Shown here one piece after another: positions 1-64,000 of a stretch of 64,000 bases of DNA (position 1 is the first letter of the stretch; each line of letters begins with the position of its first letter). Where the stretch lies: contig NC_092048.1 in assembly GCF_003086295.3 (NCBI RefSeq), positions 109,570,276 through 109,634,275 on the forward strand, written 5' to 3'. Both the position numbers and the translations under genes were made by a program. Source of the DNA: Arachis hypogaea. Lineage: Eukaryota > Streptophyta > Magnoliopsida > Fabales > Fabaceae. The notes beneath the pieces are model-generated. The model was not told where the DNA came from, did not search any database, and saw nothing but the letters and a program-made list of their open reading frames with translations.

Positions 1-1155
1 TGTGGGCTTTATCAAGGTATGAGTACTTTAGGTGGGGCAGTAGTGGCTTCAATTCTAGCTTTTGTTCTTGACTCAACACTTGAACTTCTTCACTTGGGTC
101 TTCACTATTTTCTTCAATCACATGTTTCTCATCTAGCTTTGCATAATGCACTTCGGCCACAATGTTGTCAATTAGGTCACACCGGAATATGGAATGGTTC
201 TCCGGTGGGTGCCTCAATGCTTCTTCTAAGCTAAAACTTACAACTCTCCCATCTATCTCAAATGAGTAAGTTCCCAAATGGGCATCCAACTTGAATCTAG
301 AGGTCCTCAAAAACGGCCTCCCAAGTAGGATAGATGATGTCCTTTCGGATTCAATTGGTGGCATCTCAATGATATGGAAATTAATTGGAAATATCAAACC
401 CTTTATGTTGACCAACACATCCTCCACAATACCCATCACGGTTATTATGCTCTTGTCCGCCAAGACAAACCTAGCTGCCGACCGCTTTAACGGTGGGAGC
501 TTCAATATATGATAAACGGAAAGAGGCATAATGCTAACGCATGTACCGAGGTCACACATACAATCAATGAATTGAATCCATCAATGACACAAGAGACTAA
601 ATAAGGGCCCGGATCAACACACTTTTTCGGGATGGCTCCCATGAAAGCCGAAATAGAACTCCCCAATGGAATGGTTTCTAACTCTTAAATTCTATCTTTG
701 TTCATACACAAGTCCTTAAGAAACTTCGCATATTTAGGCACTTGATGTATAACATCAAAGAGAGGGATAGTTACCTCCACTTTCTTGAACATTTCCACCA
801 TTTTTGGGTCAAGTTCTATACGCTTCTTAGCCTTTCTTGCCAATGTAGGAAATGGGATTGGTTGGGCCACTTCCTCTAAGACTTGCTCCTTTCTAGGGGT
901 TTCACTCCTTGGTTGAGGGTCTTCACCTTCAACTATCACATGTGCTTCCTCCTCCTCTTCAATTTCTTCTATCTCAACTCTATTCTCCTCTTGAGTGACT
1001 ATCATTGGACTAGTTGCCTTTGGGTCCCTTTCTTTCAATTGAGTTCTGGACCTCAAGGTTACAGCGTTGATGCCACCCTTGGGGTTGGGTAGAGGTTGAG
1101 AAGGTATGGCACTAGAGTTTGGAGCTTGAGGAGTGGAAGTAAAAGGTGGCTCCAT
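1..1155 (-). pseudogene. E1 protease region of pol, broken, cut by window edge
   Basis: The frame downstream of gag on the minus strand contains the conserved GGINAVTLRS box, an acidic linker, LARKAKKRIELDPKMVEMFKKVEVTIPLFDVI, and then the aspartic-protease region. A stop follows KDRI near 685. Beyond it are a CDLGTCVSIMPLS active-site motif in a shifted frame, the KLPPLKRSAARF segment, and the SSILLGRPFL box that ends retroelement proteases. The enzyme would cleave the Gag-Pol polyprotein. A nonsense codon and at least one frameshift near 540-600 inactivate it. RT is not reached before position 1. Confidence 0.85.
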
Positions 1156-2739
1156 ACGAGCAATGAGGGCTTGGAGGGTGGAAGTGAGACCATTAAGACT
1201 TGAGTTATGTGTATTTTGGAGTTCTTTTTTCCCTTGGAGTATGGATCAGAGTGTGTCATCTTGATTTGGGGAAGTGGAAGGGTAGGTGATTTGTGGTGCT
1301 TGTGATTGGTTGGGTGGAAGTGGTTGTCTATGAGGTGGTATGTAGGTTTGGTAGTTTCTTCCTTGGTTTGGTTATTAATTTGGAGGGTTTTGTGAGTATC
1401 GGTTTTGTGGAATGTTGTTGTTCCATCTTTGGTTACCTCCATTGTCCCTTCCTCCTTGTTGATAATTGTCCTGCCAACCTTGGTTGGAGCTATCCTTCTA
1501 ACCTTGATTAAAGTTGTTACTCCCTTGGTTATAACTGCTTCCTTGTTGGGGGTACCCTTAGTTGTAATTGCTCCCTTGTGAATGGTATCCTTGATTAGCA
1601 CGTTCATAGTAGGAGCGATCATAGAAGTTGTGGGTAGCCGCTAGAGTGTTATCTTCTTGGAGACTTGGACATTCATCCGTGTAGTGGGAGTAACATGAGC
1701 AAATACCGCATACTTTTTGGGGGACCAATTGTTGGCTTGGTTGGTGTTGAGGAGGTGGTTGTTGTTAGGATGGAGGTTGTTGTTGATTCACTTGGAGTTG
1801 CTTTAGAAGACTTGTCATCTCACACAAGTTCTTGGTAAGGGTGGCGGTCTCACCACTAGAAGAGACTTCATTCACGGCCCTTGGGCCATGTTGAGTGGAT
1901 TTGGCCAAGTCGGTAATGATTTGCCATGCCTCCTCTGCCGTCCTATACTTTGACAAAGAACCGTTGCTTGAGGCATCCAATAGATTCTTATCTTGCTTCC
2001 TCATGGCTTGGCACACATAGCTAAGCAATACTTGAGTGTCAATCATGTGGTTGGGACATGAGTCAAGAAGTTTGCGAAACCGTTCCCAATATTCATATAG
2101 TGTTTCCATCTCGCCTTGTACAATACAAGAGATCTCCTTCCTTAGCTTGTCCGTCATTTCTATGGGCATGAATTTATCAAGGAATTATCTTCTAAGCAAG
2201 TTCCAATCGGAGACAACATCACTAGGTAAGGTAAAAAACCACTCCTTAGCTCTTCCTTCAAGAGAGAAAGGGAAGGCAAACAACCATATGACCACTTCAT
2301 CGGATCCTTCCCGCCTAGTGGTTGAGCATACACCATGAAAGTCCTTGAGGTGTCTAATTGGATCTTGTGCGGGAAGTCCATGGAACTTTGGTAGAAGATT
2401 GATGAGAGCGGTCTTGAGTTCAAAGTTTGCATTCAAGTTAGGATGAAGCACATGAAGAGGTTGAAGAACAAAATCCGGTGCACCCGCTTCCTTGAGAGTA
2501 ACTCTCCTTGGAGCAGACATTTCGATAACACCTAGATCAAAAGAAGAACTATTAGTAGTATCAACGGAAGAGTAATTAGTGCCTTCGTTGGATGACGGTG
2601 ATATGTTTGGTGAATTGGTAAAAACCTTTTCACCTTCCTCAAAGTCTAACCGCCTCCGAGCTTGCCTAATATGAAGCAAAGTTCTTTCAATTTTCGAATC
2701 AAATGGTGCTAAGCTCAGATTTGGTAGTGAACGCGTCAT
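1156..2739 (-). pseudogene. gag: E1 gag polyprotein (capsid/nucleocapsid), broken
   Basis: Gag would form the virus-like particle in the cytoplasm and package the element RNA. The frame opens at ATG 2739 (MTRSLPNLSL) and runs through the retrotransposon gag domain (AFPFSLEGRAKEWF, then ETLYEYWERF). An in-frame TAA after residue 184, where relatives have Glu, splits it; the same frame resumes and runs to a TAA at about 1765, where relatives have Gln. Beyond that stop, still in frame, lies a CX2CX4HX4C zinc knuckle (C-GI-C-SCYS-H-YTDE-C) at 1669-1710, then a Gln/Asn-rich stretch. The gag-pol polyprotein was a single frame here. Two nonsense mutations make this a pseudogene. Confidence 0.88.
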
Positions 2740-2895
2740 ACAATGAAGGAGATAAGAAGCTCATGACATCAAGTGATAGTTAAGCAAAGACTAATCCTAA
2801 CTAAGAATCAAACAAACAAACAATCAAGAGAGAAATGCAAGTATCCACATATTAACATATTCACACTAACCAATAGAATGGCACACATAAGCAAG

Positions 2896-2913
2896 TCCCC
2901 GGCAACGGCGCCA
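2896..2913 (-). other. E1 primer-binding site (tRNA-Asp)
   Basis: On the minus strand the site reads TGGCGCCGTTGCCGGGGA, an exact 18-nt complement of the 3' end of plant tRNA-Asp. It lies three bases inside the LTR end (2917). This is the priming site for minus-strand DNA synthesis. Confidence 0.95.
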
Positions 2914-2916
2914 TTT

Positions 2917-3404
2917 TGATGGACGTAATATTCTTATGCCGGTTAGAAATTAGCAATGAATCTAATCATGAGTATAGTCTAACCAACACATAAATATCGC
3001 ATCAAACAATTCTAAGATCTATGACTGAGAGTATTCATCCCGGGTTGTTCTCCCTAGAATTTGCCTTAGAATGCGCATCATTGATTAGGAAGTCTTTTGT
3101 AGTTTTGAGAGTTGGTGCAAGAAATCAAGCTAACAAAAGTAGACAAGCAATTAATTGAAATAAAGCCTTGGCTAGGGGTAAGCATTGGAGGTTCCATCAT
3201 TATAGTTTCCTTCAATTGAGAGAAGGATTGATTGTTGCTTCACTTAGTTAACCCCCTAATAATGGAGGAAAGTCAAGTGAAAATAACTAACTTGAGTTAC
3301 AAGTGCTAGTCTCACCCTAGGGAAGTCTAGCTTTAGTGCACTCCAAGTCAATTAGCAATTCTCAATTCCTAATCAACAATTGATATCCACTACTCAAGTG
3401 TCTC
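2917..3404 (-). repeat. E1 5' LTR, U5-side fragment
   Basis: This sequence starts next to the primer-binding site with TGATGG on the plus strand, which is the CA end of the LTR in element orientation. It runs for 488 bp until LTR1 of E2 begins. The rest of the LTR (U3) should lie beyond the inserted chain, outside the window. Confidence 0.85.
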
Positions 3405-4899
3405 TGATAAACCACTATTTTATGGTTTATCATGTGCTTAATTGTGTGGTTTTATCAAGATCTTTACCCACTTATTCATATGATTGGCATGCATTTATAT
3501 TTCCTTCCTAAAATTATTACATGATTGAAAACTTGCTTCCTAGAGACTTTTAATTATGTATTTTAATTCTCCTTTATTCCATTCGATGTCGTGATCTGTG
3601 TTAAGTGCTTCAGGCTTTATAGGGCATGAATGAGTTGGAAATTGGAAAGGAAGCTTGCAAAAATGGAAGGAACACAAGAAATTGAGGAGATGACCAGCGA
3701 GAAGTGACGTGGCCGCATGGCTCACGCGACCGCGCGAAAGAGAAGAAATCGCAGTGACGTGGCCGCATGGCTCACGTAACCGCGCGGATTGGAATAGCAT
3801 AAGTGACGCGGAGGCGTGGACAACGCACCCGCGTGGCAAAGCAAAACACCGAATGACGCGTCCGCATGAATGACGCGATCGCGTGACGTGTGCGATCTGC
3901 ATAATCTGCAGAATTCGCTGGGGGCGATTTTGGGCCCTGTTTTGACCCAGTTTTCAGCCCAGAAAAGCAGACTAGAGCCAGAGAATATGGAGAAACCAAA
4001 AACAACATTCATTATACACAATTTTAGTTTTTTAGATCTAGTTTTACTCCTCCTCTAGGTTTTTCTCTTTACACATTCATAGTTCTTAGGATTTTATTTC
4101 TATTGCTTTTTGCATTGGGATATTGAGAAGAGTTATTACCTCATCAAGACTTCGTCATTCTAGTTCGTTTTCTTTACTTGGCTTTACTCTTCCATGTCCT
4201 TTAATTTACTCAATTTTACTATTGGATTATTTTAGAATTTATTAATACAAGAATTACTTTTATTTTTAATTGATTCCCTTGAGTTTTATCTATCATATCT
4301 TTCTTTAATTCCCTTTCCTATGTTATGAGTTCTACATTCACAATGAGCGACTAGTTCCCTAACTTGATGGGGAGTTGATTGAAAGGAACCCTTGAGTTGG
4401 GATGCTTAAAAGAAAAATTGTAATTAGGTTTATTGTTGGGATGCTTTCTAGTCATTGACACTAATCCTTTTCAATTGAACGGATTGGAACTTGTGAATAG
4501 AAACAGCATTCCAACTTGTTTGACTTTTCCTTACCTAGTAAGGGATAACTAAACAGAACAACCTTCAATTATCAATTAATCTTGAGAGTACTTCAACAAG
4601 AATAGGGCTTCCAACTAATCTACTCCCAGTCAAGGCTTTTATTTAAATTATTTAATTTCTCTAATTTAATTTCCTATATTTATTCAACTCAAACTCTTTT
4701 TGAAAACATCCGATTAATAAAATAGCACACCTTTCCGCAACTCGTTGGGAGACGACCTGGGATTCATACTCCCAGTATTTTAATTTTAATTTTTGTGACA
4801 ACCCTTCTAAATTTATAAGCGGATTTCTGGTTGGTTGAGAACTATACTTGCAACGTATATCTTATAACAATTCTTGACTCGCCAATTTTCGCCCCGTCA
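3405..4899 (+). repeat. LTR1 (5' LTR of E2)
   Basis: The LTR starts TGATAAACCA and ends CGTCA, five bases before the PBS, and is 1495 bp long. The first 28 bp form a perfect inverted repeat (TGATAAACCA ... TGGTTTATCA, 8-nt loop). About 297 bp in, a GC-rich palindrome array occupies 3702-3892. The U5 side carries the GGAGACGACCTGGGATTC signature and the CCAACTAATCTACTCCCAGT stretch found again in LTR2 and LTR3. Over the first 490 bp it differs from LTR2 at roughly 20 sites, mostly C/T and G/A changes in the CG-rich array. Confidence 0.93.
3702..3892 (+). repeat. ACGCG-type palindrome array in LTR1
   Basis: Four degenerate units of about 40 bp each contain GTGACGYGG...CGCRTGGCTCACGCGACCGCG-like words, that is, pairs of ACGCG-N-CCGCGT cores separated by A-rich spacers. 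The array is far richer in CG than the AT-rich LTR around it. LTR2 has the same array at 11572-11760. The same core recurs in solo LTR F and in the pol-ORF3 spacer of E3. Confidence 0.85.
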
Positions 4900-4904
4900 A
4901 GTTT

Positions 4905-4922
4905 TGGCGCCGTTGCCGGGGA
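4905..4922 (+). other. E2 primer-binding site (tRNA-Asp)
   Basis: TGGCGCCGTTGCCGGGGA matches the tRNA-Asp 3' end over 18 nt, five bases after the LTR1 end. Confidence 0.96.
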
Positions 4923-5014
4923 GTTGCAATAGAGTGCTAAAGTTATTAATTGGAATTTATTTATTTGTATTTTATTTTATCTTGCTACTATGAGCTGCTT
5001 GTTTCTTTCGCTAG

Positions 5015-6316
5015 ATGACGCGTTAACTTCCTGATCCAAGCTTGCCAGTATTCGATCCTGAGATTGAAAGAACTATTTCACGAATAAGGCAAGCTCGGCG
5101 TCGGTTAGTCCTCTCTGAGGGCGGATCTGAAACGTCATTTGAGGAAGAAACCAGCCCCCGTTCTACTGATTCGGTTGATTTACGTGCAGGTGACATGGCA
5201 GAACCTAGGAGAGTTACTATCCAGGAGGTTGGAGCCCCTGATTTTACAATGCAACCATTTCAAGCGCATCACCCAGCGGTGGCTACAGACTTTGAAATAA
5301 AGACTGCACTGCTCAATTTGATGCCCAAGTTTCATTGCTTACCTGCTCAAGAGCCTATCAAGCACCTGAGAGATTTTCAAGCAGCCTGTTCTACTGTCAG
5401 GAGTGATGGTGCATATGAAACTTCAATTTTGTTAAAAGCTTTCCCGTTTTCTCTTGAGGGAAAGGCAAGAGAGTGGTACTACACTCAACCCGCAGCAACT
5501 GTATCCAACTGGGATACACTTAGAAAAGAATTCTTGGAAAAATTCTTTCCAGCTGAAGTTACTAATAAACTGAGGAAAGATATTTCCATGATTGTTCAGG
5601 ACGAATCTGAGACTCTCTATGAATACTGGGAGCGCTTCAATAATCTTCTGGAAGCTTGCCCCCACCATATAATTGACAAGATAGTGTTACTCGGTTACGT
5701 CACACAGGGCATGAGGCCCCAAGATAAGACCACGTTGGAAAGTGCTAGCAATGGGTCTATGAAAAAGTACAAGACCACTGATGAGGCATGGCAATTGATC
5801 AGCGACTTAGCTGATTCCACTCGGAATCACAGGCAAAAGCAAGGCCGTTCAAAAGCCATTGCAGAGGTATCCTCTAGTAGAGAGATTGCTGCTCTAACTC
5901 AGAGTATCTGTGAAATGACCAACTTGCTGAAGCAGATGCAATTGAGTCAACAACAAGTTCAACAAGCTCAACCTTCTCCACCATAACAAAGCCAACAGTT
6001 AGTCCCACAGAGAGTTTGCGGAATCTGTGCTGATTATAGCCATTATACTGACGAATGTCCGCAGCTTCAGTCAGAAGACAACACCGTGGCAGCCACTCAT
6101 AACTTCTATGACCGCCCCAACCAAGGGTACAATCAAGGTGGCAATTACAACCACAGATGGCAGGACAATTCTAACCAGAATTGGAGGGAAAACAACAACA
6201 ACAAAGGAGGCAGAGACAATCAAGAAAATCAGAGGTGGAATAATAACAACAACAGGCAGCAGAACCAGAACCAGCCTTACAGAGCACCTCACCTGAGGCA
6301 ATCCCAAGGACCATAG
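5015..6316 (+). pseudogene. gag: E2 gag with zinc knuckle, broken
   Basis: The expected start is ATG 5015, homologous to MTRSLPDPSLP in E6, but codon 4 is TAA. The remaining frame reads PVFDPEIERTISRIRQARRRL, then the gag domain (AFPFSLEGKAREWYYTQP, ETLYEYWERFNNLL), to a TAA at 5984-5986. The same frame continues through a perfect CX2CX4HX4C knuckle (C-GI-C-ADYS-H-YTDE-C, 6017-6058) and an Asn/Gln-rich RNA-binding tail to a TAG at 6314-6316. Two of the three stops are C-to-T changes relative to E3 (CAG to TAA/TAG region). Gag, knuckle and protease share one frame, so the ancestor made one Gag-Pol polyprotein. Confidence 0.9.
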
Positions 6317-7290
6317 AATACCCAACAGCAGACCTCTCAAATTACTTATCCTTCTTCATCTGCTAATGATAACTTACTACAATCTATTGATCGGAGACAA
6401 CAGACCATGGAAAATAACCTTTATGCTACACTAAATGGTCTGAACTCTACCCTGCAAGCTCTTGTCTCACAGATTGGATCAATGAATAACTCCAATAACC
6501 AGCCTTTGAGCTCTAGTGGAATTCCCTCTCAACCATTACCCAATCCAAAGGGTGGCATTAATGCCATCACCCTAAGGTCCGGAACTACACTGCAGGAGAG
6601 GAATCAGGAGGAGCCAAGCCCACCAGAACACACCTCAGCTGAAGAGGTAGTGGAAATAGAAGATGTTGAAGAGGAAGAGGACATACAGGACATAGATGAA
6701 AAAGAAGAAGTTCAACCACAGGAGGAAGCACCACAGGGCGCAGACACTGCAGAAGATACCACTCTCATTCCATTTCTACAACTTGCAAGGAAGCCCAGGA
6801 AGCAGCTGGAACCTGACCCCAAAATAGTAGAAATATTCAAAAAGGTTGAGGTAACTGTTCTTCTTTTTGATGTTATTCAACAGGTACCTAAATATGCAAA
6901 GTTTCTAAAGGATTTATGTATACATAAAGACAAAATTAATGAATTAGAAACTAATCCTTTAGGTAGTTCCATATCTGCTTTAATGGGAGGTTTACCTGAA
7001 AAGTGTAGTGACCCAGGTCCATGTATGGTTAATTGTACTATTGGTGGTGTAGTATTTTCTGACTGCATGTGTGATTTAGGAGCATGTGTGAGTATAATGC
7101 CTTTGTCTATATATGATATTTTGAGGCTCCCCCCCCCTTAAAAAGGTCGGCAGCTCGTTTTGTGTTAGCAGATAAAAGCATTATTACAGTGGCTGAAGTT
7201 GCTGAAGATGTATTAGTGGGCATTAAGGGGCTCACATTTTCCATTGATTTTTATATCCTGGAGATGCCCCAAAATGACTAAGAGAAGCCG
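6317..7290 (+). pseudogene. E2 protease region, frameshifted at a poly-C tract
   Basis: This covers the gag-PR linker (GGINAITLRSGTTLQERNQEE and an acidic Glu-rich stretch), LARKPRKQLEPDPKIVEIFKKVEV, and the aspartic protease with active-site motif MCDLGACVSIMPLS. A run of nine C at about 7128-7137 adds two bases relative to the ancestral reading and throws the frame; downstream pol lies in the shifted frame. A TAA follows EMPQND, and the LLGRPFL flap-end box comes after it. The catalytic Asp is still present. Confidence 0.88.
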
Positions 7291-9129
7291 TCATCAATCC
7301 TACTCGGAAGACCATTCCTTAAGACCTCGAAGTTCAAATTAGATGCTTTTTCAAGAACATACTCTTTTGAAATAGATTGCCGAGTAATAATTTTCAATCT
7401 AAATGGAGTGATGAAGCATCCTCCGGAGGATCATTCTATCCTCCAGTGTGACGTTATAGATGAAACCGTGGCTGAAGTTCACCAGGAGGAATTTGAAGAG
7501 AAGTACATAGGACAAGGTCCAAGTGTGGGGACATTCTCAGAGGACAATGACAGTGCTTTACCATTGTTACCAGCTCCAGACAACCCAGAGCCTAACCATG
7601 ATCAGAAGTTATAATTAAAACCCCTTCCTCCACACCTCAAATATGCTTACCTTGAGGACGAGCAGAAGTTTCTAGTTATCATTGCAAGGGAACTCACTTC
7701 TCAACAGGAAGAGCAGTTACTTAGTGTGCTGAGAAGGCACAAAAAGGCAATTGGTTGGAGTTTGGCAGACATAGTAGGCATCAACCTTCAAGTCTGTGAG
7801 CATCGGATATTTTTAGAAGAATGAGCAAGACCTGTCCGTCAGCTCCAGAGAAGACTAAACCCCACTATCTTAGAGGTTGTCAAAAAGGAAGTGACCAGAC
7901 TACTGGAGACAGATATCATCTATCCCATCTCAGACAGTGAATGGGTAAGCCCAGTACAAGTGGTGCCCAAGAAGTCTGGAGCCACTACAGTGAAGAATGA
8001 GCATGGAGATCTCATTGCAACCAGAGTTCAGAATGCCTGGAGGGTCTGCATTGACTACAGATGCCTCAATCAGGCCACTCGTAAGGATCACTATCCTCTT
8101 CCATTCATTGATCAAATGCTGGATCGCCTGTCAAGCAAATCACATTATTGTTTTTTAGATGGTTACACAGGTTATTTCCAGATTCATATAGCTCCTGAGG
8201 ATCAGGGAAAGACCACTTTTACATGTCGTTTTGGGACTTATGCTTACAAGAGAATGCCCTTTGGCTTGTGCAATGCACCAGCTACCTTCCAAAGGTGCAT
8301 GATGAGTCTTTTCTCTTATCTTATTGAGGACTGTATGAAAGTTTTTATGGATGATTTTAGTGTATATGGCGATTCCTTTAGCCTTTGCTTAGATGGATTA
8401 TCTAGAGTATTAGATAGATGTGTCAGTACAAACCTTGTATTAAATTTTGAAAAATGTCACTTTATGGTAAAACAAGGTATTGTACTAGGACATGTTGTGT
8501 CTAATACTGGCATTTTTGTAGATCCAGCAAATGTGGATGTTATTTCTAGTTTACCTTACCCCTCTTCTGTGAGGGAAGTCCGTTCGTTCCTTGGCCATGC
8601 AGGTTTTTACAGGAGATTCATTAAGGACTTCAGTAAGGTAGCTCTTCCCTTATCCAGACTACTGCAGAAGGATATTGAATTCGAGTTCAGCGAGGATTGC
8701 AAACAAGCATTTGATAAGCTGAAGACCGCCCTGACTCAAACTCCAATTGTGAGAGGACCAGACTGGAGCCAGCCATTTGAAATAATGTGCGACGCCTCCA
8801 ACCATGCAGTAGGAGCAGCACTGGCTCAGCGTGAAGGTAAGGACCCCTTTGTTATTGCTTAGGCGTCTAAAACTTTAGATGCCGCTCAATCCAATTACAC
8901 TACTACTAAGAAAGAGCTTCTTGCTATTGTTTTTGCTCTGGATAAATTCCGAGCCTATTTACTTGGTACGAAGGTAGTAGTGTACTCAGACCACGCAGCT
9001 CTAAAGTATCTATTAGCTAAAAAGGAGTCTAAACCAAGGCTTATACGTTGGATACTGCTATTACAAGAATTTGATTTAGAAATTAAGGATAGGAGTGGTA
9101 ACCAGAATTTAGTGGCAGACCATTTGAGT
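7291..9129 (+). pseudogene. pol: E2 reverse transcriptase and RNase H, broken
   Basis: RT copies element RNA into DNA and RNase H removes the RNA strand. Visible RT motifs are IIYPISDSEWVSPVQVVPKK, WRVCIDYRCLNQATRKDHYPLPFIDQML, YCFLDGYTGYFQI, RMPFGLCNAPATFQRCM, the FMDDFSVYG catalytic box and VREVRSFLGHAGFYRRFIKDFS. RNase H shows its acidic residues in [31 protein letters not shown] and [11 protein letters not shown]. In-frame stops are TAA 7612-7614, a TGA near 7822 and TAG 8860-8862. All these parts lie in one frame. Catalytic residues survive but the protein could not be made intact. Confidence 0.92.
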
Positions 9130-10077
9130 TGCCTTGAGCACATTACAGATGACCCCACTCCTATAGCTAATAATTTCCCATTTGATAACCTGCAAGCAGT
9201 ATCTGAGGTAGTCCCTTGGTATGCACCTGTAGCTAATTATCTAGTTAGCCGCACCTTTCCTCCATACTTTTCTAAGCATCAAAGAGACAAGCTGAAAAGC
9301 GAGTCTAAGTATTATATATGGGATGACCCATATTTATGGAGATGTGGTGCTGACCAGGTAATTAGACGGTGTGTGCCTCAATTAGAATTCCAGTCCATCT
9401 TAGAGGCTTGTCACTCGTCTGAGAGTGGAGGACATTTTGGCCCTCAAAGAACAGCTAGAAAAATCTTAGACTGTGGATTCTGGTGGCCTACTCTTTTTAG
9501 AGACGCTGCTGAATTTTGTAGATCTTGTTTCCCATGCCAAAAATTTGGTAATATATCCAAGAGGGACGAGATGCCTCAACAAATTATGCTTTTCTGTGAA
9601 ATTTTTTATGTTTGGGGCATTGACTTCATGGGTCTATTTCCAAATTCTAATGGTTATTTTTATATATTGCTAGCTGTGGATTACGTTTCCAAATAGGTGG
9701 AAGCAATTCCTACCCGCACTGATGATGCTAACACTGTTGTTTCCTTTGTGAGAAACCACATTATTTGTCGCTTTGGATCACCACGAGCAATCGTGAGCGA
9801 TCAAGGCACCCATTTTTGTAACAGGAGACTAACAGGATTAATGAAGAAGCATGGGATAATTCATAAGGTTGCAACAGCCTACCATCCTCAGACTAATGGG
9901 CAAGCCGAGGTGTCAAACAGAGAGATAAAGCGTATCTTGCAGAAGATAGTCAAACCTCATAGAAGAGATTGGAGCACCAGGCTACAAAATGCACTCTAGG
10001 CATACAGAACCGTATACAAAACACCCATTGGGATGAGCCCTTTCCACTTAGTTTATGGAAAAGCTTGTCATCTCCCT
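9130..10077 (+). pseudogene. E2 integrase, truncated
   Basis: Integrase inserts the cDNA into the host chromosome. The HHCC zinc domain is visible ([16 protein letters not shown] ... CGFWWPTL ... CRSCFPCQK), followed by the catalytic core with D in [11 protein letters not shown] in [11 protein letters not shown] and E in [13 protein letters not shown]. Stops at 9694-9696 (TAG) and 9997-9999 (TAG) both replace Trp codons. At 10077 the sequence jumps from HLP to 3' untranslated sequence, losing the C-terminal domain that E3 retains (about 3.2 kb deletion). Confidence 0.9.
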
Positions 10078-11270
10078 AGATTTGAGCCTTTATGCATGGT
10101 TACATTATTTAACCATAATTATTTTATTCTTGTGTGTTTACTTCTCTATGATTGTAATCTATATTTTGTTTCATCCTATATGTCCAATGTTTATTATATT
10201 TGTATGCTTGCATATGATTGAGGCCATTATTTGTTTAAACTCACTTATCCAAATTAAACCTACCCTTTTAATTACCTTTGTTAGCCACTTTGAGACTTTA
10301 AATCCCATTTGTTCTATATTTTACCACATTACTAGCCTTAAGCGGAAAAACAATTATATATCCCAAACTGAATCTTTGGTTAGCTTAAGATAGAATTGTG
10401 TATGCTAATTAAGTATGGGAAATTGTGGGAACAAAAGATAATAAGGGAATGTGTCATGATAATATAATGGGAATTTGGACACCTACTCATGTGAAACTAT
10501 AAGAATCGAAAATCTATGTGCATTGATAAGCTATGTTTATTTTTATGTTTATGTAAAAAAAAACCAAAAAAAAAAACGAAAAATATTCAATAAATAAATA
10601 AGGGGACAAAATTACTCCAATGTTAAGTTAAGAATTCAAAGATCAATGCATGTATGATAAAATTAAGATAAAAAGTTGATACATGAGTATGGAATGTGAA
10701 AGGGAAATTCTGAGTAGCTAGGTATGAATTCTAAAGTTATATAGAATATATATATGTTATGTTAAAGCTTGGGTTAATTAAAGATTCAGTTTATAAGCTT
10801 ACTTAGCCATACATGTATCCTTACCATTACCTTGGCCCCATTACAACCTTGAAAAGACCTCATGATGTTTGCATTGGTATATTAAATGTTGTTGATTGAT
10901 TAGGAGAAGAACAAAAGTTAGAGAGCATAATTAGAGAAGGATAGAGTGATTACCCTATACACTAGAGGGATTAGAGCGTACATACATCATCAGTGAGGGT
11001 TCAATGCTTAAAATTTTATGTTCCCTGCTTTCATGAGCTACCTTCTTGCATTTTTATCTGTTTTTACTATATGAGAATTGAATTAGTGAAATTTGATTTG
11101 TAATTGTTTTGAAGAGCTTATTTACAATTGATCAAGTAGACAAGAATCATATAGTTGCATTCACATATATAGGTTGCATTGCATTGCATGAGTTTTACAT
11201 GTTCCTACTCATTTATTTCATCTCCTTCAACTAAGCATGAGGACATGCTAATGTTTAAGTGTGGGGAGGT
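10078..11270 (+). other. E2 3' untranslated region
   Basis: AT-rich and non-coding. Nearly the same sequence occurs in E3 from 44297 on, including a poly-A/lysine-like run near 10555-10590. Short open frames (10033-10393) here have no recognisable domain and are artefacts. The region ends in the polypurine tract. Confidence 0.8.
11255..11270 (+). other. E2 polypurine tract
   Basis: TTAAGTGTGGGGAGGT lies immediately before LTR2 (TGATAAACC at 11271), the position where plus-strand DNA synthesis starts. An exact 16-nt copy lies internally in E3 at 44009-44024. Confidence 0.85.
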
Positions 11271-12638
11271 TGATAAACCACTATTTTATGGTTTATCATG
11301 TGCTTAATTGTGTGGTTTTATCATGATCTTTACCCACTTATTCATATGATTGGCATGCATTTATATTTCCTTCCTAAAATTATTACATGATTGAAAACTT
11401 GCTTCCTAGAGACTTTTAATTATGTATTTTAATTCTCCTTTATTCCATTCGATGTCGTGATCTGTGTGTTAAGTGCTTCAGGCTTTATAGGGCATGAATG
11501 AGTTAGAGATTGGAAAGGAAGCTTGCAAAAATGGAAGGAACACAAGAAATTGAGGAGATGACCAGCGAAAAGTGACGCGGTCGCATGGCTCACGCGACCC
11601 CGCGAAAGAGAAGAAATCGCAGTGACACGGCCGCATGGCTCACGCAACCGCGCGGATTGGAATAGCATAAGTGACGTGGAGGCGTGGACGACGCGTCCAC
11701 GTGGCAAAGCAAAACGCCGAATGGCGCGTCCACATGAATGACGCGATCGCGTGACATGCGCGATCTGCATAATCTGCAGAATTCGCTGGGGGCGATTTTG
11801 GGCCCTGTTTTAACCCAGTTTTTGGCCCAGAAAAGCAGACTAGAGCCAGAGAACATGCAGAAACCAAAAACAACATTCATTCTACACAATTTTATTTTTT
11901 TAGATCTAGTTTTACTCCTCGTCTAGGTTTTTCTCTCTACACATTCATAGTTCTTAGGATTTTATTTCTATTGCTTTTTGCATTGGGATATTGTGAAGAG
12001 TTATTACTTCATCAAGACTTCGTCATTCTAGTTCGTTTTCTTTACTTGGCTTTACTCTTCCATGTCCTTTAATTTACTCAATTTTACTATTGGATTATTT
12101 TAGAATTTATTAATACAAGAATTACTTTTATTTTTAATTGATTCCCTTGAGTTTTATCTATCATGTCTTTCTTTAATTCCCTTTCCTATGTTATGAGTTC
12201 TACATTCACAATGAGCGAATAGTTCCCTAACTTGATGGGGAGTTTATTGAAAGGAACCCTTGAGTTGGGATGCTTAAAAGAAAAATTGTAATTAGGTTTA
12301 TTATTGGGATGCTTTCTAGTCATTGACACTAATCCTTTTCAATTGAGCGGATTGGAACCTGTGAATAAAAACAACATTCCAACTTGTTTGACTTTCCTTT
12401 ACTTAGTAAGGGATAACTAAACAGAACAACCTTCAATTATCAATTAATCTTGAGAGTACTTCAACAAGAATAGGGCTTCCAACTAATCTACTCCCAGTCA
12501 AGGCTTTTATTTAAATTATTTAATTTCTCTAATTTAATTTCCTATATTTATTCAACTCAAACTCTTTTTGAAAACATCTGATTAAAAAAATAGCACACCT
12601 TTCTGCAACTCGTTGGGAGACGACCTAGGATTCATACT

Positions 12639-14148
12639 TGAAGAACTGAAGATTGATGGTTTAGAGGTTATAAAAACTCTCGTTGTAAGTATAGTTACTA
12701 AACCAAGCAATCAACCTTTCTTACAAATGTTTTGGGTATCACGAGTAACAAACCCCTAAATAAATTGTTAACCGAAGTATTCAAACCTCAGGTCGTCTTC
12801 TCAAGGAACTGCAGGGAAGTATGTTCTTATTATTGGTTATGGAGGTTGTAAAATCGGGGTTGAGAGTAAAGAGTAGATATGACAAATAACTTAAATAGCA
12901 ATTAAAATAAATAAATACTGTAAAGCAAACTTTTGGCAAGGTAAGAGAAATCGGAAGTCCAACTTAGTTATTCCTCTCAACAATAGTGAAAGTTGAATCT
13001 TAATTCCACTTAGTTAACCTTTATTAAAGTAAAGGAAAGTCAAGGGACTAATTAGTTTGACGTTCGAATCCTATTTATTTCCTAAGAAAAATTTGGGATT
13101 ATTGAAGTTCAGTTTAATTAGCAAGATAACGATTATCAATTATGCTGAGTTTGACAACTGTTGAGTTACTGATTTCTTAACCAAGACCAAAGAGGGAAAA
13201 AGTAAATTGCTGGAATAGAATGTCTTCAGATCGGAAACAATGATAACATAAATTAAAAAGAGCAATCATAAACTGAAAATACCTCGAATATTATTAATTC
13301 AAATAATAATCTATAACATGGAATAATTTATAAGCCAATTGGGCAACATCTGTAGATACGAATAAAAGCATTAAAGTAAAAGTAGCATAGAAACATGAAT
13401 TAAAGTAAATATTAAACCTGGATCGAGAGTCACTCTTAAAAACTAAGAGAAGTCCTAAATCCAAATCCTAAGAGAGAGAGGAGAGAACCTCTCTCAAACT
13501 AAATCTAAATCATGAAAAGTAATAAAAATACGAGCTCTCTTTGAATGGATGCATTCCTCCACTTTATAGCCTCTAGTCTGTGTGTTATGCACCTGGATCT
13601 GGGCCAAAAGGGCTTCAGAAATCGCTGAGGGCGTATTCTGTAAATTCTGATACGTGGCCTCTGTCACGCGTCCGCGTGGGTCACGCGGTCGCGTCATCTG
13701 GAGCTTTCCTTGTGGTGCGGTCGCGTCGGTCACGCATCCACATCGAATGCGCTATGCTCAAGTCGCGCGGCCGCGTCAGTCATGCGGCCGCGTCGTTGCT
13801 TCTTCACTCCTGGCACGCGATCGCGTCGTCCATGCGATCGCGTGGATGCCAGTTTCTTCAAAACTCCGTTTCGCACTTTTCTTCCATTTTTGTACGTTTT
13901 CTTTTCCATCCTTTAAGTCATTCTGCCTTAGAAAATCTGAAACTACTCAACACACTAATCACAGCATCGAATGGAAGTAAAGGTAATTAAAATAATTAAT
14001 TTTAAAGCTTAGGAAACATGTTTTTCACATACATCACATAATAAGGAAGGGAAAGTAAAACCATGCAATTAATATGAATAAGTGGGTGAAGGATTGAATA
14101 AATCACTCAAACTAAGCACAAAATAACTCATGAAATATGGATTTATCA
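12639..14148 (-). mobile_element. F: solo LTR, minus orientation, TSD ATACT
   Basis: A 1510-bp TG...CA segment is flanked by ATACT at 12634-12638 and 14149-14153, and the LTR2 sequence joins cleanly when it is removed. On the minus strand it starts TGATAAATCCATATTTCATG. No PBS, gag or pol is present, so it is a solo LTR left by recombination between the two ends of an element. An ACGCG-type palindrome array lies at 13655-13855, about 293 bp from its 5' end. Confidence 0.93.
13655..13855 (-). repeat. ACGCG-type palindrome array in solo LTR F
   Basis: Repeated CACGCGTCCGCGTGGGTCAC-like units carry ACGCG-N-CCGCG cores; about five pairs occur between 13660 and 13852. The core is the same as in LTR1/LTR2 although the rest of F is a different LTR family. 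Confidence 0.85.
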
Positions 14149-14287
14149 ATACTCCCAGTATTTTAATTTTAATTTTTGTGACAACCCTTCAAAATTGATA
14201 AGCGGATTTCTGGTTGGTTAAGAACTATACTTGCAACGCATATCTTATAACAATTCTTGACTCGCCAATTTTTGCCACGTCAATTTT

Positions 14288-14305
14288 TGGCGCCGTTGCC
14301 AGGGA
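14288..14305 (+). other. E3 primer-binding site (tRNA-Asp), one mismatch
   Basis: TGGCGCCGTTGCCAGGGA, one G-to-A change from the exact tRNA-Asp complement, five bases after the LTR2 end. Confidence 0.94.
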
Positions 14306-14397
14306 GTTGCAATAGAGTGCTAAAGTTATTAATTGGAATTTATTTATTTGCATTTTATTTTATCTTTCTACTATGAGCTGCTTGTTTTTTTCGCTAG

Positions 14398-15870
14398 ATG
14401 ACGCATTCACTTCCTGATCCAAGCTTGCCAGTATTCGATCTTGAGATTGAAAGAACTATTTCACGAATAAGGCAAGCTCGGCGTCGGTTAGTCCTCTCTG
14501 AGGGCGGATCTGAAACGTCATTTGAGGAAGAAACCAGCCCCCGTTCTACTGATTCGGTTGATTTACGTGTAGGTGACATGGTAGAACCTAGGAGAGTTAC
14601 TATCCAGGAGGCTGGAGCCCCTGATTTTACAATGCAACCGTTTCAAGCGCATCACCCAGTGGTGGCTACATACTTTGAAATAAAGACTGCACTGCTCAAT
14701 TTGATGCCCAAGTTTCATGGCTTACCTGCTCAAGAGCCTATCAAGCACCTGAGAGATTTTCAAGCAACCTGTCCTACTGTCAGGCGTGATGGTGCAGATG
14801 AAGCTTCAATTTTGTTGAAAGCTTTCCCGTTTTCTCTTGAGGGAAAGGCAAGAGAGTGGTACTACACTCGACCTGCAGCAACTATATCCAACTGGGATAC
14901 ACTTAGAAGAGAATTCTTGGAAAAAATCTTTCCAGCTGAAGTTACTGATAAACTGAGGAAAGATATTTCCATGATTGTTCAGGACGAATCTGAGACTCTC
15001 TATGGATACTGGGAGTGCTTCAATAATCTTCTAGAAGCTTGCCCCCACCATATGATTGACAAGATAGTGTTACTCAGTTACGTCACACAGGGCATGAGGC
15101 CCCAAGATAAGACCACATTGGAAAGTGCTAGCAATGGGTCTATGAAAAAGTACAAGACCACTAATGAGGCATGATAATTGATCAGCGACTTAGCTGAATC
15201 CACTCAGAATCACAGGCAGAAGCAAGGCCATTCAAAAGCTGTTGTGGAGGTATCCTCTAGCAGAGAGACTGCTGCTCTAACTCAGAGTATCTGTGAAATG
15301 ACCAACTTGCTGAAGCAGATGCAATTGAGTCAACAACAAGTTCAGAAAGCTCAACCTTCTCCACCACAGCAAAGCCAATAGTTAGTCCCAAAGAGAGTTT
15401 GCAGAATCTGTGCTGATTATAGCCATTATACTGACGAATGTCTGCAGCTCCAGCAGAAAGACAACGCTGTGGCATCCACTCATAACTTCTTTGACCGCCC
15501 CAACCAAGGGTACAATCAAGGTGGCAATTACAACCACGGATGGCAGGACAATTCTAACCAGAATTGGAGGGACAACGACAACAACAGAAGCGGCAGAGAC
15601 AATCAGGGAAATCAGAGGTGGAATAATAACAACAACAAGCAGCAGAACCAGAACCAGCCTTACAGAGCACCTCACCTAAGGCAATTCCAAGGACCACAGA
15701 ATACCCAACAGCAGACCTCTCAAATTACTTATCCTTTTTCATCTGCTAATGATAACTTACTATAATCTATTGATCGGAGACAACAGACCATGAAAAATAA
15801 CCTTTATGCTACACTAAATGGTCTGAACTCTACCCTGCAAGCTCTTGTCTCATAGATTGGATCAATGAAT
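14398..15870 (+). pseudogene. gag: E3 gag with zinc knuckle, broken
   Basis: ATG 14398 starts MTHSLPDPSLPVFDLEIER, an intact N-terminus unlike E2. The gag domain is open for 258 residues and then ends in two adjacent stops, TGA TAA (15172-15177), at the position of TGG CAA (Trp-Gln) in E2; both are C:G-to-T:A changes. The frame resumes to TAG 15379-15381, followed by a knuckle C-RI-C-ADYS-H-YTDE-C at 15400-15441 and the Asn/Gln-rich tail. The knuckle has Arg for Gly but keeps all zinc ligands. Confidence 0.9.
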
Positions 15871-16693
15871 AACTCCAATAACTAGCCTTTGAGCTCCAGT
15901 GAAATTCCCTCTCAACCATTACCCAATCCAAAGGGTGGCATTAATGCCATCACCCTAAGGTCCAAAACCACACTGCAGGAGAGGAATCAGGAGGAGCCAA
16001 GCCCACCAGAACACGCCTCAGCTGAAGAGGTAGTGGAAATAGAAGATGTTGAAGAGGAAGAGGACATACAGGACATAGATGAAAAAGAAGAAGTTCAACC
16101 ACAGGAGGAAGCACCATAGGGCGCAGACACTGTAGAAGACACCACTCCCATTCCATTTCCACAACTTGCAAGGAAGCCCAGGAAGTAGTGGGAACCTGAC
16201 CCCAAAATGGTAGAAATATTCAAAAAGGTTGAGGTAACTGTTCCTCTTTTTGATGTTAATCAACAGGTACTTAAATATGCAAAGTTTCTAAAGGATTTAT
16301 GTATACATAAAGACAAAATTAATGAATTAGAAACTATTCCTTTAGGTAGTTCCATATCTTCTTTAATGGGAGGTTTACCTGAAAAGTGTAGTGACCCAGG
16401 TCCATGTATGGTTAATTGTACTATTGGTGGTGTAGTATTTTCTGACTGCATGTGTGATTTAGGAGCATGTGTGAGTATAATATATTTGTCTATATATGAT
16501 ATTTTGAGGCTCCCCCACTTAAAAAGGTCGGCAGCTTGTTTTGTGTTAGCATATAAAAGCATTATTACAGTGGCTGGAGTTGCTGAAGATGTATTAGTAG
16601 GCATTAAGGGGCTCACATTTCCCATTGATTTTTATATCCTGGAGATGCCCCAAAATGACTAAGAGAAGCCGTCATCAATCCTACTCGGAAGAC
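15871..16693 (+). pseudogene. E3 protease region, split by E4
   Basis: The GGINAITLRSKTTLQER box, the acidic linker and VEIFKKVEVTVPLFDV are followed by the protease with CDLGACVSIIYLS, where the first Asp is kept. The poly-C site reads CTCCCCCACTTA, so this copy keeps the frame that E2 and E6 lost. Stops include TAG at 16117-16119, a TAG near 16187 and the TAA after EMPQND at 16660-16662. E4 is inserted at 16693, inside the SSILLGRPFL box, which resumes at 27448. Confidence 0.88.
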
Positions 16694-17900
16694 TGGTGCA
16701 CAAATTGTGAATCACACTTTTCACAACTCGTACCACTAACCAGCAAGTGCACTGGGTCGTCCAAGTAATACCTCACGTGAGTAAGGGTCGAATCCCACGA
16801 AGATTGTTAGTTTGAAGCAATCTATGGTTATCTTGTAAATCTTAGTCAGGAAGTCAATTATGTTTATCAGTTGAATTGCGAATAACCAAGAGAGCATAAA
16901 TTAAAGGTTACTTGTTATGCAGTAATGGAGAATATGTTGGAGTTTTGGAGATGCTTTGTCTTCTGAATCTCGATCTGCTTTCCTCTGTCTTCTGATTCAC
17001 GCACGCACGCCCTCCTATGGCAAGCTGTATGTAGGGGATCACCGTCGTCAATGGCTACTTCCATCCTCTCAGTGAAGAATATGCTCACATGCTCTGTCAC
17101 AGCACGGCTAATCATCTATCGGTTCTCGATCATACTAGAATAGGATTCTTCATCCTTTTGCGTCTGTTACTAACGCCCAGTACTCGCGAGTTTGAAGCTC
17201 GTCATAGTCATTCGATCATTGAATCCTACTCGGAATACCACAGACAAGGTTTAGACTTTCCGAATTCTCATGAATGCCGCCATCAGTTCTAGCTTATACC
17301 ACGAAGATTCTAGTTAAGAGATCTAAGAGATACTCATTCAATCGGATATAGAACGGAGGTGGTTGTCAGGCACACGTTCATGGTTTGAGGAGGGTGATGA
17401 GTGTCATGGATCATCACCTTCATCACAGTTAAGCGCGAATGAACATCTTAGATAGGAACAAGCGTGTTTGAATGGAAAACAGAAATACTTGCATTAATTC
17501 ATTGAGACACAGCAGAGCTCCTCACCCCCCAACAATGGAGTTTAGAGACTCATGCCGTCAAAGAGTATAAAGTTTAGATCTATAAATGTCATGAGATACA
17601 AAATAAGTCTCTAAAAGTTGTTTAAATACTAAACTAGTAGCCTAGGTTTACAGAAAATGAGTAAACTCTGATAGATGGTGCAGAGATCCACTTCTGGAGC
17701 CCACTTGGTGTGTGCTGGGGCTGAGGCTTAAGCAATTCGCGTGCATAAGGCTGTTTTGGGCGTTCAACTCCAGGTTTGGATCCATTTCTGGCGTTGAACT
17801 CCACCTTTTGATCCTTTTCTGGCGCTGGACGCCAGAATTGGGCAGAGAACTGGCGTTGAACGCCAGTTTACGTCGTCTATCCTTGTGCAAAGTATGGACT
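16694..17900 (-). repeat. E4 3' LTR, U3 start deleted
   Basis: It matches the right LTR from TGGTGCACAAATTG through the palindrome array (17754-17870) and then breaks at about 17900. From there the sequence is 3' untranslated region homologous to E5 at about 30670. About 340 bp of the LTR 5' end and about 130 bp of adjoining 3' region, including the polypurine tract, are missing. The junction shares only a CT dinucleotide. Confidence 0.9.
17754..17870 (-). repeat. TGGCGTT-type palindrome array, E4 left LTR
   Basis: Four units about 30 bp apart: TTTTGGGCGTTCAACTCCAG, TTCTGGCGTTGAACTCC, TTCTGGCGCTGGACGCCAG and ACTGGCGTTGAACGCCAGT. Each is an imperfect inverted repeat around GCGTT-N-AACGC. Near-identical units lie in the right LTR at 26956-27072. 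Confidence 0.88.
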
Positions 17901-18961
17901 AGTAGCTTTTTGTTTCTGAACAGTTTTGGCATCTCACTTTATCCATTGAAGCTCAGAGTGTTTGGCATCTATAGGAACTCAGAATTCAGATAGTGCTATT
18001 GATTCTCTTATTTCAATGTGATAATTCTTGAACACAGCTTCTTTATGAGTCTTGGTCGTGGCCCTAAGCACTTTGTTTTCCAGTATTACCACCGGATACA
18101 TAAATGCCACAGACACATAACTGGGTGAACCTTTTCAGATTGTGACTCAGCTTTGCTAAAGTCCCCAATTAGAGGTGTCCAGAGTTCTTAAGCACACTCT
18201 TCTTTTTGCTTTGGACCTTGACTTTAACCGCTCAGTCTCAAGTTTTCACTTGACACCTTCACGCCACAAGCACATGGTTAGGGACAGCTTGGTTTAGCCG
18301 CTTAGGCCAGGATTTTATTCCTTCTTGGCCCTCCTATCCACTGATGCTCAAAGCCTTGGGATCCTTTTTATTACCCTTGCCTTTTGGTTTTAAGGGCTAT
18401 TGGCTCTTTGCTCTTGCCTCTTGGTTTTAAGAGCTTTGGCTTTTTCTGCTTGCTTTTTCTTTTTCTTTCTATTTTTTTTTCTGCAAGCTTTGTTCTTCGC
18501 TGCTTTTTCTTGCTTCAAGAATCATTTTTATAATTTTTCAGATTATCAATAACATGTCTCTTATTCATCATTCTTTCAAGAGCCAACATATTTAACAGTC
18601 TTAAACAACAAATTCAAAAGACATATGCGCTGTTCAAGCATTCATTCAGAAGACAGAAAGCATTGCCACCACATTTAACTAATTAGAATTTCTCTTATTA
18701 AAACTCGAAATTTTATTGCCTCTTATTCAAAAGATCTACTATTTTATTCATGTTTGCTGATGATGAGAAAAATAAACTATAGCTTAATTGGAGATAAAAT
18801 CAAAATAGATACTAATTACTACTGTCTGACTCCTAAGGTAAAACTAAAATAAGAACAGTTATCACAGAGTTAAGGCTAAGATTAGAACTCAACAACCTTG
18901 AGGTTTGGGAAGTGGATGTTCCTCTAGTCTGTGAGGTGCTTGGTCCTTCAAGAGAGAATTT
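17901..18961 (-). other. E4 3' untranslated region
   Basis: Non-coding. It contains the CCACAGACACATAA block and a T-rich stretch (about 18440-18510), both matched in E5 (30840-31220). No supported gene. Confidence 0.75.
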
Positions 18962-19231
18962 CTAGCGCTTCAGTTTCTTTAAGTCACGCCCTTGCTCCTC
19001 TTGTTCCCTGAGCAGTTTGTAGAGCATGCTGTTTTGATTTTGCTCTTGGATTTCCGGATATTCATCTTCTTTCAGATCGAATTTAACTTCCGGGATCACT
19101 GATCTTAGACCTATTATTTTGTAGTAATGGTCTGAATGTTCCTTGGTTAAGAACTTCCCTTGATTCCAAAGTGGTTTTGGAATACTCTCTTTCTTGCCTC
19201 TTGGAGTGGGTTGTTTTCCTTTAGGGGCCAT
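18962..19231 (-). pseudogene. E4 ORF3 remnant (plant transposon-type protein), internally deleted
   Basis: A short frame from ATG 19231 reads MAPKGKQPTPRGKK, a basic N-terminus, then a segment (FLTKEHSDHYYKII, VIPEVKFDLKEDEYPEI) matching the ORF3 N-terminus of E5. It then jumps to a charged C-terminal piece (LLREQEEQGRDLKKLKR). About 300 residues present in E5 are absent. The frame is open (89 residues), so it may be a decayed gene or a derived small protein; I favour decay. ORF3 sits where Athila-type elements carry an additional gene of unknown function. Confidence 0.7.
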
Positions 19232-19289
19232 GATCTTAGTGATCACGGATAAGCACACCAAACTTAGAGGTTTGCTTGTCCTCAAGCAA

Positions 19290-19735
19290 AAGAAAAGAAA
19301 GGAGATGGGTAGAAGGAGAGCTTGTGTCCAGTGGTGGATGAGAGGAGGGAGGGTGGGATTTTCGAAAAAATTAAAAAGATAAGATAGAAGATATGATTTT
19401 AAAAAGATATGATATGAAAAGATGTGAATTAAGATTAAAAAGATAAGAAAGATTTTTGAAAAAGATAGATCTAGATTTTGAAAAAGATATTGATTAGTTG
19501 AAAAGATTTTAGAGTGAAAAAGATAGATTTGTTTTTAGAAAAGGTTTGAAAAGAGTTGGATTGAATTTTCAGAAGGGGATTTGTGCTTATGGATTAAGAT
19601 ACATTTGATATTTTTAAAGAGAGATTTTAGAAATCAAGGTTCTTAACATATTTATGCAAGAAATCATGAATTGAAAACATGGAATTTTAAAATTAGAATG
19701 AAAAAATATGAAGAAAAATGATTTTACCTCCTCCC
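19290..19735 (-). other. E4 second leader-like region upstream of ORF3
   Basis: An A/G-rich stretch (minus strand T/C-rich) of repeated GATTTTGAAAAAGATA-like words, plus an ACACCAAACTTAGAG motif followed by GCTTGTCCTCAAGC (19247-19285). The same combination lies between PBS and gag (25171-25875). Confidence 0.65.
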
Positions 19736-19740
19736 CACCA

Positions 19741-19947
19741 TCCTGGCGTTTGAACGCCCAAACACTGCCTGTTTTGGGCGTTCAACGCCCAAATGCTGCA
19801 CTCCTGGGCGTTCAACGCCCAGTTGTTGCTCTTTTCTGGCGTTGAACGCCAGATTGCTATCTTTACTGGTGTTCAGCGCCCACTGGATGACCCTTTTGGG
19901 CGCTGAACGCCCAAAATGGGCTCTTACTGGCGTTTTCTTGCCAGTGA
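19741..19947 (-). repeat. TGGCGTT-type palindrome array, E4 pol-ORF3 spacer
   Basis: Seven units about 30 bp apart, for example TTTTGGGCGTTCAACGCCCA, TTCTGGCGTTGAACGCCAGA and TTTTGGGCGCTGAACGCCCA. They alternate between CTGG...CCAG and TGGG...CCCA outer arms, the two arms of a unit usually changing together. The sequence is non-coding here. Confidence 0.88.
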
Positions 19948-20092
19948 GCTCTTTTTCTCTGTTTTGTGTGCAGATTCCTTCTGTAACCCTCTGAATTTAT
20001 AAAATTGATTCTTTACCTTAGTATCAATGAACTTTATATAAAGAAATAAAAATAAAAATAGGGCAAAATGCTTAGAGGATTGATGCCCCATG

Positions 20093-20140
20093 GCTGGGTT
20101 GCCTCCTAGCAAGCGCTTCTTTATTGTCTTTAGCTGGACC
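20093..20140 (-). other. Post-pol conserved block, E4
   Basis: GGGTTGCCTCCTAGCAAGCG followed by CTTCTTTATTGTCTTTAGCT; homologous blocks occur after pol in E3 (41561-41603), E5 (33733-33780) and D (51047-51092). Confidence 0.75.
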
Positions 20141-20151
20141 TTGCTGAGCTT

Positions 20152-21600
20152 TTAATCTAGCTTCAGCCTTGAGCACTCTTGCTCAATGTTGCCTTCAAGA
20201 TAGTGCTTGATTCTCTGTCCATTGACAATGAACTTCTTATCAGAATCAATATCTTGAAGCTCCACATAACCATATGGTGATACACTTGTAATCACGTATG
20301 GTCCCCTCCACCGGGATTTCAATTTCTCGGGGAATAGCCTGAGTCTAGAGTTAAAAAACAGAACCTTCTGTCCTGGTTCAAGGATTCTAGATGACAGCTT
20401 TCTGTCATGCCACTTTTTTTATTTCTCTTTATAAAGCTTGGCATTTTTGAAAGCTGTGAATCTGAATTCCTCTAGCTCATTTAGCTGGAGCAATCGTTTT
20501 TCTCCTGCTAATTTGGCATCAAAGTTTAGGAATCTGGTTGCCCAGTAGGCCTTATGTTCCAGTTCCACTGGCAGGTGACATGCCTTACCATACACGAGTT
20601 GGTATGGAGAGGTCCCTATAGGGGTCTTGAATGCTGTTCTGTAAGCCCACAGAGCATCATCCAAGCTCCGTGCCCAATCCTTTCTACGGGTATTTACTGT
20701 CCGTTCCAGGATTCTCTTTAATTCTCTGTTAGAGACTTCAACTTGCCCATTAGTTTGTGGATGATATGGAGTAGCCACCTTGTGGCGAATCCCATACCGA
20801 ACCATGGCAGAGTAAAGCTGTTTATTGCAGAAGTGAGTGCCCCCATCACTGATTAGTAATCTAGGGACACCGAACCTGCTAAAGATATGTTTCTGGAGGA
20901 ACTTCAGCATCGTTTTAGTATCATTGGTGGGTGTGGCAATGGCCTCAACCCATTTTGATACATAATCAACTGCCACCAGAATATAAGTGTTTGAGTATGA
21001 TGGTGGGAAAGGTCCCATGAAGTTGATTCCCCATACGTCAAACAACTTAATCTCCAAGATTCCTTGTTGAGGCATGGCGTAACCATGAGGCAGATTGCCA
21101 GCTCTTTGGCAACTGTCACAGTTACGTACAAACTCTCGGGAATCTTTATAGAGTGTGGGCCAATAGAAGCCACATTGGAGGACCTTGGTGGCTGTTCGCT
21201 CACCTCCGAAATGGCCTCCATATTGTGATCCATGGCAATGCCATAGGATCCTCTGTGCTTCTTCTCTAGGCACACACCTACGGATTATTCCGTCTGTACA
21301 TCTCTTAAAGAGATAGGGTTCATCCCACAAGTAGTACTTTGCATCAGTAATTAATTTCTTCTTTTGTATCCTGTTGTACTCCTTGGGTATGAACCTTGCA
21401 GCTTTATAGTTTGCAATATCGGCAAACCATGGTATTTCCTGAATGGCAAATAAATGCTCATCTGGAAAAGTCTTAGAGATCTCAAGAGAAGGGAGGGGCG
21501 TCCCTTCTACTGGCTCTATCCGGGACAGATGATCAGCCACTTGGTTCTCTGTCCCTTTTCTGTCTCTTATTTCTATATCAAACTCTTGCAGAAGCAACAC
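20152..21600 (-). pseudogene. E4 integrase, active site altered
   Basis: From [16 protein letters not shown] and the RNase H tail [13 protein letters not shown], the frame passes through the zinc domain ([16 protein letters not shown] ... [11 protein letters not shown] ... CDSCQRAG), the core, and a C-terminal module SRWRGPYVIT, ending at TAA 20152-20154. One TAA at 20417-20419 interrupts it after AKLYKEK. The core shows D in [12 protein letters not shown] and E in [13 protein letters not shown], but the first catalytic Asp is Asn: [11 protein letters not shown], where E2 and E3 have GIDFMG. This is a G-to-A change, and the enzyme should be dead. Confidence 0.92.
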
Positions 21601-21627
21601 CCATCTGATGAGCCTGGGTTTTGAATC

Positions 21628-22925
21628 CTACTTTGTGAGTAGATATTTAAGAGCAGCATGATCAGTATACACAATCACTTTTGATCCTACTAAGTATGAT
21701 CTGAACTTGTCAATGGCGTAAACCACTGCAAGTAATTTTTTTTCTGTGGTTGTGTAATTTTTCTGGGCATCATTTAAAACGTGACTAGCATAATAAATGA
21801 CATGCAGAAGCTTGTCATGCCTCTGTCCCAATACTGCACCAATGGCGTGATCACTGGCATCACACATTAGCTCAAATGGTAACGTCTAGTCTGGTGTAGA
21901 AATGACGGGTGCTGTGACCAGCTTAGCTTTCAGCGTTTCAAACGCCTGCAGGAACTCTGTATCAAACACAAATGGCGTGTCAGCAGCTAGCAGATTGCTT
22001 AGAGGTTTTGCGATTTTTGAAAAATCCTTTATAAACCTCCTATAGAATCCTGCATGCCCCAGAAAGCTTCTGATTGCCTTAACATTGGCAGGTGGTGGTA
22101 ATTTTTCAATTACCTCTATTTTTGCTTGATCTACCTCTATTCCCTTGTTTGAGATTTTATGCCCAAGGACAATCCCCTTAGTCACCATGAAGTGACATTT
22201 TTCCTAGTTTAAAACTAGGTTGGTCTCTTGGCATCTTTTCAGAACAAGTTTCAGGTGATCAAGACAGGAGCTGAATGAGTCTCCATATACTGAGAAGTCA
22301 TCCATGAAGACTTCCAGAAATTTTTCCACCATATCAGAGAAAATAGAGAGCATGCATCTCTGGAAGGTTGCAGGCGCATTACATAGCCCAAATGGCATCC
22401 TTCTATAAGCAAACACTCCAGATGGACATGTGAATGTTGTTTTCTCTTGATCCTGGGGATCTACTACAATCTGGTTATAGCCTGAGTAGCCATCCAAAAA
22501 GCAGTAATAATCATGACCTGCTAGTCTTTCTAGCATCTGGTCTATGAATAGTAAAGGAAAATGATCCTTTCTGGTGGCTGTATTGAGCCTTCTGTAGTCA
22601 ATACACATGCCCACCCTGTAACTGTTCTTGTAGGAACCAGTTCATTTTTTTCATTATGAATCACTGTCATGCCTGCCTTTTTTGGGACAACTTGGACAGG
22701 GCTCACCCAGGGGCTATCAGAAATAGGATAAATAATCCCAGCCTCTAGTAATTTGGTGACCTCTTTCTGCACCACTTCTTTCATGGCTGGATTTAGCCGC
22801 CTCTGTGGTTGAACCACTGGTTTGGCATTATCCTCCAATAAGATTTTGTGCATGCATCTAGCTGGGCTTATGCCCTTAAGGTCACCTATGGACCACCCAA
22901 GATCTGTCTTGTGTGTCCTTAGCAC
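21628..22925 (-). pseudogene. pol: E4 reverse transcriptase and RNase H, broken
   Basis: The N-terminal RT part (LGWSIGDLKGISPARCMHKI, IIYPISDSPWVSPVQVVPKK) lies in a different frame from gag-PR. The frame returns near 22620, giving CIDYRRLNTATRKDHFPL, YCFLDGYSGYNQI, RMPFGLCNAPATFQRCM and FMDDFSVYGDSF. Stops lie near 22201 and 21883. RNase H follows ([43 protein letters not shown]) to a stop at about 21628. All catalytic acids are visible, but two frameshifts and several stops remain. Confidence 0.92.
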
Positions 22926-23649
22926 TTGATGGTGGTAATGGCTTGAGCTCGGGTTTAGGAGGTTTTTCCTCTTCCAGAAGAAATTTCAGAGGCTCTTTCA
23001 TGTCCTCTGAATCCTCTAAATCAGGCTGAACATCTTTAAAGATGTTTTCCAACTCTGATTCAAGACTCTCAGCCATGTTGATCTCTTCTACCAAAGAGTC
23101 AATAAGATCAACTTTCATGCAGTCTTTTGATGTGTCTGGATGCTGCATGGCTTTGACAGCGGTCAACTTGAATTCATCATCATTGACTCTCAGGGTTATT
23201 TCCCCCTGTTGGACGTCAATGAGGGATCGTCCAGTTGCTAGGAAGGGTCTTCCTAGAATGAGAATAGCACTCTTGTGCTCCTCCATTTCCAGCACAACAA
23301 AGTCAGTGGGAAAGGCGAATGGCCCAACTCTGACAATCATGTCTTCAATCACGCCTGATGGGTATTTAGTGGAACCATCAGCAAGTTGGAGACATATCCG
23401 GGTTGGTTTAACTTCTTCAGTTAAGCCAAGCTTTCTGATAGTGGATGCAGGTATTAGGTTGATGCTTTCCCCAAGAACGCATAAAGTTGTCTTGGTGCAA
23501 TTACCTTCTAATATGCATGGTATCAGAAAACTCCCAGGGTCTTTAAGCTTTTCAGGAAAGCTCTTCAGAATGACTGCACTGCATTCTTCAGTGAGGAGAA
23601 CTCTTTCTGTTTCTCTCCAGTCCTTCTTATGACTCAAGATCTTTTTCAT
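22882..23649 (-). pseudogene. E4 protease, catalytic Asp replaced
   Basis: The frame is open for 255 residues in the same phase as gag. It holds SFLIPCILEGNCTKTTLCVLGESINLIP, IRKLGLTEEVKPTRICLQLADGS, and LILGRPFLATGRSLIDVQQG. The active-site triad that reads CDLG in E2, E3 and E5 is CVLG here, so the nucleophilic Asp is Val. The C-terminal acidic linker leads to RT. The frame looks healthy, but the enzyme cannot be catalytically competent as written. Confidence 0.9.
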
Positions 23650-23897
23650 GAACTTGGCATAAGAAGGTATTTGCTCAAGTGCCTCTGCAAATGGAATCTT
23701 TATTTCAAGAGTCCTGAGATAATTTGCAAAGCGAGCAAATTGCTTATCCTGCTCCTCTTTCTGGAGTTTTTGAGGATAAGGTATCTTGGCTTTATATTCT
23801 TCAACCTTAGTTGCTGTAGATTTACTACCTACAGAAGTGGTTGAAGAAGCCTTTTTAGAGGGGTTGTTATCAGCATTTGTGTGTGTCTAATCCCTCA

Positions 23898-24168
23898 CTG
23901 GCAATTGAGTGCCAGAGTTAGAAACTGGAGTGACGTTAGATGCCAACTCCTTGTCTGTTCCTGGCATCTGAACGCCAGAATTGTGCCCATTTTGGGCGTT
24001 CAGTGCCAGATCCTGCCCATTTTGGGCGTTCAACTCCAGATCCATGCCCATTTCTGGCGTTGAACGCCAATCCTGCTTTGTTTCTGGCGTTGAACGCCAG
24101 TTTTGGCCATGGTCTGGGCGTTCAGCGCCAGCCTTCCACCAATTTTCTGGCGTTTTAGCGCCAGAATT
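23898..24168 (-). repeat. TGGCGTT-type palindrome array inside the E4 gag-PR linker
   Basis: Seven to eight units about 30 bp apart (for example TTCTGGCGTTGAACGCCAGT at about 24083). They lie in the gag-pol reading phase: translated on the minus strand the units give repeats such as NWRSTPE, DWRSTPE and LALNAQN. A TAG at 23887-23889 follows the array. Confidence 0.85.
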
Positions 24169-24519
24169 ATTTTTCCCTGGGCTCTTACTGTCCTCAGGTG
24201 AATCTTGGGTGGTTTGCTCATTTCTTGGCTTTTTGCTGCCTTGAGGTGGGTTATTTAATGTTTTCCCACTTCTTAATTGAACTGCTTGGCATTCTTCTGT
24301 TATTTGTCTTGATAGCTGTTGCTTTGTTTGCCTAAACTGTTATTCCATATGTATATTTGCCATTCTTGTCTCTTGCAGCCTATCTTTAAATTCGGCTAGC
24401 TGCCTTGTTAGAAAGTCCAACTGCTGATTGAATTCAGCAGCTTGTTTTACAGGACTGAGTTCAGCAGTTGCTGTCTTAACCTCTTCTTTCATGGAAGGGT
24501 CACTGCTTAGGTACAGATG

Positions 24520-25170
24520 CTAATTCTTGGCAACTGTATCAATGAGCTCTTGAGCCTCTTCAATTGTCTTTCTCATGTGGATAGATCTACCAGCTGAGTA
24601 ATCAAGAGACATCTGAGCTCCTTCTGCAAGCCCATAATAGAAGATGTCTAACTGAACCCACTCTGAAAACATTTCAGAGGGGCATTTTCGTAACATCTCT
24701 CTGTATCTCTCCCAAGCATCATAAAGAGATTCATTATCTCCTTGTTTAAAGCCTTGGATGTCCAACCTTAGCTGTGTCATCCGTTTTGGGGGAAAGTATT
24801 GATTCAGAAATTTTTCTGTCAGCTGTTTCCATGTCCTTATGCTGGCCTTAGGTTGGTTATTAAACCACCTCTTAGCTTGATCTTTTACAGCAAATGGAAA
24901 CAGTAATAGTCTGTAGACATCCTGATCTATTTCTTTATCATGTACTGTGTCAGCAATCTGTAGAAACTGTGCCAGAAACTCTGTAGGTTCTTCCTGTGGA
25001 AGACCGGAATACTGGCAACTTTGCTGCACCATGATAATGAGCTGAGGATTCAACTCAAAGCTAATGACTCCAATGGAGGGTATGCAGATCCTACTCCCAT
25101 ATGAAGAAGTAGAGGGGTTAGAATATGACCCCAGAGTCCTCCTGGACTGTTCATTTCCGCTTAGGTCCAT
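24520..25170 (-). pseudogene. gag: E4 gag, C-terminally interrupted
   Basis: ATG 25170 starts MDLSGNEQSRRTLGSYS. The gag domain is clear (SGLPQEEPTEFLAQFLQIAD, LLFPFAVKDQAKRWFNNQP, FPPKRMTQLRLDIQGFKQGDNESLYDAWERYREML). It is open for 216 residues to TAG 24520-24522. The same phase continues through a coiled Gln-rich segment with another stop (ME then TAA), the AVQLRSGKTLN box and the palindrome-coded linker to protease. No CCHC knuckle was found. Confidence 0.9.
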
Positions 25171-25875
25171 GATGGAGAAAGGGAGATGATCTAAAAATTA
25201 TTTTTATTTATTTATTTATTTATTTATTTCGAAATCAAAATAAATCAAAATAAAATAAATAAAAATGAGTGAAAGATTTTCGAAAAAGTGAGGAGAGAGA
25301 AAGTGGTTAGGAGATTTTGAAAAGGATATGATGATTTTTGAAAAAGGTTTTAAATTTTGAAATAAAAGTCTAAATTTTAGAAATAGATTTCGAAAAAGAT
25401 GCTTTGAAATAGAGAGAAAAGATATTTTTGAATTTTAAGAAGAGAGAGAAAAATAATAAGATAGCACAAGATTTAAAATTTTTAGATCTAATGCTCCTTG
25501 TTTTCGAAAATTTTCGGAGGAAAAACACCAAGGAACACCAAACTTAAAAATTTTAAGATCAAGACACAAGGAAAACTCACGAACACTTTGAAGACTCACA
25601 AGAACACAAGAACATGAAGGAAGAACACCAAACTTAAAATTTTTAGAAAACTAAACTAAAATTTTCAAAAAAAACACAGAAAAATCAACAAGAAAACACC
25701 AAACTTAAAGTTTGGCACAGGATTTAATAGAGAAATTATTTTTGAAAAATATTTTAAAAAGAAAATAAGGATTCTAAAATTTTAACACGACAATAATAAG
25801 AGACTCTAAACAAAAAAAGAAATTTTTCCTAATCTAAGCAACAAAATAAACCGTTAGTTGTCCAAACACGAACAA
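25171..25875 (-). other. E4 leader between PBS and gag
   Basis: About 700 bp, A/G-rich, non-coding. It contains a (TTTA)n microsatellite at about 25196-25230, repeated GATTTTCGAAAA-like words, and three ACACCAAACTTA copies (about 25547, 25627 and 25698). Confidence 0.75.
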
Positions 25876-25893
25876 TCCCCGGCAACGGCGCCA
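25876..25893 (-). other. E4 primer-binding site (tRNA-Asp)
   Basis: The minus strand reads TGGCGCCGTTGCCGGGGA, an exact 18-nt match, six bases from the LTR end at 25900. Confidence 0.96.
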
Positions 25894-25899
25894 AAAACT

Positions 25900-27442
25900 T
25901 GGTGCACAAATTGTGAATCACACTTTTCACAACTCGTACCACTAACCAGCAAGTGCACTGGGTCGTCCAAGTAATACCTCACGTGAGTAAGGGTCGAATC
26001 CCACGAAGATTGTTGGTTTGAAGCAATCTATGGTTATCTTGTAAATCTTAGTCAGGAAGTCAATTATGTTTATCAGTTGAATTGCGAATAACCAAGAGAG
26101 CATAAATTAAAGGTTACTTGTTATGCAGTAATGGAGAATATGTTGGAGTTTTGGAGATGCTTTGTCTTCTGAATCTCTGCTTTCCTCTGTCTTCTGATTC
26201 ACGCATGCACGTCCTCCTATGGCAAGCTGTATGTAGGGGATCACCATCGTCAATGGCTACATCCCATCCTCTCAGTGAAGAATATGCTCACATGCTCTAT
26301 CACAGCACGGCTAATCATCTGTCAGTTCTCGATCATACTGGAATAGGATTCTTCATCCTTTTGCGTCTGTCACTAACGCCCAGCACTCGCGAGTTTGAAG
26401 CTCGTCATAGTCATTCGATCATTGAATCCTACTCGGAATACCACAGACAAGGTTTAGACTTTCCGGATTCTCATGAATGCCGCCATCAGTTCTAGCTTAT
26501 ACCACGAAGATTCTAGTTAAGAGATCTAAGAGATGCTCATTCAATCGGATATAGAACGGAGGTGGTTATCAGGCACACGTTCATGGTTTGAGGAAGGTGA
26601 TGAGTGTCACGGATCATCACCTTCATCATAGTTAAGCGCGAATGAACATCTTAGATTGGAACAAGCGTGTTTGAATGGAAAACAGAAATACTTGCATTAA
26701 TTCATCGAGACACAGTAGAGCTCCTCACCCCGCAACAATGGAGTTTAGAGACTCATGCCGTCAAAGAGTATAAAGTTTAGATCTGAAAATTTCATGAGAT
26801 ACAAAATAAGTCTCTAAAAGTTGTTTAAATACTAAACTAGTAGCCTAGGTTTACAGAAAATGAGTAAACTCTGATAGATGGTGCAGAGATCCACTTCTGG
26901 GGCCCACTTGGTGTGTGCTGGGGCTGAGGCTTAAGCAATTCACGTGCATAAGGCTGTTTTGGGCGTTCAACGCCAGGTTTGGATCCATTTCTGGCGTTGA
27001 ACTCCAACTTTTGATCCTTTTCTGGCGCTGGACGCCAGAATTGGGCAGAGAACTGGCGTTGAACGCCAGTTTACATCGTCTATCCTTGTGCAAAGTATAG
27101 AATATTATATATTGCCGGAAAGCCCTGGATGTTTACTTTCCAAAGCAATTGGAAGCGCGCCATTTCGAGTTCTATAGCTCCAGAAAATCTACTTTGAGTG
27201 CAGGGAGGTCAGAATCCAACAGCATCAGCAGTCCTTTTTCAGCCTGAATCAGATTTTTGCTCAGCTCCCTCAAATTCAGCTAGAAAAATACCTGAAATCA
27301 CAGAAAAACACACAACTCATAGTAAAGTCCAGAAATATGAATTTTTCCTAAAAACTAATGGAATTAAACTAAAAACTAACTAAAACACCCTAAAAACTAT
27401 ATGAAATTAACCCCAAAAAGCGTATAAAATATCCGCTCATCA
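25900..27442 (-). repeat. E4 5' LTR
   Basis: 1543 bp, TGGTGCAC ... CGCTCATCA on the plus strand, so TGATGAGCGGATA ... GTGCACCA in element orientation. It contains a palindrome array (26956-27072), a TTGGAAAG-type module with TATATAAT (27098-27160), and a U5 block with the palindrome CTCACGTGAG. The 5' terminus holds a near-palindrome GCGGATAATTTATACGC. Confidence 0.94.
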
Positions 27443-27447
27443 AAGAC

Positions 27448-28834
27448 CATTCCTGAAGACCTCGAAGTTCAAATTAGATGCTTTTTCAGGAACATACTCT
27501 TTTGAAATAGATGGCCGAGTAGTAAGCTTCAATCTAAATGGAGTGATGAAGCATCCTCCGGAGGATCATTCTATCCTCCAATGTGACATTATAGATGAAA
27601 CCGTGGCTGAAGTTCACCAGGAGGAATTTGAAGAGAAGTACATAGGACAAGGTCCAAGTGTGGGGACATTCTCAGAGGACAATGACAGTGCTTTACCATT
27701 GTTACCAGCTCCAGACAACCCAGAGCCTAACCATAATCAGAAGTTAGAATTAAAATCCCTTCCTCCACACCTCAAATATGCTTACCTTGAGGACGAGCAG
27801 AAGTTTCCAATTATCATTGCAAGGGAACTCACTTCTCAACAGGAAGAGCAGTTACTTAGTGTGCTGAGAAGGCACAAAAACGTAATTGGTTGGAGTTTGG
27901 CAGACATAGTAGGCATCAACCCTCAAGTCTGTGAGCATCGGATATTTTTAGAAGAATGAGCAAGACCTGTCCGTCAGCCCCAGAGAAGACTAAACCCCAC
28001 TATCTTAGAGGTTGTCAAAAAGGAAGTGACCAGACTACTGGAGGCAGATATCATCTATCCCATCTCAGACAGTGAATGGGTAAGCCCAGTACAAGTGGTA
28101 CCCAAGAAGTCTAGAGTCACTACAGTGAAGAATGAGCATGGAAATCTCATTGCAACCAGAGTTCAGAACGCCTGGAGGGTCTGCATTGACTACAAACGCC
28201 TCAACCAGGCCACTCGTAAGGATCACTATCCTCTTGCATTCATTGATCAAATGCTGGATCTCCTATCAGGTAAATCACATTATTGTTTTTTAGATGGTTA
28301 CACAGGTTATTTCCAGATTCATATAGCTCCTGAGGATCAGAAAAAGACCACTTTTACATGTCTTTTTGGGACTTATGCTTACAAGAGAATGCCCTTTGGC
28401 TTGTGCATTGCACCAACTACCTTCCAAAGGTGCATGATGAGTCTTTTCTCTGATCTTATTGAGGACTGTATGGAAGTTTTTATGGATGATTTTAGTGTAT
28501 ATGGCAATTCCTTTAGCCTTTGCTTAGATGGATTATCTAGAGTATTAGATAGATGTGTCAGTACAAACCTTGTATTAAATTTTGAAAAATGTCACTTTAT
28601 GGTAAAACAAGGTATTGTACTAGGACATGTTGTGTCTAATACTGGCATTTCTGTAGATCCAGCAAAGGTGGATGTTATTTCTAGTTTACCTTACCCCTCT
28701 TCTATGAGGGAAGTCCGTTCGTTCCTTGGCCATGCAGGTTTTTACAGGAGATTCATTAAGGACTTCAGTAAGGTAGCTCTTCCCTTATCCAGACAACTGC
28801 AGAAGGATATTGAATTCGAGTTCAGCGAGGATTG
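27448..28834 (+). pseudogene. pol: E3 RT, N-terminal to thumb part, cut by E5
   Basis: This continues E3 after E4: FLKTSKFKLDAFSGTYSFEIDG, the open linker 27543-27959 (MMKHPPEDHSILQCDIIDE ...), a TGA in the same position as in E2 where E6 reads Gly, then RT from 28026 with WRVCIDYKRLNQATRKDHYPL, YCFLDGYTGYFQI, RMPFGLCIAPTTFQRCM, FMDDFSVYG and VREVRSFLGHAGFYRRF (as MREV). Mutations include CNAPA to CIAPT. E5 enters after EFSEDC at 28834. Confidence 0.9.
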
Positions 28835-30546
28835 TGGTATGCGAAATTGTTACTCAGGTTGTAAAATTTGTTGTTCGTTCTCTCCCAGGCAATGGCGCCA
28901 ACAAACTGGTGCACAATACCATGGTCCAAACATAACTTCATAACTTCGCACAACTAACCAGCAAGTGCACTGGGTCGTCCAAGTAATAAAACCTTACGTG
29001 AGTAAGGGTCGATCCCATGGAGATTGTTGGTATGAAGCAAGCTATGGTTATTTTGTTAATCTCAGTCAGGCGGATATCAAATGGTTATGGAGTTTTTGAA
29101 TAATAATAATAAATAAATAGAAAATAAAGATAGAAATACTTATGTATATCATTGGTGAGAATTTCAGATAAGCGTATGGAGATGCTTTCATTCCTCTGAA
29201 TCTTTGCGTTCCCGCTGTCTTCATCCAATCAGTCTTACTCCTTTCCATGGCAAGCTTTCTGTAAGGGCATCACCGTTGTCAATGGCTACATCCCATCCTC
29301 TCTTGTGAAAATGGTCCAAATGCTCTGTCACAGCATGGCTAATCATCTGGAGGTTCCCGATCATGCTGGAATAGGATTCACCCTCCTTTTGCGTCTGTCA
29401 CTACGCCCAGCACTTGCGAGTTTGAAGTTCGTCACAGCCATCCCTTCCCAGATCCTACTCGGAAAACCATAGACAAGGTTTAGACTTTTCGGATCTCAGG
29501 AATGGCCATCCATGGGTTCTAACTTATACCACGAAGATACTAATAACTCGGACTCGGTCCCCTGTATTAGATATCTAAGAGATACTCATTCTAGCTTGTT
29601 TGCATGTAGAACGGAAGTGTTTGTCAGGCACGCGTTCATAAGTGAGAATGATGATGAGCGTCACATAATCATCACATTCATCATGTTCTTGGGAACGAAT
29701 GGATATCTTAGAAGCGGAATAAGTTGAATTGAATAGAAAAACAGTAGTACTTTGCATTAAATCATGAGGAACAGCAGAGCTCCACACCTTAATCTATGGA
29801 GTGCAGAAACTCTACCGTTTGAAGATACATAAGTGATAATGGTCCAGGCATGGCCGAATGGCCAGCCCCCATACGTGATCAATATGATTCCCAGATGAAC
29901 TAAAAATCATAAGATGTAAATACAATAGTAAAAAGTCCTATTTATACTAAACTAGTTACTAGGGTTTACAGAAGTAAGTAATTGATGCATAAATCCACTT
30001 CCAGGGCCCACTTGGTGTGTGCTTGGGCTGAGCTTGAAGTTTACACGTGCAGAGGCTTCTTTTAGAGTTGAATGCCAAGTTGTAACGTGTTTTTGCCGTT
30101 CAACTCTGGTTCGTGATGTGTTTCTGGCGTTTAACTCCAAACTGCAGCGTAGAACTGGCGTTCAACGCCCTTTTGCGTCAACTAAACTCCGCCAAAGTGT
30201 GGACTATTATATATTGCTGGAAATCCCTGGATGTCTACTTTCCAACGCAATTAGAAGCATGCCATTTTGAGTTCTGTAGCTCCAGAAAATCCACTTTGAG
30301 TGCAGGGAGGTCAGAATCCAACAGCATCAGCAGTCCTTCTTCAACCTCTGATTCTGATTTTTGCTCAAGTCCCTCAATTTCAGCCAGAAAATACCTGAAA
30401 TCACAGAAAAACACACAAACTCATAGTAAAGTCCAGAAATGTGAATTTAACATAAAAACTAATAAAAACATCCCTAAAAGTAACTAGATCCTACCAAAAA
30501 TATACTAAAAACAATGCCAAAAAGCGTATAAATTATCCGCTCATCA
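28835..30546 (-). repeat. E5 3' LTR, extended at its U5 end
   Basis: 1712 bp, TGGTATGCG ... CGCTCATCA. The first 72 bp (28835-28906) are an extension not found in E4 LTRs; they include a degraded primer-binding site (28883-28900), then the old LTR end TGGTGCAC at 28907. A degenerate palindrome array lies at 30061-30170 and a TTGGAAAG-type module at about 30200-30330. Confidence 0.93.
28883..28900 (-). other. Vestigial primer-binding site inside the E5 LTR
   Basis: TGGCGCCATTGCCTGGGA-like on the minus strand, two mismatches to the tRNA-Asp complement. The six-base spacer to the old LTR terminus is the same length as the real one in E4. The other LTR has it at 38050-38067. Confidence 0.85.
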
Positions 30547-31567
30547 CAACACCAAACTTAAATTGTTGCTTGTCCCCAAGCAACTAAAAATCAAATAGGA
30601 TAAAAAGAAGAGAATATACTATAAATTCCAAAATATCAATGAAACATAGCTCCAATCAGATGAGCGGGTCTTGTAGCTTTTTGCCTCTTGAATAGTTTTG
30701 GCATCTCACTTTATCCATTGAAGTTCAGAATGATTGGCATCTATAGGAACTTAGAGTTCAGATAGTATTATTGATTCTCCTAGTTCAGTGTGTTGATTCT
30801 TGAACACAGCTAATTTATGAGTCTTGGCCGTGGCCTTAAGAACTTTGTTTTCCAGTATTACCACCGGATACATAAATGCCACAGACACATAATTGGGTGA
30901 ACCTTTTCAGATTGTGACTCAGCTTTGCTAAAGTCCCCAATTAGAGGTGTCCAGGGTTCTTAAGCACACTCCTTTTTTTTTGCTTTGGACCTTGACTTTA
31001 ACCGCTCAGTCTCAAGTTTTCACTTGACACCTTCACGCCACAAGCACATGGTTAGGGACAGCTTGTTTTAGTCGCTTAGGCCAGGATTTTATTTCTTTAG
31101 GCCCTCCTATCCACTGATGCTCAAAGCCTTGGAATCCTTTTTATTTACCCTTGCCTTTTGGTTTTAATGGTTATTGGCTTTTTTTTTGCTTGCTTTTTTT
31201 CTTTTTTTTTTTTTGCAAGCTTTCTATATTCACTGCTTTTTCTTGCTTCAAGAATCAATTTTATGATTTTTCAGATTATCAAATAACATGTCTCCTTATC
31301 ATCATTCTTTCAAGAGCCAACATATTTAACATTCTTAAACAACAACTTCAAAAGACATATGCACTGTTCAAGCATTCATTCAGAAAATAAAAAGTGTTGT
31401 CACCACATCAATATAATTACACTAAGTTCAAGGATAAATTCGAAACTCATGTACTTCTTGTTCTTTTGAATTAAAAACATTTTTCATTTAAGAGAGGTGA
31501 TGGATTCATAGGACATTCATAACTTTAAGATAAAGTTACTAAATACTAATGATCATGTAATAAGACA
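30547..31567 (-). other. E5 3' untranslated region
   Basis: Next to the LTR lies CAACACCAAACTTAAATTGT followed by the stem-loop TTGCTTG-TCCC-CAAGCAA (30560-30582). The rest is non-coding and has the CCACAGACACATAA block (about 30880) and T-rich runs (about 31178-31220). The sequence abutting the LTR is the plus-strand priming site by position, although it is not a classic pure-purine run. Confidence 0.75.
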
Positions 31568-32782
31568 CTAACATAGATAAGCACTTAACATAAAGAAAAC
31601 GAAAAACAGAGAATGTAAGAACAAGGAATGAGTCCACCTTAGTGATGGTGGCGTTTTCTCCTTGAGGAACCAATGATGTCCTTGAGCTCTTCCTTGTCTT
31701 TGTTGCTCCTCCCTCATTGCTTTTTGATCTTCTCTAATTTCATGAAGGATGATGGAGTGCTCTTGATGTTCCACCCTTAATTGTCCCATGTTGGAACTTA
31801 ATTCTCCTAGAGAGGTGTTGATTTGCTCCCAAAAATTCTGTGGAGGAAAGTGCATCCCTTGAGGTATCTCAGGGATTTCTTGATGGTGAGCTTCCTCATG
31901 CGTTTCTTGAGCTCCATGAGTGGGCTCTCTTGTTTGCTCCATCCTTTTCTTAGTGATGGGCTTCTCTTCCTCAATGGGAATGTCTCCTTCTATGAAAGCT
32001 CCAGCTGAGTAACATAGATGGCAAATAAGATGAGGGAAAGCTAGCCTTGCCAAGGGGGAGGACTTTTCGGCTATTTTGTAGAGTTCAAGGGAGATGACTT
32101 CATGAACTTCTACTTCCTCACCAATCATGATGCTATGAATCATGATGGCCCGATCCACAGTAACTTCAGATCGGTTGCTAGTGGGGATGATGGAGCGTTG
32201 GATGAACTCCAACCATCCTCTAGCCACAGGCTTGAGGACCAGTCTTCTAAGTTGAACCGGTTTGCCTTTTGAGTCAATCTTCCATTGAGCTCCTTCCACA
32301 CATATGTCCGTGAGGACTTGGTCTAACCTTTGATCAAAATTGACCCTTCTAGTGTAAGGGCGTGCATCTCCTTGCATCATAGGCAAGTCAAACGCCAACC
32401 TCACATTTTCCGGACTAAAATCTAAGTATTTTCCCCGAACCATGGTGAGATAATTCTTTGGGTTCGGGTTCTTCCTTTGATCATGGTTCTTAGTGATCCA
32501 TGCATTGACATAGAACTCTTGAACCATTAGGATGCCGACTTGTTGGATGGAGTTTGTTAAAACTTCCCAACCTCTTCTTTGGATTTCATGTCAAATATCC
32601 AGATACTCATTTCTCTTGAGCTTGAAAGGGACCTCAGGGATCACCTTCTTCTTGGCCACAACATCATAGAAGTGGTCTTGATGAGCTTTGGAGATGAATC
32701 TTTCCATCTCCCATGACTCGGAGGTGGAAGCTTTTGTCTTCCCTTTCCCTTTTCTAGAGGATTTTCCGGTCTTGGGTGCCAT
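31568..32782 (-). pseudogene. E5 ORF3, plant transposon-type protein, one internal stop
   Basis: ATG 32782 opens MAPKTGKSSRKGKGKTKAS, a basic start, then FISKAHQDHFYDVVAKKKVI. A TGA at 32591-32593 interrupts; the same frame continues for more than 330 residues (MVQEFYVNAWITKNHDQR, VRGKYLDFSPENVRLAFDLP, VARGWLEFIQRSIIPTSNRSE, MIHSIMIGEEVEVHEVI, LAFPHLICHLCYSAGAFIE) to a Gln/Glu-rich coiled tail. The core resembles the Pfam family named putative plant transposon protein, found in Athila-type elements; function unknown. The hydrophobic last 20 residues probably come from a late frameshift, because another frame ends in a short RRKRHHH tail. Confidence 0.85.
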
Positions 32783-33339
32783 CAATGGTAATGGAAAAAC
32801 AAAAAGCTTATGCTTTTACCACATAAAACTTAGAATATTGCTCGCCCTCAAGCAAGAGAAGAAAGAATAGATGAAGAAGAAGAAGAAAATATGGAGGAGA
32901 GGAGGGAGAGGTGTATTCGGCCAAGAAGGGGAAAAGAGGGTTGTGTTGTGTGAAAATGAGGAAGAATGGAAGGCTTTATATAGGGAGGGGAGGGGGGTTA
33001 GTTTCGGCCATATAGGGTGGGTTTGGGTGGAAAATTGATTTTGAATTTTGAAGGTAGGTGGAGTTTATGAGGTAGGTTTATGGGGAAGAGTGGATGGATG
33101 TGAGTGGTGAAGTGGTGATAGGGAAGAGAGATTGAGGTGATTGGTGAAGAGTTTTGGGGAAGAGTGTTTATTGGGAAGAGAGGATGAACATTGAGAAGAG
33201 GAAAGAGAGTGAGTGGTGGTAGGTGGGGATCCTGTGGGGTCCACAGATGCTGAGTTGATCCTGTGGGGTCTACAGATCCTGAGGTGTCAAGGATTTGCAT
33301 CCCTGCACCAATTAGGCATGTAAAATGCCTTTGCATGCA

Positions 33340-33587
33340 ATTCTGGCGTTTAAACACCGAATTGATGCTTGTTCTGGGCGTTCAGCACCCAGATGCAGCA
33401 TATTTCTGGCGTTGAACGCCAGCCAAATGCTTGTTTTTGGCGTTCAGCGCCAGCTCTTCCTCAGTGTACATTTCTGGCGTCTGAACGCCAGGATGCTGCT
33501 TGTTTTGGGCGTTCAACGCCAGATCCATGCTCTGTTCTGGTGTTGAACGCCAGCCAGATGCTCCTTACTGGCGTTTAAACATCAGTA
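33340..33587 (-). repeat. TGGCGTT-type palindrome array, E5 pol-ORF3 spacer
   Basis: Eight units about 31 bp apart, for example TTCTGGCGTTGAACGCCAGC, TTTTGGGCGTTCAACGCCAG and CTGGCGTCTGAACGCCAG. It occupies the same location relative to ORF3 as in E4. Confidence 0.88.
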
Positions 33588-33732
33588 AGATCCTCCTCCA
33601 GGATGTGATTTTTTTTCTGCTATTTTTGATTCTGTTTTCAATTTTTATATTTATTTTGTGACTCCACATGATCATGAACCTAATAAAATATGAAATAACA
33701 ATAAAAATAAATTAAAATTAGATAAATAAAAA

Positions 33733-33780
33733 TTGGGTTGCCTCCCAACAAGCGCTTCTTTAATGTCAATAGCTTGACAG
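33733..33780 (-). other. Post-pol conserved block, E5
   Basis: Begins with the hairpin TTGGG-TTGCCT-CCCAA (33733-33748), then CAAGCGCTTCTTTAATGTCA. In this element it follows protease directly because RT-INT is missing. Confidence 0.8.
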
Positions 33781-33797
33781 TGGGCTCTCATGGAGCC

Positions 33798-34883
33798 TCA
33801 CAGATGTTCAGAGCATTGTTGAGACTTCCCAACACCAAACTTAGAGTTTGGATATGAGAGTTCAACACCAAACTTAGAGTTTGGTTGTGGCCTCCCAACA
33901 CCAAACTTAGAGTTTGACTGTGGGGGCTTTGGTTGACTCTGCAGTGAGAGAAGCTTTTTATGCTTCCTCTCCATGGGTACAGAGAGAGATCCTTGAGTTT
34001 TAAACACAAGGTTGTCCTCATTTAATTGAAGGATCAATTCTCCTCTGTCCACATCAATCACAGCTCTTGCTGTGGCTAGGAAGGGTCTTCCAAGAATGAT
34101 GGATTCATCCTCATCCTTCCCAGTATCCAGGATTATGAAATCAGCAGGGATGTAAAGGTCTTTAACCTTTACTAACATGTCCTCTACTTGTCCATAAGCT
34201 ATTTTCATGGATTTGTCTTGCATTTCTAATGAGAAATTGGCTTCCTGTACCTCAAGGGTTCTTAGTTTCTCCATTACAGAGAGTGGCATGAGGTTTATTC
34301 CTGACCCAAGGTCACACAAAGCCTTCTCAAAGGTCATGGTGCCTATGGTACAAGGTATTAAGAACTTTCCAGGATCTTGTTTCTTCTGAGGCAATGTCAG
34401 TTGATCCAGATCACTCAGTTCATTGATGAGCAAGAGAGGTTCATCTTCCCAAGTCTCATTACCAAATAATTTAGCATTCAGCTTCATGATTTCACCAAGG
34501 TACTTGGCAACTTGCTCTTCAGTAACATCCTCATTCTCTTCAGAAGAAGAATACTCCTCAGAGCTCATGAATGGCATAAGGAGGTTCAATGGAATCTCTA
34601 TGGTCTCTAGATGAGTCTCAGATTTCTTTGGTTCCTCAGAGGGAAACTCCTTATTGATCACTGGACGTCCCAGGAGGTCTTCCTCACTGGGATTCACGTC
34701 CTCAACCTCCCTTACAGGTTCGGCCATGGTAATTAATTCAATGGCCTTGCACTCTCCTTTTGGATTCTCTTCTGTATTGCTTGGGAGAGTACTAGGGGGG
34801 GTTTCAGTGATTCTTTTACTCAACTGGCCCACTTGGGCTTCCAAATTTCTAATGGAGGACCTTGTTTCATTCATGAAACTCAC
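33798..34883 (-). CDS. E5 gag C-terminal linker and protease, open frame
   Basis: An open frame of 361 residues. The N-terminal part holds a coiled segment (RSSIRNLEAQVGQLSKRI) typical of the gag-PR linker and an acidic region. The aspartic protease follows: FLIPCTIGTMTFEKALCDLGSGINLMPLSVMEKL with an intact catalytic Asp, MKIAYGQVEDMLVKV, IPADFIILD, and SIILGRPFLATARAVIDVDRG. The C-terminus carries three in-frame 11-residue repeats around NSKFGV, coded by 33-bp repeats (33835-33917). It is separated from gag only by a stop just after 35019. The protein ends where RT should begin, so it is a gag-PR product without polymerase. Confidence 0.82.
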   Translation of the reverse strand: MSFMNETRSSIRNLEAQVGQLSKRITETPPSTLPSNTEENPKGECKAIELITMAEPVREVEDVNPSEEDLLGRPVINKEFPSEEPKKSETHLETIEIPLNLLMPFMSSEEYSSSEENEDVTEEQVAKYLGEIMKLNAKLFGNETWEDEPLLLINELSDLDQLTLPQKKQDPGKFLIPCTIGTMTFEKALCDLGSGINLMPLSVMEKLRTLEVQEANFSLEMQDKSMKIAYGQVEDMLVKVKDLYIPADFIILDTGKDEDESIILGRPFLATARAVIDVDRGELILQLNEDNLVFKTQGSLSVPMERKHKKLLSLQSQPKPPQSNSKFGVGRPQPNSKFGVELSYPNSKFGVGKSQQCSEHL

Positions 34884-35018
34884 AGTGGCCTTAGATAGAT
34901 CAGAGACTAAATTTGCTAAATTAGAGGTATTTTGTTCAGAGTTCTCTGTCTGTTGTTGAGTGGATGATGGAAAAGACTTGCTATTGCTAAACCTGTTTCT
35001 TCCACCATTATTAAAGCC

Positions 35019-36128
35019 TTATTGAGGCTTTTGTTGATCCTTCCATGAGAGATTTGGGTGATTTCTCCATGAGGGATTATAAGTGTTTCCATAGGGTTCA
35101 CCCATGTAATTTACCTCTGCTATTGCAGGGTTCTCAGGATCATAAGCTTCTTCCTCAGAAAATGCCTCTTGAGTACTGTTGGATGCAGCTTGCATTCCAT
35201 TCAGACTCTGAGAAATCATATTGACTTGCTGAGTCAATATTTTATTCTGAGCCAATATGGCATTCAGAGTATCAATTTCAAGAACTCCCTTCTTCTGAGG
35301 CGTCCCATTACTCACAGGATTCCTCTCAGAAGTGTACATGAACTGGTTATTAGCAACCATGTCAATAAGTTCTTGAGCTTCTGCAGGCATTTTCTTTAGG
35401 TGAATGGATCCACCTGCAGAAGTATCCAATGACATCTTAGCTAATTCAGACAGACCATCATAGAATATATCCAGGATGGTCCATTCTGAAAGCATATCAG
35501 AAGGACACTTTTTGGTTGGTTCCTTGTATCTCTCCCAAGCTTCATAGAGGGATTCACCTTTTTTCTGTCTGAAGGTTTGAACATCCACTCTAAGCTTACT
35601 CATCTTTTGAGGAGGAAAGAATTTGGCTAAGAAAGCCGTGACCAGCTTATCCCAAGAGTTCAGGCTATCCTTAGGTTGAGAGTCCAACCATATTCTAGCT
35701 CTGTCTCTCACAACAAAAGGGAAAAGCATGAGCCTGTAGACTTCAGGATCTACTCCATTAGTCTTAACAGTATCACAGATCTGCAAGAATTCAGTTAAGA
35801 ACTGAAAGGGATCTTCAGATGGAAGTCCATGAAACTTGCAGTTTTGTTGCATCAGAGAAACTAATTGAGGTTTAAGCTCAAGGTTGTTTGCTCCAATGGC
35901 AGGGATGGAGATGCTTCTTCCATGTAAATTGGAATTAGGTGCAGTAAAGTCACCAAGCATCCTCCTTGCATTATTATTTTTGGCTGCCATTTCCTCTTCT
36001 TGTTCGAAAATTCTTGTAAAGTTGTCTCTGGATTGTTGTATTTTAGCTTCTCTTAGTTTCCTCTTCAGAGTCCTTTCAGGTTCAGGGTCTGCTTCAACAA
36101 GAATGTTCTTGTCCTTGCTCCTGCTCAT
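35019..36128 (-). CDS. gag: E5 gag, open frame of 369 residues
   Basis: ATG 36128 opens MSRSKDKNILVEADPEPERT with a charged N-terminal coil, followed by the gag domain (SLMQQNCKFHGLPSEDPFQF, LMLFPFVVRDRARIWLDSQP, FFPPQKMSKLRVDVQTFRQK, GESLYEAWERYKE, LDTSAGGSIHLKKMPAEAQEL). A Gln/Asn-rich tail (NPSWRNHPNLSWKDQQ) ends at a TAA just before GFNNGGRNRFSN, after which the linker and protease follow in frame-compatible order. Among the elements in this window this is the longest undamaged gag. It could still supply capsid in trans, but expression cannot be judged from sequence. Confidence 0.85.
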   Translation of the reverse strand: MSRSKDKNILVEADPEPERTLKRKLREAKIQQSRDNFTRIFEQEEEMAAKNNNARRMLGDFTAPNSNLHGRSISIPAIGANNLELKPQLVSLMQQNCKFHGLPSEDPFQFLTEFLQICDTVKTNGVDPEVYRLMLFPFVVRDRARIWLDSQPKDSLNSWDKLVTAFLAKFFPPQKMSKLRVDVQTFRQKKGESLYEAWERYKEPTKKCPSDMLSEWTILDIFYDGLSELAKMSLDTSAGGSIHLKKMPAEAQELIDMVANNQFMYTSERNPVSNGTPQKKGVLEIDTLNAILAQNKILTQQVNMISQSLNGMQAASNSTQEAFSEEEAYDPENPAIAEVNYMGEPYGNTYNPSWRNHPNLSWKDQQKPQ

Positions 36129-37977
36129 ATGAAAAAGAAGGGAACAGAAAATAATAATAGGGATCCTTTTTACCAGAGTATAGAGGTTCCCTTGTTGTTA
36201 GAAGAAAAGGGAATAAGAGTGAAGAAGAATGGATAATCGAAACACAAGGGTGAGGATAAGAGCAATGATTTGAGATAAAGAGAAGTGTTAGTAAATGAAT
36301 AAATAACTAGAAGGAGAAGAGAGAGAGAGAGAGAGAGGATTTTCGAAAATAAAATTTTGAAAAGGGGTTAGTGATTTTCGAAAATTAGGAATGAAATCAA
36401 ATTAAAATTGAAAATTGAAATAACTATTTAATTAAAAAGAATTTTTGAAAAAAAGGGAAGAGATTTTCGAAAATTAGAGAGAGAGAGTTAGTTAGGTAGT
36501 TTTGAAAAAGATAAGAAACAAACAAAAAGTCAATTAGTTAGTTGAAAAAGATTTGAAAATCAATTTTGAAAAGACAAGAAGATAAGAAGTTAGAAAAGAT
36601 ATTTGAAAGTCAAATTTTTTAAAAAGATAAGATTTAAAAAAAAAAGATATGATAGGAAGATATGATTAGAATTAGTTTTCAAAAAGATTTGATTTTTAAA
36701 ATCATAATTAATGACTTGACTCACAAGAAATCACAAGATATGATTCTAGAATTTAAAGTTTGAATCTTTCTTAACAAGTAAGTAACAAACTCAAAATTTT
36801 TGAATCAAAACATTAATTGATGATGTGATTTTCGAAAATATGATATAAAAATAAGAAAAAAATTTTGAAAATATTTTGAAAAAGATTTTTGAAATTTTCG
36901 AAAATAAATAAAAAAATTTGGAAAAGATATGATTTTTGAAAAAGATTTGAAAAAGATAAGATTTTTAAATTAAAAATTTGATTTGACTCATAAGAAACAA
37001 CTAAGTTTTAAAAAGTTTTGAAAAATTCAACTCAAATTTTCGAAATTTATGAGTGAAAAAGGGAAAGATATTTTTTTTAATTTTTGAATTTTTAATGATG
37101 AAAGAGAAAAACATGAAAAAAACTCAATGCATGAGGATTTTTAGATCAAAACAATGAATGCATGCAAGAACACTATGAATGTCAAGATGAACACTAAGAA
37201 CACTTTGAAGATCAAGATGAACATCAAAAACATATTTTTGAAAAATTTTCAAGAAAAGAAAACATGCAAGACACCAAACTTAGAAATTTTTCATGTATAG
37301 ACACTATGAATGCAATAATGCATATGAAAAACAAGAAAAGACACAAAACAAGAAAATATGAAGATCAAACAAGAAGACTGGCCAAGAACAACTTGAAGAT
37401 CATGAAGAACACTCTGAATGCTTGAATTTTCGAAAAATGCATAAAAATTTTTAGAAAAAATGCAATTGACACCAAACTTAAAATTTGACTCAAGACTCAA
37501 ACAAGAAACACAAAATATTATTTATTTTTATGATTTTATGATTTTTTTGGATTTTTCAAAAATTAGTGTGAAAAAGAAAAATAAGGATTCCAAAATTTTT
37601 AATATGAATTCTAGGAATCTTGTGCTCTTTAGTCTAAAGCTCCAATCTGAGGGTTAGACATGGCTTACTAGCCAGCCAAGCTTTAGAAGATACAAATCAG
37701 GCATATAACAGTTGATACTTCATCCAACTTCATATACATGCCTTTTATGTTGACAAGTGGAAGTCTCAATCCAAAAGAATTTGGATATGGCTTTACAGCC
37801 AGCCAGGCTTCAACATGCTTCATGAAACACTAGAATTCATTCTTAGAAATTCTGAAGAAAAATATAAATTTTTTTTGAAAGATTTTTGAAGAAATTTTTT
37901 TTTTGAAAATAAAACGAAAAAGAAAATTACCTAATCTGAGCAACAAGATGAACTGTCAGTTGTCCAAACTCGAACAA
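36129..37977 (-). other. E5 leader between PBS and gag
   Basis: A 1.85-kb non-coding leader, A/G-rich on the plus strand. It has a (GA)n run at about 36317-36337, many GATTTTCGAAAA-like words (36340-37110) and ACACCAAACTTA copies at about 37270 and 37470. No gene supported. Confidence 0.75.
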
Positions 37978-37995
37978 TCCCCAGCAACGGCGCCA
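37978..37995 (-). other. E5 primer-binding site (tRNA-Asp), one mismatch
   Basis: The minus strand reads TGGCGCCGTTGCTGGGGA; it lies six bases inside the right LTR end at 38002. Confidence 0.94.
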
Positions 37996-38001
37996 AAAAC
38001 T

Positions 38002-39713
38002 TGGTATGCGAAATTGTTACTCAGGTTGTAAAATTTGTTGTTCGTTCTCTCCCTGGCAATGGCGCCAACAAACTGGTGCACAATACCATGGTCCAAACAT
38101 AACTTCACAACTTCGCACAACTAACCACCAAGTGCACTGGGTCGTCCAAGTAATAAAACCTTACGTGAGTAAGGGTCGATCCCACGGAGATTGTTGGTAT
38201 GAAGCAAGCTATGGTCATCTTGTTAATCTCAGTCAGGCGGATATCAAATGGTTATGGAGTTTTTGAATAATAATAATAAATAAATAGAAAATAAAGATAG
38301 AAATACTTATGTATATCATTGGTGAGAATTTCAGATAAGCGTATGGAGATGCTTTCATTCCTCTGAATCTCTGCTTTTTCGCTGTCTTCATCCAATCAGT
38401 CTTACTCCTTTCCATGGCAAGCTTTCTGTAAGGGCATCACCATTGTCAATGGCTACATCCCATCCTCTATTGTGAAAATGGTCCAAATGCTCTGTCACAG
38501 CATGGCTAATCATCTGGAGGTTCTCGATCATGCTGGAATAGGATTCACCTTCCTTTTGCGTCTGTCACTACGCCCAGCACTTGCAAGTTTGAAGTTCGTC
38601 ACAACCATCCCTTCCCAGATCCTACTCGGAATACCACAGACAAGGTTTAGACTTTTCGGATCTCAGGAATGGCCATCCATGGGTTCTAACTTATACCACG
38701 AAGATACTAATAACTCGGACTCGGTCCCCTGTATTAGATATCTAAGAGATACTCATTCTAGCTTGTTTGCATGTAGAACGGAAGTGTTTGTCAGGAACGC
38801 GTTCATAAGTGAGAATGATGATGAGCGTCACATAATCATCACATTCATCATGTTCTTGGGAACGAATGGATATCTTAGAAGCGGAATAAGTTAAATTGAA
38901 TAGAAAAACAGTAGTACTTTGCATTAAATCATGAGGAACAGCAGAGCTCCACACCTTAATCTATGGAGTGCAGAAACTCTACCGTTTGAAGATACATAAG
39001 TGATAATGGTCCAGGCATGGCCGAATGGCCAGCCCCCATACGTGATCAATATGATTCCCAGATGAACTAAAAATCATAAGATGTAAACACAATAGTAAAA
39101 AGTCCTATTTATACTAAACTAGTTACTAGGGTTTACAGAAGTAAGTAATTGATGCATAAATCCACTTCCGGGGCCCACTTGGTGTGTGCTTGGGCTGAGC
39201 TTGAAGTTTACACGTGCAGAGGCTTCTTTTGAAGTTGAACGCCAAGTTGTAACGTGTTTTTGGCGTTCAACTCTGGTTCGTGACGTGTTTCTGGCGTTTA
39301 ACTCCAGACTGCAGTGTAGAACTGGCGTTCAACGCCCTTTTGCGTCATCTAAACGCGGCCAAAGTGTGGACTATTATATATTGCTGGAAAGCCCTGGATG
39401 TCTACTTTCCAACGTAATTGGAAGCGTGCCATTTTGAGTTTTGCAACTCCAGAAAATCCACTTTGAGTGCAGGGAGGTCAGAATCCAACAGCATCAGCAG
39501 TCCTTCTTCAACCTCTGATTCTGATTTTTGCTCAAGTCCCTCAATTTCAACCAGAAAATACCTGAAATCACAGAAAAACACACAAACTCATAGTAAAGTC
39601 CAGAAATGTGAATTTAACATAAAAACTAATAAAAACATCCCTAAAAGAAACTAGATCCTACTAAAAACATACTAAAAACAATGCCAAAAAGCGTATAAAT
39701 TATCCGCTCATCA
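38002..39713 (-). repeat. E5 5' LTR
   Basis: 1712 bp, same limits as the left copy, including the 72-bp U5 extension with vestigial PBS (38050-38067), a palindrome array at 39230-39340 and the TTGGAAAG module. It ends CGCTCATCA and is followed by TSD GATTG. Confidence 0.94.
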
Positions 39714-41538
39714 GATTGCAAACAAGCATTTGATAAGCTGAAGACCGCCCTGACTCAAACTCCAATTGTGAGAGGACCAGACTGGAGCCAGCCATTTGAA
39801 ATAATGTGTGACGCCTCCAACCATGCAGTAGGAGCAGCACTGGCTCAGCGTGAAGGTAATGACCCCTTTGTTATTGCTTAGGCGTCTAAAACTTTAGATG
39901 CCGCTCAGTCCAATTACACTACTACTAAGAAAGAGCTTCTTGCTATTGTTTTTGCTCTGGATAAATTCCGAGCCTATTTACTTGGTACGAAGGTAGTAGT
40001 GTACTCAGACCACGCAGCTCTAAAGTCTCTATTAGCTAAAAAGGAGTCCAAACCAAGGCTTATACGTTGGATACTGCTATTACAAGAATTTGATTTAGAA
40101 ATTAAGGATAGGAGTGGTAACCAGAATTTAGTGGCAGACCATTTGAGTCGCCTTGAGCACATTACAGATGACCCCACTCCTATAGCTAATAATTTCCCAT
40201 TTGATAACCTGCAAGCAGTATCTGAGGTAGTCCCTTGGTATGCACTTGTAGCTAATTATCTAGTTAGCCGCAGCTTCCTCCAAACTTTTCTAAGCATCAA
40301 AGAGACAAGATGAAAAGCGAGTCTAAGTATTATATATGGGATGACCCATATTTATGGAGATGTGGCGCTGACCAGGTAATTAGACGGTGTGTGCCTCAAT
40401 CAGAATTCCAGTCCATCTTAGAGGCCTGTCACTCGTCTGAGAGTGGAGGACATTTTGGCCCTCAAAGAACAGCTAGAAAAATCTTAGACTGTGGATTTTG
40501 GTGGCCTACTCTTTTTAGAGACGCTGCTGAATTTTGTAGATCTTGTTTCCCATGCCAAAAATTTGGTAATATATCCAAGAGGGACGAGATGCCTCAACAA
40601 ATTATGCTTTTCTGTGAAATTTTTTATGTTTGGGGCATTGACTTCATGGGTCCCTTTCCAAATTCTAATGATTATTTTTATATATTGCTAGCTGTGGATT
40701 ACGTTTCTAAATGAGTGGAAGCAATTCCTACCCGCACTGATGATGCTAACACTGTTGTTTCCCTTGTGAGAAACCACATTATTTGTCGCTTTGGATTACC
40801 ACGAGCAATCGTGAGCGATCAAGGCACCCATTTTTGTAACAGGAGACTAACAGGATTAATGAAGAAGCATGGGATAATTCATAAGGTTGCAACAGCCTAC
40901 CATCCCCAGACTAATGGGCAAGTCGAGGTGTCAAACAGAGAGATAAAGCGTATCTTGCAGAAGATAGTCAAACCTCATAGAAGAGATTGGAGCACCAGGC
41001 TACAAGATGCACTCTGGGTATACAGAACCGCATACAATACACCCATTGGGATGAGCCCTTTCCACTTAGTTTATGGAAAATCTTGTCATCTCCCTGTTGA
41101 AATAGAGCACAAAGCCTTTTGGGCAGTAAAGGAGTGCAACATGGGAATTGAGAAAGCCAGAGCTGAAAGGAAGTTGCAACTACAAGAACTGGAAAGCCTT
41201 CGGTTAGAAGCTTATGAGAACTCAAGACTTTACAAGGAGAAGATGAAGGTTGTACATGATCAGCACATCAAGAGAAAGAGTTCCAACCTGGGGACTTAGT
41301 CCTCCTTTACAAATCTCGACTGAGGCTCATGCCAGGCAAGTTGAGATCAAGATGGGAAGGTCTATACAGAGTAGAGAAGGCCGAACCATACGGAGTTTAT
41401 CACCTAAGCCATCCTTCGAGCTCTGACCTTATCAAAGTCAATGGACATCGTTTAAAGCTGAACCATGGCGAGAAGATAAAGAAAAACAAGGAGCTAGAGA
41501 TCTTCCTCTTGGAAGATCCCCACATAGCCGAAGCCTGA
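39714..41538 (+). pseudogene. E3 RNase H and integrase, with C-terminal domain
   Basis: This continues E3 after E5. RNase H shows MCDASNHAVGAALAQ, a TAG at the same Tyr codon as in E2 (GCT TAG GCG), [16 protein letters not shown] and YSDHAALK. Integrase follows: a -1 frameshift near 40285, the HHCC zinc domain, WGIDFMGPFP, a TGA replacing Trp at 40712-40714, [24 protein letters not shown] and [21 protein letters not shown]. Another frameshift near 41290 precedes the C-terminal domain (LRSRWEGLYRVEKAEPYGVYHL), which ends at TGA 41536-41538. All three DDE residues are present. This is the only complete integrase of the chain in the window. Confidence 0.92.
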
Positions 41539-41560
41539 GCTAGTGGAGCATCCAACTTAC

Positions 41561-41603
41561 GAACGTTAAAGCAAAGTGCTAGGTGGGAGACAACCCACCA
41601 TGG
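41561..41603 (+). other. Post-pol conserved block, E3
   Basis: GAACGTTAAAGCAAAGTGCT then the hairpin GGTGGG-AGACAA-CCCACC (41582-41599), 20-60 bp after the integrase stop. It is the plus-strand counterpart of the blocks in E4, E5 and D. Confidence 0.78.
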
Positions 41604-41715
41604 TATGATCGTTCTTTTCTTTATTTTTAGTTTCCCCAATTCAATAACTCTTCTCTTTATTAGTACATTTTGCGCATCTGCATTTACATATTTTAAAAAA
41701 ATATATATATATTTC

Positions 41716-42237
41716 ACGCGACGCGACCGCCTCATTGACGCGTCCGCGTTGCAGGTGATTGGAGAAAATAATAAAATGAACAGAGAGTCACGCAAGAGCG
41801 TGGCTGGAGGCGTGCCCATGGCACAAATCACCCCACGCAACCGCGTCACCGACGCGTCCGCGTCAAATGGGAACATTGGCCTCCCACGCGACCGCGTCAC
41901 TCACACGGCCGCGTGCCCTGAAATTCAACGTGAACAGGGTGCACGACCGAAAGTTGTGCTAGAGTGGTGCTGGATTGGTGTTGAACGCACAATTCTTTCC
42001 ACGCGGCCGCGTGACCAACGCGACCGCGTCATATCCTTCTAATGGCCACTCACGCGATCGCATGCCCCACGTGATCGCGTCACCCCAGATTTGGTAAAAA
42101 TAAAACTTTCAAACAGACAGTTGTGCGAGTGCCAGGCTACCCTCGCGCCAGTAGCATGAAACAGGTCACGCGACCGCGTGACCGATGCGACCACGTCAAT
42201 CAGTATAAGCGCAAGTCGCGCGACCGCGTTGCTTGCG
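41716..42237 (+). repeat. ACGCG-type palindrome array, E3 pol-ORF3 spacer
   Basis: At least seven pairs of ACGCG-N-CCGCGT cores (for example CCACGCGACCGCGTCACTC, CCACGCGGCCGCGTGACC) spread over 520 bp, with AT-richer spacers. The core is the same as in LTR1 and LTR2 of this family. E2 lost the region by deletion. Confidence 0.85.
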
Positions 42238-42254
42238 CCGCACAGCTTCCTTGA

Positions 42255-42530
42255 TTTGCCAATTATCTTATCTTTCTTTTCCCCAAATCCTATTTTCTCC
42301 TTTCTCTCCTTATTTCTTCCTTCTTCCTTCTTCCTTCTTTCTCACTTTCTACTCTCTCTCTCTCTCACCCCCATTATCAAGGTTTTCTTTTCCTCTTTTC
42401 CCCCCTAATTTTTTTATTATTCTTCTTATTTTTATATGTTATCTTCTTTTCTTTTCTTTTTTACTTTCATTATCCATATTTTCTTTTTCTTTCCTTTTCC
42501 TTTTCACTTGGTGTTGGAAATTTATTTGAG
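42255..42530 (+). other. Pyrimidine-rich tract upstream of ORF3
   Basis: A strongly T/C-biased 275-bp stretch with (CTTCCTT)n and a (CT)n run at about 42350-42366. It is non-coding; the nominal frames here are low-complexity Ser/Leu/Phe strings. The next 490 bp to the ORF3 start are AT-rich with no gene. Confidence 0.75.
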
Positions 42531-43004
42531 CCATTATTTCTCATTATATGCTTGTGGATTATTGTAGAATTGTTTGGCAATTATATACCTTTTTAAAGGG
42601 TTGCTTGCATGTTCACTTTAATACTTTTTATACCTTATTCACCATGCATGCTATGTGTTTGTGAAAAGGCCAATATGGCTATTAAATTCTTGTTTTTCAC
42701 AAAACCCCTTTCATATATTATTCGATGAAAATAATTGTCAATACAGACGTGATGGCTAGTTTGTTACGAGTGATAACAAATTTGACTAATTAAATGCTTG
42801 ATCTATGCTACTCTTGCCTTTGCCTGCATGCCAATAAACCCCTTGCATTTATTTGTCCTCAACTGCACTTGTTATTTTCCCATTGATGAACTTTTCACAT
42901 GTAGTCATGACCATGTGTTAATGACATACTCTTTGCTGTGCATTGATTATCACTCATATAATCCTCTTCCTTGCTCTATCTCTTTATATTTAATTTACTC
43001 TCTC

Positions 43005-43018
43005 TTTCCTTTTTCAGG
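43005..43018 (+). promoter_or_regulatory. Splice-acceptor-like site before E3 ORF3
   Basis: TTTCCTTTTTCAG followed by GATGG: a polypyrimidine run and AG at 43016-43017, one base before the ORF3 ATG (43019-43021). This suggests ORF3 was expressed from a spliced RNA. No donor was identified. Confidence 0.5.
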
Positions 43019-44012
43019 ATGGCCACCAAGAAAGGCAAAGAGAAATTTACTCCCAAATCAACAGCGAGGAGAGGAACAAAAAGAGCATTAGTGGCAGAAC
43101 CCTCTTCAACTGCGGTTAAACCCTCAACAAAAAGAACTAAGAGGATTATAAAGGTTGATGATAAAGAAAAAACTTTCCCAGCAAAAGACACTGCGCGATT
43201 TCCCAATCGCTACTGTGAGCAGATGTTCCCCATCCTGGCAAAAAGGAGTTACAACAACGAATACCTTCTTCTCCTACCAATTTGACTGGGACGCCGTTCT
43301 CAGAGTTATCGCACTACCTGGCAGCCGTTGGATCTATGGATACCATCGTAACCGCCCTAAGGGAATATCGGCTTCAGCACTTACCTTGGAGGCTCGCGTA
43401 TGGGACTAGATCATGTCCCATTACGTCTTCTCGAGCACTCACGAGTCCTCCTTCACTGCGGACATGGCCGTCCTACTATGGTGCATCCTTACAGACCAAC
43501 CTCTGAATCTACCAAGACACATCCGAAATGCCATGGGACACGTACAAATTGCGGGCAACTTACCTTTTCCCGCCTTGGTCTCAGATCTTGTCTCCGCAGC
43601 CGGAGTCTCCTACAGAGCTGGGGACACCAAAGCCATGCTCCCACGGGATGATCAGTATGTCCCTAACGGAAAATACATCAAACCTCCACTAGCCGCCACA
43701 AGCCATCCTACTGAACCAGTTGAAGATATTCCTTCTTCAACACCACAAGCACCTACAACAGAGCAACTGCTCCATCAGATACTCTAAAGGTTGGATCGGC
43801 AGGAACACAAAGCTAAGATGAGAGAGCGCCGTAACAAACGCCGATTCACATACCTCAAGGAGCTGATTATGGGAAAATTCAAGGACTCAGACACCCCAGA
43901 TTCCACTTCCTTTAGCAGCACAGGAAGCCATGATGGCCCCGACTGTGGAGATACTGCAACCAGCCCATCTTTGTTTCTGACAGATGGCACCGAGGACGGT
44001 GCAAAGCCTTAA
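43019..44012 (+). pseudogene. E3 ORF3, plant transposon-type protein, frameshifted
   Basis: ATG 43019 opens MATKKGKEKFTPKSTARRGT, a very basic start, then KDTARFPNRYCEQMFPILAKR. A frameshift between about 43200 and 43285 leads into FDWDAVLRVIALPGSRWIYG, a TAG (43407-43409), then SHYVFSSTHESSFTADMAVLLWCI, HIRNAMGHVQIAGNLPFPALV, SDLVSAAGV and a Pro/Thr-rich linker. A TAA (43785-43787) precedes a basic coil (HKAKMRERRNKRRFTYLKEL) ending at TAA 44010-44012. It occupies the place of the Athila third ORF. Only the fold family is suggested by the conserved core; an envelope role is not supported because I see no signal peptide or membrane span. Confidence 0.8.
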
Positions 44013-44024
44013 GTGTGGGGAGGT
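44009..44024 (+). other. Internal copy of the polypurine tract, E3
   Basis: TTAAGTGTGGGGAGGT, identical over 16 nt to the E2 3' polypurine tract (11255-11270), overlapping the ORF3 stop codon. Confidence 0.85.
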
Positions 44025-45174
44025 CGGTCAGTACCTGACTTCCGGAGGTAATTTCTTTTCCCTAAACACCAACAAATTAGGATATTTAGTTAGTTTTTCT
44101 TTTGTAGAATAGGATAAATTGCTTAGTAATAGATTAGTTGCATGCATGTTCTACTTGATTGAAAAGACAATAAGTTTCTTCTAAGACTCTATTTTTGGAA
44201 CAAAATTTCACTAATTTTAATTAAAACTTTTATGTTAAATTTGCTTGAAGTTGTATTTGGAACATGATTTTTGAGCTAAAGAACACACAACCTGTAAGAT
44301 TTGAGCCTTTACGCATGGTTACATTATTTAACCATAATTATTTTATTCTTGTGTGTTTACTTCTCTATGATTGTAATCTATATTTTGTTTCATCCTATAT
44401 GTCCAATGTTTATTATATTTGTATGCTTGCATATGATTGAGGCCATTATTTTTTTAAACTCACTTATCCGAATTAAACCTACCCTTTTAATTACCTTTGT
44501 TAGCCACTTTGAGCCTTTAAATCCCATTTGTTCTATATTTTACCACATTACTAGCCTTAAATGGAAAAACAATTATATATCCCAAACTGAATCTTTGGTT
44601 AGCTTAAGATAGAATTGTGTATGCTAATTAAGTATGGAAAATTCTGGGAACAAAAGATAATAAGGGAATGTGTCATGATAATATAATGGGAATTTGGACA
44701 CCTACTCATGTGAAACTATAAGAATCGAAAATCTATGTGCATTGATAAGCTATGTTTATTTTTATGTTTATGTAAAAAAAAAACCAAATAGAAAAAACCA
44801 AAAATATTCAATAAAAAAATAAGGGGACAAAATTACCCCAATGTTAAGTTAAGAATTCAAAGATCAATGCATGTATGATAAAATTAAGATAAAAAGTTGA
44901 TACATGAGTATGGAATGTGAAAGGAAAATTCTGGGTAGCTAGGTATGAATTCTAAAGTTATATAGAATATATATATGTTATGTTAAAGCTTGGGTTAATT
45001 AAAGATTTAGTTTATAAGCTTACTTAGCCATACATTCATCCTTACCATTACCTTGGCCCCATTACAACCTTGAAAAGACCTCATGATGTTTGCATTGGTA
45101 TATTAAATGTTGTTGATTGATTAGGAGAAGAACAAAAGTTAGAGAGCATGATTAGAGAAGGATAGAGTGATTAC

Positions 45175-47008
45175 TGATGACAAGTCATCTTATCCTAGTT
45201 TCACTAGTCTTTTCTTTTGTTTTCAATTGATTTTATGCACTTTCTTGAACCATAAGTAAGCCAATTAGGTAGAATTTCATGTTTCCTTTGATTCAATCAA
45301 CCATGGATGAATTAATGCAATTTCATGAGATTTTGTGCTATAATTGTCATATATTATGAAAGAATAACAAACTCATGATTTTGAGCATAGCTTTGATGTG
45401 TTTGGTTGATTGATGATAGGGAAAAAGAGCTTTGAAGAAGGTTGAAGAAAGAAGGAATGGCTAGGAGCAAGAGAGAACAAAAAGCTTGAGCCAAAGTTTG
45501 CCTCAAACTTTAGCTCAAACTTTTGGAAGAGTGAATTCACATTGGATGGAGCAAAAGCTTGCGCCAACATTTGCCTCAAGCTTTTTGGCAAACGTTGGCG
45601 CCACACCAACACCCTGGAGGAGAAAAGCTTGCGCCAACGTTTGCCTCATGCTTTTTGGCAAACGTTGGCGCCACACCAACATACCCAGGGGAGAAAAAGC
45701 TTGCGCCAATGTTTGCCTCAAGCTTTTTGGCAAACGTTGGCGCCACCATCAACACACCCAGGAGAGCAAAAGTTTGCGCCAACGTTTGCCTCAAGCCTTT
45801 TGGCAAACGTTGGCGCCACAAGGCATACAAGAAGGCTCAACGTTTGGCTCAAAGTTTGACCTCAAACTTTAGCTCAAACATTGATAGCAGCAAAAGGGGG
45901 GCAGCTGATATGAAAAGCTTGAGCCAAAGTTTGCCTCAAACTTTGACTCAAGCTTTTATGATTCATGGCCCGGTTCACAATGGGTTTCTCTCCAACTCCA
46001 AGAGCAATCAACAGAGGCTTTTATCAACCCAATTCCATCAAGAGCAAAGGCCCAATTCAAGGCTTGAAGACCATTTGAAGAAAGTGTATAAATAGCTTAG
46101 GATTTAAGTTTTCAGGGAGCTTCCTTGGAGAATTTTTACATACTTACAGTTGAGAGCTCACCTTTACATTTTTGAATTGTTGCTTTAGAATTCTAGAGAA
46201 TTGGGAAGGAGAATTGATCTCTCTTCTTCCTTGTTCTTGCTTAGCACTCTTTACTTTTCTTGCTTTGGATCTTGGGTGAAGAATTGAAGAACTTCTGTTT
46301 CAATCTCACCTTGGGATCTTGTTTAATTTTCTGCATAAGTGAATTTCAATTTCTGTTCATTGCCTCTTCTTCTACTCATTCTGCAATTTACTTTTCTTTA
46401 TTTCTTGCAATTGAATTCTACATTTGGATCTAGGAAGGCATTGAGATCTAGACTCGGTTATCTAGTCTCTTGGGTCTTGAGATCTGGAGTTTTCATTTTA
46501 AATTCTCTGTTTAATGTTTTTTTTCAAGTTCATTTACATTTCCGTTTTAGATCTGGTTCAATTCAATTCTTCTCTAATTTTCAGTTTAGTGCAATTTACT
46601 TTTCCTTGTTTAAATTCTGCAAACCCACTTCCCAATTCCCTTTATAATTCAAGTAATTTACATTTCTTGCACTTTAAGATTCAGCCATTTACATTTCTTG
46701 CAATCTAAGTTTCTGCAATTTACATTACTTGTTCTTTAAGATTCAGCTTATTTACTTTCTTTGCTCTTTAATTTTCTGCAATCTACCCCTCTCCCTTTAC
46801 ATTTCAAGAAATTTAGTTTCTGCAATCACAAATCACCCAACCAATACTTGATTCGCTTGACTAAATCAACCACTAAACTAAAATTGCTCAATCCTTCAAT
46901 CCCTGTGGGATCGACCTCACTCACGTGAGTTATTATTACTTGATGCGACCCGGTGCACTTGCCGGTTAGATTGTGTGTTTGGAATTCATTTTCCAAAAAT
47001 ACACATCA
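45175..47008 (+). mobile_element. G: solo LTR, plus orientation, TSD ATTAC
   Basis: An 1834-bp TG...CA segment with ATTAC at 45170-45174 and 47009-47013; the E3 3' region joins exactly across it. It starts TGATGAC-AA-GTCATC, a terminal stem-loop, and ends with a U5 block containing ATCGACCTCACTCACGTGAG and GGTGCACTTGCCGG. No internal coding sequence. Open frames at 45486-46095 are translations of the hairpin array, not genes. Confidence 0.94.
45482..45957 (+). repeat. Hairpin array in solo LTR G
   Basis: Four units of about 72-77 bp (45560-45822), each with left arm GCGCCAACGTTTGCC and right arm GGCAAACGTTGGCGC, giving a 15-bp stem around a TCAAGCTTTTT loop. Flanking half-related hairpins use GAGCCAAAGTTTG / CAAACTTTAGCTC arms (45486-45525, 45845-45880, 45915-45957). 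The array starts about 307 bp from the LTR 5' end. Confidence 0.93.
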
Positions 47009-47210
47009 ATTACCCTATACACTAGAGGGATTAGAGAGTACATACATCATCAGTGAGGGTTCAATGCTTAAAATTTTATGTTCCCTGCTTTCATGAGCTA
47101 CCTTCTTGCATTTTTATCTGTTTTTACTGTATGAGAATTGAATTAGTGGAATTTGATTTGTAATTATTTTGAAGAGCTTATTTATTATTGATCAAGTAGA
47201 CAAGAATCAT

Positions 47211-49468
47211 TGATGCGCATAAACTTGTTATGCTACGATTTAGGAAATTGCACGATCGGCAAAATTCCTTCCGGCAAGTGCACCGGTTATCGTCAAGTAA
47301 AAACTCACAATAGAGTGAGGTCGAATCCCACAAGGATTGGTTGAGTGAGCAATTCGGATTAGAAGTATGTTCTAGTTGAGCGGAATCAAAATTTAGATGA
47401 GAATTGCGGAATGTAAAATAGCATGAATTAAAGAGCGAGAAGCTAAATTGCTGAAATTAAAAGGGATGGGGGTGATTGCATGAATTTAATTGCAGAATGT
47501 AAAGAGAAAATGGAAATCAGAAATGGGGGATTCATTGGGTTATAGGAGATATTGAGATCTCCGAATCAAAACATGTTTATCTCTTCCTCAACCAATGCGT
47601 TCATTGAATTTTGCTTGGCAATCTTATATGATTGGATCCCAATCCCTTGGCTCACCAATTCTCTCTAAAAACAAACAAATTCCCAATCCCTTGGTTTAAA
47701 TGTTCATAAGAAGAGATGATGCTCGATCACTGATTATACCACACAGTTTTATGAACCACAATTTGGTAGGATTACATGTCACAATATCCATCCAAACCCC
47801 AATCCAATTCACTGTGAGAAAGCTTCTCTAGCATGAATCCTCCATTCCTTTCCCAAGGTTCCGAAGGATTCCAATTATGGGTAGTTTCTTTCCCAAGACA
47901 ACTACCCAATGGAATTAGATTGAGAAGCTTTCTAACAAAATTCAAGAGAAAAGATTGAAGAAGAAGATAAACTATTATTGATTCATTGAATTACAATAGA
48001 GCTCCCTAACCCAATGAAAGGGGGTTTAGTGAGTCATAGCTCTGAATTCAATTACAAAACTAAAGGAAAATGATCCAAAGTTCTCTCTGTGTAAAACTTC
48101 CCCCTCAGGGGCTGGATTCCCCTTCAATCCCCCTGTGTCTCTCAAATGCAGAAACTAAGGCCTTTAAATAGGCTCCCTAAATTACAAAATGAAAATGAAA
48201 TTCAAAGCAAATTACAATCAAATGAAAATAAACTATTCTAGATGATTCTTGTGGCCTTGATTTGGTGTTGTTGATGGGCCTTGCTTGCTTGAAGGGTAGA
48301 GTGACATAATTGATCCAAAAAGGATAATGATCCATTAAACTACACTCAAACGTTGCACCCCCCTTTCTTGAGTCGTCACTTTGTTCTCTTGTCAACTTTG
48401 CCAATTTGATGCCAAATATAGACTATTATACCTCGTTGGAAAGCTATGGATGTCAGCTTTCTAATGCAACTGGAAGCACCTCAATTGGATCTCTACAACT
48501 CGAGTTATACTCCATGGAAGGTGAAGAGGTCAGCTGGCCTGATTGCATGTTGGTACTATGCTCTTCTATGAACATTATGGGGCTGTTTTCTCCCTCAATT
48601 TTTAGTATCCACCATGCATGCCATATATGCTTGGAAAGCTCTAGATGTCTTCTTTCCAATGCATTTTGAATCACCTCATTTGGAGTTTTGTAGCTCAAGT
48701 TATTTATGTTTGAAGAAGGCATGGTCAAGCTGTTCCATATAACACGTTTAAGCTCCAGTTTAAGCTTAAACTGGAGCTTAAACGCTGGCACTCCCTGGAG
48801 GCACAAGCTCGAGCACGTTTAAGCTTCAGTTTAAGGTTAAACTGAAGCTTAAACGTGGAAATGAGAAAGCAACCCTGGAGGAGAAAAATAGTCGAACACG
48901 TTTAAGCTCCAGTTTAAGGTTAAACTGGAGCTTAAACGTGGAAATGGCTCCCTGGTGTATTTCCCATTTCCACGTTTAACCTCCAGTTTAACCTTAAACT
49001 GGAGGTTAAACGTGGAAATGCTTCCTGAGTGGCATTCTCATTCTGGCGTTTAACCTCCAGTTTAAGGTTAAACTGGAGGTTAAACTTCAGTTTCAGCATT
49101 TCTTAGCCTTCATGATTCTGGCGTTTAAGCTCCAGTTTAGGCTTAAACTGGAACTTAAACTCCACATGTGATATTCAAGCTTCCTTTATTGATTTTGTTG
49201 CTTCCTTGCCTAGCCTCTTCTTCCCTGAAATCATCCAAACAATTGCATCAAAGTCTTGCAAAATTTCATGAGAAATCTTCCATTCATAGCATTCAAGTAA
49301 TATAACTAAAAACTCATGGAATTTGCATCAAAATCTTCATGTTGAATGATTTAAGACAAGCATGACTATTTGGCCCAAATGATTACTTAAGGCTCAAGAA
49401 AATGCATAAAACAACTAAAAATAAAAGAAAAAAGGCTAGTGAAACTAGCCTAAGATGCCTTGGCATCA
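47211..49468 (-). repeat. D 3' LTR
   Basis: 2258 bp, TGATGCGC ... TGGCATCA on the plus strand. The 5' terminus in element orientation forms GATGCC-AA-GGCATC (49454-49467), followed by GGCTAG-TTTCA-CTAGCC (49434-49450). It contains two TTGGAAAG-type modules (about 48412-48550 and 48610-48730) and a hairpin array. U5 carries GAGGTCGAATCCCACAAGG. Confidence 0.92.
48743..49163 (-). repeat. Hairpin array in the D LTR
   Basis: Six long hairpins, each up to 21-bp perfect stems with a 2-nt loop: near 48743, 48814, 48897, 48970, 49046 and 49120. The arms read CACGTTTAAGCTCCAGTTTAA and its complement; in the second unit CTCC/GGAG becomes CTTC/GAAG, and in the fourth AAGCTCC/GGAGCTT becomes AACCTCC/GGAGGTT, so the arms co-vary. 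Confidence 0.94.
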
Positions 49469-51046
49469 CAACACCAAACTTAATTCTTGCTTGTCCCCAA
49501 GCAAGTTCTGAATTATTGAGAAGAAAGAATGAAACAGAAAGTAAATTCATTAGCCATATCAGTAAGTAATTGACATTGATTAATGGTGTGTTCATGCAGA
49601 AAGTTGTTGCAGCATCACTTTATTGTTTCTTAGGTAAGAATGTCACTTTTTATGTTTCCACTAAAACACTGCTATGGCCTCTTGTTATTCACATATCCTT
49701 GGCAAGTTTCTTTTCTTTGTTTTTCTTTTTCGTTGAGCTTATTTGCTCCTTGTTGCTCAGTGTCATGTGTTGCACAAGCCTTTGGCATTTTCTTTTTCTT
49801 ATCAGTGCACTACACATATCCACTACAGGCATTTTAGTTCACATTTCTTCTTGAGACATTGGTACCCAGCACCTCTTTGTGTACTAAATGTTTTGTATTT
49901 AGGTTGCTCTTGATAATGGACTTTTGGTTGATAATCCCGGGTTAGTTAACCCAAGTTACCAAGTGTTGAAACACTCCTCAGAACCTATTCATCCAAGCAT
50001 ATCCTTAATACATAAACACCACAGGCATTTGTCTCAGAAGTTCAAACCATTGGTGCCTAGCTTATTTTCTCAATTTTTTTGCTTTTTTGGTTGCCCTTTT
50101 TCAGTGGCTTTTTCTTCTTCTTCTTCTTTCTTTTTCATGGCCAAAGACATTTATTCATCAAGATCCATAGACAGCATCCTAAATTCCACTAAAAGTGACA
50201 ATTCTAACTTTATTTCTTAGTGAGCTGACTATTCAATCAAACATGCATACCACCACTTAATCTTATTTGATTTCTTACTAAATGGAATTGAGTTACTTTT
50301 TTTCAAACATTTCTTTTATTTTATGGAAACAGAACAAGCATGGCAAGCATTTGTTTAAGAAGATGAAGTTATCCAGACACTTAGACTATCACTTATTTGA
50401 AAATTAAACAAACAGACAAACAAAAACTGCAATGACTCAAACTTAAAGCAGGGGTGCATGCAAACTTCAAATATCAGCAATTCAAAGTACAAGCAATTAA
50501 GTGACAATACAACCTTTTAGCATCTTCTTTGTTGTTCATCATCCTTCCTAGCCTTGGTGTTCTCTTTGATGATGATGTATATTCCTTCCATGAGATTGAT
50601 TGTCTTCCTGCAAAGCTATTAGAAGTTGCTTGTTCCCCAAGCACTTTGAGAATTGGTTAGCATGCATGGATGTTTGTAGGCCTCTGAACTTAGATTGGTG
50701 TGTGAACACGAAACTTAGTTCCTTGCCATGTGCAGCTATTGGGATCATATGCAGAAAACCTCATGTGCTTTTATTAAGAAAATAACTATGAACTAGAAAA
50801 AGAAACTATGAACTAGAAATTAAACTATTGTTTAAGTAGTTTCCCTGATTGGTTGGAGCTAGTGACTAGTCATGCTGAGGTAGAAATGTGCTTTTAATGA
50901 AGTTTTTTGGTGGAACACCAAACTTAGAATCTCACATTCACCCTTGAATTGTTTTGGTGTGCAACACCAAACTTAGCTCCTTGCAATACAGATAAATCTA
51001 CTTAACTCTTTTATTGAAATAACTAGAAAAGAAAAACTACCTTTGG
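49469..51046 (-). other. D 3' untranslated region
   Basis: Next to the LTR: CAACACCAAACTTAATTCTT and the stem-loop CTTGCTTGTCCCCAAGCAAG. Further in are the CACCACAGGCATTTG block (about 50017) and two ACACCAAACTTAG copies (about 50918, 50965). Nominal frames here have no domain. Confidence 0.75.
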
Positions 51047-51092
51047 TTGGGTTGCCTCCCAACAAGCGCTTCTTTAACGTCATTAGCTTGAC
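51047..51092 (-). other. Post-pol conserved block, D
   Basis: TTGGGTTGCCTCCCAA (51047-51062), identical to the E5 hairpin, then CAAGCGCTTCTTTAACGTCA. Here it follows gag directly. Confidence 0.8.
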
Positions 51093-52015
51093 ATGCTGTT
51101 CCTGACTTTCTTCCTCTTCCTCCAGTTTGTTAAGAGGAATGACTTCAAGTGGATAAAGGAGCTAGTTAGTGCCCCTTGTTGTGAATGCTTCTTTCCAGCA
51201 AGCTTTCCCTTGTGATTGGCTTGAGTGAACTTGCTTGTTGGCTCAGGAGTTGGATTGTTCTTCGACCTTCTCTTCTTCATGGATATGGTCCTTTGTTTCT
51301 CGGTCACAATCCTCATTTTGGTGCTTGTTTCTACTGCCTTCACATCCTTGATCTCAGAACTTGGTTGTTGTTGGACATTTGGAGTATCCTGTTCATCAAA
51401 AGCTTCCTGAATTTGTGGTTCAATGAACCCTTCCTCTTTGCAACTCTCTGTTTCATTGGAGTGTGATCTCCCTTGATTGACTTTCTCCCTTTCTTGTTCT
51501 TCTGATTCCTCCCTTGGGTTTGCCATGGTATCACTAGAAGAATTGTGGGTAGGGATTTGCTTTGATAGATATCCAATTTGTGCTTCTAGCTTTTGAATGG
51601 CAGCACCTTGATTTTGTAAGTTGGATATCACTTCTTCCTTAAAGCCTTTCAAATCGGCCACATCTCTGCCCATAGTTGCAATCATTCCTTCTATCCTGTT
51701 TAATTGATCTTGAAATTGTTGGTTCGGATTGGGTTGATGAGGTTGATTATCTTGGCTGTGATATGGTGGCTGGGAGTATGTGTTTTGTGTGGGCTGATAG
51801 AGTCTTTGGTTGGAGTGTTGGTAGTGGTATGACTCTTGTGTGTAGTGGAATGAGTCTTGTGGATAGTGGAATGAATTGTATGAATTTGAGAAGGAATTTT
51901 GTGCTGAGAAATGCTCAAGTGATGAAGAATTTGGATATGTAAAACTAGGAGGTGAGGTTGGATAATTCAGAGTTGATGGCTCTTGATGAATGGGGTGTGA
52001 ATAAGTGAAATCTAG
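51083..52015 (-). pseudogene. gag: D gag C-terminal part
   Basis: The minus strand is open from the junction through a Tyr/Gln/Asn-rich region (repeated HYQHSNQR, YTQESYHY-like words), QQFQDQLNRIEGMIATMGRD, and a coiled segment (AAIQKLEAQIGYLSKQIPTH) to a charged tail ending at 51083. The coil and following Ser/Glu-rich linker are the gag-PR linker seen in E4 and E5 (cf. LEAQVGQLSKRI). The gag domain itself is beyond the truncation, and no protease follows. No function of its own can be claimed. Confidence 0.75.
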
Positions 52016-52035
52016 TTTATGGATCTAGTTTTATG

Positions 52036-52892
52036 GATCTAGTTTTACTCCACCTCTAGGTTTTTCTCTCTACACATTCATAGTTCTTAGGATTTTATTT
52101 CTATTGCTTTTCGCATTGGGATATTGAGAAGAGTTATTACCTCATCAAGACTTCGTCATTCTAGTTTGTTTTCTTTACTTGGCTTTACTCTTCCATGTCC
52201 TTTAATTTACTCAATTTTACTATTGGATTATTTTAGAATTTATTAATACAAGAATTACTTTTATTTTCAATTGATTCCCTTGAGTTTTATCTATCATGTC
52301 AATTTCCTTTCCTATGTTATGAGTTCTACATTCACAATGAGCGAGTAGTTCCCTAACTTGATGGGGAGTTAATTGAAAGGAACCCTTGAGTTGGGATGCT
52401 TAAAAGAAAAATTGTAATTAGGTTTATTGTTGGGATGCTTTCTAGTCATTGACACTAATCCTTTTCAATTGAGCGGATTGGAACTTGTGAATAGAAACAA
52501 CATTCCAACTTGTTTGACTTTCCTTTACCTAGTAAGGGATAACTAAACAGAACAACCTTCAATTATCAATTAATCTTGAGAGTACTTCAACAAGAATAGG
52601 GCTTCCAACTAATCTACTCCCAGTCAAGGCTTTTATTTAAATTATTTAATTTCTCTAATTTAATTTCCTATATTTATTCAACTCAAACTCTTTTTGAAAA
52701 CATCTGATTAATAAAATAGCACACCTTTCTGCAACTCGTTGGTAGACGACCAGGGATTCATACTTCCAGTATTTTAGTTTTAATTTTGTGACAACCCTTC
52801 TAAATTGATAAGCGGATTTCTGGTTGGTTGAGAACTATACTTGCAACGCATATCTTATAACAATTCTTGACTCGCCAATTTTTGCCACGTCA
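52036..52892 (+). repeat. LTR3, 5'-truncated, shared by E3 and E6
   Basis: It matches LTR1 from 4035 to its end (857 bp), ends CGTCA and is followed by a PBS. The first 630 bp, including the palindrome array, are missing. The junction with D contains a short tandem duplication of TTTATGGATCTAG. Confidence 0.9.
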
Positions 52893-52897
52893 ATTTT

Positions 52898-52915
52898 TGG
52901 CGCCGTTGCCGGGGA
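52898..52915 (+). other. E6 primer-binding site (tRNA-Asp)
   Basis: TGGCGCCGTTGCCGGGGA, exact, five bases after the LTR3 end. Confidence 0.96.
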
Positions 52916-53007
52916 GTTGCAATAGAGTGCTAAAGTTATTAATTGGAATTTATTTATTTGCATTTTATTTTATCTTGCTACTATGAGCTGCTTGTTTCTT
53001 TCGCTAG

Positions 53008-54301
53008 ATGACGCGTTCACTTCCTGATCCAAGCTTGCCAGTATTCGATCCTGAGATTGAAAGAACTATTTCACGAATAAGGCAAGCTCGGCGTCGGTTA
53101 ATCCTCTCTGAGGGCGGATCTGAAACGTCATTTGAGGAAGAAACCAGCCCCCGTTCTACTGATTTGGTTGATTTACGTGTAGGTGACATGGCAGAACCTT
53201 GGAGAGTTACTATCCAGGAGGCTGGAGCCCCTGATTTTACAATGCAATCATTTCAAGCGCATCACCCAACGGTGGCTACAGACTTTGAAATAAAGACTGC
53301 ACTGCTCAATTTGATGCACAAGTTTCATGGCTTACCTGCTCAAGAGCCTATCAAGCACCTGAGAGATTTTCAAGCAGCCTGTTCTACTGTCTGGCGTGAT
53401 GGTGCAGATGAAACTTCAATTTTATTGAAAGCTTTCCCGTTTTCTCTTGAGGGAAAGGCAAGAGAGTGGTACTACACTCAACCCGCAGCAACTGTATCCA
53501 ACTGGGATACACTTAGAAGAGAATTCTTGGAAAAATTCTTTCCAGCTGAAGTTACTGATAAATTGAGGAAAGATATTTCCATGATTGTTCAGGACGAATC
53601 TGAGACTCTCTATGAATAATGGGAGCGCTTCAATAATCTTCTGGAAGCTTACCCCCACCATATGATTGACAAGATAGTGTTACTCGGTTACATCACACAG
53701 GGCATGAGGCCCCAAGATAAGACCACATTGGAAAGAGCTAGCAATAGGTCTATGAAAAAGTACAAGACCACTGATGAGGCATGGCAATTGATCAGCGACT
53801 TAGCTGAATCCACTCGGAATCATAGGCAAAAGCAAGGCCGTTCAAAAGCCATTGCAGAGGTATCCTCTAGCAGAGAGACTGCTGCTCTAACTCAGAGTAT
53901 CTGTGAAATGACCAACTTGTTGAAGCAGATGCAACTGAGTCAACAACAAGTTCAGCAAGTTCAACCTTCTCCACTACAGCAAAGCCAATAGTTAGTCCCA
54001 AAGAGAGTTTGCGGAATCTGTGCTGATTATAGCCATTATACTGACGAATGTCCGCAGCTCTAGCAGGAAGACAACACCGTGGCAGCCACTCATAACTTCT
54101 ATGACCGCCCCAACCAAGGGTACAATCAAGGTGGCAATTACAACTACGGATGACAGGACAATTCTAACCAGAATTGGAGGGACAACAACAACAACAACAG
54201 AGGAGGCAGAAACAATTAGGGAAATCAGAGGTGGAATAATAACAACAACAGGCAGCAGAACTAGAACCAGCCTTACAGAGCACCTCACCTGAGGCAATTC
54301 C
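53008..54301 (+). pseudogene. gag: E6 gag with zinc knuckle, broken
   Basis: ATG 53008 starts MTRSLPDPSLPVFDPEIER, the intact N-terminus that shows codon 4 of E2 is a nonsense mutation. The gag domain runs to a TAA (53617-53619) replacing Tyr in ETLYEYWERF. The frame resumes (MIDKIVLLGYITQGM ...) to TAG 53989-53991. The knuckle C-GI-C-ADYS-H-YTDE-C is at 54010-54051, with further TAG/TGA codons in the Asn/Gln-rich tail. Confidence 0.9.
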
Positions 54302-55260
54302 AAGGACCACAGAATACCCAACAGCAGACCTCTCAAATTACTTATCTTTCTTCATCTGCTAATGATAACTTACTATAATCTATTGATCGGAGACAACAGA
54401 CCATGGAAAATAACCTTTATGCTACACTAAATGGTCTGAACTCTACCCTGCAAGCTCTTGTCTCACAGATTGGATCAATGAATAACTCCAATTACTAGCC
54501 TTTGAGCTCTAGTAGAATTCCCTCTCAACCATTACCCAATCCAAAGGGTGGCATTAATGCCATCACCCTAAGGTCCGAAACCATACTGCAGGAGAGGAAT
54601 CAGGAGGAGCCAAGCCCACCAGAACACGCCTCAGCTGAAGAGGTAGTGGAAATAGAAGATGTTGAAGAGGAAGAGGACATACAGGACATAAATGAAAAAG
54701 AAGAAGTTCAACCACAGGAGGAAGCACCACAGGGCGCAGACACTGTAGAAGACAACACTCCCATTCCATTTCCACAACTTGCAAGGAAGCCCAGGAAGTA
54801 GCGGGAACCTGACCCCAAAATGGTAGAAATATTCAAAAAGGTTGAGGTAATTGTTCCTCTTTTTGATGTTATTCAACAGGTACCTAAATATGCAAAGTTT
54901 CTAAAGGATTTATGTATACATAAAGACAAAATTAATGAATTAGAAACTATTCCTTTAGGTAGTTCCATATCTACTTTAATGGGAGGTTTACCTGAAAAGT
55001 GTAGTGACCCAGGTCCATGTATGGTTAATTGTACTATTGGTGGTGTAGTATTTTCTGACTGCATATGTGATTTAGGAGCATGTGTGAGTATAATTCCTTT
55101 GTCTATATATGATATTTTGAGGCTCCCCCCTTAAAAAGGTCGGCAGCTCGTTTTGTGTTAGCAGATAAAAGCATTATTACAGTGGTTGGAGTTGCTGAAG
55201 ATGTATTAGTGGGCATTAAGGGGCTCACATTTCCCATTGATTTTTATATCCTGGAGATGC
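54302..55260 (+). pseudogene. E6 protease region, frameshifted at the poly-C tract
   Basis: Linker box GGINAITLRSETILQER, acidic stretch, VEIFKKVEVIVPLFDVI and protease motif CDLGACVSIIPLS with Asp kept. The poly-C run is six, one fewer than the ancestral seven; a second 2-bp loss after GACTAA (about 55272) restores the phase. A TAG sits at 54799-54801 before REPDPKMVE. Confidence 0.88.
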
Positions 55261-57228
55261 CCTAAAATGACTAAGAAACCGTCATCAATCCTACTCGGAA
55301 GACCATTCCTAAAGACCTCGAAGTTCAAATTAGATGCTTTTTCAGGAACATACTCTTTTGAAATAGATGGCCGAGTAGTAATGTTCAATCTAAATGGAGT
55401 GATGAAGCATCCTCCGGAGGATCATTCTATCCTCCAGTGAGACATTATAGATGAAACCGTAGCTGAAGTTCACCAGGAGGAATTTGAAGAGAAGTACATA
55501 GGACAAGGTCTAAGTGTGGGGACATTCTCAGAGGACAATGACAGTGCTTTACCATTGTTACCAGCTCCAGACAACCCAGAGCCTAACCATGATCAGAAGT
55601 TAGAATTAAAACCCCTTCCTCCACACCTCAAATATGCTTACCTTGAGGACGACCAGAAGTTTCCAGTTATCATTGCAAGAGAACTCACTTCTCAACAGGA
55701 AGAGCAGTTACTTAGTGTGCTGAGAAGGCACAAAAAGGCAATTGGTTGGAGTTTGGCAGACATAGTAGGCATCAACCCTCAAGTTTGTGAGCATCGAATA
55801 TTTTTAGAAGAAGGAGCAGGACCTGTCCGTCAACCCTAGAGAAGACTAAACCCCACTATCTTAGAGGTTGTCAAAAAGGAAGTGACCAGACTACTGGAGG
55901 CAGATATCATCTATCCCATCTCAGACAGTGAATGGGTAAGCCCAGTACAAGTGGTACCCAAGAAGTCTGGAGTCACTACAGTGAAGAATGAGCATGGAGA
56001 TCTCATTGTAACCAGAGTTCAGAACACCTGGAGGGTCTGCATTGACTACAGATGCCTCAACCAGGCCACTCGTAAGGATCACTATCCTCTTCCATTCATT
56101 GATCAAATGCTGGATTGCCTATCAGGTAAATCACATTATTGTTTTTTAGATGGTTACACAGGTTATTTCTAGATTTATATAGCTCCTGAGGATCAGGAAA
56201 AAACCACTTTTACATGTCCTTTTGGGACTTATGCTTACAAGAGAATGCCCTTTGGCTTGTGCAATGCACCAGCTACCTTCCAAAGGTGCATGATGAGTCT
56301 TTTCTCTGATCTTATTGAGGACTGTATGGAAGTTTTTATGGATGATTTTAGTGTATATGGCGATTCCTTTAGCCTTTGCTTAGATGGATTATCTAGAGTA
56401 TTAGATAGATATGTCAGTACAAACTTTGTATTAAATTTTGAAAAATGTCACTTTATGGTAAAACAAGGTATTGTACTAGGACATGTTGTGTCTAATACTG
56501 GCATTTCTGTAGATCCAGCAAAGGTGGATGTTATTTCTAGTTTACCTTACCCCTCTTCTGTGAGGGAAGTCCGTTCGTTCCTTGGCCATGCAGGTTTTTA
56601 CAGGAGATTCATTAAGGACTTCAATAAGGTAGCTCTTCCCTTATCCAGACTACTGCAGAAGGATATTGAATTCGAGTTCAGCGAGGATTGCAAACAAGCG
56701 TTTGATAAGCTGAAGACTGCCCTGACTCAAACTCCAATTGTGAGAGGACCAGACTGGAGCCAGCCATTTGAAATAATGTGCGACGCCTCCAACCATGCAG
56801 TAGGAGCGGCACTGGCTCAGCGTGAAGGTAAGGACCCCTTTGTTATTGCTTATGCGTCTAAAACTTTAGATGCCGCTCAGTCCAATTACACTAATACTAA
56901 AAAAGAGCTTCTTGCTATTGTTTTTGCTCTGGATAAATTTTGAGCGTATTTACTTGGTACGAAGGTAGTAGTGTACTCAGACCACGTAGCTCTAAAGTAT
57001 CTATTAGCTAAAAAGGAGTCCAAACCAAGGCTTATACATTGGATACTGCTATTACAAGAATTTGATTTAGAAATTAAGGATAGGAGTGGTAACCAGAATT
57101 TAGTGGCAGACCATTTGAGTCGCCTTGAGCACATTACAGATGACCCCACTCCTATAGCTGATAATTTCCCATTTGATAACCTGCAAGCAGTATCTGAGGT
57201 AGTCCTTTGGTATGCACCTGTAGCTAAT
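55261..57228 (+). pseudogene. pol: E6 RT and RNase H, broken, cut by K
   Basis: KPSSILLGRPFLKTSKFKL, then a TGA (55438-55440), the linker LKPLPPHLKYAYLEDDQKFP, LEEGAGPVRQP and RT: WRVCIDYRCLNQATRKDHYPL, YCFLDGYTGYF then TAG, RMPFGLCNAPATFQRCM, FMDDFSVYG, VREVRSFLGHAGFYRRF. RNase [26 protein letters not shown] (intact here), [16 protein letters not shown] then [15 protein letters not shown] enters after APVAN at 57228. Confidence 0.9.
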
Positions 57229-59795
57229 TGATGTACAGAAAACTTGTCTCTCAACAAATCTCCCTTCGGCAAGTGTACCGAATTGTCGTCAAGTAAAACT
57301 CACAATAGAGTGAGGTCGAATCCCACAGAGATTAACGGATTAAGCAATCAATGGTTAATTGACTATCCTAGTTAGACGAATCAGATTGGAGTGATAAGCA
57401 ACAAGGAATTGTAAATTGACAGAAAAGTAAAGAAAGCAATAAAGTGCAGAAAAGTAAAATGGCAAGAAAAGTAAATGTAAGAATTAAAAATAAAATGAAC
57501 ATTGGGATCAAGAGATATTGCAATCCTCCGGATCAAGTTCATTCTCATCTCTTCCTCAATCAATGCACTCATTGATCTCCTTGGCAATCTTAATTGATCG
57601 AATTACAATTCCTTGTAATTCAATCTCTCAAATCTTGATCAATAGCCAATTTCTTGGTCAATTGCTCATGAGAAGAGATGAAGTATGGTCACTGATTATA
57701 CCACATGCATTTCCCAAATCAAGCATTGAGAGGATTATAGTCACATATCCATCCAAACCCAATTTGGTCCAGCATGAGAAAGCATTTCTAGCTTGATCTC
57801 TTCATTCCTCTTCCAAGGTTCAGAAGAGATCCAAGTATGAATAGTTTCTTTTCCAAGATAACTACCCAATTGGATGAAGATCGAAAGCTTTCAAGTAAAA
57901 TCAAGAGAAAAGAAAGAAGAAGAAGAATAAGAACTACAATTGATCCATTGAATCACAATAGAGCTCTCTAACCCAATGTAAAGAGTTAGTTGGTCATTGC
58001 TCTACAAAAATAGAAAAGAAAGAAAGTGCAGAAAAGTAAAGATGAAGATAAAAACTAAAAATAAAACTTCAAAATTCATGAATGAAAATTACAACTAAAA
58101 TGAAACTACTCCTAAGGAAGAAAAGAAGAGAAAAGGAAGAAGAGTGGTTGAGGGGAGGGGTCCGAAGACCCACTCCCCTTGGAGTGTGCCAATTCACAGA
58201 AGTTTGAATTGGTCTTCACTCTCTCCCCCTTCCTCCAATTCTCCAGAATTCTAGAATGCTTTGAATGTAAAAACTAAGGCCTTTATGTAGGCTCTCCTAA
58301 ATTACAAAATGAAAGCAAATTACAATAAAATGAAAATTCCTATTCTAGATGCTTCTTGTGGTCTTGATTGGTTCACAATTGTGGGCTTGCTTGCTTGAGC
58401 TTTGAAGTGGACTTGAGAGAGAAGTGAGTTAAGTTGAGGCCCAGGTGCTAAAGTTAGTGCTAAAGTTAGCCACACTAACGCTACAAGTGTGGCGTTAGTG
58501 CTAAAGTTATTGTGGCTAACGTTGCACTTGTTGCCCAGTTGGTGTTTTTAGGGCTTAAAAGATGCCTCTTGTTTGTACTCAAATTTCATTCCCACTATAA
58601 AGTATTATATATCTTTGGAAAGCTCTGAATGTCAGCTTTCTAACGCAACTGGAATCACCTCAATTGGACCTCTGTAGCTCAAGTTATGCCCCTTTGAAGT
58701 GGACATGGTCGCTGGCATATATGCCAACGTTACTGGAAATGTTAATTGCCAATAACGCTAGCGATTTCCCGTTTCTGAAGCTCAAACTTAGTGTCCACCC
58801 CATACTATTATATATCGTTGGAAAGCCCTGGATGTCTACTTTCCAATGCCTTTGAAAGCGCATCATTTGGAGCTCTACAACTCGAGTTATACTTCTTGGA
58901 AGGTGAAGAGGTCAGTTGGCCTAAATACAGGCTGATACCATGTTCATCATTGCACTTTCGGGGCAGGTTTTCTCCCTCAAATTTAGTGTCAACCATGTAG
59001 TGCCATATATGCTTAGAAAGCTCTGGAATCCTAATTTCCAATGCCGCTGGAATCACCTCATTTGGAGCTTTGTGGCTCAAGTTATGCGTATTTGAAGAAG
59101 GCATGGTCAGGCTGCCAGGTGGGACTTTTGCCCACGTTAACTACCACGTTAACTAAGTTAACGTGGGAGTTAACGTGGCTTATTGGGGGCTTTTGAGTTC
59201 ACTCCAACGTTAGTGAGAATGTTTGGTGTCACTAACGTTGTCGATCACCACCTTTCTCCACGTTAGCTTCCACGTTAACTAAGTTAACGTGGGAGTTAAC
59301 GTGGCTTTGTTGTAACTTAGGCCAACGTTAGTGACAATGTTGAATGTCACTAACGTTGGCTTTCCCCCTTTCTTCTTAACGTTAGAGGCCCCGTTAACTA
59401 AGTTAACGTGGCAACTAACGTGCCCACTTATGAGCTTGGTCCAACGTTAGTGATAATGTTAAGTGTCACTAACGTTGGCTCCGTTTCCTTTCTTCAAAGT
59501 TAATGCCACTAACTTTTCCCACTAACGTGGCTCTTCTCTTCTTCTTTTGGCCTGAAATCAATCAAACAAAGTGCATCAAAGTCTTGCTCTTAATCATGGA
59601 TCATGCATCATCCAATTTATCATATAATTCATGCAAAATCCTGATGAAATCATGTAAAATGCACAATGTATGCTTGAATCAAGATGTAAGTGAATATCCA
59701 CCCAAAACTAGTTTATTTCCTAAGAAAATGCATGAAATTACCTTAAAAACAGTAAAGAAAAGGTCAGTGAAACTGGCCAAAATGCCCTGACATCA
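57229..59795 (-). repeat. K left (3') LTR
   Basis: TGATGTACAG ... TGACATCA. It contains three TTGGAAAG-type modules (about 58597-58690, 58798-58925, 59005-59110) and a hairpin array at 59120-59520. The terminal hairpin has one mismatch. Confidence 0.88.
59120..59520 (-). repeat. Hairpin array in the K left LTR
   Basis: Alternating hairpins: type A CCACGTTAACT-A-AGTTAACGTGG-like and type B CAACGTTAGTGACA ... TGTCACTAACGTTG, three of each, with a period of about 115 bp. Confidence 0.92.
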
Positions 59796-61503
59796 CAACA
59801 GCAAACTTAAAGCTTGCTTGTCCCTAAGCAAGTACTGGAACAAGAGAATGATGAATGGAATGCCAAGAGAAATGAGTCATTCTTGTGGAAGTCATGTCCT
59901 TGGTTTTATGGTGGTATCATGCATAGCAACTTAGGTTTATTCCTGGCTTTCAGACCTTTATCATGTCCTAGAATACTCACTGTGATTGCATCCCATGAGA
60001 CTTTTATTCATTGATCCTTTTATTGTCATTTCAGGGCTTATTTTTGTTCTTAAGCTAAGTGCTCTGTAAGGGGGCAACTCTTTAAAATAAGCTTTCAGCC
60101 AACACTCCCGAACCAGTTGGTTCAAGGTGCTAGGTGTTGAAGCACCCCTAAGGACTTACTTGCTCAAGTCTCTCCCCCATATATACACACCACAGGCATA
60201 TAGTTTATTTATTTTCTTTTCTTGAGACCTTGGTGTCCAGCACCTCTTTGGGTTACTAAATGCTCTGTATTGAAGGTTACTCTTGATAGTGGACTTTCAG
60301 CTGATAATCCCGAGTTAGTTAACCCAAGTTACCAAGTGATAAGGCACCCCTAAGAGCTTATTCATCCAAGTAGATCCCTCATACAGGAGCACCACAGACA
60401 CATGCCTCAAGATTAAAACCATTGGTGCCTAGCCTTATTGCTTACTCTTTTTCTTTTACTTTTCAACCTTTATTGTTCTTTTCCCTTTTTCTTATTAGGA
60501 TCTTCTTATTTAGCTAGTCTCATGGGGTGTGTCTCAAGCATAGTATTCATGACAGATAGTTGTCTTCCCACCCTTGTGGTTGAACCAACTTAGCTAACTT
60601 ATGACCACACCACAAACTCATGAACTCATTCCATAGTATGAACTCTACTCTGGTCTTTTAAAAACACTCATTCTCCTTTCATTTGATTCAAAAGGGACAA
60701 GCCTACAAGTAAGCAAAGTAAGGATGCAATAATGACATTCAGACTAGAAAACACAGCCTTAATCAATAAAAAGTTTAAAAGACAGAATTGACATGCTTAT
60801 TTACAAGGAACAAGCACACATACATACAAAGAACTTAGAAGACAATCATGCAATTGAATGTACTGGAAATAAGTAAGAGGAAAAAGGAACTTTACCACCT
60901 TGTAGTTTATCTTTATTGTTGTTGCCCTTCTTCTCCTACTTTTCTCCCTTCCCACACCAATTTAGACTAATTGCTTGTCTTCAAGCAGCAAATAAAACAG
61001 TAGTGGTGGGGTCTATGATGGGTCATGAACGTCTTACATACTGAAATGTAAGTGATGTATGTGGTTAAGCAAGCAAAAATTAAGGATAACACTGCAAGCC
61101 TAAGAAGCAAAGGCATTATGATTATACAAACAAGTGGGGTTGCTGGATACATTGCATAGAAAAATAAGTGGCACACCAAACTTAGTGTGACACTTTCTCT
61201 TAGAATTGATGCAAGTATCCAGAAAGATTGAAAACAAATTGTTGCAGGGCAACACCAAACTTAGAATGTGATCATATGCCAATTTTATTTGGAAAGAAGC
61301 TGAGTAAAGAACTGTTGTATTAATAACAAAATCACCAAGAGCCAAAACTGTCACGAACAGGGGCTTCTTGGTGAGGCATTAACACAAACAGTTAGAGAGC
61401 ATAGAAAATAAAGAACTAAAGCAATTACATGAATAAAGCAAAAACAAAAGAAAATGTCTAATCTAGGTAATCAACCAACCGGTAGTTTGTTAATCACAAT
61501 TAA
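59796..61503 (-). other. K internal region, non-coding
   Basis: Begins CAACAGCAAACTTAAAGCTT and the stem-loop GCTTGCTTGTCCCTAAGC next to the LTR. It shares the AACCCAAGTTACCAAGTG and CACCACAGACACATG blocks with D. ACACCAAACTTAG copies lie at about 61165 and 61250. No domain was found in any frame. Confidence 0.8.
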
Positions 61504-61521
61504 TCCCCGGCAACGGCGCCA
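61504..61521 (-). other. K primer-binding site (tRNA-Asp)
   Basis: The minus strand reads TGGCGCCGTTGCCGGGGA, exact, six bases from the right LTR end at 61528. Confidence 0.96.
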
Positions 61522-61527
61522 TAAACT

Positions 61528-63842
61528 TGATGCACGGAAAACTTGTCTCTCAACAAATCTCCCTTTGGCAAGTGTACCGAAGTTGTTGTCAAGTAAAAAC
61601 TCACAATAGAGTGAGGTCGAATCCCACAGGGATTGATTGATCAAGCAACTTTAATTAGAAGAATGTTCTAGTTGAGCGAATCCAGGATTTGGGTTGAGAG
61701 TTGCAGAAAATAAAATGGCGGGAATGTAAATAACAGAAAAGTAAATGCTAGAATTAAAGGAATGGAAGTAAATGACTGAAAATAAATTGCAGAATTGTAA
61801 ATGGGAATGGAGGATTTGCTCATAAAAGTAAATGGCAAAAATTAAAGAGAATGGGTAAGATCAGAGATGGGGAGTTCATTGGGCTTAGGAGATGTTGCAA
61901 TTCTCCGGATCAAGTTCATTTTCATCTCTTCCTCAATCAATGCACTCATTGATCTCCTTGGCAATCTTAAGTGATTGAATTACAATTTCTTGCAATTCAA
62001 TCTCTTAAATCTTGATCAATAGCCAATTCCTTGGTCAATTGCTCATGAGAAGAGATGAAGTATGGTCACTGATTATACCACATGCATTTCCCAAATCAAG
62101 TATTGAGAGGGTTATAGTCACATACCCATCCAAACCCAATTTGGTCCAGCATGAGAAAGCATTTCTAGCTTGATCTCTTCATTCCTCTTTCAAGGTTCAA
62201 AAGAGATCCAAGTTTGAATAGCTTCTCTTCCAAGATAACTACTCAATTGGATGAAGATCGAAAGCTTTCAAGTAAAATCAAGAGGAAAGATAGAAGAAGA
62301 ATAATGAAAATTAGTATTGATCCATTAAATTACAACAGAGCTCCCTAACCCAATGAAAGGGGTTTAGTTGTTCACAGCTCTTGAAAATGAAAACAAAGAT
62401 GGAGAATACATCATAAAACTAGAATTTGCAAAGAAAGTAAAATACAAAGAGTAGTTCTCTTTTTCCCAGCCTCCCGAGCTTCTTTACAATTCAAAGCTAC
62501 TCCTATATATACTACTCTTCTCAGCTTCTAGTTTACTCTTCAAGTCTTGGGCCTTTGGATCTTGAGTTTGAAGCAGTTCTTTTCTTCATTTGGGCTTGGC
62601 TTTACTTGCAGAGAGAAAGTGCTAAGTGGGCAGAGACTTCAGCTCAGGACGTTAGGGGTGTTAATATTTAGTGAGAATATAAGCTCGAGAACGTTAGTGA
62701 CACTTAACATTGTCACTAACGTTCCAATGCACCCCTTTGCCTTACGTTAAAACCCACGTTAACTAGGTTAACGTGGCTTTTAATGTTGCCTTGTTAATCC
62801 TTCGAGAACGTTAGTGACACTCAACATTGTCACTAACGTTCCAGTGTGCCCCTTCTTGTTTCATGTTAAAGCCCACGTTAACTAGGTTAACGTGGCTTCT
62901 AACGTGGTCCTTGCCAACCTTCAAGAACATTAGTGACACTCAACATTGTCACTAACGTTCCAATGTGCCCCTGGGTCTCACGTTAGAGTCCACGTTAACT
63001 AGGTTAACGTGGCCTCTAACGTAGCCATCTTTAGCCATCCCAACGTTAGTGACAATGTTGAGTGTCACTAACGTTGGCTCATCCTTCATTCCTCATTGTT
63101 AGCTTCTACGTTAACTAAGTTAACGTGCAGGTTAACGTGACTCTTGGGGGTTGTGTGGTTGCTTCAACGTTAGTGACAATGTTGAGTGTCACTAACGTTG
63201 TCGACAACTCTTCATCCTTTACGTTAGTTCCCACGTTAACCAAGTTAACGTGGGAGTTAACGTGGTACTTTGCACCATAGGTCAACCTTAGTGACAATGT
63301 TGAGTGTCACTAACGTTGGCTTCTCTTCCCCCCTTAACGTTAGAGGCCACGTTAACCTAACCTAACTAGGTTAACGTGGCTTCTAACGTGGCCACTTATG
63401 AGTAATTGCCAACGTTAGTGACAATGTTAAGTGTCACTAACGTTGGCTCAACTTCTCTTCTCCACGTTAGAGTTCACGTTAACTTAGTTAACGTGACTCT
63501 CTAACGTGGGCATTGATGGCTTTTTGAGAATGTTATTGGCAATCACTTTTCTCATTAATCTTGCAAGTTACCTCCCCTTTTCTTGCTTCCTTTTTGGTCC
63601 TGAAATCAAGCAATAAAGTGCATCAAAGCTCTAGTCCAAGTCATGAGTAATGCAACATAATATTTGTCACTAAACTTATGCAAAATCCTCATGAAATTAT
63701 GTAAAATGCACAATGTATGCTTGAATCAAGGCATAAGTGAATATTTACCCAAAACTAGCTTATTTCCTAAAGAAATGTATGAAACTATCCTAAAAGCAGT
63801 AAAGAAAAGGTCAGTAAAACTGGCCAAGATGCCCTGGCATCA
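61528..63842 (-). repeat. K right (5') LTR
   Basis: TGATGCACGG ... TGGCATCA. It lacks the TTGGAAAG modules of the left LTR and has a hairpin array about twice as long (62686-63512). Its U5 side (TTCTAGTTGAGCG, GGGGAGTTCATTGGG) resembles D more than the left LTR does. Terminal stem-loop GATGCC-CT-GGCATC at 63828-63841. Confidence 0.9.
62686..63512 (-). repeat. Hairpin array in the K right LTR
   Basis: Seven A/B pairs with a period of about 115-120 bp. Type B units 1-3 have arms GAACGTT...AACGTTC and loop ACTCAACAT; units 4-7 have CAACGTT...AACGTTG and loop ATGTTGAGT, the reverse complement. Type A units are CCACGTTAACTAGGTTAACG- or CACGTTAACTAAGTTAACGT-like. Confidence 0.94.
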
Positions 63843-63847
63843 CTAAT

Positions 63848-64000
63848 TATCTAGTTAGCCGCACCTTTCCTCCAAACTTTTCTATGCATCAAAGAGACAA
63901 GCTGAAAAGCGAGTCTAAGTATTATATATGGGATGACCCATATTTTTGGAGATGTGGCGCTGACCAGGTAATTAGACGGTGTGTGCTTCAATCAGAATTC
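63848..64000 (+). pseudogene. E6 integrase start, cut by window edge
   Basis: E6 resumes after [41 protein letters not shown], then CVLQSEF at the edge. This is the stretch just before the HHCC zinc domain, as in E2 9240-9400. Confidence 0.88.

Follow-up and report, generated by a model that had tools for sequence, protein, structure and literature searches.

Seven families of long terminal repeat (LTR) retrotransposons at one locus of the peanut genome carry arrays of short repeated half-sites in their LTRs. These arrays are enriched in CpG, they share their motif with a second array inside the element in X2, M and K, and they have been replaced between the homologous flanks of two LTRs (G and P3). 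On balance, we lean towards reading them as cis-regulatory (enhancer-like) U3 platforms of repeated dyad half-sites in Athila-type Ty3/gypsy LTRs, which are paired in X2, M and K with an internal array ahead of the 3' ORF and are exchanged as cassettes.

The sole locus analysed was a 64-kb window of Arachis hypogaea (GCF_003086295.3, NC_092048.1), and all coordinates given here refer to this window. LTR boundaries, orientation and target site duplications (TSDs) were derived afresh. The seven array-bearing families are of the Athila type of Ty3/gypsy, a placement based for D, F, G and P solely on LTR similarity, primer binding site (PBS) or position. According to LTR comparison, they represent three homologous lineages and are thus not independent of each other. 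X1 possesses the Ty3/gypsy domain order, with reverse transcriptase at 7825-8859 followed by RNase H and an integrase zinc domain within 8863-9693; no relatives of this reverse transcriptase were found in the viral contigs or genome contigs searched. In the K element, ORF and domain searches revealed no reverse transcriptase or integrase ORF. The PBS TGGCGCCGTTGCCGGGGA, which we take to be of the Athila, tRNA-Asp type, adjoins the LTR at seven PBS-like sites, two of them with a changed base (4905, 14288 and 52898 on the plus strand; 61521, 37995, 25893 and 2913 on the minus strand). At gathering thresholds, Rfam had no match on any array and two matches in all, both to snoR71 antisense to gag.

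Five half-site or hairpin cores can be distinguished (ACGCG, GGCGTT/AACGCC, CAACGTT, GTTTAA and ACGTTA). Arrays of the ACGCG type are present in X1 (3705-3890, plus strand; LTR 3405-4899; imperfect ACGCG-nn-CGCGT units), in X2 (11571-11755, plus; LTR 11271-12638 and 14154-14282, split by the solo LTR D) and in D itself (13664-13844, minus; LTR 12639-14148, TSD ATACT; strict hairpins). The M element (TSD AAGAC) carries GGCGTT-n-AACGCC units in its 5' LTR (M5; 26960-27071, minus; LTR 25900-27442) and in its 3' LTR (M3; 17757-17868, minus; LTR 16694-17895, lacking its 5' part). GGCGTT half-sites are also found in K (TSD GATTG), at 39228-39336 in the 5' LTR (K5; minus; LTR 38002-39713) and at 30061-30169 in the 3' LTR (K3; minus; LTR 28835-30546), with five of them intact in K5 and three in K3. 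The solo LTR F (45175-47008, TSD ATTAC) has GCGCCAACGTTTGCC hairpins at 45480-45957 (plus), and the G LTR (47211-49468) has GTTTAA[GC]CTCCAGTTTAA hairpins with arms of up to 27 bp at 48745-49164 (minus). Finally, the P element (TSD CTAAT) contains CAACGTTAGTGACA and CACGTTAAC hairpins in its 3' LTR (P3; 59132-59478, minus; LTR 57229-59795) and 14 strict hairpins in its 5' LTR (P5; 62689-63496, minus; LTR 61529-63842).

In sense LTR coordinates, the arrays start at ~301 (X1, first ACGCG at 320), 305 (X2, D and G), 306 (F), 318 (P3, with a single half-site further upstream at 268), 347 (P5), 372 (M5) and 378 (K5 and K3), i.e., within 301-378 bp in all ten LTR copies whose 5' end is intact. A similar distance from the LTR 5' end had been claimed in a preliminary description of this DNA, and it is confirmed here across seven families in true LTR orientation. 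The labels used there can presumably be matched to ours by these distances (LTR1 and LTR2 are X1 and X2, E4 is M, E5 is K, K is P with its copies P5 and P3, and D, F and G are unchanged). For P, it gives 265-330 where we find 318-347; its start positions for the other six families agree with ours to ~15 bp. The idea that some arrays had been measured from the wrong LTR end was dropped after LTR re-orientation. Since the families form three lineages, the conserved distance mostly reflects shared ancestry.

The term palindrome array, used earlier for all families, applies to some of them only. Hairpin coverage (score of at least 8, loop of at most 12, array alone) was compared with 60 dinucleotide shuffles for 11 LTR copies and exceeded all shuffles in five of them: D (87 hairpin bases, shuffle maximum 68), F (307, 79), G (268, 93), P5 (502, 127) and P3 (251, 96). 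M is borderline, as the 82 hairpin bases of M5 and M3 (shuffle maxima 53 and 45) include a second hairpin outside the array, the array alone having 42. Similarly, the X2 array supplies just 29 of 84 hairpin bases (shuffle maximum 58). Coverage in X1 (55 bases, shuffle maximum 99), K5 and K3 (0 bases) was not above the 60 shuffles, and X and K are therefore better described as half-site clusters. Clusters of the family half-site exceeded all 300 shuffles in each of the ten copies tested (M3 left out), the motifs having been picked after the arrays had been seen. We identified no half-site common to all lineages and no known binding factor, and a literature text search with six short array strings gave no match. 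Two palindrome patterns matched 17 and 4 viral contigs, with one site each, which we take as chance.

New here is that the LTR half-site of X2, M and K is also present in an internal array upstream of the 3' (env-position) ORF. These are all three elements for which the window covers the part running from pol (or protease) to the 3' ORF; the count leaves out X1 (stretch absent) as well as X3 and G (stretch cut off or interrupted). The X2 internal array (41716-42229, plus; 21 ACGCG sites) lies between integrase and the Transposase_32 ORF, the M array (19745-19934, minus; GGCGTT-n-AACGCC) between integrase and the 3' ORF, and the K array (33345-33575, minus) between a protease-like ORF and the Transposase_32 ORF. 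These internal half-site clusters exceeded all 200 shuffles. Furthermore, the X and D LTR arrays together with the X internal array hold 46 of the 59 ACGCG sites in the window, and the M and K arrays, internal ones included, hold 46 of the 58 GGCGTT sites. The predicted ORFs downstream of pol are called env-position after their placement. PF20167 (Transposase_32) is found in K (31571-32590, minus) and, below the gathering score of 45, in an X2 fragment (43410-43784, plus; E 7.1e-10, 39.5 bits); the M ORF (18965-19534, minus), without a Pfam match of its own, is assigned by its resemblance to the region just 5' of the K Transposase_32 ORF. In K, TATATAAAG at 32974-32982 (minus) is a candidate internal promoter; it is preceded by the internal array and followed by a possible ATG at 32782, and a stop codon separates this ATG from the PF20167 ORF. 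The TATATAAAG noticed in M precedes the internal array instead of following it. M also possesses a second internal array of GGCGTT-n-AACGCC units between gag and protease (23971-24154, minus), which is at odds with a promoter-only reading. The internal part of P (~1.7 kb) has no ORF of at least 150 aa, and no cluster of P motifs was found in it.

Presumed TATA-like boxes below the array are located at LTR positions 581 (D), 612 (M5), 601 (K5 and K3), 913 (F), 1300 (G), 1332 (P5) and 1510 (P3); note that they were picked by eye among several matches to a pattern that occurs at other places in these AT-rich LTRs as well. The earlier suggestion that the place relative to the promoter may be what is kept is supported in part: six of the ten copies whose 5' end is intact (D, M5, K5, K3, F and P5) have the box 98-180 bp below the array, G and P3 have their presumed box 576 and 846 bp below, and in X1 and X2 the pattern search found no canonical TATA box below the array. 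The CpG observed/expected ratio is 0.56-1.71 in all 15 arrays, compared to 0.43 for the window, and is higher in the array than in the rest of the LTR in all nine LTRs compared.

Position had also been said to be kept while sequence is replaced. The comparison of G with P3 shows this directly: the 5' sectors (z = 20.8) and the 3' flanks (z = 100.8) are homologous, whereas the arrays between them are unrelated (z = 2.2). It is the clearest case of a kept position with replaced sequence. Arrays and neighbouring segments do turn over: P5 and P3, the two LTRs of a single insertion, carry arrays of unequal size that are followed by differing segments.

This turnover might be all that is needed. Tandem repeats could form and multiply in a U3 region that tolerates them, their arms being kept alike through palindrome self-correction (quasipalindrome templating or strand transfer by reverse transcriptase), with shared ancestry as the only reason for the fixed position. 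Indeed, all families belong to one of three homologous lineages, simulations in which three starts are drawn uniformly at random place them within 77 bp of each other in 6.5% of runs, and the gag-protease array of M sits where no promoter is expected. However, purely local slippage would not be expected to put the same half-site into both the LTR and the internal arrays of an element, as seen for X, M and K. The CpG richness of arrays within CpG-poor LTRs and the parallel layout of Ty1/copia Sireviruses also argue against it, and we consider neutral turnover an unlikely explanation.

About as improbable, in our opinion, is that the arrays act by folding in the element RNA (in the 3' UTR derived from U3 and in the spacer before the 3' ORF), feeding small-RNA production or serving another RNA-level role, with the hairpin form conserved. 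The predicted folds are very stable (G reaches -53 kcal/mol per 100 nt), and LTR palindromes of maize Sireviruses are described as sites of small-RNA concentration (Bousios 2016, as described in PMC10760457 and PMC5311732). Among G units, 13 differences affect both arms and 10 a single arm, but elsewhere one-arm differences prevail (67 to 21 in P type A, 43 to 7 in P type B, 9 to 0 in F, 382 to 91 in M/K, 340 to 68 in X/D). In P type B, arms match better within a unit than between units (p = 0.011); the remaining five of the six arm permutations stay above 0.05 (M/K 0.058, G 0.066, P type A 0.13, X/D 0.55, F 1.0; the M/K and X/D unit lists have overlapping entries). Sense-strand mismatches in array stems are A.C 29 times and G.U 7 times, with A.C exceeding G.U in 12 of 12 settings (p 0.0002 to 0.021), the opposite of what selection on sense RNA would leave, and substitutions in the elements show no strand bias (91 G>A, 92 C>T). 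Control hairpins skew in the same direction in some settings (22:5, 29:9) and slightly in others (55:50, 45:31). We have no explanation for this skew and do not accept the wobble asymmetry as proof of an antisense RNA function. The hairpin form as a conserved feature, as previously suggested, is not supported, given that hairpins in X1 and K are not above chance, that M is borderline and that sense-strand G.U pairs are not enriched; the wobble counts likewise give no support to the suggested source of sense-strand hairpin RNA.

In the cis-regulatory platforms that we favour, the repeated dyad half-sites could be recognised by a DNA-binding factor of the host that acts as a dimer, the array being placed between the ~300-bp LTR 5' sector, which is homologous within each lineage, and the promoter. 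The U3 arrays would then have enhancer activity, and the second array with the same half-site probably lets both transcription units answer the same factor, assuming an internal promoter ahead of the 3' ORF. Array sequence would change through repeat turnover and also by exchange of arrays flanked by homologous segments, for which template switching or conversion is the probable route. The distance from the LTR 5' end would persist because each lineage inherits its 5' sector and the array must stay upstream of the promoter. The arrays may also serve as a family-specific recognition tag, as previously suggested, given that motifs differ between lineages and reappear in internal arrays.

Tnt1, a Ty1/copia element with short LTRs, has repeated U3 boxes of partial symmetry that precede the promoter and differ between subfamilies; it is not known to have a second array before a 3' ORF. 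Box I of Tnt1 is mentioned as symmetric by Bousios et al. 2010 (PMC2829016), who describe the RM palindromes of Ty1/copia Sireviruses. There, RM are element-specific, CpG-rich and present in many copies, start 200-400 bp into the 3' LTR upstream of TATA, and have a CGG-CCG core in 12 of 13 cases. Linker copies precede ENV in 77 of 79 cases, and the four RM elements without ENV have no linker copies. RM are termed Sirevirus-specific there, being absent from the classic Ty1/copia elements compared.

The peanut arrays resemble RM in their CpG richness and their many, element-specific units, in starting 200-400 bp into the LTR (ten of ten copies) and in having further copies before the env-position ORF (all three elements with that stretch). 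For a location shortly upstream of TATA the picture is mixed, with a presumed box at 98-180 bp in six of ten copies, at 576 and 846 bp in two, and no canonical box in two. In contrast to Sireviruses, X has the Ty3/gypsy domain order, hairpin arms reach 27 bp, M has one extra array between gag and protease, and by inspection the M/K, F, G and P cores lack CGG-CCG, which some X/D units (GCGGCCGC) contain. In maize Sireviruses, the palindromes of the LTR cis-region are tied to small-RNA hot spots by data (PMC10760457 and PMC5311732). Titles and abstract beginnings of the literature matches listed contain no description of such arrays in Athila LTRs, the passage-level scope being PMC2829016, PMC10760457, PMC5311732, PMC11302176, PMC10373317, PMC4977677 and PMC1142308.

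We suggest only tentatively that Ty1/copia Sireviruses and Ty3/gypsy Athila elements separately reached the same two-site system, in which a lineage-specific U3 palindrome array and its counterpart ahead of the 3' ORF form a replaceable address coupling two transcription units, swapped whole between homologous flanks, perhaps under host-recognition pressure. If the layout does exist in both superfamilies, it would be a general design of large plant retrotransposons rather than a Sirevirus peculiarity. It could then be asked whether the 3' ORF has a second promoter and whether the motifs track host factors or escape host small RNAs. The swap between homologous flanks provides naturally occurring promoter cassettes suited to reporter assays. 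By this comparison, the peanut arrays appear to be the layout already known from Ty1/copia Sireviruses, here in Athila-type Ty3/gypsy elements.

The 64-kb window is made up of nested LTR retrotransposons, as judged from self-comparison, LTR ends and duplications, PBS sites and Pfam matches. Family X (copies X1 and X2; plus strand) can be read as a tandem run of three LTR/internal units, of which the last lacks the start of its LTR; this LTR-internal-LTR-internal-LTR-internal layout occupies 3405-64000 and looks like the product of unequal LTR recombination. The families D, M, K, F, G and P are nested within it or adjoin it. D (minus strand; target duplication ATACT) and F (plus strand; ATTAC) are solo LTRs, and M (AAGAC), K (GATTG), the truncated G, and P (57229-63842; internal part ~1.7 kb; CTAAT) lie on the minus strand. 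In X, reverse transcriptase precedes integrase (Pfam), and the PBS reads TGGCGCCGTTGCCGGGGA, apart from small differences between sites. Going by the PBS and the 3' ORF, the elements are probably Athila. The 3' ORF of K has 59 matching proteins, and as the named ones belong to Arachis hypogaea, A. stenosperma, A. duranensis, A. ipaensis and Stylosanthes scabra, a peanut species is very probably the host. An inverted repeat of 10 bp (TGATAAACCA, with a loop of 8) opens the X LTR (3405-3432 and 11271-11298). Since Rfam snoR71 matches run antisense to gag in both K (35490-35597, plus strand) and X1 (5567-5673, minus strand), the snoR71 model may be detecting gag sequence of retrotransposons as well.

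U3-type arrays of palindromes or half-sites, with matching arrays inside the elements, are a real feature of these families. In sense coordinates, the first array position in the LTR is 301-305 for X and D, 372-378 for M and K, and 305-347 for F, G and P. The distances of the preliminary description agree with this when its labels are translated (E4 is M here, E5 is K, K is P, and G is unchanged). Its claim that each family carries its own palindrome array at the same distance from the LTR start concerned a real and well observed feature, but went too far on position and not far enough on distribution. Half-site clusters exceeded all 300 shuffles in 10/10 copies tested, with motifs picked after inspection. 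Hairpin coverage of the array only exceeded all 60 shuffles in five of the 11 LTR copies (D, F, G and both P LTRs, P5 and P3; hairpin arms reach 27 bp in G, 16 bp in P and 15 bp in F). Both M LTRs (M5, M3) did so only when a hairpin outside the array was added, the excess of X2 came mainly from hairpins outside the array, and coverage in X1 and both K LTRs (K5, K3) was never above the 60 shuffles.

The same half-sites recur inside the elements, in clusters larger than in all 200 shuffles. The window has 59 ACGCG sites, 46 of them within the X1, X2 and D arrays plus an internal array of X2 (21 sites); of its 58 GGCGTT sites, 46 belong to the LTR arrays of M and K, two internal arrays of M and one of K. 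All three elements having the stretch before the 3' ORF in the window carry an array there: X2 between integrase and a PF20167 ORF (E 7.1e-10, below the gathering score), K between a protease-like ORF and a PF20167 ORF, and M between integrase and an ORF resembling the sequence that immediately precedes the PF20167 ORF in K. X1 lacks ~3.2 kb of this stretch relative to X2. As an exception, the LTR motif of M forms one more array, located between gag and protease (23971-24154). In K, TATATAAAG lies 363 bp below the internal array and 200 bp ahead of a possible ATG. We only infer an internal promoter for the 3' ORF, because the reading frame of this ATG is closed by a stop ahead of the PF20167 ORF, the TATATAAAG seen in M sits above the internal array, and the 3' ORF region of X2 starts with a polypyrimidine stretch and CAGG (43017) abutting the ATG at 43019, where the CAG resembles a 3' splice site.

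A presumed TATA-like box, picked from several hits to a permissive pattern, follows the last array hairpin or half-site by 98 (D), 131 (M5), 125 (K5), 180 (K3), 130 (F) and 178 bp (P5), and lies far below it in G (576 bp) and P3 (846 bp); X1 and X2 have no canonical TATA-like box at the corresponding place below the array. CpG o/e is 0.56-1.71 in 15/15 arrays (weakest in F, 0.56, and G, 0.64) versus 0.43 for the whole window, and exceeds that of the remaining LTR in 9/9 LTRs compared; CpG richness also occurs elsewhere, e.g., around the PBS.

The families form three lineages, since the pre-array sectors align strongly within groups (X1/D, z=32; M5/K5, z=75; F, G, P5 and P3 mutually, z=17-55) and only at z -0.2 to 5.9 between them. 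With 3/20 cross-lineage pairs above every one of 200 shuffles, these lineages are perhaps distantly related in this sector. In simulations assuming 430, 480 and 524 bp of room above the promoter, three uniform random starts land within 77 bp of each other in 6.5% of cases. Therefore the conserved distance, which is mostly due to shared ancestry, is by itself weak evidence of function.

Between G and P3, the 5' sector is homologous (z=20.8), and so is the segment directly below the array (z=100.8), where similarity restarts 12-17 bp past the array edges used, but the arrays themselves are unrelated (z=2.2). The two P LTRs (2567 bp in P3, 2314 bp in P5; single insertion, TSD CTAAT) are alike in the 5' sector (z=54.9) and array (z=56.6) and unlike below it (z=-0.9), where P3 has a G-like segment. 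As both LTRs of one insertion are expected to be identical at the outset, conversion or recombination was probably at work; the differences suggest conversion or a mosaic origin. Judging from these alignments, arrays and adjoining segments behave as exchangeable cassettes. Arrays are homologous within the pairs X/D (z=19.9) and M/K (z=15.6), and replacement is unequally clean among pairs, because the F array weakly resembles those of P5 (z=8.1), G (z=4.9) and P3 (z=4.4). A stretch common to the M, K and P3 LTRs, TTTCC then ATATATAATA, precedes the array in M5 and K and follows it in P3, so LTR module order differs.

If the arrays worked as sense-RNA hairpins under selection on the RNA fold, G.U mismatches should be favored over A.C in the sense-strand stems. 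The reverse was found (A.C 29 vs G.U 7; A.C in excess under 12/12 settings, p 0.0002-0.021), with strand-symmetric substitutions in the elements (G>A 91, C>T 92); because control hairpins outside arrays are skewed too, depending on settings (22:5, 29:9, 55:50, 45:31), this skew may not be specific to the arrays. The antisense RNA fold is the more stable one in 13/15 arrays. Both-arm differences exceed one-arm differences only in G (13 vs 10), and one of six arm permutation tests fell below 0.05 (P type B, p=0.011). Neutral turnover, by which the arrays would change without selection, seems to us rather unlikely. We lean towards a cis-regulatory role as the most likely one for the arrays, as seen in three lineages at one locus.

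A similar layout has been described for the repeated palindromic motifs (RM) of Sirevirus (Ty1/copia) LTRs. There, element-specific palindromic repeats occur in 13/21 elements and begin 200-400 bp past the LTR start, upstream of TATA, as CpG islands (PMC2829016). They reappear before ENV (77/79 linker copies), and linker copies are missing from the four RM elements that have no ENV (PMC2829016). The Arachis elements are not members of the Sirevirus RM system, because they have the Ty3 order and no general CGG-CCG core. However, they match most of its layout, and their arrays appear to function as Sirevirus RMs do.
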